This document shows, one piece after another, positions 1 to 64,000 of a DNA stretch of 64,000 nt. The position numbers were made by a program, and so were the translations under genes. Source of the stretch: Leptasterias polaris (Eukaryota; Echinodermata; Asteroidea; Forcipulatida; Asteriidae); assembly GCA_037783415.1 (NCBI GenBank), contig JAZGTN010000298.1:186001-250000 (forward strand), read 5' to 3'. The notes below the pieces were generated by a model. It searched no databases, was not told the DNA's origin, and was given only the letters and a program-made list of their open reading frames with translations. Each line of letters starts with the position of its first letter. The stretch's first letter is position 1.

Positions 1-734
1 GCTTCTAGCTGGTTGACTCGTACATCATTCTCACAGAGGCTGTCCTTATTGTCACTTAAGTTATTTTAATCATGCAAGGGACCAGGTTGATAATTTTGGA
101 CTTCATTTGTGCTGCAGTCGCCAAAACGGCTCATTCTGATAAAATCTTTCATCAAAAGTGATTGGCAAGCAGGTCTTTTGGCAATATACGCTCCAACTGA
201 ACAAAGCTTAATTGCAGTGTATGATCCAATGCCTCATTTTGTCTCTCATTGATCGATGAATAGACAAATTTAATATTCCACTGACAGCCCATTACTTACT
301 TTAGGTCTACTCAGCTGATAACTTTTTTTCAAAATCTTTTGTAGCGTTTAAAATAGACTGGAGGCCAGATATTGAATGCATTACCCATATGTAGGTTCTC
401 TTGAGTTAATTGTAAATAAGTAAAAGTTACAGACTGGTACTGTATTTCATACCATATTCTGAGAAACTTCTTATATTACTAAATATGGGGGTAAGATAAG
501 TTCACAGAACTCATAATTAAGAATGATTGTTGAGCATTTTAGTTTTGGTTAGGCAAAGAGGGATGGCAAGTGGGTCAGAGTTGTGAAGATTATTGGACCT
601 TAACGTACGGAGCCATTCTCTGTACTCTGTGTCTGGAAGTTTTTTACCAAATAAATATGTAACCCCTTACTGATGTAATCCATTACTGTACTATCAAATT
701 CAGTTTTTCATTAATAATAATATTTAAAACAAGA
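1..734. other. Noncoding, no gene seen
   Basis: AT-rich sequence with no reading frame resembling a known protein. It ends in a short TAATAATA run (about 711-722) that looks like the 3' microsatellite tail of the minus-strand LINE remnant next to it. Confidence 0.5.
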
Positions 735-945
735 CATTTATGTAGCGCATAATGCAGGAGCATCTATTTGCGCAACACAAACCATAAAACAATGAAATGA
801 GATATATAAAGCAATTTGATACAAAAATATAGATTCAAACAAATGAGTCTTTAAAAGTCCCTTGAAAATCTGAAGAGAGTCAGCTTGACGAATATGTAGA
901 GGTGAGTCGTTCCATAACGAAGGTGCAATGAAACCTATATCTACC
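735..945 (-). mobile_element. LINE remnant, C-terminal tail of a reverse-transcriptase ORF
   Basis: The minus strand encodes a stretch reading APSLWNDSPLHIRQADSLQ and then IFKGLLKTHLF. This is the usual C-terminal signature of CR1/L2-type non-LTR retrotransposon polyproteins (LWN-LP-IR-A-SL-FK-LKTHLF). Only this tail remains; endonuclease and reverse transcriptase are absent. The TAA-rich run just downstream (711-722) fits a LINE 3' end. A dead 5'-truncated insertion. Confidence 0.6.
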
Positions 946-1080
946 TTCTGGTACTCCATGAAGTTGTGACTTATTCCCAAAATAATTAGATAAATATATC
1001 CATCAAGTCCTTCAAATGCTAGTTCACATTCATTCCCATGTTGGCTCATTAACTGATTAGTATTCTAAAATGTTTACCAA

Positions 1081-1148
1081 CCATCAAATTTCGTCCAAAA
1101 AAATGGACGGAAAAGACAGGTAACTTTTTCTGTCCATTTTTGATGGAA
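1081..1148. repeat. Imperfect inverted repeat (hairpin)
   Basis: CCATCAAA at the left end pairs with TTTGATGG at the right, and TGGACGGAAAA pairs with TTTTCTGTCCA inside. It could be a small foldback repeat. No gene is attached to it. Confidence 0.4.
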
Positions 1149-1215
1149 ACTTTTTGTAATTAGTTTGTCTTAAAATGCTACCACTACCATCAGACTAACA
1201 CAGCTATCTCTATCA

Positions 1216-1734
1216 TTGTCTGATGGAAATTTGAGGGTGATAGAAAAAATGGTAAAAATAACCATCAAACGAATCCACTCAAACTATTTTCAGTATGAAC
1301 CTGCTTGGTTTTTTAAATGTATATTTTTATATGAGAGATCGCCTAACATCACAAGGCCGGATGGCCACTTCAAGGTGAGGGCTACACTTAAATTGATTTG
1401 GGCTGTCCACCCTAATCAACTGTCACTAGGGGCACGTTGCCACCTACTTCTGGGGTTGAAACAGTGTTACCCCCTTCACAGTCCAATTTGAAACACTTGT
1501 AGGTGTTCGGGTCCTTACTTTTTTTTTTTACAACCAGTGGAAAACTGCTAATGTCACAGATGCAAAGTGATATCCATAATTGCGTTTCCTGTCAAATGCA
1601 ATTTGACATGATTTTTTGTCCATTATGTTCTCTTTATGAATAGTATTAATTAAGGGTGGGTGTCTCTCCAAGAAAACTCATAATGCAATTAGTGAGATAA
1701 AAAGCCCAATTTAACATTCTCTTGAGCTGGTAGA
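1216..1734. other. Noncoding, possible old repeat
   Basis: A 91-codon open frame at 1216-1491 (+) resembles nothing I recognise and has no low-complexity or membrane signature. The run around 1354-1490 (GGCCGGATGGCCACTTCAAG onward) has the look of a dispersed repeat, but I cannot name the family. No gene is called. Confidence 0.3.
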
Positions 1735-1984
1735 AAGTCAAGATTTTTCCCAGAATATGCTCTGAAATTAGAATTTGTCATAAAACGTATCTATTTGGAG
1801 AGGATGACAACATTTTTTTTGGTCGTATAAACTTAAAGCACAGCACAGACATCTTAAAACGATTTATATAACTTTTTGTTTCATTTAATATATTTATTGT
1901 TTTAAATATTTATTTATTACACATCCAACAGCACGATTAGTGGCAATGACAGGATGAATAGGAAACTGTTCATGTAGGAGGAAA

Positions 1985-2108
1985 ACCCACACAATCTGGT
2001 AAGGACTGAAAACCTAATCAAAATGCAAGGCTGCAGTCCGAGGTGGGATTCGAACCGGGGTCCACAGAGGTGAAAGGCAAGGAAAGACACCACTGAGCTA
2101 ACCTGATT
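1985..2108 (-). repeat. tRNA-derived SINE
   Basis: On the minus strand an A box (TTAGCTCAGTGG) is followed by a B box (GGTTCGAATCC) at normal tRNA spacing, then a tail shared with the copy at 8352-8476. The anticodon arm does not fold cleanly, so this is a SINE head, not a working tRNA gene. The copy arose by segmental duplication. Confidence 0.6.
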
Positions 2109-3012
2109 TTGGGGTTTACTGTACATCCTTTTACTTTTGGCAATTATCCCATATAAATGCAAATATTACATCATTTTAGTTTATATAATTAACCAGACCT
2201 TTCAGAAGTGTTCTACTCACATTCAAGGGCTATCCTTGGGCTGTTCTTCTTTTGCTTGGCACCTAATCTCGTACACATAATTATTTTATGCATTTTTTCA
2301 GGAACCAGACTTTGAGCTTAGAAAATTACCATCACCTTAAACAGAAGTACTTCTGGTGGTGTTCAGCTTTATGCTTCACATTATGTTGGTTTCATGCACG
2401 TACAAGCTAATTTAAATTGATACACTTTTTGCGCATAAATCTGCGCGTGGTACATGTCTTATAAATGTCTTTTTATGTTGTGATTTTTTTATTTATTTGT
2501 TGTAAATTCTTTGTTTTAATTGTTATTTTATTTTTTTTACGTAATAATGCAGGAAAATCTGTCAAACTTTTCTGTTTGGTCAATTTTTCAATTTCTGTTA
2601 CGTATGTCCTCAGGCTTTGTTTCACCAGGGGTCAAGTTGCACGCAAGGCTCAACAGTTTTGCGTATTAATAGCTTTTCCATTGAGTACTGGTACAAATTA
2701 TTAGTGCCCGCATGAGCCTCTGTGCCAACTAGCATATGGATATGAGGGTGCTTGGCCAACTTGTCTTAAACAGTTCCAGCTTTGTCTTCATCGGGCTTTT
2801 AACACCAGGTTAACTTGGTCATGTGACCACATTTCAACTAATAAGACTAACTATCTGGAGGTATTTACGAGTGGTCTTTAAAGTTCTTGTGTTGAGTAAC
2901 TCGTAACCACTTCATGTTGGATCGAATGTGTACACACCAAATTTTTCTGGACTGATTTACAACGGGTGGTTTATTAAGACTGAAACAACTTTGGAGTGTC
3001 CTCAATGTTTTG

Positions 3013-3035
3013 CTGGCAGCCGGACGGACGGGACG
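3013..3035. repeat. Short GGACG minisatellite, unit 1 copy
   Basis: GGACGGACGGGACGG is a compact array. The matching place in unit 2 (9693-9729) has several more copies of the GGGACG unit, so the array has changed length since the duplication. Confidence 0.5.
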
Positions 3036-3169
3036 GCTGACGTTTTATTTGTGTAGTGTGCACAGGCAAGTACAATTGTGACATACAAGAAAGGAGAGGC
3101 TATCACAATTGTTTTTCATTGTTATTGGCTCAATGGGAAGTAAGTTTGAGCATTCCAAGAATCCAGTAT

Positions 3170-3300
3170 AATAATAATAATAATCGAAGTCTTATATAGC
3201 GCCGGTATCCGCCAATGCAGGCGCTCATGGCGGATTATCGGCCGTGACTTATGGCTGAGGTTCTGCGTCCGAGGCTCACACGGCAACATCAAACCCCGTG
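3170..3300 (-). mobile_element. LINE 3' tail remnant
   Basis: A run of AATAATAATAATAAT is followed by sequence that reads, on the minus strand, GCGCTATATAAGACTTCG before the microsatellite. This 'GCGCTATATAA' plus TAA-repeat end is typical of CR1/L2-like LINE 3' ends. The matching place in unit 2 (about 9858-9870) has lost the microsatellite and the adjoining ~60 bases. Confidence 0.5.
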
Positions 3301-3667
3301 CTAATTATTAGAACTTTGTTGTCTTTCATTTGTCAAGTCAGGGTTTCATTGTGGCAATGATACTTTTAAAGGAAAATAACTACTCAAGAAGAAGCTCTAA
3401 AGAGATTAGACAAATAATACCACGGGTGAGCACAGGATTTTTTTCTCCAGAATACCAACGTGAAATGGTTAAAAACTAATGATAGCATTTTCAATATTGT
3501 TTGTTTTCTTAATCTGAAATCTTTTGTATTCATGGCAACAGAGTAGATAAACATTAATGATAATTCAGATGAAAGCACTATCTCTGGTTTGACATTCAAA
3601 CAAATTGTCTGACCATGCAAGACTATGTTTTTGTTTCATTTCAAAGGTGGTATTTTTTCTCTCAGTG

Positions 3668-4142
3668 AAGCCCTTTTCACACTGCATCTCTTATCCCCGT
3701 GGAATACAGCCCCGGGGAGGCCCCACATTTTTGTTTACCCTACGGTTACCCCGACTAACTTTCACACTATGATCAAACCGCACTACATTTCTTGACTACC
3801 TGGAAGTAATCTGTACAATTGTTGTCTGTTGCTGAACCGAGACTAGACAATAGCTGTATAACGCAGACAGCGAAATTCATTTCGCGCACATTTCGTGACC
3901 TCAGCTATTGAGCTTAATTTGCCATCTGACCTTTCGCTGTCCACCACCGTAACAGGGGGTAAGCAAAACCCGCTTTCGTTTCCCACTAGCAGTTATTCCC
4001 CAGGGGATTAAGAATACCCTAGGGTTTTACCGCTTACCCCTACTGCCGGGGAAGACAGGGGGTAAAGCGATCATAGTGTGAAAAGGCCGACCGTTATTCC
4101 ACGGGGTTGCCCACTGGGAATAGAGTAGCGTGAAAAGGGCTT
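3668..4142. mobile_element. MITE with AAGCCCTTTTCAC inverted ends
   Basis: The ends are exact inverted repeats of AAGCCCTTTTCAC (3668-3680 and 4130-4142), with a second nested inverted pair TTCACACTATGATC / GATCATAGTGTGAA inside. About 475 bp, with no transposase frame. The second duplication unit reads straight through at about 10345, so the insertion postdates the duplication. The target-site duplication is not clear. Confidence 0.7.
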
Positions 4143-4327
4143 TTGTATAATAAGAGAATAAACATTTTCTTTACCCTGCCTAACTGTCACCAAATTTTCT
4201 GCTATTTTGTTCATGTAAAACTCATTGAAACTTTGCATAACTTGAAGCATGTGGTGAATGTTTATATAATTATTATTATAATCGTTTTTCAAACTTTCCT
4301 TATTAAAATGAAGAGATGTACTCACTA

Positions 4328-6520
4328 TTAAGGTTGACGTAGTTTCATACTGCATGATGTGATGGGTTTAGTCCATTCATACCATATAATGCCTCGTTTG
4401 CCACCAAGGTTCTGCCCATACTCACCATTCAAGTGAGACTTCACTGTGCAGTCATTGAACCACCAGGCTCCATGAGTTGTTTTTGCACAATTCCCACCAT
4501 CATATTCATCATTGTCTCTATCCTTTGTTGTGAACTTATGACCATTGTTATCATTAAGAGACTCATATGCATTGCCACCTACGTAATTGTCATAACTGAA
4601 TGTATAGTTGCTACCGGTAACATTTACTCCATTACACTTTTTATAACTTTTTCCACTTGCCGTTGAATTAAGATCCACCCGTAGATTGGTATAACCTGCT
4701 GAGGTCAGTTTGACTAAGTTATCATTGCCAAGCCAGAACTCTCCTGATAGGTCACCAAAACCAGTCTGGTATTCAGTCCAATTGCGATAAAAGTCTACAC
4801 TACCATCAATCCGCCTCTGAAATACAATCCATCCCCCACCATCAGTCTCCATGTCACAGAACACCCTCAGACCTTGTGGGATTCCACTTGGGTAGATGGT
4901 GTATACTTTACTCTTAGTGTAATTTTTGTTCAAAAATGCCTTACAGCTGCTGAGTTTAGGCAAGGGGCTTTGAGTTAAAAAGAAGTGAGTTGTTGAATCA
5001 TTGGTCAAATGAGGAGTTTTTGGCTCATGGGATAAGGGGTGAGTTGTAGACTCAGTTGATAAGGGGTGAGTTGTATGCTCAGTTGATGCGGGGTGAGTTG
5101 TAGGCTCAGTTGATGAGGGGTGAGTTGTTGATGAGGGTATAGTTGTTGGCTCAGTTGATGAGGGGTGAGTTGTAGGCTCAGTTGATGAGGGGTGAGTTGT
5201 TGATGAGGGTATAGTTGTTGGTTCAGTTGATGAGGGGTGAGTTGTAGGCTCAGTTGAAGAGGGGTGAGTTGTTGGCTCAGTTGATGAGGGGTGAGTTGTA
5301 GGCTCTGTTGATGAGGGGTGAGTTGTAGGCTCAGTTGATGAGGGGTGAGTTGTAGGCTCAGTTGATGAGGGGTGAGTTGTAGGCTCTGTTGATGAGGGGT
5401 GAGTTGTAGGCTCAGTTGATGAGGGGTGAGTTGTTGATGAGGGTATAGTTGTTGGCTCAGTTGATGAGGGGTGAGTTGTTGATGAGGGTATAGTTGTTGG
5501 TTCAGTTGATGAAGGGTGAGTTGTAGGCTCAGTTGATGAGGGGTGAGTTGTTGGCTCAGTTGATGAGGGGTAAGTTGTAGGCTCTGTTGATGAGGGGTGA
5601 GTTGTTGGCTCAGCTGATGAGGGGGGAGTTGTTGGCTCAGTTGATGAGGGGTGAGTTGTTGGCTCAGTTGATGAGGGGTGAGTTGTAGGCTCAGTTGATG
5701 AGGGGTGAGTTGTAGGCTCAGTTGATGAGGGGTGAGTTGTTGGCTCAGTTGATGAGGGGTAAGTTGTAGGCTCTGTTGATGAGGGGTGAGTTGTTGGCTC
5801 TGTTGATGAGGGGTGAGTTGTTGGCTCAGTTGATGAGGGGTGAGTTGTTGGCTCAGTTGATGAGGGTTGAGTTGTAGGCTCAGTTGATGAGGGGTGAGTT
5901 GTAGACTCAGTTGATGAGGGGTGAGTTGTAGACTCAGTTGATGAGGGGTGAGTTGTAGACTCAGTTGATGAGGGTCGAGTTGTTGGCTCAGTTGATGAGG
6001 GTTGAGTTGTCTGATCTGTTGGGGACTCCTTCACAGAAGATGTTTCAATTTCACAGTAGATCAGCTGACAGTTCACTAACCCATAAGGACAGATGGTGTA
6101 AAATCCACTTTTCTTTATCCCTACAGGACAACTTTCGAAGCATTCCAATGTTGTATCAACCTTTGATACAAGGAGAGCTGTGTTTTCATCCATGTCAAAA
6201 TACAAACTTTCTTGATCTTCAACAAAGTCATCAGTGTGCTCCTTCCTTGTAGCATTGCTGAACTCACAAAACCTTCTACACTTGTAGAAGTTGAAAGACC
6301 TACAGTCTTTTTCCAAACCACAATCCCGTCCACAGATGATGTGATTGGCCACAGTTTTGTTCTTGTACACAAAGTTCTTGAGGGCCATGTTTTCAGCACT
6401 GAAGAACTGGTGTTCCAACTGACCACACTGACTTCCAAACCGCTCTGCCATCATCGATGGAGAAAACCCCCAAATCATCATGACACAGACGACATACTTG
6501 GAGAGAATTTGCTTGATCAT
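4328..6520 (-). CDS. Secreted fibrinogen-related lectin with PAN domain and ~38-repeat mucin stalk
   Basis: 730 residues in one exon. Residues 1-25 are a signal peptide. Residues 32-108 are a PAN/apple-like module (HIICGRDCGLEKDCRSFNF core). Residues 127-160 resemble the start of a fibrinogen domain and look vestigial. Residues 171-520 are about 38 units of the 9-mer TTHPSSTEP, which would be densely O-glycosylated. Residues 522-730 are a complete fibrinogen domain: CDMETDGGGWIVFQRR, WLGNDN, calcium loop DRDND, HGAWWF pocket, final CSMKLR. The start is supported by an in-frame TAA three codons upstream. Family knowledge: such ficolin-like domains bind acetylated sugars or microbial surfaces. 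Unlike its neighbours it has an extra cysteine (YKKCNG) in the variable part of the domain. Role in immunity is inferred. Confidence 0.88.
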   Translation of the reverse strand: MIKQILSKYVVCVMMIWGFSPSMMAERFGSQCGQLEHQFFSAENMALKNFVYKNKTVANHIICGRDCGLEKDCRSFNFYKCRRFCEFSNATRKEHTDDFVEDQESLYFDMDENTALLVSKVDTTLECFESCPVGIKKSGFYTICPYGLVNCQLIYCEIETSSVKESPTDQTTQPSSTEPTTRPSSTESTTHPSSTESTTHPSSTESTTHPSSTEPTTQPSSTEPTTHPSSTEPTTHPSSTEPTTHPSSTEPTTYPSSTEPTTHPSSTEPTTHPSSTEPTTHPSSTEPTTHPSSTEPTTPPSSAEPTTHPSSTEPTTYPSSTEPTTHPSSTEPTTHPSSTEPTTIPSSTTHPSSTEPTTIPSSTTHPSSTEPTTHPSSTEPTTHPSSTEPTTHPSSTEPTTHPSSTEPTTHPSSTEPTTHPSSTEPTTHPSSTEPTTIPSSTTHPSSTEPTTHPSSTEPTTIPSSTTHPSSTEPTTHPASTEHTTHPLSTESTTHPLSHEPKTPHLTNDSTTHFFLTQSPLPKLSSCKAFLNKNYTKSKVYTIYPSGIPQGLRVFCDMETDGGGWIVFQRRIDGSVDFYRNWTEYQTGFGDLSGEFWLGNDNLVKLTSAGYTNLRVDLNSTASGKSYKKCNGVNVTGSNYTFSYDNYVGGNAYESLNDNNGHKFTTKDRDNDEYDGGNCAKTTHGAWWFNDCTVKSHLNGEYGQNLGGKRGIIWYEWTKPITSCSMKLRQP
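5020..6010 (-). repeat. 27-bp minisatellite encoding the mucin stalk of the 730-residue FREP
   Basis: The DNA unit GATGAGGGGTGAGTTGTAG plus GCTCAGTT (27 bp, plus strand) repeats about 38 times, with in-frame variants such as TTIPSSTTHPSS that insert or remove two-thirds of a unit. The reading frame is kept throughout. Confidence 0.9.
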
Positions 6521-6659
6521 ATTGAATTAGCAAGCTGCCAACTCTTAATGATTTCAGTAGAATTCTTTGACAAAAATACTGATAAACAGCACTTCTACCA
6601 CACCGCTTTGCAAATTGAAGTTTTGTCTGGTGCTCATCTCAGTTTTATGATGTCGAAGA

Positions 6660-6845
6660 AGTGCAAAATGCACTAATTGGTCCACACTGATTGGTCCACA
6701 CTGATTGGTCCACCCCGATATACCTGTTACCTGATTGGTTGATGTATAGCACTTTCAAATTTCCATTTCTATCTAAGGTCATCTGTGATTGGTCATTTGG
6801 TTTGTCAGCTTTGCAACCAGGCAGTTCATTGGTCAATCACCCATG
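6660..6845 (-). promoter_or_regulatory. CCAAT-box cluster upstream of the 730-residue FREP
   Basis: Six ATTGG motifs on the plus strand (CCAAT on the gene's own strand) lie 150-320 bases before the start codon, three of them as direct repeats of CACTGATTGGTC. CCAAT boxes bind NF-Y in animals. Clusters recur upstream of the paralogues, so promoter function is plausible but unproven. Confidence 0.4.
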
Positions 6846-7279
6846 CATATATCCTGACACAGACCTTGGGAGTATGGTGATAACTGTTGATCAACTCTTA
6901 ATTTTTAATTTAGATCCATGTATTCTTTGCAGTAAATCAAAACATTCCCTTGATAGAATTCTAAACAACCTAGTTTTTCTTTTATATAAAGCTTAATTGC
7001 TGTTTTTAATCTCAAGCATTATTGTAGCATTACAGGGTCAGGAAATATCAACAGAGTTTCTATTTTGTTGTTCCAGCTTCTTTGTTCAGCCCAATAATAG
7101 CATGATGTTGTTTTCAATATCTCAAGGTACCTGAGACAGGCGGGCAATTATTACAGTACGTAATTATTATTATCTTAATCATTTTTTATTATTATTATAT
7201 ATTTCTTCTCATGAAACCAAGGATGCCTCATAAGTGAACTCACTGTAGCTTGCTAGCCTGAGGAAACCTGTAAACAAGG

Positions 7280-7506
7280 GTGCTTGCTATGTGAACCAGA
7301 AACACTAGGGTTAACCCCTACTTCTCCAAGATAAGTGTTCTGGGTTTTTTCACTACACTTTTAATGTCCCATCCGAAGGACAAAGCAATTATGGTAAAGT
7401 ATCTTGCTCAAGGACACAAGTGCCAAAGCCAGGACTAGTACCCACACTTTGCTGATCAGAAACACTAGAACTTGAGTCTGGTGCTCTTAACCGCTCTGCA
7501 GACGAC
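7280..7506 (-). repeat. tRNA-Leu-derived SINE
   Basis: The minus strand begins with AGAGCGGTTAAGAGCACCAG (A box) and a tRNA-Leu(CAA)-like anticodon arm, then a weak B box, then a central domain with GTCCTTGAGCAAGATAC and GTCCTTCGGATGGGAC. The copy at 12655-12906 is its duplication partner, and 5'-truncated relatives sit at 20945 and 33885. Confidence 0.7.
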
Positions 7507-8097
7507 ACTCCTCAATGCATGCCCCAATGAAGAGTTTGTAAATTATGCTTGGTATGTTATCATATCCTCCAACCCCCAATCCCCCATCATTAGTTTGTAG
7601 TATTGTATATATTTTTTTTTTACTGCCAAAGCGTGAAAACAATGAAAAGAAGGAAATGGGAAATTAGTTTCTAAACAGTTGTTAAAAGTGTTGATTATTG
7701 AAGAGTGGGACCAATAAGGGGGAGATCGAGAAGGGGAGAAGGAGAGAAGAAGACCTAGAAGGGGGAGGGGGTGCCAGGGTCAACATGAGCTCCAATCATA
7801 TCAAGGCAGAATGTACTTCTCAGCCCCTCTCTAACGATAAATTCTAGGGTTCCCCAATGATTTGCCATCCACATATTGACTGCTTCGAGTACTATAGTTA
7901 AATTTACGACTCCCCAAGTGAACCCCAGAACACTCTATTTTCCTGATGCGAAGTCGAGGTAAAAAAGAAAAGTCCTGGGATAAAAAGCAATCAATGTTTG
8001 TTTTTATAAAATCTCATACTATACACTAAAATAGATATGTAGGTACCAAGAAGCTGCTGCTGCTACCTGCATGTATAGTACACTGGTTGCTATGAGT
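7507..8097. other. Noncoding flank, no gene seen
   Basis: Duplicated in unit 2 (12907-13497). It contains a purine-rich stretch (7700-7770) and no convincing reading frame. Confidence 0.5.
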
Positions 8098-8351
8098 AGA
8101 AAGTCAAGATTTTGTCCCTATCTATTTTGGTCCAGAAGCTGAATATGCTCTGAAATTAGAATTTGTCACAGTACATCTATATGAGGAGAGGATGACAATG
8201 TTTTTCGGTCGTACAAACTTAAAGACTTTTGCCTCATCACAGACATCTTAAAACAATTTATATATTTATTGTTTTAAATATTTATTTATTACACATCCAA
8301 CAGCACGATTAGTGGCAATGACAGGATGAATAGGAAACTGTTCATGTGGGA

Positions 8352-8476
8352 GGAAAACCCACACAATCTGGTAAGGACTGAAAACCTAATCAAAATGCAA
8401 GGCTGCAGTCCGAGGTGGGATTCGAACCGGGGTCCACAGAGGTGAAAGGCAAGGAAAGACACCACTGAGCTAACCT
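8352..8476 (-). repeat. tRNA-derived SINE, duplicate of 1985-2108
   Basis: Same A box and B box and nearly identical sequence to the unit 1 copy. Carried along by the segmental duplication rather than inserted independently. Confidence 0.6.
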
Positions 8477-8610
8477 GATTTTGGGGTTTACTGTACACCC
8501 TTAAAAATTACTTTTGGCAATTATCCCATCATGCAAATATTACATAATTTTAATTTATATAATTAACCAGACCTAAAAGGGGGATTAAATTAATTCCCTT
8601 AATTAATTAG

Positions 8611-8772
8611 GGAATAACAGTGTGGGGAGCTGGTCTTCGGCGTGGTAATGACCTGGTTGGTGGCTGGCTACTGTTAATGGATCGAGCTGAAGGTGAGATC
8701 CATTAACAGTGGCCAGCCACCAACCAAGGTCATTACCAAGCAGTGAAGACCAGCTCTCTTCACTGTTATTCC
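8611..8772. repeat. Long hairpin (arms of about 73 bp, 13-base loop)
   Basis: 8611-8683 is nearly the reverse complement of 8697-8772: GGAATAACAGTG pairs with CACTGTTATTCC at the outside and CTGTTAATGGATC with GATCCATTAACAG at the loop. It lies in a ~300-bp insertion (8573-8878) that unit 1 lacks at about 2205. It may be a foldback transposon; a transcript would form a long double-stranded stem. Confidence 0.8.
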
Positions 8773-9692
8773 AACAGTGAGGGGAGCAGGTATTCACCTT
8801 TGACAAAAAACAAAAAACAAAACAACACAAAAAATTGTCAAAATTATCAGAACTTGTGATTTTCTTTCGCCGTTAGTTTCAGAAGTGTTCTACTAACAAT
8901 CAAGGGCCATTCCTTAGGCTGTTCTTCTTTTGCTTGGCACCTAATCTCGTACACATAACTAACTATTTTATGCATTTTTTCAAGAACCAGACTTTGAGCT
9001 TAGAAAATTACCATCACCTTAACCAGAAGTACTTCTGGTGGTGTTCAGCTTTATGCTTCGCATTATGTTGGTTTCATGCACGTACAAGCTAATTTAAATT
9101 GATACACTTTCTGCGCATAAATCTGCGCGTGGTTCATGTTTTATAAATGTCTTTTTATTTTGTGATTTATTTGTTGTAAATTCTTTATTTGTTTTAATTA
9201 TTATTTTATTTTTGTTACGTAATAATGCAGGAAAATCTGTAAAACTTTTCTGTTTGGTCAATTTTTTAATTTCTGTTACGTATGTCCTCAGGCTTTGTTT
9301 CACCAGGGGTCAAGTTGCACGCAAGGTTCAACAGTTTTGCGTATTAATAGCTTTTCCATTGAGTACTGGTACAAATTATTAGTGCCCGCATGAGCCTCCG
9401 TGCCAACTAGCGTATGGATATGAGGGCGCTTAACCAACTGGTCTTAAACAGCCTTTATCAGCCTTTTAACAATACCAGGTAAACTTGGTCATGTGACCAC
9501 ATTTCAACCAATAGGACTGCCTTAACTATCTGGGGGTATTTACGAGTGGTCTTTAAAGTTCTTGTGTTGAGTAACTCGTAACCACTTCATGTTGGATCAA
9601 ATGTGTACACACCAAATTTTTCTGGACTGATTTACAACGGGTGATTTATTAAGACTGGAACAACTTTGTAGTGTCCTCAATGTTTTGCTGGC

Positions 9693-9729
9693 AGCGGGAC
9701 GGGCGGGACGGACGGGACGGACGGGACGG
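9693..9729. repeat. GGGACG minisatellite, unit 2 copy
   Basis: GGGACGGGCGGGACGGACGG and following units: an expanded version of the short array at 3013-3035. Confidence 0.5.
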
Positions 9730-10517
9730 CTGACTTTTTATTTGTGTAGTGTGCACAGGCAAGTCGATTGTGACATACAAGAATGGAGAGGCTATCACAA
9801 TTGTTTTTCATTGTTATTGGCTCAATGGGAAGTAAGTTTGAGCATTCCAAGAATCCAGTATACCATGGCAGATTATCGGCCGTGACTTATGGCTGAGGTT
9901 CTGCGTCCGAGGCTCACACGGCAACATCAAACCCCGTGCTAATTATTAGAACTTTGTTGTCTTTCATTTGTCAAGTCAGGGTTTCATTGTGGCAATGATA
10001 CTTTTAAAGGAAAATAACTACTCAAGAAGAAGCTCTAAAGAGATTAGACAAATAATACCACGGGTGAGCACAGGATTTTTTCCCCAGAATACCAACGTGA
10101 AATGGTTAAAAACTAATGATAGCATTAAACATATCTTTTTATCAAAACGAACATGTTTTTTTCAATGAGAATAACTATGGCAGGTAAATAAGAAAAACTT
10201 TTTAAAGGAATTTACTAGAAGCCTAACATCCTGTTACTTCGGCAACAGAGTAGATAAACATTAATGATAATTCAGGTGAAAGAACTATCTCTGGTTTGAC
10301 ATTCAAACAAATTGTTTCATTTCAAAGGTGGTATTTCTTCTCTCAATAAGTATAATAAGAGAAAAAAATTCTTTACCCTGCCGAAGTGTTACCAAATTTT
10401 CTGCTATTTTGTTTATGTAAAACTCATTGAATCCATGCATAACTTGAAACATGTTTATACAATTATTATTATAATCGTTATTCAAACTTTCATTATTAAA
10501 ATGAAGAGATGTACTCA

Positions 10518-11900
10518 CTATTGAGGTTTACGTAGCTTCATACTGCATGATGTGATGGGTTGAGGCCAGTCATACCATATAATGCCTCGTTTGCCACCAA
10601 GGTTCTGCTCATATTCACCATTTAAGTGAGACTTCACTGTACAGTCCTCGAACCACCAGGCTCCATGAGTTGTATCTGCACAATTCCCACCGTTATACTC
10701 ATCATTGTCTCTATCTGTTGTTGTGAACTTTTGATCTTTGCTGTCATTAAGAGAGTCATTTGCATTGCCCGATGAGTAACTGTCATAACTGAATTTATAT
10801 TGACTAACAGTAACACGTACTCCATCATACTCTACATACCCTGTTTTGCCATCTGATTCTAGATCCACCCTTAGATTGGTATAACCTGCTGAGGTCAGTT
10901 TGACTAAGTTATCATTGCCAAGCCAGAACTCTCCTGATCGGTCACCAAAACCAGTCTGGTATTCAGCCCAGTTGCGATAAAAGTCTACAGTGCCATCAAA
11001 CCGCCTCTGAAATACAATCCATCCCCCACCATCAGTCTCCATGTCACAGTACACCCTCAGACCTTGTGGGATTCCACTTGGGTAGATTGTGTATACTTTA
11101 CTCTCAGTGTAATCAGCATCAAAAAATGCCTTGCAGCTGCTCAGTTTAGGCAGAGGACTTGTTGGCTCAGGAGATGAGGGGTGAGTTGTTGGCTCAGGAG
11201 ATGAGGGGTGAGTTGTTGGCTCAGGAGATGAGGGGTGAGTTGTGGGCTCAGGAGACGAGGGGTGAGTTGTTGGCTCAGGAGATGAGGGGTGAGTTGTTGG
11301 CTCAGGGGACGAGGGTTGAGTTGTTGGCTCAGGGGATGAGGGTTGAGTTGGGGACTGAGTTTTAATATGGTGAGTTGTTGGTGCAATTGATGAGTAGAAC
11401 GATGTGAACTCCTTCACAGAGGATGTTTCATTTTCACAGTAGATCAGCTGACAGTTCACAAACCCATCGGGACATATGGTGTAAAACCCACTGTTCTCAA
11501 TCCCACCCTTACAACTTCTAAAGCATTTCAGCATTGTATCATTCTTTGATTGGAGAGCTGTTTTCTTATCTGTGTCAAAATACAAACTTTCTTGATCTTC
11601 AACAAAGTCTTCAGTGTGCTCCTTCCTTGTAGCATTGCTGAACTCACAAAACCCTCCACATTTGTAGAAGTTGAAAGACCTACAGTCTTTTTCCAAACCA
11701 CAATCTCGTCCGCAGATGACGTGATTGGCCACAGTTTTGTTCTTGTACACAAAGTTCTTGAGGGCCATGTTTTCAGCACTGAAGAACTGGTGTTCCAACT
11801 GACCACACTGACTTCCAAACCGCTCTGCCATCATCGATGGAAAAAAAACCCAAATCATCATGACACAGACGACATACTTGGAGAGAAGTTGCTTGATCAT
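10518..11900 (-). CDS. Secreted fibrinogen-related lectin with PAN domain and short mucin stalk
   Basis: 460 residues, one exon, duplication partner of 4328-6520. Its first 160 residues are nearly identical to that gene: signal peptide 1-25, PAN module 32-108, vestigial fibrinogen-start segment with SGFYTICPDGFVNC. The stalk (about 183-248) has only about eight units, and most carry SSPEP where the partner has SSTEP. The fibrinogen domain (about 250-460) has the Gly-Gly-Gly-Trp core, WLGNDN, DRDND calcium loop and HGAWWF. Between NLRVDL and FTTTDRDND it differs strongly from its partner although the flanking sequence hardly changes. It has the same in-frame stop before the ATG as the partner. 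Probably a soluble recognition lectin. Confidence 0.88.
   Translation of the reverse strand: MIKQLLSKYVVCVMMIWVFFPSMMAERFGSQCGQLEHQFFSAENMALKNFVYKNKTVANHVICGRDCGLEKDCRSFNFYKCGGFCEFSNATRKEHTEDFVEDQESLYFDTDKKTALQSKNDTMLKCFRSCKGGIENSGFYTICPDGFVNCQLIYCENETSSVKEFTSFYSSIAPTTHHIKTQSPTQPSSPEPTTQPSSPEPTTHPSSPEPTTHPSSPEPTTHPSSPEPTTHPSSPEPTTHPSSPEPTSPLPKLSSCKAFFDADYTESKVYTIYPSGIPQGLRVYCDMETDGGGWIVFQRRFDGTVDFYRNWAEYQTGFGDRSGEFWLGNDNLVKLTSAGYTNLRVDLESDGKTGYVEYDGVRVTVSQYKFSYDSYSSGNANDSLNDSKDQKFTTTDRDNDEYNGGNCADTTHGAWWFEDCTVKSHLNGEYEQNLGGKRGIIWYDWPQPITSCSMKLRKPQ
11160..11350 (-). repeat. 27-bp stalk minisatellite of the 460-residue FREP
   Basis: About seven or eight copies of a unit containing CTCAGGAGATGAGGGGTGAG. 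The AGGAGA variant (Pro instead of Thr in the protein) fills nearly every unit here and does not occur in the 730-residue gene, so the array has been homogenised locally. Confidence 0.85.
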
Positions 11901-12078
11901 ATTGAATTAGCAAGCTGCCAACTCTTAATGATTTCAGTTGAATTCTTTGACAAAAATACTGATGAACAGCAATTATATGTCTTCCAGTTTCGCAAACACT
12001 TCTATCAGACTGTGGCGCAGAATGAAGTTTTGTCTGGTGTACATCTCAGTTTTATGAAGTCGAAGAGGTGCAAAATGC

Positions 12079-12220
12079 ACTGATTGGTCCACCCCGATGT
12101 ACCTGTTAGCTGATTGGTTGATGTATAGCACTTCAAATTTCCATTTCTATTTAAGGTCATCTGTGATTGGCCATTTGGTTCGTCAGCTTTGCAACCAGGC
12201 AGTTCATTGGTCAATCACCC
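12079..12220 (-). promoter_or_regulatory. CCAAT-box cluster upstream of the 460-residue FREP
   Basis: Four ATTGG motifs (sense-strand CCAAT) about 180-315 bases before the ATG, in sequence homologous to 6660-6845. Two of the tandem motifs present in unit 1 are missing here. Confidence 0.4.
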
Positions 12221-12654
12221 ATGCATATATCCTGACACAGACCATGGAAGATGATGATAACTGTGGATCAACTCTTAATTTTTAATTTAGATCCATGTAT
12301 TATTTGCAGTAAACCAAAACCTTCATTTGATTGAATGCTAAACAACCTAGTTTTTCTTTCATACAACGCTTAATTGCTGTTCTTAATCTCAAGCATTACT
12401 GAGTCAGGAAATATCAACAGAGTTTCTATTTTGTTGTTCCAGCTTCTTTGTTCAGCCCAATAATAGCATGATGTTGTTTTCAATATCTCAAGGTACCTGA
12501 GAAAGGCGGGCAATTATTACAGTACATTATTATTATTATTATCTTTATCATTTTTATGATTATCTACTTCTCATAATGAAACCAAGGATGCCTCATAAGT
12601 GAACTTAATCACTGTAGCTCGCAAGCCTGAGGACACCTGTAAACAAGGGTGCTT

Positions 12655-12906
12655 GCTATGTGAACCAGAAACACCAGGGTTAACCCCTACTCTTCCACGA
12701 TAAGAGTTCTGGGTTCTTTTACGAGCACTACCAATCCTAGTACATGGGACCTACCGCTTAATGTCTCATCCAAAAGACAAAGCAATTATGGTAAAGTATC
12801 TTGCTCAAGGTCACAAGTGCCACAGCAGGGACTCAAACCCACACTCTGCTGATCAGAAACACCAGAACTTGAGTCTGGTGCTCTTAACCGCTCGGCAGAC
12901 AACACT
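12655..12906 (-). repeat. tRNA-Leu-derived SINE, fuller copy
   Basis: Minus strand: GAGCGGTTAAGAGCACCAGA, then the anticodon-arm sequence CCAGACTCAAGTTCTGG, which matches tRNA-Leu(CAA). A B-box-like GGGTTTGAGTCCC, the GTCCTTGAGCAAGATAC-type core and a tail with TACTAGGATTGGTAG follow. Confidence 0.7.
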
Positions 12907-12999
12907 CCTCAATGTATTCCCCAATGAAGAGTTTGTAAATTATGCTTGGTATGTTATCATATACTCCAACCCCCAATCCCCCATCATCTGCCATTAGTT

Positions 13000-13033
13000 T
13001 GTAGTATTATATATATATATATATATTTTTTTA
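13000..13033. repeat. TA microsatellite
   Basis: ATATATATATATATATATAT followed by T-rich sequence. The unit 1 partner at 7601-7620 has only a short version. Confidence 0.7.
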
Positions 13034-13619
13034 CTGCCAAAGCGGGAAAACAATAAAAAGAAGGAAATGGGAAATTAGTTTCTAAACAGGTGTTTAAAGT
13101 GTTGATTATTGAAGAGTGGGACCAAGAAGGGGGAGATTGAGAAAGGGAGAAGGAGAGAAGAAGACCTAGAAGGGGACGGGTGCCAGGGTCAACATGAGCT
13201 CCAATCATATCAAGGCAGAATGTTCTTCTCAGCCCCTCTCTAACGATAAATTCTAGGTTTCCCCAATGATTTGCCATCCACATATTGACTGCTTCGAGTA
13301 CTACAGTTAAAACAACAACTCCCCAAGTGATCCCCAGAACACTATTTTCCTGATGCGAAGTCGATGGAAAATAGAACAGTCCGGGGATAAAAAGCTGTCA
13401 ATGTTTGTTTTTATAAAATCCCATACTATACACTACAATAGATGTGTAGGTACCAAGAAGCTGCTGTTGCTACATGTATAGTACACTGGTTTCTACGAAT
13501 ATGTATCTCAGACATAGATAGTTGTCAATTTGATTGGTGAGGGGCAACAAAGAAGAAAATTTAAGATGGACAAATCTCAGGGAAGCTGAAGGTAGGAATT
13601 GACACTCCTCTCAAAACAG

Positions 13620-13692
13620 GCTAGATTTTTTTATTAATTTTTTTGTTGTAAAGCGCATTGGGCTTTTTGGAAATGCGCTTAATAAATCTTTC

Positions 13693-13725
<33 letters not shown>

Positions 13726-13727
13726 GG
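13620..13727 (+). mobile_element. LINE 3' end with AAT microsatellite tail
   Basis: GTAAAGCGCATTGGGC, then ATGCGCTTAATAAATC, then about ten AAT units. 'GTAAAGCGC...GCGCTNNATAAAT' plus a TAA/AAT run is the common 3' end of CR1/L2-like LINEs. No coding part remains. Confidence 0.55.
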
Positions 13728-14156
13728 TAGGATGGAGAGAAAACATTCACCGGGCCGAGAGTTCTAAAGAGATGCAGTTTGTTAGAGAAGTAACCTTTGT
13801 ATTTTTTTTCCCTGTAATTGGTTGGCCTAATTTATCATTGTACGGTGGCTCATTATTACCCCAACCACTAATCTGTTAGTCAAAAAACCTGTAAACATGT
13901 CTGCTTGGTGGTCTGTGATTGGTCCTAGGGTCCTCGCATCTGAGAGGAACCTCTTTTGATTGGCCGAATAAAATAAATATCTCCCGAAAGTTTCAGTATT
14001 TTGTTAGAAAACAGACCTTATTTACTAGACAAGTTTTAATCTCAATTGTCTGGCAAGTAATGTTTATGTTCATTGGGCTGTTATTAATGTGGCAATTAGA
14101 TGGAAAGATATGTAGTATGATTGGAATAAATGAAGGGACTTTAGTAGAGTAAATTA

Positions 14157-14375
14157 TTGTGTCTTCTAATGACCCAGTGTAATTTCTTGTGTAGTCTAAT
14201 GACCCTAAGTAATTTATTGTGTCTTCTAATGACCAAGAGTCATTTCCTGTGTCTTCTAATGACCCGTAGTAATTTCTTTTGTTCTCTAATGACCCTGAGT
14301 ACTTTCTTGTGTCTTCTAATGACCTAGAGTAATTTATTGTGTCTTCAAATAACTCAAGGTCATTTCTTGCCATGG
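14157..14375. repeat. 30-bp minisatellite, about seven units
   Basis: Repeats of GTGTCTTCTAATGACCC plus AGTAATTTCTT, each about 30 bases with several substitutions. Because the unit is a multiple of three, a minus-strand frame (13993-14373) stays open and reads as a 10-residue repeat (GSLEDTRNY-like). I read this as a by-product of the repeat. Confidence 0.8.
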
Positions 14376-15830
14376 CTCATGGAGCTACTTGCTGTGGCTC
14401 TTGGAGCTAGCTAGGCTTGTACCCGAGGCAAGAGGTAGCTGCAGCTGGAAACTTATGAACATGTGGGAGAGGGGGGGGGGGGGTCCATAATGCTGAGTAC
14501 CTTTTGCAAGCTACACCTAGCTGTTCAAATCGCCTGTTTAATTCAGAACCCAAATTAGATAGTCAATACTTATGAAGACCACTTTTGTGATAGTAGCAAT
14601 GCAATTGTCTACATTTAAAGTGTTGAGAAAAACTTTGGAAAAAAATGAAAAAAGTAAAAGCCGTGGTTTATCGCAACCCTCAGGAGGATGGAGGGTTACA
14701 ATTTCACCTACTTTTGGCTTTGCTAATTTAGTAGTACTAGTAGTAAGTTTATCGCCTTTGGATTTATCATACTTTTTGGGGACTTTTTAGCCCCATGACA
14801 GGGCTTTACATAGTATTAGGCATTATTAAAATAAAAACATGTTTAGCGTCCTGACTGTTTAAAAAAAGGAAGGAGGAGGGCCTTTTTTATTATTTTTTAT
14901 TTTTATTTTTTTCAAAAATGGCTGCCCAACTTATTTTTCAAGACAATTGGCCGGGCTATTTTTCAAGATGGTTGCCAGCTTTTTCGGTGTGTTTTTCCGG
15001 TGTGCTTTTCCGGTGTGCTAAAGTCTAAAAATCTAATCTTATTATTAAAAAAAAATAAAAAATTTGTCAGAGATAGTTAAAATTCATTATTTTCTTTTTT
15101 TCGTAAAAAAAACACACACACAAAAAAAGGACGCGGCCTCTAAAAACGAAGTAGGTGGGGATGCTTAACATGTTTTTGGGGTGTTTTTTTGCCATGATGG
15201 TCATGATGAAATGGGCTTGAAATGCTGTAGTTTTGGGGAATAAATTTAACAATTAGTTCAAAACTTGAAAACAATGAAAACATAATTTGGGCTTTCAATA
15301 ATTTTCTCGTGATTCCAATGACTGATTGAGCTTAAAATTTCACAGGTTTGTTATTTCATGTATATGTTCGATCACATAACATGGGGATCGACTCTGGTCT
15401 TTGACATTACCAATGGTAGCCGTGTGCCTCAACTGTCTGAATACCATCTATGATCTTTTTCCCTTTAAATTAAGTTATCAGAAGTCATAACAAGACAGTG
15501 GTCAAGTTTGTAGCAGTTGTTCTATAGTAAACAAGAGTAGTTACTGTCATAAAAACAATGCAACCTCCCACACCTCATTCTCAGTATTTACAAGTTTATG
15601 CAAAAAATAAAATCAATAAATGGGCATGTTTACCATTTTAATACCCATATCAGAGATCTGTTTGTAGATACAATGGGACTTCAGAGGACAAATAAATTAA
15701 CCAAATTTTTATTGCCCGGACAGAAATCGCCGAAAACCAAAGCCAGACTCATGTTCCGCCCATTCAAAAGAAAAATAAATAATGCTTAAGCATTGTTTAG
15801 AAGGATGTACTCACTATTGAGGTTTACGTA
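14376..15830. other. Noncoding, no gene seen
   Basis: Contains a G run near 14468, a duplicated TTTTCCGGTGTGCT at about 14990-15018, and A/T-rich runs. Short open frames here have no recognisable domain. Confidence 0.5.
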
Positions 15831-15833
15831 GTT

Positions 15834-16235
15834 TCATACTGCATGATGTAATGGGTTGAGTCCATTCATACCATTCTGCCCATATTCACCATTTAAGTGA
15901 GACTTCACTGTTTGGCAGTCTCCAAACCACCAGGCTCCATGAGTTTGTTCTGCACAATTCTCACCATTATCGTTGTCATCCTTTGTTTTAAATTGATAAT
16001 TATTGTTGTCATTAAGACAGTCAGCTGCGTCCCCACTTATTTTATTGCTGTAACTGAATGTATATTCACTACCAGTAACACGTACTCCATCATACTCTAC
16101 ATACCCTGTTTTGCCATCTGATTCAAGAACCACCCTTAGATTGGTATAACCTGCTGAGGTCAGTTTGACTAAGTTATCATCCAGAACTCTCCTGATGGGT
16201 CACCAGTCTGGTATTCAGTCCAGTTAGCGAGTGCC
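15834..16235 (-). pseudogene. FREP pseudogene, C-terminal fibrinogen half
   Basis: Minus-strand remnant of a fibrinogen domain close to those of 10518-11900 and 17098-18210, with VEYDGVRVTGSEYTFSYS, a damaged calcium loop (DDNDN), HGAWWF and SHLNGEYGQN still readable. It has a 7-base deletion near 16180 (TGCCAAG missing inside the WLGNDN codons), a 6-base deletion near 16205, and a deletion removing LGGKRGI near the end. Homology stops at about 16235, so signal peptide, PAN domain and stalk are absent. The FTTKDRDND counterpart is FKTKDDNDN here. Confidence 0.85.
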
Positions 16236-16299
16236 CCTACCAAACCGACATCATTACCTTGTGGTGATGTGTCAGTTACAACCACTCCAGTATATCCAT

Positions 16300-17090
16300 A
16301 GAAGTACAAGCGGTTTCCAATTTTCGATTAAAAACTGTTTGATACAAATTTATTGGGGTGACAAGTGTGTGCATCTAGAATTGTAGTGTGTCTTGCAGAG
16401 TGATATTGATCGATAGAACATGTTTGATAGACAATTTGTGACCTTGCAGAAAATTGCAATAAATAGATAAATAAATCAATATAAGCACATGGTATAATAA
16501 GTCAGGACCATTTTAACAAGCATCAAGTCGATGTTCGCAGGGATTTTAAATCACTCGAGCGTCTGTCTTTTTGACTTAAATCTCTTTCTGTTGTAATGTT
16601 CTTTTGTTTTAAAGATTTTGAGTAGCATATTTAGGTGAAGAAGTACCCCCCCCCCCCTCCCACCCTCCCAAAGCCATCACTTTATTAACATGTCCCTTGT
16701 CAAAAGAAAAATACATCATAGACTTTAGGGCCTTATGATTGATAATTTGGTTTTTGTAAATAAAGAAATAATCTCCCAAAAGTCCTCACTTCATGTATTT
16801 ACTGCCCCTCTTTGATGAATTGGATTAAATAGATTAATAGATTTTAAGGCAGCTTATATACTGAAGCAACAAACACAGTATTGTCAAACAGTGTATCAAT
16901 TTTGAAGCAACTGAGGTTCCTTAAAACCATCACATCTAAAAGTAAGAATGGGGTTCCAATACCCCCCACCCCCCAACCCCACCCCCCACCCCCCCCCCCC
17001 CCCAAACAAATATATATATATTAGCAGAGGCACAAGTAAAAGAAAATAACTGTCATAAGAAAATATTTAGTTAGGATAGTTAAGGATGTA
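16300..17090. other. Noncoding, low-complexity tracts
   Basis: C runs at 16648-16657 and 16962-17003 and a short TA run at 17010. Nothing gene-like. It lies between the pseudogene and the 3' end of the next FREP gene. Confidence 0.5.
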
Positions 17091-17097
17091 CTCACTA

Positions 17098-18210
17098 TTA
17101 AGGTTGACGTAGTTTCATACTGCATGATGTGATGGGTTGAGGCCAGTCATACCATTTAATGCCTCGTTTGCCACCAAGGTTCTGCTCATATTCACCATTC
17201 AAGTGAGACTTCACTGTGCAGTCCTCGAACCACCAGGCTCCATGAGTTGTATCTGCACAATTCCCACTTTCATTATCATTGTCTCTATCCTTTGTTGTGA
17301 ACTTATAACCATTGCTATCACCCAGAGAGTCATGAGTAGTGCCACCTATTGTATTGCTGTAACTGAGTGTATATTCACTACCAATAATGTGTACTCCATC
17401 ATACTCTACATACCCTGTTTTGCCATCTGATTCTAAATCCACCCTTAGATTGGTATAACCTGCTGAGGTCAGTTTGACTAAGTTATCATTGCCAAGCCAG
17501 AACTCTCCTGATGGGTCACCAAAACCAGTCTGGTATTCAGCCCAGTTCTGATAAAAGTCTAGAGTGCCATCAATCCGCCTCTGAAATACAATCCATCCCC
17601 CACCATCAGTCTCCATGTCACAGTACACCCTCATCAGACCTTGTGAGATTCCATCTGGGTAGATTGTGTATACTTTACTGTCAGTGTAACCAGCATCCAG
17701 AAATGCCTTACAGCTGCTGAGTTTAGGCAGAGGGCTTTGAGTTGTAAAGAAGGGAGTGGTTGGATCAATGGTGAAATGACCTGCATCCAAAAGTTCTCTA
17801 CAACTGTTGAAGAGAGTGAGAGAGTTATCAGCCACTGAGTAGATGGGTGTGTCCTCATCTGCATCAAAGTATACACTCCCTTGATCTTCAAGGAGGTCTT
17901 GAGGATGCTCAGCTCTCGTTGCATTATTCAGCTCACAGAGTTTCTTACATTCATAGAAGTTGAAAGACTTACAGTCCTCATCCATGCTGCAATCTCGTCC
18001 ACAGATGACATGATTAAGTGTGGTTTTTGTCTTGTACTCAGAATTCTTGAGAACTCTGTTTTCTGCACCAAACAATTGTTTTGTCGGTGAACATGTACCA
18101 CAGCTCCCTCTATCAAGTCCAAAGCTCTTCACAGATATTATATTCACCAATGACAGTATGAAAATAACATTCAACTGAAAAACACAGATCCCCAAAATCC
18201 GGCGAATCAT
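17098..18210 (-). CDS. Secreted fibrinogen-related lectin with PAN domain, no mucin repeats
   Basis: 370 residues from the ATG at 18210; an in-frame ATG at 18234 would add eight. I chose the inner start because its MIRRILG aligns with the MIKQILS start of the first two genes. Signal peptide about 1-28. The PAN module has CGRDCSMDEDCKSFNFYECK, matching genes near 26, 39 and 57 kb. A short segment SCRELLDAGHFTI resembles a fibrinogen-domain start. The stalk is reduced to TTPFFTTQSP. The fibrinogen domain (about 161-370) matches the first two genes nearly word for word (DRDND, HGAWWFEDC, CSMKLRQP). So the N-terminal and C-terminal halves belong to different subfamilies: a natural recombinant. 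Confidence 0.88.
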   Translation of the reverse strand: MIRRILGICVFQLNVIFILSLVNIISVKSFGLDRGSCGTCSPTKQLFGAENRVLKNSEYKTKTTLNHVICGRDCSMDEDCKSFNFYECKKLCELNNATRAEHPQDLLEDQGSVYFDADEDTPIYSVADNSLTLFNSCRELLDAGHFTIDPTTPFFTTQSPLPKLSSCKAFLDAGYTDSKVYTIYPDGISQGLMRVYCDMETDGGGWIVFQRRIDGTLDFYQNWAEYQTGFGDPSGEFWLGNDNLVKLTSAGYTNLRVDLESDGKTGYVEYDGVHIIGSEYTLSYSNTIGGTTHDSLGDSNGYKFTTKDRDNDNESGNCADTTHGAWWFEDCTVKSHLNGEYEQNLGGKRGIKWYDWPQPITSCSMKLRQP

Positions 18211-18439
18211 CTTAAAGTTTGCAACTTCACACATCTTTATTCACAATTTTTGTCACTTCAAACATCAGATGGTGCTAAGTAAAGAAGGTGCGGATGATTT
18301 TCAGAGGCAGTTAAGAGTTGTCTTATGCATCACTACAGGGCAGAGCATGCTGAAGAAGTAAATGATAGCTGTGGTTCAAATGAGCTTGGCTTTGTTTTGC
18401 AAACCACAGACTATTTTACCACTGAATGATGATAACAAA

Positions 18440-18475
18440 AACCTAACTCTTGATTGGTTGAGTATTAATTCAAAT
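18440..18475 (-). promoter_or_regulatory. CCAAT-box region upstream of the stalkless FREP
   Basis: CTTGATTGGTTGAGTATTAA places a sense-strand CCAAT box about 240 bases before the ATG. The same sequence recurs at 20492 without a gene. Confidence 0.35.
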
Positions 18476-18499
18476 GAATAAACATGAGCACAAATTTAC

Positions 18500-20440
18500 A
18501 TATCAGTTGGAAATTGACTGGTAAGAAGAAACCTTGCATAAAGCTGTTACGGCTTTAAACAAATATATAACTTGTTGAAATTCTTTTTTAAATAAAGAAT
18601 TGCCTGTAACAAGCTTATTTTTACAGAGTGTCAATTAATTGTTGAAAGTTTAATCATGTATTTGTTGGTGCGTGGATTTTGTTTAATCTTTCAAAGGAAT
18701 AGATTACAAAATCAATTGACACCCTTTCTGTCAGTATTGGAATGACCTTTCTTTTTTTTTCTATCTAGAAAAGGCAAGGCCAGAATAAAATTAAAATCTT
18801 CAATTAAACACTGTTGATTCTCTAGTTACAAACTTTACAATTGAATACGGATTTAGTGCCAGAAATGTAATCTTTTCATCAGCTTACACAAATCTTTGCC
18901 CACGAGTCTCATAATTATTTGTTGGTCAAAAATAACCTCTGTTTGCTTTAGTCTCGTTGACGCAGAAACAGGACAATTTCAACATCATGGTATTCAAGAG
19001 TTGACCAAGCCTTTTCTGATTTCATTGTTAATTTTTTTAAAATGATTAATGTACTTATCTTTAAGGAAACTGTACGGAAGTTGAACAAACTGAAAATATG
19101 AAATAGCTCATTGAGGACATAAAAGATTGCAATAAATAGTTGTGGCAGAATTCGGCACACATGACCTATTTAAAGCACATTTTCTGTTTTTTTTCTCAAA
19201 GGCCATAAAAGCTTTTTGATGTTTGTTTCTTCTTTTCATTCTAAACAGCCTGTACCTAAAAGTGTGTAAATACCTTTAAATGTTTTTATTTTGTTTTTGT
19301 TTACTGCTGAAGAATACCCATTCTCACTGCCTCATTCAAAGTTACAAGATATCAAATAGTACAGATAGTTCCCAAAGGATGCCATCTCTACGGGCAAATT
19401 GCATTTTGGCTTGCATGCGTGTCGAGCGCCCAAAAAACTTACGCAGCCACATTGTTCACTAGCCAATCGTGCAATAAGTTTTGTGAAATGTGTGCATGCT
19501 GCATGTCGTTCTCACACCAAATGCATGACTGTGTGTTCCAAATTGCGGGTAAAGATGGCCGATATAAGTTATGTTGCAACCTATCTGTAACAACTGAGCT
19601 ATAATTCAACCTGTCATGTGGACACTTTGCCATCTTTCATGTAAAGCAGGCAGTGATTCAGGCATATTACTACCCCCTCCCCCTTCCCCCCAAAAATGGT
19701 GATCTGTAGCAAGATTAGGGATATGTGCTTTGAGATAGTGCAAGTTTAAAGTTACAAAAGGAAAAAGATGGGACCACTTGGATCAGGATTTGTGCCTGTA
19801 AAGGTTTGTACACAAAATTTACTTCTCAAGTGATTAACCACAAGGGAAGCTGACTGGGTAAAAATGATTTTATAATTTTCAGGTCAACCTTTTGCATAGC
19901 ACACTAATTTAACAATTGATATTGATTCTTATTACTGATGGTTACAAATATCAACATATTTAACTCAAAAATAAAATTGTCAATCATCCAAAATTCTGAT
20001 GATCACTGATGTCAATGTAAAGTTGCCCTGATAAATGTTGTTAGTAGGTGTTAGAGACATTTTTGTCAACAAAAGTTTTCCAATAAAAAAAATCAGCTTG
20101 ATGATCTGTTGTGAAGGTGTGGACAATCGTCTCAGTGATGCCATTCAGTTACAGAAACAGAACATTTGAAAAGCTCCAGAATTCCCAACTTGATGTCCTT
20201 ATACACTGGAAACCGTGAAGAGTTGACTAGTAGTCCTGCCTCCATTTAACTTTTTGTTTTTTTTGACACCACAGACTAGTGTGGGATTTGAGGCATTGCA
20301 TGGTTTAGGTATCAATATATATTTGGTTTGCGGTAACACCATGTGTATATCTACTTGCTAGGTAGATTTTGTTCTTTGAGAACCTGTCTTGCTTCTTTAT
20401 TCCACTGCGGCAAGTAGATTTTGGAATTATTTCTGAAAAG
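18500..20440. other. Noncoding, no gene seen
   Basis: Several overlapping short frames at 19280-19640 on both strands lack any recognisable domain. No repeat family recognised. Confidence 0.45.
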
Positions 20441-20585
20441 GAATGTCCTGCTAATTGGTCCGCCTTTGGTTGTTGATAACAACACCCCATGTCTTGATTG
20501 GTTGAAAATTAATCCAGATGAATATTCATGAGACTAATTAATATGTGATTGGGAAGTCAACAGGTAAGCAGTAACTGTCCACTAG
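20440..20585 (-). promoter_or_regulatory. Orphan copy of a FREP-type 5' flank
   Basis: CTTGATTGGTTGAAAATTAA and a following stretch up to GGTAAGCAGTAACTG parallel 18450-18535, upstream of the stalkless FREP gene. It also holds the palindrome ATGAATATTCAT, found upstream of the FREP genes near 27 and 39 kb. No FREP coding sequence follows within 2 kb on the minus strand, so the gene it served may have been lost. Confidence 0.4.
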
Positions 20586-20944
20586 TAGAAAATAAAGCAT
20601 GGCTTGTATTAAGCCTACTTTTACCCCCAAAAATTGATTCAACAGAGAGCTTGAATTGTTGTAAAGCAAAACCATATTCGTTGGTAAAGTGTATTTTTTG
20701 TTGTTAAGCTATCAAAGGGATTCATTTATTAACAATGTTTTGCCACCAAATTGTCTTTCAATAATGTAAAAAAATAAAAAATGGTTTTTGTTGTTGTCTA
20801 ACCTGGCTTATTTCCACAAGGGCCACAATGAATGTCAAATCTCACAACAGTCTGTGAGCAGACTGCCCTCAATCATGAGTGAGTATTATTTGTAAGTGGG
20901 TTTGTAAATACTGACGATGCTCCAGATACAATTGTATACACATG

Positions 20945-21135
20945 GCATGCTCTAGTGTTTCTGATCAGCAGAGTGTGGGTTCAAGTCCAGGTCTTGACTC
21001 TTGTGTCCTTATTAGAAAAACACTTAACCAATTTTGCCGCGTCCTTCGGATGGGACAGAAAGCCATAGGTCCTGTTTGTTATGTAATGCACATAAAACAA
21101 CCCAGTAACATGGGGCATGTACAAAATTGGATTTT
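20945..21135 (+). repeat. tRNA-Leu-type SINE, 5'-truncated
   Basis: Starts within the anticodon region (CTCTAGTGTTTCTGATCAGC), has a B box GGTTCAAGTCC, and the core GTCCTTCGGATGGGAC. Same family as 12655-12906 but on the other strand. Confidence 0.65.
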
Positions 21136-21410
21136 CCCCCCATGAACATTCCTTAGTTGCTGTGTGATCAAAGGCATAGATAATTTCTTAATACTATATT
21201 AATTGTTTAGTGGGCAGCAATCAATACTGTACTTTTTCAGCATGTTTAGGAAGAGCCTGGTCTACCCAAGCATGTGCGAAATATGTTGTATCATAGGGGA
21301 GGGAAATAAGGTCTAATTAATTGATTTAGTTTTTGCTCTTACTCTGTTGTGTATTAAGCATTTTATACTCAGTACTTTCCTGAGGTCTGTGAAAACAATT
21401 CGCAGGCATA

Positions 21411-21478
21411 TTGTGGTGGGATTCGAACCCATGACCTTTGCCATGCTAGAGCAGATGTCTTACTACTAGGCGACTAAG
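21411..21478 (-). repeat. tRNA-like SINE head
   Basis: Minus strand: GCTAGCTTAGTCGCCTAGTA as A box region and GGGTTCGAATCCCACCAC as B box and 3' arm. The middle does not fold as a proper tRNA. A second B-box-like GGGTTTGAATTCC follows on the plus strand at 21511. Confidence 0.5.
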
Positions 21479-22439
21479 CTAGCCTGATGGCTAGAGGCAG
21501 TTTGAATCATTGTGGGTTTGAATTCCACCTGAGTGATTTGCCTGTGGATTTCTATTTATTGCCTTTTTAAAAACCAAATTATATTCTTTATCCCCGATGC
21601 AAAATTAACAATTATCTTAAGGTCAAGTTATGCTTTCAAAGAAACTTTCCAAATCTACACCAAGGTTTTTTTTTTCAAACCTCGTCTCTGGGCTCCGGTG
21701 AATGCTGGAAACACTAGGCAAGATGTACACTGCTCCATCATGGATGGCAGAGCCCAAGCCTGAGCCAGAACCCAAGGTTTAGAAAAATCCCCCAAGATTA
21801 GACATCAATCAGTAGTTGGCTGGAGCAAATTACCAGAGAGTGCCATCAAAGCCTCACACTCATCAGCTTTAAGGAGACACCTCATCTTTGGGTTGGATGC
21901 TTTGGGCTATAAAATTAGGACTACTGAAAATAGTAAATTGCTTAGTGGGGGGGGGGGGTGAATCACATAATTTCCTTACGATAAATTTTAAGCACACTGC
22001 ATGGTAACACACAGGTTTTCATATGTTTTATTAACAAGCACTATTTGCAAAAACAAACTAATATGTATGTAAATACATATCCTTCTTTGACAAACCAAAA
22101 AAGTGTTATTATAATATCGCACAACTCTTGATTCAAGTCTGTTGTTGATGAATTATTGTTACTTACATTCAACCCCAATTGTTTTCATTTGATTTGAGAA
22201 AGATTGGCTTTTCATCTAAGGTTCTGCAAGAAAAACTAAGCCCGCGATAAGTGGTAGTTAATTTATTATTTTTAGGATCCCGGCAAGTTATCTCACGTCC
22301 GTCAGCCATGTACATACAATTTTGCATGTTGCATGTATTTTGTGCATTGACCATGATAGATGCAGAAGTTTGTGATTGTTTATCTGTCAAAAGTCGGTCA
22401 GATACTTTGCCAAAAATTGGACCATGCAACTTTTAAAAC

Positions 22440-24235
22440 GGAATACTGACTTCAGCCAATTTTTAAATAGTATTGTTAATTTTTTTTTATTAATCTCAAA
22501 TAGCAAGAATGACAAATGTTTTGAATTTATTCAATAACTATAATTATGCAAGGCCACATATTATTATAAATAAAATGGACAAGAGTCAATTATTTTAGTC
22601 TCATCAAGTTCATCTTCAAAAAGGCGCCAATAACAAAATGTGCTTGCAGCGTTCTTTCCACATGCATGCAGTGGTGTAAGGGAGGCCACAGGGATGCCTG
22701 TAATTGCTACCTCCCCCACTGAAGTCTGTGTATGATTTGTCTTGGTGAAATGAATAATAAGAATAAAATGCATACCTATCAAACAAAATAAAGTTCTTTT
22801 TAATGGGAAAGTGCTTCATTTTCTTTTCATTTTTAAAAACCTTTTTAAAAGTGAATTGCTTCCTATTGTTTTAATTGCAAACAATTTTGTCACCACATGT
22901 TGGAGGGAATGTTAGAGATACTTGTACAGGTGTTTTAGATTTTCAAATGCACTTTCATTGACTGCAATTATTTTAAGATGGAAAGTTTCTGTTGAGGGTT
23001 ATTACTGGTGTGAATCAAGATTTCAGACTAAAACTAGTCCATGTCTTTGAATCTCACAAAGTCCTTACATTTACCCTGTTTTATCTACAAAAACAATTTG
23101 TGTTTAATTAAATATTTCCTCTGTGGCACTCTTTTGTGTTACTTAATTTTTATGGAGCAACTCTTTGCAACTTGTTCAGAGTGGCTCACATGTACAAGGA
23201 CCACAAAAAGGAGAGGCTTTTTAAACCATTTAAATCATGTACAACTTCTCTACTCTTAGAATCAGATGGCAGTTTTAACTCCTCAGACCTTCAAATCCTA
23301 GTTCTGCAGCACCTGATGCTGTACTACACATCCCCCATTAATGAAAGATTTATTATTTACAACATAATGAAATATTTATTTTTAACAAAAAGAAGCGAAC
23401 AGAATATCGCATACACCTTTGGTTCAAGTCTGTTGTTGATGAATCATTGTTATTTACACTCAACCCCAATTGTTTTTATTTGAGTTTTGGGCTAGTTTAC
23501 TTCACACAGTTTCATGCTGCAAGTTTTGAGAGATTCCGTTTTAAAGGTTTCCCATAAAAAATACCATCTGAAGGATTTGAGCTTCCATCTGAAGAGTTTG
23601 AGTATACACCATTTAAGTTACAACATAATGAAATATTTATTTTTAACAAAAAGAAGCGAACAGAATATCGCATACACCTTTGGTTCAAGTTTCTGTTGAG
23701 GGTTATTACTGGTGTGAATCAAGGAGTTTTTAGACTAAAACTAGTCCATGTCTTTGAATCTCACAAAGTTCTTACATTTACCCTGTTTTATCTACAAAAA
23801 CAATTTGTGTTTAATTAAATATTTCCTCTGTGGCACTCTTTTGTGTTACTTAATTTTTATGGAGCAACTCTTTACAACTTGTTCAGGGTGGCTCACATGT
23901 ACAAGGACCACAAAAAGGAGAGGTCGTTGACCTGTATTCAATTTGATTTCAGACTTTTTAAACCGTTTAAATCATGTACAACTTCTCTACTCTTAGAATC
24001 AGATGGCAGTTTTAACTCCTCAGACCTTCAAATCCTAGTTCTGCAGCACCTGATGCTGTACTACATCCCCCATTAATGAAAGATTTATCACTTACAACAT
24101 AATGAAATATTTATTTTTAACAAAAAGAAGCGAACAGAATATTAATATCGCATACACCTTTGGTTCAAGTCTGTTGTTGATGAATCATTGTTATTTACAC
24201 TCAACCCCAATTGTTTTTATTTGAGTTTTGGGCTA
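22440..24235. repeat. Duplicated noncoding block, copy 1, with internal tandem duplication
   Basis: Matches 32780-33780 and 45840-46190 plus 49940-50870. Shared landmarks are CTCATCAAGTTCATCTTC and TTCCACATGCATGCAGTGG. Within this copy 22982-23690 is repeated as 23690-24400. Confidence 0.75.
23496..23617 (-). pseudogene. FREP C-terminal micro-fragment
   Basis: About 120 bases encoding the last residues of a fibrinogen domain (minus strand, ends with CAGCATGAAACTG), cut off sharply after ACCATTTAAGTT. It repeats the start of the larger pseudogene at 24240 and includes a piece (CATCTGAAGAGTTTGAGTAT) matching the 50.9-kb gene instead. Left by the local tandem duplication. Confidence 0.7.
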
Positions 24236-24239
24236 GTTT

Positions 24240-25255
24240 ACTTCACGCAGTTTCATGCTGCAAGTTTTGAGAGATTCCGTTCTAAAGGTTTCCCATAAAA
24301 AATACCATCTGAAGGATTTGAGCTTCCATTATGGTATACACCATTTAAGTTAGAACTCATACCCTGTGAGCATCTATTAAACCACCATGCCCCACGATGG
24401 ATTCCTGCACATTTTGTGGTTAGATCAAGATCACTGTCTCTATCCAATGTTGAAAAGACTTGACCATTGTTTTTATAAAGAGAGTTTCCAACAGTACCTG
24501 TTTATGGACCAAGATTAAGTATGTAATCTTCACCACTATTAATCCCAGCATATTGGTACTTTTCATATGCTGTTTTACCGTCCCATCCCTCAAGATCTAT
24601 TCTGAGATCCCATTGTGATGGGAGGGTCACAAAGTTGTCATTGCCCAGCCAGTACTCACCGAATGGATCCCCAAAGCCAGACTTGTACTCAGCCCAGGTG
24701 CGTTCAAAGTCTACACTGCCATCCAGTCGCCTCTGAAATACAGTCCATCCCCCACCGTCAGTGTCCATGTCACAGTATACTTGTAGAGCCTCACTATCGA
24801 GGCCACCTGGGTAGATGGTGTACACTTTACTCTGGTTGTATCCTGCTTTCCAGAGCTGCTTACAAGTTCTATATTTAGGCATTGCAGTTGCGCTTGATGA
24901 GGGGCGAGTTGTGAACTCAGTTGATGAAGGGTGAGTTGTGGACTCATTTGATAAAGGGCGAGTTGTTGGCGCAGTTGATTAGGGGTGAGTTGTAGAGTCA
25001 GTTGATGAGGGGTGAGTTGTAGAGTTAGTTGATGAGGGGTGAGTTGTAGAGTCAGTTGATGAGGGGTGAGTTGTTGACTCAGTCGATGAGGGGCGAGTTG
25101 TAGACTCAATTGATGAGGGGTGATTTGTAGAGTTAGTTGATGAGGGGTGAGTTGTAGAGTCAGTCGATGAGGGGTGAGTGGTGGACTCAGTTGATGAGGG
25201 GTGAGTTGTAGACTCAGTTGATGAGGGGCCAGTTGTGGGCTCAGTTGATGCGGAT
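24240..25255 (-). pseudogene. FREP pseudogene: mucin stalk and fibrinogen domain, no N-terminus
   Basis: The fibrinogen domain is readable from MPKYRTCKQLWKAGYNQSK to INSGEDYILNLGP, then meets TAA at 24506-24508 where the related gene at 50874-52754 has a Tyr codon. It resumes through LDRDSDLDL, HRGAWWFNRC and SNLNGVY, and loses frame near the end (T-rich site about 24295-24302). The stalk (about 13 units, 24890-25250) also has a stop (ACCCCTAATCAACTG). Homology ends abruptly at about 25255, where a duplicated block begins, so signal peptide and PAN domain were lost at a duplication breakpoint. Closest intact relative: 50874-52754. Confidence 0.88.
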
Positions 25256-25275
25256 TACAAAACATTGAGACCAGA

Positions 25276-25419
25276 GGTCGATTTCACAAAGCACTAAGAT
25301 TCATCTTAAGATGAGTTATCAGTATCACCATAGTGATTTGTATTGTGACATCACTCTTTGCTAAGCAACTGCGATGGATTTGCAGTTACGATCAATCCTA
25401 ACTCTTTGTGAAAACGCGC
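25276..25419. mobile_element. MITE, 144 bp, with CCAGA target duplication
   Basis: Flanked by CCAGA at 25271-25275 and 25420-25424. The duplicate flank near 63210 has a single CCAGA and no element: a clean empty site. The ends share TTTCACAAAG / CTTTGTGAAA. No coding capacity. Confidence 0.8.
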
Positions 25420-25703
25420 CCAGAAACGTGATGTCATCAAACATTTTCGGTTTTTGACAGAAATTGCACTTAAAGTGTATCAAACACACTGGCATTTTAC
25501 ACTGTTTTAATATTAGGGTAGATAATTTCAACCCCCCCCCCCCCCCATTTTCATGGGGGCTCTTACTTTTGGAAAATGAGTGGGATCACAAAACTGAATT
25601 TGACCTTAGAACCCCTTTTAAATCCTCCTTTTTACATAAGCAGCTGGTACCACAATCTACAGACCATGTAACCAAAGTCAAAACATGGATTTGATGCAGG
25701 TCT

Positions 25704-25935
25704 GGGCCCAATTTCATGGCTCTGCTTACTGTCGAATTCTTTGATTGCGATCACAATTTTGAATGTCTGTGCTAGCTGTGTCAGCGTAGAATGCCTAGTA
25801 ACAGGGACTACCCAAGCGCACAAGCAGAAATTCCATGCTACCCCGTGAAATACGCTTGACGTAAGCGCGGAATTCTTTGCTTTCGCAAGCGCAGATTCTT
25901 TGCTTACGGGTAAGCAGAGCCATGAAATTGGGCCC
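25704..25935. mobile_element. MITE with 26-bp GGGCCCAATTTCATGGCTCT ends
   Basis: Left end 25704-25729 is the exact reverse complement of right end 25910-25935. The 63-kb copy of this flank lacks it, though the sequence right at the junction has also diverged. Same family as the elements near 30.2, 30.4, 42.8, 43.0 and 43.2 kb. Confidence 0.85.
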
Positions 25936-26317
25936 TGGTTTTCTTCATGGAGATTACACTGTTTGATTTTGTCAATTTTTAATATGAAGAAATGGGACAC
26001 ATAATAGACTCAAACTTGTGCGAGTGTTATTTTTATAACTCTTGAATTTATTTGGAAAGTACGATACAAAATGTAAAAGATCAGATCTGACTGGGGTAGT
26101 TTCTTGCCTGCCAGGAAATGCCCTGGAATGTAAAAGGTCACTCTTTTAGTGATGATGTCATTTCTAGGTGCAAGAATTACATGACAGTGTTAAGCGTGTT
26201 AGTTTCTCATTTACAAGGAGGGTTCAAAATCTTGCTGAAATGAATTTGAAAACAAATTAAATTAAGTTTTCTGTACAAGTTGGTGTCAAACTGTAATATT
26301 TTGTTCAATGTTTTTTT

Positions 26318-27424
26318 TCACTCACGTATTTTCATGCTGCAGGATTTGAGGGATTTCTTAGAGTTCAAGCCTTGCCATAAAACACCAGTTTTGTCACCGG
26401 GGTCATGTTGATCTTGATAGTATACTCCATTTAAGTTAGAATCCATGCAGCTGTTGTACCACCAGGCTCCTTTGTGTCTTTCTGCACAATAACCACTTAT
26501 GAGATTATTATCATTGTCCTTGTCTTTTGTTGTGAATGGCTGATGTTTGTGTGTGCCAAGATCATCACGATCAGTGATAGTGCTGCTTTCATCATATTCA
26601 GAATACTGAAGGTTGTATTTATCACCAATTATCTTGAAGTCGTTGTATTTTGCAAATGCCTTTGCCCCATTCCAATTCTCGAGATCTACACGAAGGGACC
26701 ATGTTCCTTTAGAAGTCAGTTTGACTAAGTTATCATTACCCAGCCAGAACTCACCAGAAAGATCACCAAAGCCAGACTTGTACTCAGCCCAGGTGCGGTA
26801 GAAGTCCACACTGCTGTCCTGCCGTCTCTGAAATACAATCCATCCCCCTCCATCAGTATCCATGTCACAGTATACTTGTAGAGCCTCACTATCGATGCCA
26901 CCTGGGTAGATGGAATACACTTTACTTTGGTTGTATCCTGCATTCAAGATCTGCTTACAAGTTCCATATTCAGGCATTGGGATTGCACTTGATGAGTAGT
27001 GAGTCGTAGACTCAGTCGATGAGGGGTGAGTTTTCATCTGGGTTAATGAGGGGTGTATTGGCAAAGATGTCAAGAAGTCAGCTGTGTCCTCATCTGCATC
27101 AAAGTAAACACTCCCTTGATCTTGAAGGAATTCTTGAGGATGCTCAGCTCTTGTTGCATTATTCAGCTCACATAGTTTCTTACTTTCATAAAAGTTGAAA
27201 GACTTACAGTCCTCATCCATGCTGCAATCTCGTCCACAGATCACGTGATTGGCAACAGTTTTCTGTTTTTGTACATAGTTTTTGAGGACCGTGATTTCAG
27301 AACTGAACATTTGATACTTGATATCAAATCTACGACACTTGCTACTTAAGCTTCCTACATGTGTTATCATCAATATGAAAAACAGCAGAGTCATTGTGTA
27401 ATGAAGAAACTTTTTGGGTTCCAT
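26318..27424 (-). CDS. Secreted fibrinogen-related lectin with PAN domain and vestigial stalk
   Basis: 368 residues from ATG 27424, which has a strong Kozak context (ACAATGG); an in-frame ATG at 27469 would add 15 residues with no signal character. Signal peptide 1-25 (MEPKKFLHYTMTLLFFILMI). PAN module about 30-112 with CGRDCSMDEDCKSFNFYESK; the Cys after FYE in most paralogues is Ser here. The stalk is only one to two units. The fibrinogen domain 150-368 has QRRQDSSVDF, WLGNDN, DKDNDN calcium loop, KGAWWYNSC, SNLNGVYY and CSMKIRE. Its 3' flank is duplicated at the right edge. Its 5' flank and N-terminus match the broken gene near 39 kb. Confidence 0.88.
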   Translation of the reverse strand: MEPKKFLHYTMTLLFFILMITHVGSLSSKCRRFDIKYQMFSSEITVLKNYVQKQKTVANHVICGRDCSMDEDCKSFNFYESKKLCELNNATRAEHPQEFLQDQGSVYFDADEDTADFLTSLPIHPSLTQMKTHPSSTESTTHYSSSAIPMPEYGTCKQILNAGYNQSKVYSIYPGGIDSEALQVYCDMDTDGGGWIVFQRRQDSSVDFYRTWAEYKSGFGDLSGEFWLGNDNLVKLTSKGTWSLRVDLENWNGAKAFAKYNDFKIIGDKYNLQYSEYDESSTITDRDDLGTHKHQPFTTKDKDNDNNLISGYCAERHKGAWWYNSCMDSNLNGVYYQDQHDPGDKTGVLWQGLNSKKSLKSCSMKIRE

Positions 27425-27779
27425 TGTATTTTCATTAAAACCGTATGTTATAATCACAAAGTTTCTCATTAACAGAATTGTGCTAAATGGATCACTTGAA
27501 GATAAATAAACACAACCTGTGCATGAAGCAACTTTCTCAGAGTAGAAGTTATACAGACAAATTGAAGTTTGAAATACTCCTCAGAATAAATTGAGACTGC
27601 TCAAGTTCTTGCACCATAATAATTGGTATGAAAGATGCAGTGGATGCAAGCTCTTCTGGGCAGCATTAGTAACTGAGTAGAAATACTGGTTTTGTGAACC
27701 AACATGTAACAAGGAATCTGCAGGCAATGTTCTTTGCCTGGAGTGGTGTGAGGCTCTGATTCGTCAGATTAAAACCACC

Positions 27780-28110
27780 AGTTACTTGTAAGCCACTGAT
27801 TGGTTTTATTTCAAGAGAGCAGATGTCTGCTGAAAATTTTATATTTTAATATCTACTCAAGTGTCTATTGTCTATGAATATTCATTGGGTGTTTCTAAGG
27901 GGCAGCCACTAACAGTTGCTGTCATCTTCATCAGTATACTTGACAATTCATGAGAGAGCTGTGATTGGTCAAAATTCAATGTGAATTGAGCCAGTCCATT
28001 CAATTGGTTGTGAATATATATGACATAATCATTTGGTTGAGGGTTTATGATTGGTCGAAACTTTTGTTTTATGAACAAATCCCTACTTTTCATTGGTTGA
28101 GCCAACTTCA
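27780..28110 (-). promoter_or_regulatory. CCAAT cluster and ATGAATATTCAT palindrome upstream of the 26-kb FREP
   Basis: Five ATTGG motifs (sense CCAAT) at about -370 to -680, and ATGAATATTCAT at 27876-27887. Both recur upstream of the 39-kb gene. The AT-rich palindrome resembles POU/homeodomain sites; binding is inference. Confidence 0.35.
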
Positions 28111-28129
28111 TGTAAACACCCACAAAAGA

Positions 28130-29540
28130 ACTTCAGTTGCATAGTCCTGTATTTTGACCCAATTCCAACATTGTAATTTTTTTATACAAGATTTGTGTAA
28201 TGAAAGTTATAAGCCAATATGGGCCACTCAAAATGTTCAAGGTAGCCAGAAAGCCTTTCAAAATACCATGAAAGATTTCGATTGGTTACTTCAGATCCAC
28301 TCTCCTCCAAGGGCAGCCATATCGTATCTCTTCAAGCAAGAATCGATAGCGTCCACTTTTTCAATTTTCTCATGTTGATCTTTCTGAACAGTGAGCACTG
28401 AATTCTAGTAGGTCTCCTTCCCTTATTGAAAATACCCAAGTCTCTGTAAACATCAAAGCAGTCATGCTTGTATTGAAATGCGTCTATTGGAAACCACTGT
28501 AGCTTAGTGTAATGCCTATTGTATGTGGGATCAATTTAGCATCGGTTTCACAGCCTGATATTAAATTCTACTAATAATGGCAATACAGCATTTGTTGTTA
28601 TTTCAATAAGACAGAATTCAGTAACTCTGGGAGATTTTTTTTCCCACTGTTTTTCTTCAACTCACAATTCATATTTGTATAAATACTTTCACAAAGGGAG
28701 TATTTAAACCAGCCTCAATGCCAACTTCAAGTACAGGGCCCAAATAATAGAGCTGCTTAAACAACAAATATTGCTTAAGAGTGTTTTGCTGAGCGAAAAA
28801 ATATACAGGATACCAGTCATAGTTGGTACATGTGGAATGGTATTTTGGCTGGTTACCTTAGACTGAGATACTGGTGTTCTCACAATCAAACACATGTTGA
28901 AAGAGAATGAAGACAAAGATTTCAAAACTCACACAAACTTTGAAACGAATCCTTCATTTCCTTTCCAACAATCTTTTGTTTCTGAACGCTAACTCTCCAA
29001 AATCATGCACAATATTTTGATAAGCTCCATGATAGGACTACTGTTCTTTAGAACATGTTTGTCTCAAAGGGGTTGAAATTGTTTGGAAGGATTATTTGCC
29101 TTTTTCCAAAAACCAAAGTCAAGTGAAACAAGTTTTACTGTTAAGTACACACTTTAGCCAAGTAGAGAGAAGGAAGTTAGCATGCTGTGTTCAATTTTGC
29201 CTTTCTGTCCCTTAATGCATAGCATGTTTAGTAGGCAGCTAACAAATATAGCTTCCAGTTATATCCACTTCCAATTTCAGAGACGCTTTGTGGTAGTAAG
29301 ACGTTTTAGGTAAATCCATAGTTTTGGTATGTTCAGAACAACGTTAAAAAAATGATACAATTTTTTTATTTTTGTAACATTGAATGTTTGTTATTATGGG
29401 CAGCTTTTAAAAACTGTGCTGTACTGAAAACAAATTTCCAGGATAAACACGAAATAAACAAAAATGAATAAATATAAAAATGCAATTGTCCCATATTCCT
29501 CTATTGGTATATTGACATGATAGTGATGGGGGACTATTTT
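28130..29540. other. Noncoding, no gene seen
   Basis: Duplicated at 39810-41270 with similar divergence along its length and no conserved reading frame. A partial GGGCCCAAATAATAGAGCTG at 28737 is probably a decayed MITE end. Confidence 0.5.
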
Positions 29541-29551
29541 AAAAGACTCCT

Positions 29552-29760
29552 CAAAAGTTGGTCCTTCAGAGGGTTCGGTCTTTGGTGGGGTGGTCTTTCA
29601 GAGGGTTGGTCCTTCAGAGGGTTGGTTCTTGAAAGGTTTGGTCCTTTAGAGGGTTGGTCCTTCAGAGGGTAGGTCCTTCAGAAGGTAGTTCCTTCAGAAG
29701 ATAGGTCCTTCAGAGGGTTGGTTCTTCAGAGGGTAGGTCCTTGTTGAAGGGTTTGGGTTT
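29552..29760. repeat. 16-bp GGTCCTTCAGAGGGTT minisatellite, short copy
   Basis: About a dozen units of GGTCCTTCAGAGGGTT with variants. The homologous place in copy B (41283-42215) holds an array over four times longer. Confidence 0.85.
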
Positions 29761-30159
29761 TTTCGTTTTTTTTTAATAGTTGAGTGTGTCGATATTTATA
29801 CAGAAGTGAATGGTCTTTAAAGGATTCAAAATTTTCTTTCTGCTGTAAGAATCAGTTGAGGAAACACAAAAAAGGGGGAATGGGTTACCAACAAAAATTG
29901 CGAGCATTTGGAATGAATATGCCATTTGGTTTCATGGGTTGGCAGGGGGGCTGGAGACCATGACTACTGTAGCAATGAAAAGTAGTACTCAAACGACAGA
30001 CTCTAAATGTTTTAAGAAATTCCTTGTCTACACCAAACCTAGAAATGAAAAGAAATATCTGCTAAATTTGCTTGATTTCCATCACTCAGTTTATTCAACG
30101 TCATTGATCACTGGAAACACATTATATACATAAATACATCATGTACTACAAGCAATTCA

Positions 30160-30344
30160 GGCCCCAATCTCATAAAGCTGTTAAGCAGGAAATGCTGCTT
30201 AGCAAATTTCTATGCTAAGCACCCAAAAAAAAGAGGAGCGATGTAACCAGCTGCACCAATGGAAACTTTATGGAATATTGGCTGGTAGTCTGTTTCTGTC
30301 AGCAAGATTTTGTACTTATAATACAGGCTTTATGAAACTGGGCC
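30160..30344. mobile_element. MITE of the GGCCCAATTTCAT family
   Basis: Left end GGCCCCAATCTCATAAAGCT and right end CTTTATGAAACTGGGCC are inverted repeats. Present in both duplication copies (partner 42937-43120), so it is older than the duplication. Confidence 0.75.
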
Positions 30345-30346
30345 AT

Positions 30347-30534
30347 GGGCCCAATTTCATATAGTAGCTTAGTCAAACAGAATGAATTGCTTAACAATTT
30401 TCTGCTAAGCAGAAATGAGCAGGATACCATTCAACAATTGTACATACATGGTAGCTCAGGTGGTGACCTTATTCTGGTAAGCATGATTCTTTTGTGCTCA
30501 GCTACCTTTTGTACAGCTCTGTGAAATCGGGCCC
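30347..30534. mobile_element. MITE of the GGGCCCAATTTCAT family
   Basis: GGGCCCAATTTCATATAG on the left pairs with CTCTGTGAAATCGGGCCC on the right. Only two bases separate it from the previous element. Partner 43123-43316. Confidence 0.75.
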
Positions 30535-30605
30535 AGATTTTGAAATGTTCTGGATGCTTGATAAGCTAAAATGTTATTTTGTTACTAAAATTGGCAAACT
30601 ACAGC

Positions 30606-31409
30606 CAGTGGCAGCGCTACGGGGAGGCAAGGGGGGGCAAATTCCCCCCCAGTTATTTTTTTTGCCCCCCCAGTTTGCCCCCCCAGTTTTTTCCCCGATG
30701 GCGGAAATTGAGTTTAATCCAAACCATTGCACCCAATTTGTTACAATGTTGTTTGCGCTGTAAATAATAAACTCAATTTCATCCCTCATAATGAGCTGGC
30801 ACCATCAAAAAAGCCCAATACACTTTCCATCACCGGCAATGTTAATAAAATGTGGATTTATTTATCTGTACAAGCTTGGAAACTTGCTATAAATAGAAAT
30901 GCATTGTCTGCCCAAAACCGCATGCAGCCATTGTACACGCAGTTTGCACAACACGTCAAATTCACACAGTGCAAAATCTTATTTCTGTAGTGGTTGTAGG
31001 CTTATAAATACAGTACACACGACATAAACTTGATGTTCACGTGGATTGAGGGGTGCTGTATTATGCTTACTGCTAGTTGTTGCGCTTAAACACGTTGGTA
31101 AAACAGTTAGTTAAAATGGATATTAGAAAGTTTTGCAAGAAATCCAAACAACCTCCATCCCATGATGATAGGCACAGATCTGATTCTGAATCTAGCGATG
31201 AGAATCCTGAACCCAAACACAAACACCCCAGGATTGAAGTTAATATTGACGTAAATGTCCCAGATACCCCAGTCAAGAATAACGCTGGTGTAAGTCCGTC
31301 AATGCTTTTCTGCAGTACAAAATTTCATTATAGATTTTTGTTTGCCCCCCCTAAATTTAAGTTTGCCCCCTCTTGCCCCCCCAGATTAACAGGTCTGGTG
31401 CCGCCGCTG
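30606..31409 (+). mobile_element. Nonautonomous hAT-like transposon with intact 8-bp target duplication
   Basis: 804 bp between perfect copies of ACTACAGC (30598-30605 and 31410-31417). The duplicate locus near 43390 has one ACTACAGC and no element. The ends are imperfect inverted repeats: CAGTGGCAGCGCTA on the left, CAGCGGCGGCACCAG when the right end is read inward. Subterminal GGGGGCAAA motifs flank both sides. The 8-bp duplication and CAGTGG ends are typical of hAT elements. A short coding piece from a transposase N-terminus lies near the right end. Confidence 0.88.
31116..31290 (+). pseudogene. N-terminal exon remnant of a hAT-type transposase
   Basis: From ATG 31116 the frame reads MDIRKFCKKSKQPPSHDD, then an acidic/serine-rich stretch and an HPRIEVNID segment, and reaches GCTGGTGTAAGT, a good splice-donor sequence. 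'MDIRKF' followed by a Lys-rich then acidic segment resembles the start of hAT/ZMYM-type transposases. All later exons (zinc finger, catalytic core) are gone and the frame runs into the right terminal sequence. Not a host gene in my reading. Confidence 0.5.
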
Positions 31410-31679
31410 ACTACAGCAAAAGCAATGGTCACTTATGGCAATAAATCAATCCATTGGGCTCCGCCCACCATAGCATAATCAGCTGTCAATCAACGATGCC
31501 CACATGAGTAGCATGTTTGTCTGATCATTTGCTCTATGGTCTGATCATGGATGTAGAACTACCTCCATAGTCAGATGTGTCTTGTTATGCCCAGTGCCAC
31601 GCACAATAAACACAATACAGAAATCCAAATGGCAAAAAGTTGAAAACATTTTGTTATTAGATTTTTATCTCATTTTTGG

Positions 31680-31772
31680 GTAGAACAAAGAAAAATTTAC
31701 TGAGCGGGATTTGAACCAACGACATCCGGATTAATGTGCTAGCGCTCTACCAACTGTGCTATCTAGCGCCAT
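31680..31772 (-). repeat. tRNA-derived SINE head, minus orientation
   Basis: Minus strand has ATAGCACAGTTGGTAGAGCG and GGTTCAAATCCCGCTCAG. Head-to-head with the copy at 31943-32030. The same inverted pair occurs at 44750-44840 / 44993-45075. Confidence 0.55.
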
Positions 31773-31942
31773 ATTATTGGCAGTCTCCCCTAGCTGCCTT
31801 TTCCCATGTTGTATCATATCCTTGGGTGTGATCCCTGGCTACAAGGCAGTTAAAGGTTGAATGGCTTTTGACTGGCGACCCCCCCCCCCCCCCCCCCCCG
31901 AACAAAGATATTGACAAAATAGGGAGTCCGGCCACACAGGGC

Positions 31943-32030
31943 TAGATAGCTCAGTTTGTAGAGCGCCAGCACGTTAATGCGGAGGTCGTTGGATCAAATT
32001 AAATTTTCTTTGTTCAACCCAAAAATCGTT
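31943..32030 (+). repeat. tRNA-derived SINE head, plus orientation
   Basis: GGGCTAGATAGCTCAGTTTG (A box) and GGTCGTTGGATCAAATTAAA (decayed B box), then TTTTCTTTGTTCAACCC. Together with the minus copy it forms an inverted repeat separated by about 170 bases that include a C run. Confidence 0.55.
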
Positions 32031-32207
32031 TTAAATGTAGCCTTTCACTTTTCACTTGTGGTTTATTTATTAGATTTTAATCTGTCAGACACTTGTCAGA
32101 TTTTTGGATGCATGTTCACTGTTGTGATTGGTCAATGCATTTCGGGGGCGGAGCTTAATGGATTGATCTATTGACTCAATTCACCTGACGTCATCATCAT
32201 TAAAAAT

Positions 32208-32317
32208 GCGCCATTTTGGGAGTCAATGTGCAATTGTGTTGCACAGTGTTGTGCACATTTTATGTAACGTGGTGGTTAGATGCAACACACTATGTGTTGA
32301 CTCCCAGAATGGCAAGC
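32208..32317. mobile_element. Small MITE with GCGCCATTTTGGGAGTCAA ends
   Basis: Left GCGCCATTTTGGGAGTCAA and right TTGACTCCCAGAATGGCAAG are inverted repeats, about 110 bp apart end to end. The partner in copy B is at 45262-45375. A shorter relative occurs at 61410-61461. Confidence 0.6.
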
Positions 32318-32359
32318 GTGACACAGGCTTCATGTGTTGTTAGTGCAAGGGTTTAATTG

Positions 32360-32546
32360 CAGTGGCGTAACCAGACATTTTCCTTTGGTGGGCAAGCAGG
32401 AGAAAAGACATATCGTAGGGGGGGGGGGGGGAATCATTCATTTGTGCATTTTTTTAAATTCATTAGGGGGGGGGGGGTAGAGGGTGTCAAGAGTTCTCAG
32501 CAAGAGGCTGCTTCCCCCCCTCCTTCATCCTCTGGTTATGCCACTG
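32360..32546. mobile_element. hAT-like MITE with CAGTGGCGTAACCAGA ends
   Basis: CAGTGGCGTAACCAGA at the left is matched by TCTGGTTATGCCACTG at the right. Flanking 8-mers TTTAATTG and GTTAATTG match at seven of eight bases, as expected for hAT. Internal G runs. Present in both duplication copies (45418-45615). Confidence 0.8.
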
Positions 32547-32779
32547 GTTAATTGGTATGAATGATGTTGGCGAATTTTGAGTCTTTGGTGTTTTATTTTC
32601 AAGCTAATTGATACAATTTTACTATCACTTAGTGCTTACTAGAAAGAGAAGCATGTAACTTCTTATGTTAAACAAAATAAGCATTGATGAGAAAGGGAAA
32701 AAATGAAATAACAATTTAAAGATGGTAGTTCCAAGTTTTCAACCCCAAGAAATAAAATAGCTCTTGTAATAAGTTTGAG

Positions 32780-33780
32780 AAAGATATAAGCTTTCATGTA
32801 AGGTACTGCAATAAAAACTAAGCCCGCGATAATGTTTTGAAACTGTTAAATAACTATAATTATGCAAGGCTACTTATTATTAGAAATTAAATGAACATGT
32901 GTAAGTTGTTTAAATCTCATCAAGTTCATCTTCATAAAGGCGGCAACAACAAAATGTGCTTGCAGCGTTCTTTCCACATGCATGCAGTGGTGTAAGGGAG
33001 GCCACAGGGATGCCTGTAATTGCTACCTCCCCAACTGAAGTCTGTGTATGATTTGTCTTGGTGAAATGAATAATAAGAATAAAATGCATACCTACGTATC
33101 AAGCAAAATAAAGTTCTTTTTAATGGGAAAATGCTTCATTTTCTTTTCCTTTTTAAAAACTTTTTAAATTTAATTACTTCCTTTTGTTTTATTTGCAAAT
33201 AATTTAGTCACCACATTTTTGGAGGGAGTGTTAAAGATACAAGGATTTTTTTGATTTTCAAATGCACTTTCCTTTACTTTGCCATTGTTTTAAGATGGAG
33301 TGTTTCTGTTGAGGATTAATACTGGTTTGAATCAAGGAGCTTTCAGACTAAAACTAGTCCATTCTTTTTGAATCTCACAAAGTCCTTACAAAAGTTTTGA
33401 CATACATTGGGGTGATACCCAGATTTTCATGTCTTATTTACCCAAAGAAATTTGTGTTTAATTAAACAGTCCTCTGTGGCACTCTTTTGTGTCACTTAAT
33501 TTTTATGGAGCAACTCTTTGCAACTTGTTCAGAGTGGCTCACATGTACAAGGACCGCTAAAAAAGGAGAGGCTTTTTAAACCGTTTAAATCATGTAAAAT
33601 GTCTCTACTCTTAGAATCAGATGGAAGTTTTAACTCCTCAGACCTTCAAATCCTAGTTCTGCAGCACCTGATGCTGTACTACATCCCCCATTAATGAAAG
33701 ATTTATTATTTACAACATAATGAAATATTTATTATTAACAACCAAAGCAAACAAAATATTAATATCACATAAACCTTTGG
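32780..33780. repeat. Duplicated noncoding block, copy 2
   Basis: Copy of 22440-24235 and of 45840-46190 plus 49940-50870. The ungapped sequence at about 32880-32900 marks where copy B received the LINE. Confidence 0.7.
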
Positions 33781-33794
33781 TTCAAGTCTAATAA

Positions 33795-35010
33795 TGATGA
33801 AGTATTATTTGTAATTGGGCTTGTAAATACTGCAGATGTTCCAGATACATGTATTACAATTGTATACACATGGCATGCTCTAGTGTTTCTGTTCAGCAGA
33901 GTGTGGGTTCGAGTCCAGGTCTTGACACTTGTGTCCTTATTAGAAAATACATTTAACCAATTTTTCTGCGTCCTTCGGATGGGACAGAAAGCCATAGGTC
34001 CTGTTTATTGTGTAATGCACATAAAAGAACCCAGTTACATGAGAAAGGCACATACAAAATTGGATTTTCCCCCCTGATCATGAACATTCCTTAGTTGCTG
34101 CGCGATCGAGGCATAGATAATTTCTTAATATTACATTAATTGTTTAGTGGGCAGCAATCAATACTGTACTTTTTCAGCATGTTTAGGAAGAGCCTGGTCT
34201 ACCCAAGCATGTACGAAATATGTTGCATCATAGGGGAGGGAAATAAGGTCTAATTAATTGATTTAGTTTTTGCTCTTACTCTGTTGTGTATTAAGCATTT
34301 TATACTCAGTACTTTCCTGAGGTCTGTGAAAACAATTCGCAGGCATATTGTGGTGGGATTCGAACCCATGACCTTTGCCATGCTAGAGCATTAGGTAACT
34401 AAGCTAGCCCGATGGCTAGTGGCAGTTTGAATCATTATGGGTTCGAATTCCACCTGAGTGTTATTTGCCTGTGGATTTTTATTTATTGCCTTTTTAAAAA
34501 ACAAATTATATTCTTTATCCCCGATGCAAAATTAACAATTATCTTAAGGTCAAGTTATGCTTTCAAAGAAACTTTCCAAATCTACACCAAGGGTTTTTTC
34601 CAAACCTCGTCTCTGGGCTCTGGTTAATGTTGGAAACACTATGCAAAATGTACACTGCTTCATAATGGATGACAGAGCCCAAGCCTGAGCCAGAACCCAA
34701 GGCTTGTAAAAGGCACCCAAGATTAGACATCAGCCAGTAGTGGATAGCTGGAGCAAATTACCAGAGAGTGCCATCAAAACCCCACACTCCTCAACTCTAA
34801 AGAGACATGTCATCTTTTGATTGGATGCTTTGGGCTATAAAATTAGAACTACGGAAAATAGTAAATTGCTTCGTTTTGGGGAAGTGGGGGGTAAATCACA
34901 CATTTTCCTTACGAGAAATTTTAAGCACACTACATGGTAATACACAAGTTTTCATATCTTGTATTGACAAGCACTATTTTCAAAAACAAGTTAATTAAAT
35001 TTACTTATCC
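33795..35010. repeat. Duplicated noncoding block, copy 2 of 20885-22120
   Basis: Includes the SINE at 33885-34075 and the tRNA-like pair at 34350-34460. In this place it separates the block above from the FREP pseudogene at 35340, whereas copy B (50820-50874) has nothing between them. Confidence 0.7.
33885..34077 (+). repeat. tRNA-Leu-type SINE, 5'-truncated
   Basis: GTGGGTTCGAGTCCAGGTC is a good B box. Core GTCCTTCGGATGGGAC and the ATGCACATAAAAGAACCCAG tail segment follow. Duplicate of 20945-21135. Confidence 0.65.
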
Positions 35011-35339
35011 TTCTTTGACACTTGATTTCTCCCCCCCCCCCCCTCTCTCTCTCTCTACAAAATTACCTTTTGCATCTTGTGGCAAACAAGGACACTTAAA
35101 TAGGAGAGGTCGTTGACCTGTATTGACCTGTGCTTTACATGTATTTTAAACCCTTGAAACCAGTTTAAACTTCCCTATTATTTAGAATCAGAGGACAGCA
35201 TTAACTCCTCAGACCTTCAAATCCTAGATATTTATATTATATCGCACAACTTTTGGTTCAAGTCTTTTTAATTGATGAACTTGTTTGTGATTTACATTCG
35301 ACCCCAAATGTTTTCATTTGAGTTTTGGGCTAGTTAATA

Positions 35340-35640
35340 TTCACACAATTTCATGCTGCATCTTTTGAGTGATTCCGTTTTAAAAGTTCCCACCAAATAC
35401 CCTGTTCATGTGAAGGATTTGAGCTTTCACCATAGTATACATCTTTAAGTTGGAGTTCATATCATGTGAGCACTGTTGAAACCACCATGCCCCATGATGG
35501 GTTTCTGCACAGTCTGCATTGTGATCAATATTGTCTCTTTCCAGTATTGAAAAGGTTTGGCCATTGGTTTTTTTTCAAGGGAGTTTCCAGGACTACCTGC
35601 ATATGGATCAAGATTAATGCTGTAATTCTTACCAGATTAG
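35340..35640 (-). pseudogene. FREP pseudogene, last third of the fibrinogen domain
   Basis: Minus-strand sequence matching the C-terminus of the 50.9-kb gene, with the CATCATGGGGCATGGTGGTT (HHGAWWF-like) and CTTGATCCATATGCAGGTAG regions recognisable but frameshifted and cut off at about 35640. It sits where copy B has the intact gene 50874-52754, so it is that gene's decayed positional counterpart. Confidence 0.8.
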
Positions 35641-35935
35641 CATTCAAGGCTATTGTATGTTATCAATACAAAGTCTTTGCTTTTTCCCCCTGTGAAACAT
35701 TTCCCTCTGAAATGAAGCCATATTTGAGAAAACTGTATCTGAAAACATACCCCCAAAAAATCAACAGCTGATTTCAGTTGTTAAAATCCAAAATAAGGTC
35801 AATGTGTTTACAAGCTGAAAATTGTGCCTTTTTCTTCTTTTTTGGCGAGCTGCTTTAGCAGAATGCGAGCCTATGTAATACCGATTTTTTGGCGAGCTGC
35901 TTTAGCAGAATGCGAGCCTATGTAATACCGATTTT

Positions 35936-35977
35936 GTCCGTCCGTCCGTCTGTCCGTCTGTCCGTCCGGCCGTCCGC
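35936..35977. repeat. GTCC/GTCT microsatellite
   Basis: GTCCGTCCGTCCGTCTGTCC and similar units, inside the 1.45-kb insertion. Confidence 0.8.
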
Positions 35978-36089
35978 ATTTAGACTTTTTGATAGTTTGT
36001 TGTGTAAAATAATTTGTACCCTCATTTGCAGTTTATTTGTCTCAAAGCCAAAATGTGGTTGGATCCACAGTGTGCAAATGGAAATTGTT

Positions 36090-36520
36090 TGAAATGTTAA
36101 AGTTTATAGGGTACAGTATTATTCTCTGGAAATTAAACGGCTTCCTTGAGTTTAAAAATGTTGAAGTTTTCAGGGTACAGTATTACCATCTGAAAATTAA
36201 ACAGCTTCCTTGTGTTTAAAAATGTTAAAGTTTTCAGGGTACAGTATTACTCTCTGGAAATTAAACAGCTTCCTAGTGTTTAAAAATGTTAAAGTTTTCA
36301 GGGTACAGTATTACTCTCTGGAAATTAAACAGCTTCCTTGTGTTTAAAAATGTTAAAGTTTTCAGGGTACAGTATTACTCTCTGGAAATTAAACAGCTTC
36401 CTTGTGTTTAAAAATGTTAAAGTTTTCAGGGTACAGTATTACCTTCTGGAAATTAAACAGATTCCTTGTGTTTAAGTTTTCAGGGTGCAGTATTTTTCTC
36501 TGGAAATTAAACAGCTTCTT
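36090..36520. repeat. 63-bp tandem repeat, about seven units
   Basis: Each unit contains GTTTTCAGGGTACAGTATTA, CTCTGGAAATTAAACAGCTT and CCTTGTGTTTAAAAATGTTA in order. The units near 36240-36440 are almost identical to one another and the outer ones more diverged. Flanking GCCAAAATGTGGTTGGATCC occurs on both sides (36048 and 36561), as if the array expanded inside a duplicated segment. Confidence 0.85.
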
Positions 36521-37763
36521 TTGAGTAATCTTAGAATAGAATGCTTTTAATGTCTTACAGCCAAAATGTGGTTGGATCCACAGTGTGCAATGTACATGTG
36601 TATACATGAGTATACATGTGTTACAATCATGTACCAGTGTGGCTAGGTTCAATGAATGTGTTTGATGTGCACTGAATTGAACCACACTGACTAGTTCAAT
36701 GAATGTGTGTGATGTACACTGAATTGAAACACACTGACTAGTTCAATGAATGTGTGTGATGTGCACTAAATTGAACAATTGTATATGTATGACACTATGG
36801 AACAATTTATCCCCTTTCCAAAATATTGTTCTAAATATTGTTTCATGGCATGATTGAAAGTTTATGTACATGTTCATATGTACATGTAAAACATGTAACT
36901 GTTTCGCCTGTATAACATGTATAATGTTCTTGACGAGCATGCATCTTTCAAAGTACCTGTAAATTTCAATACATGTACAATACATAGATGCATCTCTGGT
37001 AATTTACATGTAAAGTCTTTGATGACATACATGTACCAGAGCTGAGAGCTACATGTAAGAATTTGTTATTATTATGTGGTTTATAAAACACCTATCGTAA
37101 TTAGCCCCCAGTACCCATTCTGAGCCTCATTCCCACATTTCAGACCAAGTAAGCAATGGTCAACTACATACTTGTCACTTGTCATACTTGTTAATTGTCC
37201 CCACCTCTTTGAACATCAGTTGATCAAATGATTGTTTTTCTATTCTTCATTGTTTCTCTATCGGGCGTTAGGCAGCTCGCCATGGCAGCTTCTGCTGTTC
37301 TAGTTTACTACTTTCTCCTGACTCACACAACTGATTAATTTGTAGAGGTTTGTTAAATTATGAATATGATTGATCTCACAAAACATGAACACTGTCTGCG
37401 ACTATTTTTTCAGCTCTACCAATGCTGTACAATACCTTCAAAATTATCATTTATTAATAGGGCTAGTACAGTATATAAGCCTCTGTCTGAATTCATGACT
37501 GTGGCTACAGCTCCGGCTAAATTGTTACATGATCTTGCATTGAAGAATGGGAACTTGTATCAATAGCCGCAGCCATAGCCATATTGACATCGCCTTAGTA
37601 TTATTGTGACACATAACATCAGCCATTTTTTTAGTTGGTATTGCCTAGTTTTTACGGATCACATGATACCATTCTGATTTTAAACTCTATGATCGTATAA
37701 CAAAGGAAATCTGGTTCAAGTATATGAGATGAGAGTTTTTCAGAGCTCATACTGCATTGGTCA

Positions 37764-39097
37764 TTATTGTTCACGTATTTTCATGCTACATGTTTTGAGG
37801 TGGGTTTTTTTAAAGTGATCCCACCAAATACCCTGGTAAAGATTGGACTTTACATCTTGTAAATATTGCCCATTTAAGTTTGATGCCATACAGGAATTAT
37901 ACCACCAGGGTCCCTTGTGGGTTTCTGCACAGTTACCGTTTCGTTTCTGATCAAGATCTCTGTCACTTGTTGTAAAGAATTGTCCATTGTGATAGCCAAG
38001 AGAGTTCCCAGCAGAACCTGTATATTCACCCAGTATAAGTTTGTAATTCTCCCCAACAATTTGAGCAGGTTGGTATTTTGCATATGCCGTTTGACCGTCC
38101 CATCCCTCTAGATCTACTCTAAGTACCCATGACCCAGTAGAGGTCAGTGTCACCATGTTGTCATTGCCCAGCCAGTACTCACCAGATGGATCACCAAAGC
38201 CAGACTTGTACTCAGCCCAGTTGCGTTCAAAGTCTACACTGCCATCCAGTCGCCTCTGAAATACAATCCATCCCCCACCGTCAGTGTCCATGTCACAGTA
38301 TACTTGTAGAGCCTCACTATCGATGCTACCTGGGTAGATGGAATACACTTTACTTTGGGTGTATCCCGCTTTCAAGATCTGCTTACAAGTTCTATATTCA
38401 GGCATTGGGATTGCACTTGATGAGGGGTGAGTTGTGGGCTCAGTCGATGAGGGGTGAGTTGTTGAGATGAGAGTTTTTCAGAGCTCATACTGCATTGGTC
38501 ATTATTGTTCACGTATTTTCATGCTACATGTTTTGAGGTGGGTTTTTTTAAAGTGATCCCACCAAATACCCTGGTAAAGATTGGACTTTACATCTTGTAA
38601 ATATTGCCCATTTAAGTTTGATGCCATACAGGAATTATACCACCAGGGTCCCTTGAGGGGTGAGTTGTTGACTCAGTTGATGAGGGGTGAGTTGTAGACT
38701 CGGTTGATGAGGGGTGAGTTGTGGTCAAAGATGTCAAGAAGTCAGCTGTGTCCTTATCTGCATCAAAGTATACACTCCCTTGATCTTGAAGGAAGTCTTG
38801 AGGATGCTCAGCTCTTGTTGCATTATTCAGCTCACAGAGTTTCTTACTTTCATAGAAGTTGAAAGACTTACAGTCCTTATCCATGCTGCAATCTCGTCCA
38901 CAGATGACATGATTAGAAACAATTTTCTCTTTGTGGATATAGTTTTTGAGGACTCTATTTTCAGAGCTGAACATTTGATACTTGATATCAAATCTACGAC
39001 ACTTGCTACTTAAGCTTCCTACATGTGTTATCATCAATAGGAAAAACAGCAGAGTCATTGTGTAATGAAGAAACCTCATCAACAGTTCTGGCTCCAT
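37764..39097 (-). pseudogene. Chimeric FREP gene split by an internal 193-bp duplication
   Basis: From ATG 39097 (Kozak ACAATGG): signal peptide, PAN module (CGRDCSMDKDCKSFNFYESK) and three stalk units. The frame then enters a misplaced copy of the gene's own 3' end (38463-38655) and stops within about 14 residues. After that copy, two further stalk units and an otherwise intact fibrinogen domain (37764-38405; DRDLD loop, KGPWWYNSC, CSMKIREQ) follow. The N-terminal half and 5' flank match the 26-kb gene; the fibrinogen domain and 3' flank match the 56-kb gene. It could make a truncated secreted PAN protein, or the break could be an assembly error between alleles. Confidence 0.8.
38463..38655. 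repeat. 193-bp exact copy of the gene's 3' end inside its stalk
   Basis: Identical, as far as I can read, to 37725-37917 with a constant offset of 738 bases. It carries the last codons of the fibrinogen domain, the stop and the start of the 3' flank. The edges show short homology (TGAGATGAGAG and CCCTTG). Confidence 0.9.
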
Positions 39098-39479
39098 TGT
39101 ATTTTGATTAAAACGGTCTGTTAGAATTTGAATGTTATAAACACCAAATTTCTCATTAAAAGATTTGTGCAAAGTGGACCACTTGAAGATATATAAACAC
39201 AGCATATGCACAAGCAACTTTCTCAGAGAAGAAGTTATACAGACAAATTGAAGTTTGAAATAATCCTCAGAATAAATTGAGACTGCCCAAGTTCTTGCAC
39301 CATAATAATTGGGATGAAAGATGCAGTGGATGCTAACTCTTCTGGGCAGCACTAGTGACTGAGTAGAAATATTGGTTTTGTGAACCAACATTTAAAGAAG
39401 GATTTTGCAGGCAATGTTCCTTGCCTGGAGTGGTGTGAGGCTCTGATTCGTCACATTAACACCACCAGTTACTTGTAAG

Positions 39480-39780
39480 TCACTGATTGGTTTATTTTAA
39501 AGAGAGTAGATGTCTGCTGATTTTTTTTAATTTTAATATCTATTCAAGTGACTATGAATATTCATTGGGTGTACGGGGCAGCCACTGACAGTTTAGTTGT
39601 TGTGGTTCGTCATCGTGACAATTCATAAGAGAGCTGTGATTGGTCAAAATTCAATGTGAATATTGAGCCAGTCCATTCAATTGGTTGTGAATATATATGC
39701 CATAATCACTTGGTTGAGGGTTTATGACTGGTCAGAGCTTTTGTTTTATGAACAAATCCCTACTTTTCATTGGCTGAGCC
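39480..39780 (-). promoter_or_regulatory. CCAAT cluster and ATGAATATTCAT upstream of the chimeric FREP
   Basis: Four ATTGG motifs and ATGAATATTCAT (39553-39564), at the same distances from the ATG as in the 26-kb gene. Confidence 0.35.
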
Positions 39781-41282
39781 CACTACATGTAACACCCACA
39801 AAAGAACTTCAGTTGCATAGCCCTGTATTTTGACCCAATTCCAACATTGTAATTTTTGTATGCAAGATTTGTGTTACGAAAGTTATAAGCCAATATGGGC
39901 TCATTCAAATTTGTCAAGGTAGCCAAAAGGCCTTTCAAAATACCATGAAAGATTTCTATTGGTTACTTCAGATCCACTCTCCTCCAAGGGCAGCCATATC
40001 GTATCTCTTCAAGAAAGAATCAATAGCGTTCCACGTTTTCTATTTTCTCGTGTTGATCTTTCTGAACAGTGAGCAATGACTTCTGGTAGGTCTCCTTCCC
40101 TTATTGAAAACACCCAAGTCTCTGTAAACATCAAAGCAGTCTTACTTGTATTGAAATGCGTAGATCTATTGGAAACCACTGTAGCTTAGTGTAATGCTTA
40201 TTGTATGTGGGATAAATTTAGCATCGGTTTCACAGCCTGATATTAAATTCTACTAACAATGGCAATACAGCATTTGTTGTTAATTCATTAAGACAGAATT
40301 CTAGTAACTCTGGGAGATATTTTTGTTGCCAGTGTATTTCTCCAACTCACAATTCATATTTTAAAAATACTTTCTCAAAGGAAGTATTTAAACCAATGAA
40401 GATTTTTAATTCTTGTGTCCCTTAAGCCTCAATGCCAACTCCAAGTACAGGGCCCAACAACTATTGCTTTAAAGTTTTTTGCTGAGCAAAAAATAAACGG
40501 GATACCAGTTATAGATGGTGCATGTCATGTGGAATGGTATTTTGGCTGGTTACCTTAGACTGAGATACTGGTGCTCACAAAATCAAACACACATTGAAAG
40601 AGAATGAAGACAAACATTTCAAAACTCAAATAAACTTTAAAACGAATCCTTCATTTCCTTTCCGACAATCTATTGTCTGACTCTTTTGTTTCTGAACGTT
40701 AACATTCCAAATCATGCAACATATTTTTAAAAGCTCTAAGGCAGGACCACCGTTCTTTAGAACATGTTCGTCTCAACCGGATTGAAATCGTTCGGAAGGA
40801 TTGTTTGCCTTTTTCTAAAAACCAAAGTCAAGTGAAACAAGTTTTACTGTTAACTACACACTTTAGCCAAGTAGAGAGAATGAAGTTAGTATGCTGTGTT
40901 CAATTTTGCCTTTCTGTCCCTTTGTGCCTAGCATGTTTAGTAGGCAGCTAACAAATATAGCTTCCAGTTACATCCACTTCCAATTGCAAACTTTCAGGGA
41001 CGCTTTGTGGTAGTAAGACGTTTTAGGTAAATCCATAGTTTTGGCATGTTCAGAACAGCGTAAAAATGTTTGATACAATATCTTTTTTTTTTACTGTTTT
41101 ATGTTTGTTATAGCTGGGCAGCTTTTAAAAATAGTGTTGTACTGAAATGTTTTTTCCAGGATAACTTCGAAATAAACAAAAATTTATAAATATAAAATGC
41201 AATTCTTTATGCCACAAAGTGTCCCATATTCCACTATTGGTATATTGACATGATAGTGCTGGGGGACTATCCTGAAAGACCC

Positions 41283-42215
41283 CCCAAAAGTTGGTCCTTC
41301 GGAGGGTTGGTCCTTCAGAGGGTAGGTCCTTCAGAGGGAAGGTCCTTCAGAAGGTTGGTACTTCTAATGGTTGACCCTCGGAGGGTTGGTTCTTGAAAGG
41401 TTTGGTCCTTTAGAGGGTTGGTCCTTCAGAGGGTAGGTCCTTCAGAATGTAGGTCCTTCAGAAGGTTGTTCCTTCAGAAGGTTGGTACTTTTAAGGGTTG
41501 ACCCTTGGAGGGTTGGTTCTTGAAAGGTTTGGTCCTTTAGAGGGTTGGTCCTTCAGAGGGTAGGTCCTTCAGAGGGTAGGTCCTTTAGAGGGTAGGTCTT
41601 TCAGAGGGTAGGTCCTTCAGAATGTAGGTCCTTCAGAAGGTAGTTCCTTCAGAAGGTTGGTACTTTAGAGGGTTGGTCCTTCAGAGGGTAGGTCCTTCAG
41701 AGGGTAGGTCCTTCAGAGGGTAGGTCCTTCAGAGGGTAGGTCCTTCAGAGGGTAGGTCCTTTAGAAGGTAGGTCTTTCAGAGGGTAGGTCCTTCAGAATG
41801 TAGGTCCTTCAGAAGGTAGTTCCTTCAGAAGGTTGGTACTTTAGAGGGTAGGTCCTTCAGAGGGTAGGTCCTTCAGAGGGTAGGTCCTTCAGAAGGTTGG
41901 TACTTCAGAGGGTTGGTACTTCAGAGGGTTGGTACTTTAGAGGGTTGGTCCTTCAGAGGGTTGGTCCTTCAGAGGGTAGGTCCTTCAGAAGGTAGTTACT
42001 TCAGAGGGTTGGTCCTTCAGAGGGTTGGTCCTTCAGAGGGTTGGTCCTTCAGAGGGTAGGTCCTTTAGAAGGTAGGTCCTTTAGAAGGTAGGTCCTTCAG
42101 AGGGTAGGTCCTTCAGAGGGTAGGTCCTTCAGAAGGTTTGTCCTTCAAAGGGTTTGGTCTATGACTAGGGGTGGCTTTTCAGAGGGTTGGTTCTTCAGAG
42201 GGAAGGTCCTTGAAG
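41283..42215. repeat. 16-bp GGTCCTTCAGAGGGTA minisatellite, expanded copy
   Basis: About 55-60 units of GGTCCTTCAGAGGGTA/T with higher-order groupings (blocks containing GAATGTAGGTCC recur at roughly 190-base spacing). Expanded from an array like 29552-29760 after the segmental duplication. Confidence 0.9.
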
Positions 42216-42738
42216 TTCCTTTTTTTAATAGTTGAATGTGTCGATTATTACACAGAAGTGACTGGTCTTTAAAGGATTCAAAATGTTATTTCTGCTGTAA
42301 GAATCATTTGAGGGAACGCAAAAAAGGGGGAATGGGTTACAAAAGAATTCGCGAGCATTTGGGTTGATTATGCCATTTGGTTTCATGGGTTGGCAGGAGG
42401 GCAGGGGGCTGGAGACCATGACTAATGTAGCATTGAACACTGTATGACCACACTAAAGTGATGCATATTGAATAAGAAACACGCAAATAATGTTGGTAAT
42501 TACTAATTTGGAAAGTGCGGGGGGGGGGGGGTGGGTAGATGGAAGGGAGAGTGCCTTGAAAAGTAGTACTCAAATGACAGACTCTAAATACTTTAATAAA
42601 TTCCTTGTCTACACCAAACCTAGAAATGAAAATAGATCTGCTGCATTTGCTTGATTTCCATCACTCAGTTTATTCAACGTCATTGATCACTGGAAACACA
42701 TTATATACATGAATACATCATGTACTACAAGCAATTCA

Positions 42739-42931
42739 GGGCCCAATTTCATAAAGCAAGTGAGCACAAAAATTTGCTAAACACAGAAAAATATTGCTTA
42801 GCAGAAACTGGTTACCAGCCAAAATTTTGTGAAGTTTACACTGTTTTGACTGGTGCCCCACTCATTTTTCGCTTAGCATAACAATTTCCTAAGCAGTATT
42901 TTTTGCTTAACAGCTTTATGAAATTGGGCCC
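42739..42931. mobile_element. MITE of the GGGCCCAATTTCAT family, copy-B specific
   Basis: GGGCCCAATTTCATAAAGC and GCTTTATGAAATTGGGCCC are matching ends. In copy A (30160) the sequence AAGCAATTCAG joins directly to the next MITE, so this one inserted later. Confidence 0.8.
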
Positions 42932-42936
42932 TGCAG

Positions 42937-43316
42937 GGCCCCAATCTCATAAAGCTGTTAAGCAGGAAATGCTGCTTAGCAAATAGGTATGCTAAGAACA
43001 ACAAAAAAGATTAGCGATGTAACCAGCTGCACCAATGGAAACTTTATGGAATATTGGCTGGTAGTCTGTTTCTGTCAGCAAGATTTTGTGCTTATAATAC
43101 AGGCTTTATGAAACTGGGCCATGGGCCCAATTTCATATCGTAGCTTAGTCAAACAGAATTAATTACTTAAAAATTTTCTGCTTAGCAGAAATGAGCAGGA
43201 TACCATTCAACAATTGTACATACATGGTAGCTCGGGTGGTAACCTTATTCTGGTAAGCATGATTCTTATGTGCTCAGCTACCTTTTGTGCTTAAGCAGCT
43301 CTGTGAAATTAGGCCC
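42937..43316. mobile_element. Two adjacent MITEs shared with copy A
   Basis: 42937-43120 and 43123-43316 are the partners of 30160-30344 and 30347-30534. With the element before them they make three related MITEs in a row. Confidence 0.75.
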
Positions 43317-43507
43317 AGATTTTGAAATGTTTTGGATGCTTGATAAGATAAAATGTAATTTTGTAACTGAAATTGGCAAAAGGCTATTATGGCAAACTAC
43401 AGCAAAAGCAATGGTCACTCATGACAATAAATAAATCCATTAGGCCCCGCCCACCCAAGCATTATCACCTGTCAACCAAAGATGCCCACATGAGTAGCAT
43501 GTTTGTC

Positions 43508-43620
43508 AGGGGTGCGTTTTTGCGGTCGTAACCAATAACCTTTTTTCGGTTGAACTTCCATTGATTAATTACTGGCCAATGACCGAAACAGTTATTGGTT
43601 ATGCCCGCGAAAACACACCT
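43508..43620. mobile_element. MITE with AGGGGTGCGTTTTTGCGG ends, copy-B specific
   Basis: Inverted ends: AGGGGTGCGTTTTTGCGG...AACCAATAACC against GGTTATTGGTT-like sequence ending GCGAAAACACACCT. Copy A reads GTTTGTCTGATCAT without it. Confidence 0.75.
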
Positions 43621-43680
43621 CAGATCATAGAGATAGTTTAACCTCCATGATCAGATGTGTCTTGTTCGGCCCAGTGCCAC

Positions 43681-44661
43681 AGACCTTCGTTTATAGAAAT
43701 ACAAGGAGCTCTTTTAATCGCTCTCCTGAGAATACTCAGGAGCTCAATTTGCGCTCCTCAAATCACTCTTCTTAGATTGTCCAGGAGCTCAATTTGTTTG
43801 ACTTGTGTAACAGCATATATTCAGTTTATGATTACTAAAATATACAATAATTTTGTCAAGAGAAATCATAGATAAAAAACAAAGGATAACTCTAAAAGCA
43901 GCCCACAATTAATGACAATTTCAATCACAGTTTCCACCTACTACGTAACTTACTATAATCCCTCAATAAAGATGAGTCGATGCATTCGTGAGTTGAATAA
44001 TCATGCCCTACTTACAAACGCACGTTATGACGATGTGACTGTGTTTCCTTGAAGTCAACGTGTGTGTGATGTACACACATTATTTTGTGCATAAAATCGC
44101 CCCATAGTCCTTTGATGGCGCATATCGCACGCGACATTTTTTAACCGCTGGCCAAATTTCCGTGATAACTTATGGGCGACATTAAATCCTAGGCGCTCGG
44201 CCACCGAGGTGCACACGTGCATTCTGCGATCCCAAAAATAAGTGTCACGGGGTAGGGAGAATTTAACCACAATCGCACTGTGCGCAACATGTTTTTGTTA
44301 CAAAATTCTCAATACTAGTGACAAGCAAAGTATTCCTACATCACAGTCGCACGCGTCCTACCTAGAGTCCAGTCGTCATGAGTTATGTTCAAATGGGCCA
44401 GTGCGTTGTGTACAATGGAGGCAAAAGCGTTTCGTGTTTTTCACGGACGTAAAAAATAAACCCAAAACAAAAAACGTTTGCTTATGTGTGGGCTGTGCCA
44501 ACGTTTACATAACCAATGTTATTTATCTGCCTTGTTACGGTAGAATTATAAATAAAATACACCATAATGATCGAGGAGCGCTGTCGATCGCGCACGTGAA
44601 GACAGACCCAGGAGCGCGGTAGGAGCGCGAGCGCGATCGCGCTCCTCAAAAACGAAGGTCT
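43681..44661. mobile_element. 981-bp nonautonomous DNA transposon with AGACCTTCGTTT ends
   Basis: Left end AGACCTTCGTTT and right end AAACGAAGGTCT are inverted. The flanks AGTGCCAC (43673-43680) and GGTGCCAC (44662-44669) agree at seven of eight bases. Copy A at about 31600 has a single AGTGCCAC and no insert. Subterminal repeats built on AGGAGCT / GCGCTCCT occur at both ends. A 126-codon open frame inside (44242-44622) matches nothing I recognise. The 8-bp duplication suggests hAT, without proof. Confidence 0.8.
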
Positions 44662-44749
44662 GGTGCCACACACAATAGACACAATACATAAATCCAAATT
44701 ACAAAAACTCGTTTTCCTTTTGCTGTTAGACTTTTTATCTCATTTTTGG

Positions 44750-45075
44750 GTTGAACAAAGAAAAATTGACTAACGGATTTGAACCAACGACCTCCGGATT
44801 AACGTACCAGCGCTCTACCAACTGACCTATCTAGCCCCATATTGGCAGTCTCCCCTAGCTTCCTTTTCCCAGGTTGTATCGTATACTTGGGTGTGATCCC
44901 TGGCTACACGGCAGCTAATGGTTGAATGGCATTTGACTGGCACCCCCCCCCCCCAAACAAAGATATTGACAAAATAGGAAGACTGGCCACACAGGGCTAG
45001 ATAGCTCAGTTTGTAGAGCGCAAGCACGTTAATCCGGAGGTCGTTGGCTCAAATCAATTTTTCTTTGTTTAACCC
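44750..45075. repeat. Inverted pair of tRNA-derived SINE heads
   Basis: Minus copy 44750-44840 and plus copy 44993-45075, duplicate of the pair at 31680-32030. C run between them at 44944-44953. Confidence 0.55.
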
Positions 45076-45261
45076 AAAAATCTTTTTAAATGTACCCAGT
45101 CAGTTTCCCTTGTGGTTTATTTATTAGATTTTAATCTGTCAGACACTTGTCAGATTTTTGGATGCATGTTCACTGTTGTGATTGGTCAATGCATTTCGGG
45201 GGCGGAGCTTAATGGATTGATCTATTGACTCAATTCACCTGACGTCATCGTCATTAAAAAT

Positions 45262-45375
45262 GCGCCATTTTGGGAGTCAATGTGCAATTGTGTTGCACAG
45301 GCAGTGTAGTGCACATTTTATGTAACGTGGTGGTTAGATGCAACACGCTATGTGTTGACTCCCAGAATGGCAAGC
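45262..45375. mobile_element. Small MITE, partner of 32208-32317
   Basis: Same GCGCCATTTTGGGAGTCAA / TTGACTCCCAGAATGGCAAG ends. Confidence 0.6.
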
Positions 45376-45417
45376 ATGACACAGGCTTCATGTGTTGTTA
45401 GTGCAAGGGATTAATTG

Positions 45418-45615
45418 CAGTGACGTAACCAGACATTTTCACTTGGTGGGCAAGCAGGAGAAAAGACATATCGTAGGGTGGTGGGGGGGGGGGGGGGGGG
45501 GGGGGCTGTTAAGTATTGAATCATCATTTGTGCATTTTTTTAATTCATTAGGGGGGGTAGAGGGTGTCAAGAGTTCTCAGCAAGAGGCTGCTTCCCTCCT
45601 CTGGTTATGCCACTG
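45418..45615. mobile_element. hAT-like MITE, partner of 32360-32546
   Basis: Ends CAGTGACGTAACCAGA and TCTGGTTATGCCACTG; a G run of about 25 bases at 45481-45505. Confidence 0.75.
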
Positions 45616-46189
45616 GTTAATTGGTATGAATGATGTTGGCAAATTTTGAGTCTTTGGTGTTTTATTTTCAAGCTAATTGATACAATTTTACTATCACTTA
45701 GTGCTTACTAGAAAGAGAAGCATGTAACTTCTTATGTTAAACAAAATAAGCATTGATGAGAAAGGGAAAAAATGAAATAACAATTTAAAGATGGTAGTTC
45801 CAAGTTTTCAACCCCAAGAAATTATTGTTAATTAAAATAACAAAGCCCGCGATAAGTGGTAGTTAATTAAAAATTAAGAAATAAATTAGTTTCGGGATCC
45901 CGACATTATCTCACGTCCATCAGCCATGTACAGACAGTTTTGCATGTTGCATGTAATTTGTGCATTGTCCGTGATAGATGCAGAATTTTTGTTTGTTTTT
46001 CTGTCAACAGTCGGTCAGATATTTTTACCGAAAATCAGACCATGCAACTTTTAAAAGGGAATACTGACTCAAGCCAATATTTAAATGGTATTGTAAAAAT
46101 TGTTTGATTGCTCTCAAATAGCAAGAATGGCAAATGTTTTGAAACTGTTAAATAACTATAATTATGCAATGCCATCTATTATTAGAAAT

Positions 46190-46191
46190 GA

Positions 46192-46222
<31 letters not shown>

Positions 46223-49200
46223 TAAAATTTTTAAGGCGCACAGTATCTGGAATAAAACCATTCAAAGGCGCCGGTTGCTAGCAAGTTCTGACAGATTGAA
46301 CAGATGAGTCTTGAGGTTGCGTTTGAATGTTGACAGATCAGGTGTGTCCCTTAACTCGTCTGGCAAGGAATTCCAGAGACGCGGTGCGCAGCTGGAAAAG
46401 GCACGGTCTCCGTAACTTGCCAGACGAGTTTTGGGAACATAGAGAACATAGAGAAGATCTAAGGCCTGGTCTCAAGTTCCGTAGTTGTAGCAGATCTGTA
46501 ATGTAGCAAGGGGCTAATCCATGGAGGGCCTTGAATGTGAGAAGCAAGATTTTGAATTGTATTCTATGTTTAACAGGAAGCCAGTGGAGATTATATAATA
46601 TGGGTGTTATGTGCTCAGAAGATTTTGTCCTGGTGAGTAAGCGGGCAGATGCATTTTGGACTTTTTGAAGACGTTTAAGTGATTGCTGAGGAAGTGCTGT
46701 AAGTAGACTGTTGCATAAGTCGAGTCTTGATGAGATGAAAGCATGAATGAGTTGTTCAGCTGTATGAAGTGAAAGTGATGCCCTGATTGCCGCTATGCGA
46801 CGTAGATGTGCGTAAGAAGATTGACAGACTGTTGTAATATGTCGGTCAAGGTTCATAAACCTATCAAAGGTAACACCAAGGTTACGTGCATCAGAGCAAG
46901 GAGCAACCAGGGCATCACCGATGTGTATGTGAGGGATTTTGACTTCCTGTCTGAGGTGTGGTGAGCGTATGACGAGAAACTGGGTTTTGTGTGCGTTGAG
47001 CTTTAGTTGATTGGCTGCCATCCACCTGCTAATATTGTCTAGGCATGTTTCAAGGATGCACAGTGTGTGAATATCATCGTCGGGTGAATTGGGAGAAAAG
47101 GTTGCGTAAAGTTGTGTGTCGTCTGCGTAGAAATGGGGGTGGAGACCATGGTGTCGGGCAATGCGGCCAAGGGGTGATATGTATAAGGTGAAAAGTAGAG
47201 GCCCCAAAACAGATCCTTGTGGTACACCGTACATAAGGTTAGAGTCATTGGATAATTTCCCTGAAATATAAACAGACTGACAGCGATTATGCAAATATGA
47301 TTTGAACCAGTCGATGGCAATTCCCTGGACCCCAAATTGATATTGTAGTCTATGCAAGAGGATGTTATGGTCAATTGTGTCGAAGGCTGCAGATAGGTCA
47401 AGTAAAACCAGTAGAACTGCCCTTTTGTTATCGATGGCAATCATGATGTCATTGTGGACTTTCAACAAAGCTGTTTCTACACTATGGAAACGAGTGTAAG
47501 CGGATTGGAAGTCGTCACGCAAGCCATACTCCGTGAGGTGGGCGTTCAATCTGGCGGCTACTACCTTTTCAGCAGCCTTCGACACAAATGATAAGTTAGA
47601 AATTGGGCGATAATTATTTAAATCATTTTTGTCAAGGGACTGTTTCTTCATAACTGGAGTAATGAGAGCCCTCTTCAAGCAATCTGGGAAGTGGCCTGAG
47701 GTAAGAGATCTGTTGATTATTGCCGCTATGGGCTTAACCAACACGTCAATATGTTCCTTCACCATGGCTGATGGAATTGGATCTAGGGCACAGGTCTTCA
47801 TGGGGGAGTTCTTGATTATCTTCATGACTTCTTGGTCCGAGGCAGTGGTAAACGCTGTAAGGGGGACTTGATGGAACTCACAATCTTCCACATGGGGGTC
47901 AGCATAGGAGTTAGCGTGTAGGGGAATGTTGTCTCTGATTTTGACGACCTTTTCTTTGAAAAAATCAGAGAAGCTATCAACCATTGCTGTGGTGTTTGGG
48001 AATGATGGGAAAACAGGAGTGGTTTTCCTGTGCATGAGATGGTTGGTGACTTGGAAAAGGGCTTTTTGATCGCCTCCACAGTCATGTATTTTGTCGGAGT
48101 AGTAGTTGGCCTTGTGGTTGTTGAATTTAAGTTTAACCAGTTCTCGCTGAGTTTTGAAGATATCACGGTCTACCTGGAGGCTGGATGAGCGCCAACTCCG
48201 TTCCAGTTGTCGACGCCTGCGTTTAGCCGAAGCTATGTCATCGTTGTACCAAGGAACCATAGGTTTAACAATGATTGAACTGGTTTTGGTTGGAGCGTGG
48301 GTGTCGAGCAGTACTCCGAGAACGGTGTTGTACTGATCGATGAAGGGGATGAGGGAAGATGCGATGATGTCCTGTTTGAATTTGACCTGGTCTATTGTCT
48401 TTGTTTTGCGATAAGTAACCTGACGCCTTATGTATTTGGGTTTCTCCAAGTCAAGCTGGCAGTGGATAGCGCAGTGGTCCGAAATAAAGTCTGCTGTTGT
48501 GATGGATTGTATGAGGGAGTGAGGTTGTCGAGTGATCACAAGATCTATTATGTGACCAGACGTGTGAGTACCGGTGTTGACTATTTGTTGCATGTCGTGC
48601 TGCATTAGGAGATCACCGAGTCGTCTGTGGGCATTGGAATTGTCACCCCAGTTCACGTTAAAATCACCAAGAATGATGAGGTTCCCGATGAACAGTGCCT
48701 GGTCGTCCAGCAGATCAGTAAACTCATCAATAAACGTGCTGAATGGGTAGTTGGCTCTCTTGGAAGGCGGTGGACGATAAAGAACAATGATACGGAAGTG
48801 TTTGGCGTTACCATGGTGGATGAAATCTGCTTGTATGAATTCAAAGGAGGTAAGCTGTGGGTTATTGGCTGGCCTGGCAACGGAGGCTGAGAGAGTTGAT
48901 TTATAGAGAATTGCAACACCACCTCCCCTTCGCCCTTTTCTGGGGGTGTGAACTAGTTGAAACCCTCTGGGGGTAACGTCATGGGCGTGTGTATCTTGGT
49001 CGGAACGAAACCAAGTTTCCGTTAATGCCATTATGTCAAGGTTATATTCATTTATATGGTCTTTGATGAGCTCAGTCTTGTTGCAAGCAGATTGGCAATT
49101 TACTAAACCAAGCTGAGTAGTGTGGTCGTTTATTAGGTGATCGGCAGGAGGAGTTACTTGAATTGAGTCAGTGGATGTGTGATTTAGACGATGTTTGGCC

Positions 49201-49935
49201 TTGCGAGTACCGGCTCGAGTACCCCTGTGCGCAGGTGGTTTTGAGTTAATCCGCAGGGTTTTAATGGTGAACCAGGTATGTTGAGGGATAGGTAGTTTTG
49301 GGCAGGTAGATCTAATAGCCAAAAGATGAGCAGAAGTATATGCTAGATTAGATTGCAGCGAATGATAGTCTCTTTGATGAAGCAGCTCTGTATTTGGACC
49401 AGGGTTAGGCTCAATGTCACCACACGCTACCAATGTAACATTGAAGGTAGCAGTGGAGTTAATGTAGTAGGGGATGCAGGCCTTACAGAAGCCAGTATGC
49501 ACAATGCGTCGTTTAGCCGCACCGTGATTGACACGATTGTTAACTACTTCAGTCCAGTGTTGTTGGTGGAGAAGAATGTAGGTGAACAATTGGCTAACCA
49601 GTACAAGGAGGAGCATGCTCTTTAGCTTCATTGTTGCGGTGTCCTTTGTGTACATTCACTGATTGTCATTGATTGCGCCGCTCCACTCCTCTGTACTGAA
49701 ATACAAATGGCTGCTGTGTAGATGCACTGGTTGGTGCTGATATAGAAGGGACAAGATCCTAATCAGAAGCAGTCTTGTCCTCTAGATCAAGGCAACACTG
49801 AGCAGACCAGTTTGATCTATGAAGTGAACTTGAACAGCAGTCAATGATGGAAGGTCAACACCAATCTCGATCTCGCTATATGACGTTCGATTTGTAGAGC
49901 TGTTGCTAGCGTGGCAGCCTGTTGGGCGCCATAGA
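46190..49935 (-). mobile_element. Near-complete CR1/L2-like LINE
   Basis: About 3.75 kb inserted into copy B. The uninterrupted sequence is seen at 22560 and at 32885. On the minus strand: 280-base 5' leader (49935-49656), one long ORF, and a 3' end finishing in TTATTATTATTATTATTATT. A (TTA)n tail is common in these LINE clades. The position right after AGAAATGAAAT and before ACAAGAGTCGATTG defines the edges to within a few bases; no clear target duplication. Near-full length suggests a recent insertion. Confidence 0.9.
46338..49655 (-). CDS. LINE polyprotein: signal-like leader, 2A-like peptide, AP endonuclease, reverse transcriptase
   Basis: 1105 residues. Residues 9-29 are hydrophobic (MKLKSMLLLVLVSQLF onward) and resemble a signal peptide. 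Residues 71-87, FNVTLVACGDIEPNPGP, are a canonical 2A ribosome-skipping motif; skipping would fall between Gly86 and Pro87. The endonuclease is about 183-400 (LTETW, GGGVAIL, LGDFNVNW, SDHCAI). The reverse transcriptase is about 655-900 (LDLSAAFD, GVPQGSVLGP, catalytic YADD at 843-846). The last ~40 residues are out of frame: the usual LINE tail (SYGDRAFSS, APRLWNSLP, FKRNLKTHLF) is encoded in another frame ending at 46262, so a small indel lies near 46440-46475. Otherwise there are no internal stops. Confidence 0.9.
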   Translation of the reverse strand: MYTKDTATMKLKSMLLLVLVSQLFTYILLHQQHWTEVVNNRVNHGAAKRRIVHTGFCKACIPYYINSTATFNVTLVACGDIEPNPGPNTELLHQRDYHSLQSNLAYTSAHLLAIRSTCPKLPIPQHTWFTIKTLRINSKPPAHRGTRAGTRKAKHRLNHTSTDSIQVTPPADHLINDHTTQLGLVNCQSACNKTELIKDHINEYNLDIMALTETWFRSDQDTHAHDVTPRGFQLVHTPRKGRRGGGVAILYKSTLSASVARPANNPQLTSFEFIQADFIHHGNAKHFRIIVLYRPPPSKRANYPFSTFIDEFTDLLDDQALFIGNLIILGDFNVNWGDNSNAHRRLGDLLMQHDMQQIVNTGTHTSGHIIDLVITRQPHSLIQSITTADFISDHCAIHCQLDLEKPKYIRRQVTYRKTKTIDQVKFKQDIIASSLIPFIDQYNTVLGVLLDTHAPTKTSSIIVKPMVPWYNDDIASAKRRRRQLERSWRSSSLQVDRDIFKTQRELVKLKFNNHKANYYSDKIHDCGGDQKALFQVTNHLMHRKTTPVFPSFPNTTAMVDSFSDFFKEKVVKIRDNIPLHANSYADPHVEDCEFHQVPLTAFTTASDQEVMKIIKNSPMKTCALDPIPSAMVKEHIDVLVKPIAAIINRSLTSGHFPDCLKRALITPVMKKQSLDKNDLNNYRPISNLSFVSKAAEKVVAARLNAHLTEYGLRDDFQSAYTRFHSVETALLKVHNDIMIAIDNKRAVLLVLLDLSAAFDTIDHNILLHRLQYQFGVQGIAIDWFKSYLHNRCQSVYISGKLSNDSNLMYGVPQGSVLGPLLFTLYISPLGRIARHHGLHPHFYADDTQLYATFSPNSPDDDIHTLCILETCLDNISRWMAANQLKLNAHKTQFLVIRSPHLRQEVKIPHIHIGDALVAPCSDARNLGVTFDRFMNLDRHITTVCQSSYAHLRRIAAIRASLSLHTAEQLIHAFISSRLDLCNSLLTALPQQSLKRLQKVQNASARLLTRTKSSEHITPILYNLHWLPVKHRIQFKILLLTFKALHGLAPCYITDLLQLRNLRPGLRSSLCSLCSQNSSGKLRRPCLFQLRTASLEFLARRVKGHT

Positions 49936-50873
49936 TACAAGAGTCGATTGTTTTAGTCTCATCAAGTTCATCTTCAAAAAGGCGCCAATAACAAAATGTG
50001 CTTGCAGCGTTCTTTCCACATGCATGCAGTGGTGTAAGGGAGGCCACAGGGATGCCTGTAATTGCTACCTCCCCCACTGAAGTCTGTGTATGATTTGTCT
50101 TGGCAAAATGAATAATTAGAATAAAATGCATACCTATCAAACAAAATAAAGTTCTTTTTAATGGGAAGGTGCTTCATTTTCTTTTCACTTTAAAAAAAAC
50201 TTTTCTAAAGTTAATTACTTCCTTTTGTTTTATTTGCAAAATATTTTGTCACCACAAGATACAAGGATTTTTTAGATTTTCAAATACACTTTCCTTGACT
50301 GTGCCATTGTTTTTAGATTGAAAGTTTCTGTTGAGGATTAATACTGGTGTGAATCAAGGAGCTTTTAGACTAAAACTAGTCCATGTTTTTGAATCTCATA
50401 AAGTCCTTGTATAATATGTGACGTATATTGGGGTGATACCCAGATTTTCCATGTTTTATTTATCCTGTTTTATTTACGAAAGAAATTTGTGTTTAATTAA
50501 ACAGTTCCTCTGTGGCACACTTTTGTGTTGCTAAATTTTTACGGAGCAACTCTTTGCAACTTGTTCAGAGTACAAGGACCACTAAAAAAGGAGAGGTCGT
50601 TGACCTGTATTCAATTTGATTTCAGACTTTTTAAACCATTTAAATCATGTACAACTTCTCTACTCTTAGAATCAGATGGCAGTTTTAACTCCTCAGACCT
50701 TCAAATCCTAGTTCTGCAGCACCTGATGCTGTACTACATCCCCCATTAATGAAAGATTTATTATTTACCACATAATGAAATATTTATTTCTAACAACAAA
50801 AAGCAAACAAAATATTAATATTGCATAAACATTTGGTTCAAGTCTAATATTGATGAATTATTGTTATTTACAT
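49936..50873. other. Noncoding 3' flank of the 636-codon FREP, duplicated block
   Basis: Third copy of the block at 22440 and 32780. No gene. Confidence 0.6.
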
Positions 50874-52754
50874 TCAACCCCAAATGTTTTCATTTGAAAT
50901 TTCGCGCAATTTCATGCTGCAAGTTTTGAGAGATTCCTTTTTAAAGGTTTCCCACCAAATACCCTGTCCATCTGAAGAGTTTGAGTATACACCATTTAAG
51001 TTAGAGCTTATACCCAGTGAGCACTGTTGAAACCACCATGCCCCACGATGGGTTTCTGCACAGTGTGTGGTTTCATCAACATCATTGTCTGTATCCAATG
51101 TTGAAAAGGCTTGGCCATTATTGTTATCAAGAGAGTTTCCAGCAGTACCTGTGTACGGACCAAGACCAAGTCTGTAATGATCTTCAGTATTAATCCCAAC
51201 ATATTGGTACTTTGCATATGCTTTTTGACCGTCCCATCCCTCAAGATCTATTCTGAGATCCCATTGTGCTGGGAGGGTCACAAAGTTGTCATTGCCCAGC
51301 CAGTACTCACCAGATGGATCACCAAAGCCAAACTTGTACTCAGCCCAGGTGCGTTCAAAGTCTTCACTGCCATCCAGTCGCCTCTGAAATACTGTCCATC
51401 CCCCACCGTCAGTGTCCATGTCACAGTAAACTTGTAGAGCCTCACTATTGATGCTACCTGGGTAGATGGAATACACTTTACTTTGGGTGTATCCTGCTTT
51501 CCAGAGATGCTTACAAGTTCCATATTCAGGCATTGGGATTCCACTTGATGAGGGGTGAGTTGTGGGCTCAGTCGATGAGGGGTGAGTTGTTGACTCAGTT
51601 GATGAGGGGTGAATTGTAGACTCAGTTGATGAGGGGTGAGTTGTAGACTCAGTTGATGAGGGGTGAGTTGTAGACTCAGTTGATGAGGGGTGAATTGTAG
51701 ACTCAGTTGATGAGGGGTGAATTGTAGACTCAGTTGATGAGGGGTGAGTTGTAGACTCAGTTGATGAGGGGTGAGTTGTAGACTCAGTTGATGAGGGGTG
51801 AGTTGTAGACTCAGTTGATGAGGGGTGAGTTGTAGACTCAGTTGATGAGGGGTGAGTTGTAGACTCAGTTGATGAGGGGTGAGTTGTAGACTCAGTTGAT
51901 GAGGGGTGAGTTGTAGACTCAGTTGATGAGGGGTGAGTTGTAGACTCAGTTGATGAGGGGTGAGTTGTAGACTCAGTTGATGAGGGGTGAGTTGTAGACT
52001 CAGTTGATGAGGGGTGAGTTGTAGACTCAGTTGATGAGGGGTGAGTTGTAGACTCAGTTGATGGGGGGTGAGTTGTAGACTCAGTTGATGGGGGGTGAGT
52101 TGTAGACTCAGTTGATGAGGGGTGAGTTGTAGACTCAGTTGATGAGGGGTGAGTTGTAGACTCAGTTGATGAGGGGTGAGTTGTAGACTCAGTTGATGAG
52201 GGGTGAGTTGTAGACTCAGTTGATGAAGAATGAGTTGAAGGCTTCGTTGATGAGGGGTGAGTTGTAGGTTCAGTCGATGAGGGGTGAATTGTTGGTTCAG
52301 TTGATGAAGGGTGAGTTGATGAGTGGTGAGTTGGATACTCAGTTGATGAGGATCGAGTTGTGGGCATTGGTGATGAGAAATAAGAAGTCCGCTGTGATGG
52401 CTGCAGCAAAGATGTGTCCTCATCTTCATCAAAGTACACACTTCCATAATCTTGAATAAAGTCCCCATGATGCTGTGCCCTTGATGAGTTGCTCAGCTGA
52501 CATATTTTAGAATATCTCAAGTTGAAAGACTTACAATCTTTGTCCATACTGCAATCTCGCCCACAGATCACATGGTTTGATTCAGTTTTCTCTCTGTATA
52601 CGAAATTCTTCAAAATACTGTTTTTTGAACTGAAAAACTGAAATTGCAGAACACTGCACTGATTCCCATACCCTTTAACGTTTGTAATAGTAAGCAGACA
52701 AATCAGCAGTAACATGGTGGATTGACAACACTTTGGCAGTATTACCTGTTCCAT
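50874..52754 (-). CDS. Secreted fibrinogen-related lectin with PAN domain and ~29-repeat mucin stalk
   Basis: 626 residues from ATG 52754 (AATATGG context); an in-frame ATG at 52784 adds ten residues. The inner start is favoured because MEQVILP aligns with MEPKKF/MEPELL in paralogues. Signal peptide about 1-28. The PAN module about 33-110 (CGRDCSMDKDCKSFNLRYSK) lacks one Cys common in the family. The stalk about 128-402 is about 29 nearly identical TTHPSSTES units. Fibrinogen domain about 405-618: WLGNDN, DTDND calcium loop, HRGAWWFQQC, SNLNGVY, CSMKLRE. The C-terminus runs on for ISNENIWG because the stop used by relatives is lost through a small deletion in this 3' end. Upstream at 52962 is ATATGCAAAT, an octamer-like site. 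Confidence 0.88.
   Translation of the reverse strand: MEQVILPKCCQSTMLLLICLLTITNVKGYGNQCSVLQFQFFSSKNSILKNFVYREKTESNHVICGRDCSMDKDCKSFNLRYSKICQLSNSSRAQHHGDFIQDYGSVYFDEDEDTSLLQPSQRTSYFSSPMPTTRSSSTEYPTHHSSTHPSSTEPTIHPSSTEPTTHPSSTKPSTHSSSTESTTHPSSTESTTHPSSTESTTHPSSTESTTHPSSTESTTHPPSTESTTHPPSTESTTHPSSTESTTHPSSTESTTHPSSTESTTHPSSTESTTHPSSTESTTHPSSTESTTHPSSTESTTHPSSTESTTHPSSTESTTHPSSTESTTHPSSTESTTHPSSTESTIHPSSTESTIHPSSTESTTHPSSTESTTHPSSTESTIHPSSTESTTHPSSTEPTTHPSSSGIPMPEYGTCKHLWKAGYTQSKVYSIYPGSINSEALQVYCDMDTDGGGWTVFQRRLDGSEDFERTWAEYKFGFGDPSGEYWLGNDNFVTLPAQWDLRIDLEGWDGQKAYAKYQYVGINTEDHYRLGLGPYTGTAGNSLDNNNGQAFSTLDTDNDVDETTHCAETHRGAWWFQQCSLGISSNLNGVYSNSSDGQGIWWETFKKESLKTCSMKLREISNENIWG
51541..52330 (-). 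repeat. 27-bp stalk minisatellite of the 626-residue FREP
   Basis: About 29 copies of GATGAGGGGTGAGTTGTAGA plus CTCAGTT. Long runs are identical in sequence, indicating recent homogenisation or expansion. Confidence 0.92.
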
Positions 52755-54360
52755 ATTTAAGTGGGTTTTCGAATGCTGTAACAAGAATGTGGATGTTCAT
52801 TCAAAATCATATCAGACCAATCCAAACATAAGGTTTCCACAAAATAGTAATAGTTTGGGTGAATATTGTTGATTAAAAGCAGGACCTGTGTACAGCGGTT
52901 AGTGCGGTGTAGATAAGAATTTGGCTGCATCTCTCATCAACAAGGTTATGAATGCAACAGTTGATATGCAAATATTAAATTTGTATGCAGTAGTGAGATA
53001 CCGGTATATGATCAAATCTCCAGTCCAATAGCTGCGAGGCTGCCAACCCCTCATCACAAGAAATCCTAACCTGAATACAGAATCCTCTTTTTCTGTTTTG
53101 CAATAAATAATCTATAATTTGTTACCCAAAAAAAAAAAAAACATGTAGACCTTCATGCAGTTCAGATAACACTGTTGTAATCTAATCCTTTGGCTTAAAG
53201 TAAGTGCAAAAGTTCTGTAAGAAGAGAATTAAAGTATTGTTTAAAGCCAGACCCAATTTAAGATTTTTAAAAATTAGAGAGCGTGTGTGGGCGGCCCTGA
53301 AATGCATGTAGTAAAAGTGAAGATATTCCGTTTTAAGTTCGGAAGTGGAATATTGTGAATTGTAAGAAGGTTTGATATAATCTTCAAGCAGAAGGTCACA
53401 CTTTGATTTATTTTTTTTTAATTCCCAGGAAATTGATCTCCCCTATTGTGTCAAATAACAATAGACCCCTTGCAGTGGCCGCCATCTTTGATGAAACGTG
53501 CACGCATGAAGAGCTATCATTGGCTGAGAGTCGTGCGTAGCCATACACGCGTGCACTTTTCCATTTTTTTTCATCAAAGATGGTGGTCAATTATTTTGTG
53601 CAAACCATCTATTGAATATGGAATAGAGTGGAATCGTATTGTAATATTTCATGCAAAAAATTAGTTAGTGGCCTGACGTAATATTTCATAACGGATTAAC
53701 ACAATTTTAGCTGTTGAAAGGAATTCATTTTCTGCCGAATATTTTAGGCTAGGTAGAAAACCAACTGACATTTTTGAATCACAATCTTTGAGAACTTCAA
53801 CAAATGTTATCAATTTGCAACATGTCAAGATCGTGTACATAGTGCCACCCTTAAAAAGACCAAGCCATTAGGTTTTGTCCCCCCCCCCCCCCCCCTCCCT
53901 CCCTCCTGATGCATGAAACCATATAGCAAGGTCCAGGTCCTTGCTCTATGATGAAACCAATAACAGCTGCATCAGTGCACTCAAAAGTTGGTCAAAAACC
54001 TTGTATATTGAAATTTCTGTTACAAAATGGTATTGATCTGCTGCCTTTTTTATTGCTACTTTGTGCCTTTTTATATGTGACAAGTGCTTAAGGCTTGTAG
54101 TGCAAAATGCAGGTGTATTGTTTGGCAGTTGCTATGGTCACTAGGGTTTATGGATTGGTCTATTTTCTGAAAGTGGATTAAAGGGAGAAATTCAAATGTT
54201 CTATTGCTTGAAATTAATTTATTTATTTAACAAATTTGCAAATTTTTCCTACAAATTTTTCAACAAACATATATTTCTACAATATTACAAGCTGCCTTGC
54301 TTCAATCACATTCACATGTCACAGCACAACTTTTAAAAAATTAAATAGGGAAACCGCCAA
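52755..54360. other. Noncoding, no gene seen
   Basis: Contains A and C runs (53127-53140; 53879-53895), a small MITE (53479-53586) and otherwise unremarkable sequence. Confidence 0.5.
53479..53586. mobile_element. Small MITE with CCGCCATCTTTGATGA ends
   Basis: CCGCCATCTTTGATGAAA at the left and TTTCATCAAAGATGGTGG at the right are inverted repeats around about 70 bases that also contain the partly inverted GTGCACGC / GCGTGCAC. Confidence 0.65.
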
Positions 54361-54361
54361 C

Positions 54362-54475
54362 ATAGGGCTAGATAGCTCAGTTGGTAGAGCGCCGGCACGT
54401 TAAACCGGAGGTCGTTGGTTCAAATCCCGCTCTAGTCAATTTTTCTTTGTTCAACCCAAAATCAATTAAAACAGA
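54362..54475 (+). repeat. tRNA-derived SINE
   Basis: GGCTAGATAGCTCAGTTGGT to GCTCTAGTC folds almost as a tRNA: seven-pair acceptor, D arm, T loop TTCAAAT. The anticodon arm has a mismatch at 31-39 and C instead of U at position 33, and the T stem has a mismatch. AATTTTTCTTTGTTCAACCC follows, the same 3' part as the copies at 31.9 and 45.0 kb. So a SINE, not a functional tRNA. Confidence 0.65.
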
Positions 54476-54479
54476 GAAC

Positions 54480-54690
54480 AGAAACATCGCTGTGAATGCA
54501 ATGCATACACTTTGGAGCGGATTACCCTCTTATATTCAATCGATGCAGTCCCTTTCTGTCTTTAAAACTAAGCTAAAGACTTTTCTTAATAAACAAGCTT
54601 TTGGCTAATGTGTGTGTAATATTGTTATTTTTACTCTTTGCTGTTTTACTCCAGTGTGTTGACTTTTAATGATTATTATTATTATACAAC
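54480..54690 (+). mobile_element. LINE 3' remnant joined to a SINE head
   Basis: Encodes MHTLWSGLPSYIQSMQSL and then FKTKLKTFLNKQAF, the C-terminal LINE signature, then noncoding sequence and ATTATTATTATTAT. It starts only about 15 bases after the SINE's conserved CAACCCAAAA, so the SINE may share this LINE's 3' end or the LINE may have inserted beside it. Confidence 0.55.
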
Positions 54691-56554
54691 AATGAGCGTT
54701 TGGAACGACATGAACACACCATGGAACACACATACCGAAATTGCACCATGCACTTCATGATTGTTCGCGTTACCAAGGTTAAAGTCATTAAAAAAACATG
54801 GTTGCTGGTAAATTAACTTTTAAAAATACTGCAAGTTTGTACAGAATAAACGTCAAGTACAATTTTTTTTTATTAATATTATGTTTGTGTAGTTTTTTTA
54901 ATGCTTTTTTTTTTCCTAAGCAAAAATTAGCAATACATTCAGCTCACTGTATGGGTGTGCTTAAGCTGTCGATCAGTCTTAAAAAACGCGCCATATTTCA
55001 GGATCGCTATTGTTGATGCGCTGTCTACCGTTTGATTTGGCAGTTGTCCGGTTTTTCGAGGGTACACTATTTGAGACATCATAATGATTGAAGTGGTTAC
55101 ATGGGCAGTACAAGAACTCGCTGTTCTCCATTTTAATTCTATGGGTAAAACTACTTTGTGTTTGAAGAAACCACTTTGTGTTTGAAGAAACCAATTATCA
55201 AACTAACATACAAAGACATTTAGGTAACATGTCATTCTGTAATGAACCTTTTTCTGTCATGGAGTATCAGTTACTGTCATAGGGTGTTTTATAAGGAGAA
55301 ATTTAAAGAAGAAAACAAATTAGTTCAATTAATTGTTGCTATTTTTTAAAGCCTGGTAGAGAGGAAAGCATCTAGACCAGGAACTTTGTTTCTATCAGAC
55401 AATCCTTCGGGCTCCAGCCTGTTCTCTTTCCTTCCTCTCTAAGAGAGTTGTTTAACTTATAGAAAGATAAATCTCTGTGCTTTGTGTCAACTGGGCCCTC
55501 TGCAACTGTGGTTTTTAATAAGATATTACACAGCATTGGTATGGATAAAGAACAGCATTGTTTAATCATTAGTCTAAAAGCTTACTGATTCTAAAGTTCA
55601 TACAATAATTTTTTTTTCTATGAAACATTTTTCTCAAAAAAAAAAAATGCAAGAGCTGATTTTGGTTGTTAAAACCCAAATTATGGACAATGTGTTTATA
55701 TATGCTAAAAATTGTGCCTGGTTTTTCACTATTTTCTCCTGACTCGCACAATGAAAAAAGCTAAAGTTATCACGGGTTAGTTATTTGATATTATATGGTT
55801 GATCAAATTAAACATGAACACTGTCTGCAACTATTTTGTCAGCTCTACCAATCCTGTACAATAACTTTAAAATTATCATTCATTAAAGTTAGGGTTTACT
55901 TTTGGTAATTACTCCAAAAATTAATGACCATAAAAAATGCTTGATAAGAAACAGTGCAGCTGTTGATAATGTATAACATTTGGGGGGAAAATTCCCTTCA
56001 AAGGAATGTGGTTTTAGAGAGAGGTATTCAGGACGTTTTTTGACTGAGAAACATTTCTGCAAGAAGAGTTTATCAGAGTGTGTATTCAAATTACCGATTA
56101 TTCTTCTTGTGTGGACATAACTGCTCCATTTGGCGATATCTCAAAAACGGTATGACCTCTTGAAATGAAATTTTCACAGGTTAGTTTTATTGTACATATC
56201 TCCATTTATGTAGGATTAAAACAATCAAACTGTTCTAAGAACCAAAGGTATACTTTGCCTTTAATAGACATATGTCTGCTGAATTCATGGCTGCGGCTAC
56301 AGCTCCAGCTTGATTGTTAACATGATCTTGCATTGAAGAATAGGACACTTATAACAACAGCTGCAGCCATAGCCATATGAACACTGCCTTAGTATTTTGG
56401 TGACACGTAACATCAGCCATTTTTTTAGTTGGTTGCCTAGTTTTTACGGATCACATGATACCATTCTGATTTAAAACTCTATGATCGAATAACAAAGGAA
56501 TGCTGGTTCAAGTATATGAGATGAGAGTATTCAGAGCTCATACTGCATTGGTCA
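54691..56554. other. Noncoding 3' flank of the 410-residue FREP
   Basis: From about 55640 it parallels 35740-35843 plus 37304-37763 without the 1.45-kb insertion. No gene seen. Confidence 0.5.
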
Positions 56555-57787
56555 TTATTGTTCACGTATTTTCATGCTACATGTTTTGAGGTGGGTTTTT
56601 TCAAAATCATCCCACCAAATACCCTGGTAAAGAATGGACTTTACATCTTGTAAATATTGCCCATTTAAGTTTGACTTCAAGCAGGAATTATACCACCAGG
56701 GTCCCTTGTGGGTTTCTGCACAGTTACCTTTTTGTTTCTGATCAAGATCTCTGTCACTTGTTGTAAAGAATTGTCCATTGTGCTCGCCAAGAGAGTTCCC
56801 AGCAGAACCTGTATATTCACCCAGTATAAGTTTGTAATTCTCCCCAACAATTTGAGCATGTTGGTATTTTGCATATGCCGTTTGACCGTCCCATCCCTCT
56901 AGATCTACTCTAAGTACCCATGACCCAGTAGAGGTCAGTGTCACCAAGTTGTCATTGCCCAGCCAGTACTCACCAGATGGATTACCAAAGCCAGACTTGC
57001 ACTCCGCCCAGTTGCGTTCAAAGTCTACACTGCCATCCAGTCGCCTCTGAAATACAGTCCATCCCCCACCGTCAGTGTCCATGTCACAGTATACTTGTAG
57101 AGCCTCACTATTGATGCCACCTGGGTAGATGGAATACACTTTACTTTGGGTGTAACCTGCATTCAAGATCTGCTTACAAGTTCCATATTCAGGCATTGGG
57201 ATTGCACTTGATGAGGGGTGAGTTGTGGGCTCAGTCGATGAGGGGTGAGTTGTAGACTCAGTTGATGAGGGGTGAGTTGTGGGTTCAGTCGATGAGGGGC
57301 GAGTTGTGGGCTCAGTCGATGAGGGGCCAGTTGTGGGCTCAGTTGATGAGGGGTGAGTTGTGGGCTCAGTCGATAAGGGGTGAGTTGTGGGCTCAGTCGA
57401 TGAGGGGCCAGGGTTAGTTGTGGTCAAGGATGTCAAGAAGTCAGCTGTGTCCTCGTCTGCATCAAAGTATACACTCCCTTGATCTTCAAGGAAGTCTTGA
57501 GGATGCTCAGCTCTTGTTGCATTATTCAGCTCACAGAGTTTCTTGCATTCACAGAAGTTGAAAGACTTACAGTCCTCATCCATGCTGCAATCTCGTCCAC
57601 AGATGACATGATTAGAAACAATTTTCTGTGTGTACGTACGATTTTGAAGAACTCTGTTTTCTGCACTGTACATTAAACATTCAGTCTCACCACACTGAAA
57701 TCCAAAGCCTCTAACATTGTGTATGAGCATAGAAAACACGCACAAAATTGCGGAATGAAAAAAGACTGCCCAGCCTTTTTGAGTCAT
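56555..57787 (-). CDS. Secreted fibrinogen-related lectin with PAN domain and 8-repeat mucin stalk
   Basis: 410 residues. Signal peptide about 1-26 (MTQKGWAVFFHSAILCVFSM onward). PAN module about 32-112 (CGETECLMYSAENRVL, CGRDCSMDEDCKSFNFCECK). The stalk, about 125-195, has some eight units with GPSS/RPSS variants. Fibrinogen domain about 198-410: GGGWTVFQRR, WLGNDNLV, DRDLD calcium loop, KGPWWYNSC, SNLNGQYL, CSMKIREQ. Pro replaces the usual Ala in the GAWWY pocket sequence, shared only with the chimeric gene at 37764. The CCAAT box pair upstream (57952-57990) fits the family pattern. Likely a soluble lectin; ligand unknown. Confidence 0.88.
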   Translation of the reverse strand: MTQKGWAVFFHSAILCVFSMLIHNVRGFGFQCGETECLMYSAENRVLQNRTYTQKIVSNHVICGRDCSMDEDCKSFNFCECKKLCELNNATRAEHPQDFLEDQGSVYFDADEDTADFLTSLTTTNPGPSSTEPTTHPLSTEPTTHPSSTEPTTGPSSTEPTTRPSSTEPTTHPSSTESTTHPSSTEPTTHPSSSAIPMPEYGTCKQILNAGYTQSKVYSIYPGGINSEALQVYCDMDTDGGGWTVFQRRLDGSVDFERNWAECKSGFGNPSGEYWLGNDNLVTLTSTGSWVLRVDLEGWDGQTAYAKYQHAQIVGENYKLILGEYTGSAGNSLGEHNGQFFTTSDRDLDQKQKGNCAETHKGPWWYNSCLKSNLNGQYLQDVKSILYQGIWWDDFEKTHLKTCSMKIREQ

Positions 57788-57944
57788 CTTTCCTTAATAT
57801 TGACCCAGAAAAACAATTTGTTGCTAATTGTGTTCAAATTGCTAACTGTGTTCAACCACTCCAACAACCACTCTGTTCTGGAGGCCTTAGAAATTCAATC
57901 TAGCTATGAGTAACATTTTGTGCATGCGCTCCACATACTGTTTC

Positions 57945-57990
57945 AAGTCACTGATTGGTCATTCATGCTAGCCCAATCAGATACTCTTCA
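57945..57990 (-). promoter_or_regulatory. CCAAT boxes upstream of the 410-residue FREP
   Basis: CACTGATTGGTCATTCATG (sense CCAAT) and GCCCAATCAG on the other strand, about 165-200 bases before the ATG. Confidence 0.35.
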
Positions 57991-60395
57991 GTCTTTACCC
58001 ACCATTTTCAAAGTCTCCAAAGCTTTAGTTGACCATGAGCTATAGCAACCTATTTTTCCGAAGAGCCTTAACTTCTAGACCTGAAACACAAGATGGATTT
58101 TCTTTGTTCAATGATTCAGTTAAAAGAATTTAATTTCTTTTCATTGTTTTTTCATTTCTTTTTCTTCTTTTTTAAAATACTTTTTACAAGCAGTCGTGGT
58201 TGACCTGGTATACATTTTTGCCTTGGTGGCTATTTTCCTTTTAGGGGCAAATAATTGATAGTTGTCTTAGTGACGGAGCATTGAGCCTTTATTAATACAT
58301 TTGAAATGATTGTGTGGAGCACTTTAGACACGTGCCCAAAATGAAGCAATTGTAAATTACAAGAGCTAATTTGAACTTATATTTTTATGACTAGTGTTTA
58401 TACTTGTGTAAATGATAATTTTGATGTGAGACTTTGTAGAAAATAAACCTCTGAAAGAAGGATTATTTGTCAGAGTGGACATTTCTTATCATACTCGTTG
58501 AATCCTTTAACTGGACAGGTTATTAGTTCTGACAATCTTCTAAAGGTATTAAAGCTTTACATCTATTACTTCTTTATTTTTATTTTTTACTGATTTATAA
58601 AGAAATAAATACAAAATTAAAGGCTCTTTGGTAATGCTTGAGCGTAAGAGTCTGCATATAATCTAATCAGAGCTAGAAAGCTAAAAATATACCTGGTTTT
58701 GTGAGAGCTACAGATATATTCCAGTTTACAACCTTGTACACCACGGCTCAAGTAATTGATCATTTCTTTTACAATGTCAAACTAAAACCTCTGTTGGTAA
58801 GTCATTTCTAGCATTGCCGAAAAAGATAGCTATGCAATAAATAAACCCAGATAGTATTAGTAATGTATTGGACTTACACTAATTTCGCACACTACAAACA
58901 GTTCAACTGAATCTAAATGGCCTCACTTCCGAACTCTGAGAGAGTCTTTCTAACAGGCTTTCTCAAAGTCTTTCTTTATTAGGCCTATCCTTTGAGAAAG
59001 ACTCTGCAGCAGCTGAAAGGTCTGGCAATTTTTTTATAAAAAAAATAAAAATAATATTTAACGAGGGTGACCCATCCAGCACAGCTGATCATTTGGGGCC
59101 CTTACATTTTATAAAAATACAACAAAGATAAAATACTAGTGAGAAGACATGGCATAAAGTGCGTACAAAGGTCAATTTGGTTGGTGAGAAGTTTGTAGTG
59201 GCAAAATTTGTTTTGTTTTTCATAAGAAATAATAATTCAGTTTGCTGGTCAACATTGACGACCCTGGCCTTAAGACTGACGTCAAACAACAACATAACAG
59301 TTAAGGGGTCATCCAGAAAAATCAATGTTTAACAAAGTGTCTATATTTTTTTCAAAACTGTGGTTATAGTCAAAAGAAATAACTGAAAATCTAAATGCAG
59401 TTTCAAATTAAAAATAATTATATAAAAAAATACTACACATTTTTAAGGGTAAAAAATACCCAGTTGCCCCTTCCAAATCATCTGTAGTGTTATGTCCGTC
59501 TGTCCATTGTTATCAGTCAATTTTGTTTCAATAGCCGACCTCTGTGCTTGAGGGGAAGATGGCAAAAATGTCCTTCTATTTCAACTACAAAGTTGCATGC
59601 TGGAAGCCAGAAAATGCCATTTAAAACCCCATTAGCTGTGATTGAACTATAATATTTGTTTCATTTGAGACATTACTTTGTTCTAAAATAGTCTGTCAAT
59701 ATTTTAAAATGTAAATTTGAGGTGGGTGGCTAAAGTATAAAAAAAACATAAAAAATTAAAATTTTAAAATACTTATTACTCTGAATGGCCGTAACAATTC
59801 ATCCATAAATGGTTTTGCAGTAAACAACTCTAAAGCAAAAAGGGCAATGTATAATCTCTATAATCATTAACAAAGGACTGATAAAATTGGCCCCACAAAG
59901 AAAGAAAGAATTCTCAATTAAATTCGGATTTATTCATGGCATTGGTAAAACAGTTTTCTATGATCTACCACCAGCCAACTGAAGGCTATATATTTAAAGT
60001 CTCTTCGGTTTCATTTTAAGTCACAAAGCATAAGCTTTTAAAGTGTGCCACACAAGCATCTACCTTGACCCATTTTTTAGGAAAATAAATACATAACGGA
60101 ACAACTTTTTAAACGTTTTTTTCTACCGGTTTCTGAATGGAAAACTAGTGTTATTTACAGATAAGCAACAATGTTTTCTTTTAAATTCCCAACTCTTCAT
60201 TATAAAGTCCTTTTTCCCTTTCTCTTTTGTGAACAATACCAACCCCCTCTTTTAAAATTTGAATTACAAACTTTTTTTAAAACAGATTTTAACTTAACTT
60301 TTCACTCCAGATTATTTGTTTCCTTTTTGAAGAATATAATACCTTTAACATGTAGTAAAAATGTATTCTCCCTACAGGCATAGATAATCATACAC

Positions 60396-60851
60396 CAGGG
60401 AGCAAGTTCGGATGGGTGACAAGAGTCAGCTAGACTTAACCATAGTCGATCTAGGTGTCACTCGAATGCTGCATGGTTTTGCCTAAAGCTAGTCCAACTG
60501 ATTCAATCTAGCCCTGGTACACTGTTTCTTTGGTCAACTCTCGAAGTTGCGTCACTTTTTCAAGATAGCGGTTAGGTTACATGATGGGAAAATGTTTTGA
60601 GAACTTTTAAAATCTCACAAATCTCCTAGAATAGTGCCAATATGCCAAATCATAAGATAATAAGTGCTATTAAACTGTATTTGCAAGTTATATTTTTATG
60701 GGTCAAAAAAAAAATTATGTTCACTATGTCGTCACTTTATTGCCATATTTGACGAAACAATAAACTAGACGCGTTCGAGTGAAACACAAACAACGCATGC
60801 GTGATTTAAATGGCAAATTGACAAAAGGTTAGCATCCGAACTTGCTCAGGG
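60396..60851. mobile_element. MITE with GAGCAAGTTCGGATG ends
   Basis: CAGGGAGCAAGTTCGGATG (60396-60414) is inverted at 60833-60851 (CATCCGAACTTGCTCAGGG) with one mismatch. 456 bp, noncoding. No copy elsewhere in the window, so no empty site to compare. Confidence 0.7.
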
Positions 60852-61410
60852 ATTAAAGATTTGGTTTCCGGAAGCACCTTTTCAAGTATGGCTAGTTTCA
60901 TTATTCTTCAATGTCAGTATCTTTCAAAACCAATCAATGCTCGCTATTCAAATCAATTCAATTCAATGCTTTATTTTCACTCAATCAATCAATATACAAT
61001 TACTTCACCAATTGTGCAATAACAATCAACTCAATCCACACAAGATGATATTTCTGTGTTTACCAAGGACAACAATTAAGCCATCCAAAAGTGTTATGAA
61101 ACGCTAACAAAAGAGCCAGTTATTCTAAACACAAATGGAAAATAACTTGAGATTAATTTGATGGAAATTTGGAGTGAGTTTAATCAAATCCCACAAAGGG
61201 TTATTTTGCTCAGAGTAATCTGCGCAAGTAGCCACTCTTATAAAAAGCTGATTCGTTGTGCATTAAATTTGTCATCCTATTTGACTTTGAAGTTTTATTT
61301 TTGCAGAGGTTTTTTAGAATGACGCACTTGATAATAATAACGGACAACATTTATAGATCACTTGCACAATGCAGAACGCACCTCTGAACAATACGCGTTT
61401 ATCATTTCCT

Positions 61411-61460
61411 CCTTTTTGGGAGTCAATTCCTTTGTGTACATTATGACTCCCAAAATGGCG
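61411..61460. repeat. Short inverted repeat related to the GGGAGTCAA MITE
   Basis: CCTTTTTGGGAGTCA and TGACTCCCAAAATGGCG flank about 18 bases. The ends match the MITE at 32208-32317, with most of the interior deleted. Confidence 0.5.
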
Positions 61461-62223
61461 GACAGGATAGACGCCTGTAAGTGCGCTGGACGTTGTGCAA
61501 TGGGTCCATATTACGCATTACAATAAATACAAAAATACAGAGAAAGAAATGAAAAAACTAAACAAAACCACTTTAATACAAATTACGAAATAGCACTCTG
61601 AACAAATGCTAAAAACAGAAGATTAGTATTGTGATGTCACACAACTACCCGTATCAAATTTCACTGCTGGACTTGCATGTGCAGGTTCAAGCCATTGTCA
61701 ATGTTTTATACTCTTGTGTACTGCACTACTATGGTTTGCCGCGCCAAAGCGGTGATCGCGTGAGTGATGGTGGAAAGTTTGTCTGACATCCGCGTATTTT
61801 TAGGAAACATGACGTCATTTCTGCGGATTGATATTAAATGTCGAAACAAAAATTTATAAATCTGAAATGTCAATGACTGATTATTAAGTTCATGCCAGTC
61901 CTCCAGACAATGTTTTGTCTGAAATACTGTCTAAGTTGAGGATATTTGCAGCTGAAAAAACACATATTGCCGCAATTTGATAACATTTCATAGCTTCTTA
62001 CTTGGTGTGATTATTTAAATTAGACATCAGGAAATAATTTATGTTAAACAAAAAAACTGTTTCCTTTCCCTCTAAAGGATGTTAACAACATTGGTAAGGT
62101 TGAAAAATAATTAATTCTAACAGATTTGCACATAAATTATAAAATAATGTTACGCATATTAGCAGGCAGCAACTGAACCACCCCTACCCAATCAACACTG
62201 AAGTACCAGTGCATCAGAAAACC

Positions 62224-62262
62224 AGTCCGTGTTGTGGCGTAAAATACGCCACAACACGGACT
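62224..62262. repeat. Perfect 18-bp hairpin
   Basis: AGTCCGTGTTGTGGCGTA, three bases of loop, then its exact reverse complement. No gene or transcript context is visible. It could be a MITE relic reduced to its ends. Confidence 0.8.
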
Positions 62263-63191
62263 TGATGAAGGTAGTTTATCTTCGTTGCTATGCATTTTCC
62301 ATTGTACTGTTTGGATTGAGTCCATGGTGTGACGTCACAGTGCTGTTTTGATTTCTAGGCACTTAGGGGCTTTTCGTAAAATCCAGTGTGACACTGATCA
62401 AATGTGGTTTTTATATTCATTTTAAAGAGTTTTACTCGGTTATATGTAATCATTACACATTCCTTTACCTTTCTATAACAAAAGAACAATAATGTTAATA
62501 TTTTAGTTCATGTTCATCTTTAACATTCTCTAGCTGACTTCTATTCCAAGCAATAGACCAACATGAGGTTGAGAGCATTTTAGGAATGGTCTTATGCCAG
62601 ATGAACAGGAATAATCAGGGATGTGATTTCTCTGTTTTTAACCAGAAATCCGTTTTTTGTTGGCCCCCCCCCCCTCCCATTAAAGAAATCATTTGTTTTT
62701 TGCGCCCCCCCAAAAAAAAAAAAATTATATAAATAAAAAATAAATAAATAAAACAAATTGTTTAAAACTTAAAATCAAATTCATAAAAAATGAAGATAAA
62801 ACCATATCTAACGCCCCATATTGCAGAGTACGGCTTTTAAAACCAAAGATAAATGTTATCAGTGGGCTTCAGGCTCACTAGTTTTCGAGCTCGCAAACCT
62901 TACAGAGTTCAGGGTTTTTTCAACAGCCTATCACATCCCTGATAATGTAAAGTGCCTTGATCTACATGTAGCTACTAGGATATCTGCACTATGCAAGAAT
63001 GAAGCATAATAAATATTAATATTCTTATTACATATTTTAGATTTTAAAAATGTATTTTTCCTTGAAATATGTTTACATTGTGTATGCAGGAAGTCAAGGC
63101 TCTGTAACTGCATCGAACATCAAAAACAAATGGGTGTGTTCCGATGCTGTTTTGATTGAACATCAACAAAAATCAGGAATGAACGGAAATT

Positions 63192-64000
63192 CTCTGTATA
63201 AAACATTGAGACCAGAAATGTGATGTCATCAAACATTTTCAGAATTTGACAGAAATTGCATTTTGGGTATCAAACATACTGGCATTTTACACTGTTTTAA
63301 TGTTAGGGTAGATACTTCTAATTCCAACACCCCCCCCCCCCCCCCCATTTTCTTGAGGACTCTACCTATTGGAAAATGAGTGGATCACAGAACTCAATTT
63401 GACCTCAGAGCCCCCTTTTAATCATCTTTTTTACATAAGCAGCTGGTACCATAATCTACAGACCATGTAACCTGTGACATCAGATGTTTACAAAACATCC
63501 ACAGAACCTTGATTTAATGCAGGCCTGATTTGTGCACATCTCAATGGAAGAAATTGTAAAATCTTGCATTTCATGGAGATTGTTTTTTTGTCAATTTTTG
63601 ATATGAAGAAATGGGACGCATCCCCAAACTTGTGCAACTTACTTTTATAACTCTTGAATTTTTGTGGAAAGTGCAATACAAAATGTAAAAGATCAGATCT
63701 GACAGGGGTAGTTTCTTGCCTGCCAGGAAATGCCCTGGAACGTATAAGGTCACTCTTTTTGTCCGCAAAGGTTACATAGTCTGTATGATGTCATTTCTAG
63801 GTGCAAGAAATACATAACAATGTTAAGCATGTAAGTTTTTCATTTACCAGGAGGGTTCAAAATCTTGCTGAAATGTATTTGAAACAAATTTAAATGAAGT
63901 TTTCTGTTGGTGTCATAAGTCTGTCAAACTGTTATATTTTTGTCAATGGTTTTTTTCACTCGCGTATTTTCATGCTGCAGGATTTGAGGGATTTCTTAGT
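63192..64000. repeat. Duplicated 3' flank of the 26-kb FREP, copy 2
   Basis: Matches 25257-26345 without the two MITEs. A C run at 63331-63347 corresponds to 25532-25547. Confidence 0.85.
63956..64000 (-). CDS. FREP gene, last 14 codons and stop (continues past the window)
   Basis: Minus strand reads TKKSLKSCSMKIRE then TGA. This is the C-terminus of a fibrinogen domain almost identical to that of 26318-27424 (KKSLKSCSMKIRE), preceded by the same 3' flank. The array therefore extends to the right. Confidence 0.85.
   Translation of the reverse strand, partial: TKKSLKSCSMKIRE

Follow-up and report, generated by a model that had tools for sequence, protein, structure and literature searches.

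Does the set of reading frames gathered on one strand of this contig from the sea star Leptasterias polaris constitute a system of its own or part of something larger, and what might be the role of the repetitive stalk that many of them carry between an N-terminal PAN module and a C-terminal fibrinogen-type head (FReD)? The window (the whole 64,000-nucleotide stretch that was analysed) lies within a 324 kb contig of a 630 Mb genome, and the closest protein relatives of its genes are from sea stars. An earlier note had described them as co-oriented, single-frame PAN-stalk-FReD genes related to the FREP lectins, and open frames, Pfam and tblastn bear this out.

Extent and composition of the array

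Open frames, Pfam and tblastn with PAN and FReD pieces recover six intact genes, one broken gene, one edge gene and four fragments in the window. Every one of them lies on the minus strand, and they are the same loci that had been tallied from the letters alone. In window positions they are:

4328..6520, minus: g1, intact, 730 aa; signal peptide, PAN, FReD remnant, 27-bp-repeat stalk, FReD (open frames, Pfam)
6194..6394, minus: PAN_1 of g1, residues 43-109 (Pfam, 21.5 bits against a cut-off of 21.4)
6032..6187, minus: FReD N-terminal remnant of g1, between PAN and stalk, about 52 aa (shuffle test)
5031..6010, minus: 27-bp minisatellite of g1, its S/T/P-rich stalk; 32 or 34 units depending on method, 15 distinct DNA units
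4331..4966, minus: FReD of g1 (Pfam, tblastn)
10518..11900, minus: g2, intact, 460 aa; PAN, FReD remnant (about 11415-11567), stalk (11159-11350), FReD (open frames, Pfam)
15817..16246, minus: FReD fragment split across three frames (tblastn)
17098..18234, minus: g3, intact mosaic, 378 aa; non-A PAN, short FReD remnant (about 17776-17811), unrepeated linker, A-type FReD
23495..23637, minus: FReD tail fragment, two weak pieces (tblastn, 30-38 bits)
24236..25283, minus: stalk and FReD remnant with interrupted frame and no PAN match, resembling the 3′ part of g6 (tblastn)
26318..27469, minus: g4, intact, 383 aa, short stalk (open frames, Pfam)
35301..35633, minus: FReD fragment (tblastn)
37764..39136, minus: g5, broken; changes within the stalk from a g4-like 5′ half to a g7-like 3′ half, and carries a stray FReD tail (38505-38654) where the two meet
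50874..52754, minus: g6, intact, 626 aa; stalk of about 26-27 units (51545-52318) (open frames, Pfam)
56555..57787, minus: g7, intact, 410 aa; stalk of about 7 units (open frames, Pfam)
63956..64000, minus: 3′ end of g16, with which the array ends (contig 249956-251454); its frame breaks between stalk and FReD

In a survey of the contig beyond positions 1-96000, the array as a whole spans about 121 kb and comprises 19 loci: 12 intact genes, 3 broken genes and 4 fragments. Inspection of the neighbouring contig sequence, which the earlier note had proposed, places 56 kb of it to the left of the window and its right end at contig position 251454. The array had been said to run off the right edge and does so, by 1.45 kb; however, the edge gene proves to be not merely truncated but frame-broken once its other half is joined. 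A far rightward extension was rejected: from 251454 to the end of the contig at 324262, neither PAN nor FReD gives a match at E up to 1e-4.

A stalked branch of a larger family

The suggested profile search for PAN_1 and fibrinogen_C confirmed both domains. Seven of the nine window frames scanned match Fibrinogen_C (E 5.8e-56 to 7.6e-67), and seven of nine exceed the Pfam gathering score for PAN_1, g1 by only 0.1 bit; up to E 0.01, nothing else was matched in the lectin frames of the window. With a C-terminal Fibrinogen_C at E 5.8e-56 or better, seven window frames are FREPs in the broad sense, and PAN_1 matches over the curated cut-off in seven likewise make them PAN/apple proteins. The coding regions are single open frames that begin with an ATG and, by eye, a signal-peptide-like N-terminus. 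A 5′ untranslated intron directly before the ATG was considered and set aside, no consistent acceptor being visible by eye.

The best-ranked solved structures for the head are ficolins, and in the model comparison the head of g4 shows 47% identity with L-ficolin and 38% with tachylectin-5A; AlphaFold2, tried as confirmation of the PAN fold, modelled that part with low confidence. All 12 intact array genes keep the fibrinogen-type aspartate pair, which provides calcium ligands in lectins of the ficolin/TL5A type. The acetyl pocket of such lectins includes an aromatic residue and a histidine adjoining a conserved disulphide. Both are absent from 12 of 12 array genes, which have T, H or N and S, T, M or L instead, and they occur together in only 12 of the 106 database relatives (from 152 proteins) in which these positions are readable; ficolin-like acetyl-sugar binding therefore cannot be assumed. 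In a separate cluster of the family, C7, a Y or F is found in 16 and an H in 10 of the 18 readable frames (of 20). Hence the array genes have their head fold and calcium-site aspartates in common with vertebrate ficolins and tachylectin-5A, but lack the pocket residues and carry PAN at the N-terminus; moreover, Pfam gives no collagen match where ficolins have a collagen-like stem before the FReD.

Outside the contig there are at least 94 FReD matches (from 150 of 196 matches), every one of them inside an open frame of 322 aa or more. The 50 of these 94 that were judged comprise 37 with a PAN match 1-37 bp away and 13 in which a single match runs across both domains. Long open frames of 512 and 517 aa also lie elsewhere in the genome, on C125 and C9. 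In the databases, both domains are present in 106 of the best 120 of 1080 matches. The pairing of PAN with FReD is not special to this array, which forms one stalk-bearing branch within a wider PAN-FReD family, and the idea of a system unique to it was rejected because other sea stars have relatives. PAN, an S/T/P-rich stalk and FReD are combined in at least four database proteins (P0006, P0007, P0010 and P0012), two of which are named as Patiria and Acanthaster. P0007 has PAN, remnant, stalk and FReD and is 69% identical to g2 (61% in a masked comparison), and P0034 from Asterias amurensis matches almost the whole of g3 at 69% identity. Unnamed or automatically named sea star proteins (ficolin-2-like, MFAP4-like, ryncolin-like) belong to the same family, and their names look automatic. 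Thus, the view that the architecture is an undescribed system survives in part: no published description was found, but the pairing is common and stalked relatives exist in the database. An open-library search of the sea star, starfish and echinoderm literature found no description of the family among the papers listed, and the main text of one paper on the Asterias amurensis genome does not mention fibrinogen, ficolin, FREP, lectin or PAN domain.

The stalk itself is an in-frame 27-bp minisatellite that varies from none to about 34 units across genes and encodes T/S/P/E repeats, giving linkers of up to 414 aa. A repeat-built mucin stalk, attributed earlier to the genes at large, is present in four of the six intact window genes, whereas g3 has no unit and g4 about one; a long tandem S/T/P-rich region is evident in g1, g6 and g7, less extended in g2, and hardly seen in g3 and g4. 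The spacer is probably O-glycosylated. The stalk is an optional elaboration of the PAN-FReD family. Between stalk units pN/pS is 0.24-0.80 in the seven arrays of at least four units (six intact genes and the broken g16), although homogenisation could also explain low values. In five intact genes the piece that follows PAN is the truncated leftover of an earlier FReD; for the g1 remnant, the score against the FReD of g180k was reached by 0 of 2000 shuffles. Both this remnant and the exchange between paralogues described below had been overlooked in the earlier note.

Exchange between paralogues

The array genes are mosaic: clades of the PAN tree are rejected by the FReD data, and the reverse. 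All trees, AU tests and clustering tests use the 12 intact genes of the 19 loci and none of the 3 broken genes or 4 fragments, and the clades for the AU tests were picked after inspection of identity tables. With these 12 intact genes, the FReD pair g167k+g175k is rejected on the PAN data (p 2.7e-6). On the FReD data, the pairing of g180k with g4 in the PAN tree is rejected (p 8.2e-5), as is the five-member PAN-A clade (p 6.9e-7); the FReD pair g142k+g6 is not rejected by the PAN data (p 0.32). Two broken loci, g5 and g130k, are direct chimeras whose halves meet within the stalk or immediately before it. Among the matches listed, in locus coordinates, the DNA of g5 is g4-like from -2356 to +497 (85%) and then g7-like from +686 to +1669 (94.5%), and that of g130k is g180k-like from +18 to +611 (93%) and then g154k-like from +627 to +1370 (91%). 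Shared silent sites are clustered, the observed value being reached in 0 of 500 permutations for the 12 genes and in 2 of 500 for the eight with an A-type FReD. In total, 7 of the 19 loci are broken or fragmentary, both direct chimeras among them, so part of the exchange is simply destructive.

The C7 cluster was analysed as 20 frames from 19 of its 20 loci (L039 has no frame above 300 aa, and L037 has two frames, one ending early at a TAG). Its proteins are highly variable towards the 3′ end of the FReD coding region. The 5′/3′ split at codon 290 that goes with the silent-site analysis was picked after this variation profile had been seen, and it leaves out columns before codon 86. The 3′ part is uneven, four-fold divergence being 0.076 at codons 341-360 and 0.448 at codons 381-400. 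For C7 the clustering of silent sites is weak, with 19 of 500 permutations as high as the value observed, and we place no weight upon it.

Possible roles and comparison with known systems

Our preferred reading, to which we give a probability of roughly 60%, is that the array is the stalked branch of a large, secreted, single-frame family of PAN-FReD lectin-like proteins whose members exchange parts and whose products serve immune recognition. The N-terminal PAN module may act in assembly or anchoring, the middle would be an extended spacer of varying length, and the C-terminal ficolin-fold head may read glycans or other microbial surface ligands. Exchange of fronts and heads would occur in the germline, helped by the repeated stalk, which may offer homology outside the folded domains for unequal crossing-over or conversion. 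That the products are immune recognition proteins is likely on grounds of homology.

It is worth considering what else such genes could be doing. The stalked proteins could be structural, mucus or adhesive glycoproteins (of tube-foot glue, epidermal mucus or cuticle) in which PAN and FReD crosslink or bind glycans, the stalk hydrates, and diversity is a by-product of tandem duplication. Although mucin-like S/T/P-rich stalks with linkers of up to 414 aa and the absence of the acetyl pocket in 12 of 12 genes would suit such a role, we consider it unlikely: much of the family has no long stalk (the 37 and 13 of the 94 listed matches described above), C7 proteins vary highly in the 3′ part of the head, and a search of the sea star tube-foot, adhesive and fibrinogen literature listed a single paper, on temporary bioadhesion. 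Less probable again is self/non-self or gamete recognition, in which the targets of the heads would be host glycans, for allorecognition or fertilisation, and not microbes; a large family with modular exchange and variable heads is compatible with any recognition role, but the best-ranked solved heads are those of ficolins. Equally doubtful is a partly decaying tandem array whose mosaic look reflects neutral unequal crossing-over at the minisatellite, diversity bringing no benefit. The broken or fragmentary loci, with both direct chimeras among them, are what it would lead one to expect; against it stand the long frames of the 12 intact genes, a pN/pS below 1 when stalk units are compared, and the intactness of the mosaics g3 and g167k, the former with its relative P0034 (69%) in Asterias amurensis.

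The family reading can be set beside several known systems. Molluscan FREPs are likewise soluble with a C-terminal FReD, and in Biomphalaria glabrata gene conversion is named as a source of their diversity (PMC12074976). However, they have an N-terminal IgSF, which Pfam did not find in the lectin frames of the window, whereas the array genes have PAN and an optional mucin-like stalk; and set beside these FREPs, the array data contain no sign of somatic change. The sea urchin SpTransformer (Sp185/333) genes resemble the array as clustered, short echinoderm genes with repeats, and these repeats have been proposed to promote duplication and conversion (PMC3091723). Yet they are described there as two-exon genes for another protein, and their microsatellites bound genes and duplicated segments; in the array, no gene has the two-exon Trf form, PAN and FReD share a single frame, and the repeat lies inside that frame between two domains. 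The Schistosoma polymorphic mucins (SmPoMuc) are also a mucin-type multigene family with frequent recombination between members, but they are parasite proteins with many splice variants, and their abstract mentions neither PAN nor FReD (PMC2576457).

Swapped front and back halves, together with gained stalks, suggest a germline route to varied, probably immune, recognition proteins. Echinoderms have large germline immune families. A bolder proposal, which we hold only tentatively and think improbable as it stands, is that recombination uses the in-frame minisatellite stalk as a joint, re-pairing the PAN fronts and FReD heads of neighbouring paralogues in the germline, perhaps also in coelomocytes, with both folds undamaged, and so yields a combinatorial lectin repertoire in an animal not known to rearrange antigen receptors. 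If heads and fronts are indeed exchanged over a coding minisatellite in this family, echinoderms would have, besides SpTransformer, another example of diversity promoted by repeats, and one of different structure.

An array of stalked lectin genes on one strand

In this genome (630 Mb in 334 contigs), the window corresponds to positions 186001–250000 of contig C298, and the earlier note's tally for it holds: six intact genes, one broken gene, one gene cut by the edge and four fragments, all on the minus strand. Reading contig positions 96001–324262 shows that the whole array occupies 130138–251454 (about 121 kb) and that its 19 loci share one strand: 12 intact genes, three broken genes with both domains (g130k, g5 and the edge gene g16) and four fragments. 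Here g1–g7 are the genes numbered within the window, and genes beyond it are labelled by contig position in thousands (for example, g142k). No further PAN or fibrinogen-related (FReD) match was found beyond the array in that stretch (E up to 1e-4). Pfam searches of the window lectin frames (E up to 0.01) returned Fibrinogen_C and PAN_1 and no other domain, the PAN score lying near the cut-off in some frames (in g1, 21.5 bits versus 21.4), and the nearest relatives of these lectin-like proteins come from sea stars (Asterias, Patiria and Acanthaster). The following features lie among the window genes.

29557–29742, intergenic: 16-bp minisatellite, about 12 copies, its unit rotated and similar to that at 41293–42211
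36092–36776: tandem arrays of 64-bp, 54-bp and 47-bp units, adjoining broken gene g5
41293–42211, intergenic: 16-bp minisatellite, unit GGTCCTTCAGAGGGTA, about 57 copies
46338–49655, minus strand: intact non-LTR retrotransposon frame, 1105 aa, with endonuclease and reverse transcriptase (domain search), within the array
54366–54438, plus strand: tRNA-Asn (GTT) gene, between g6 and g7

Close to its N-terminus the retrotransposon frame carries GDIEPNPGP, a match to the 2A ribosome-skipping motif.

Exchange between genes of the array

When the PAN and FReD sequences are sorted into classes, the 12 intact genes fall into three domain pairings: five join an A-type PAN to an A-type FReD, three (g3, g167k and g180k) a non-A PAN to an A-type FReD, and four (g142k, g4, g6 and g7) a non-A PAN to a B-type FReD. 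As examples, g180k and g4 share 88% identity in PAN and 52% in FReD, and g167k and g175k share 49% in PAN and 90% in FReD. Trees of the 12 genes, used on clades picked after inspection of these identity comparisons, disagree strongly: the PAN tree rejects a grouping of g167k with g175k (p 2.7e-6) as well as the FReD-A clade of eight genes (p 5e-4), and the FReD tree rejects one of g180k with g4 (p 8.2e-5) as well as the PAN-A clade of five genes (p 6.9e-7). For g142k and g6, PAN does not reject the FReD pair (p 0.32). Silent sites shared between genes are more clustered than in any of 500 permutations when all 12 genes are taken, and more than in 498 of 500 for the eight with A-type FReDs.

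Two genes are direct chimeras at the DNA level. The front of g5 is g4-like (85% DNA identity) over a tract that starts about 2.3 kb upstream and stops at +497, inside the stalk; its rear is g7-like (94.5%) from +686 to about 280 bp into the 3′ flank, FReD included. Likewise, g130k is g180k-like up to +611, where a FReD remnant ends (93%), and g154k-like from +627, inside the stalk (91%). Because both genes are broken, neither of these directly observed chimeras is a working one. The sequences show exchange between genes; its rate, its timing and an immune use for it are what we infer.

The stalk, the FReD remnant and the 3′ ends

The stalk is built of a 27-bp repeat encoding nine residues (TTHPSSTEP-like), with no units counted in g142k, g167k, g175k, g180k and g3 and the most in g1 (32–34 in two counts), so that lengths differ in frame between genes. 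Between units, pN/pS is 0.24–0.80 in the seven arrays with at least four units (six intact genes and broken g16), and each of the longer arrays has its own dominant variant. Together these point to constraint on a translated stalk, or to homogenisation. A second open reading frame, of HQLSLQLTP repeats and up to 404 codons, also runs through the 27-bp repeats.

5005–6030, minus strand: second frame over the stalk of g1
51278–52468, minus strand: second frame over the stalk of g6

In g1, g2, g154k, g161k and g175k, PAN is followed by a truncated FReD of 51–52 residues. None of 2000 shuffles matched its alignment score against the g180k FReD in any of the five genes, and against the g4 FReD, which is more distant, 0 to 2 of 2000 did; g3 and g167k retain about ten of these residues. 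The remnant leads us to propose a two-headed ancestor: such genes probably descend from a PAN-FReD gene to which a second head on a stalk was added and in which most of the first was lost.

At the other end, the splice-donor-like word GTGAGTA overlaps the stop codon or lies within about 8 bases after it in all eight intact genes with A-type FReDs (in the window, after g1 at about 4327, g2 at about 10517 and g3 at about 17097; the other five lie to the left). It was not seen in the 45 bases that follow the stop codon in the four genes with B-type FReDs, nor past the stops of 20 frames on another contig, C7. The word could be the sign of an intron in the 3′ untranslated region or of nothing more than common ancestry.

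The wider family and the variable head

Searching this genome for Fibrinogen_C gave at least 150 matches, a lower bound from 150 of 600 candidates scored (all 150 matched), with 47 on C7 and 11 on C298 among the matches listed. A search with g4 gave 94 FReD matches outside C298 among the best 150 of 196, all in open frames of 322–645 aa. Among these, 37 have a same-frame PAN match 1–37 bp away and 13 are single matches covering both domains; PAN pairing could be judged for these 50 of the 94. None of the 50 showed a long stalk, a count that excludes some longer frames (for example, 512 aa on C125 and 517 aa on C9), and as these searches favour unbroken frames, intron-split members were possibly missed. 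On C7, 19 of the 20 loci read are full PAN-FReD frames of 327–383 aa without a long stalk. Tandem heads in one open frame also occur.

C48, 136510–138498: three tandem FReDs
C147, 315143–316486: two tandem FReDs

In the protein database, both domains were counted by eye in 106 of the best 120 of 1080 hits, two of them from the corals Porites and Oculina; hence the pairing is wider than sea stars. Stalked relatives include P0007, P0006, P0010 of Patiria and P0012 of Acanthaster. P0007 is 69% identical to g2 (61% in a second comparison) with, by eye, the same FReD remnant, and P0010 and P0012 have stalks of other repeats and two FReDs each. Short database contigs (for example, 2038 bases for P0007) suggest, by their length, that relatives may be transcribed in other sea stars.

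An AlphaFold2 model of g4 is mostly confident in the head and poor in the PAN part (mean pLDDT 67), and the head matches L-ficolin with 47% identity and a TM-score of 0.87 by target length. The calcium-site aspartates are present in all 12 intact array genes, and the aromatic and histidine that line the ficolin acetyl pocket are missing from all 12. That pair occurs together in just 12 of 106 readable database relatives, indicating that the pocket is variable throughout the PAN-FReD family. Across the 20 frames from C7, four-fold divergence rises from 0.068 upstream of codon 290 to 0.200 downstream of it, a difference reached by 0 of 10000 permutations, for a split set after viewing the profile, with columns before codon 86 excluded and an uneven 3′ part; a run-length test was weak (19 of 500). 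Protein variation on C7 is high on either side of the calcium site, further on, and in the signal peptide. These genes could combine a homogenised front with a varying or exchanged ligand end.

Among the open-literature papers listed for sea stars, starfish and echinoderms, no description of this PAN-FReD family was seen. Snail FREPs are described as diversifying through gene conversion (PMC12074976), repeat-promoted diversification is proposed for the echinoderm Sp185/333 family (PMC3091723), and in a 2026 review (PMC13428168) FREPs are mentioned under molluscs, with large germline families and lectins mentioned under echinoderms. The products of the array are probably secreted recognition lectins, in which the PAN front would serve assembly and the stalk would be a glycosylated spacer bearing a variable head, with diversification in the germline via exchange at or near the stalk.
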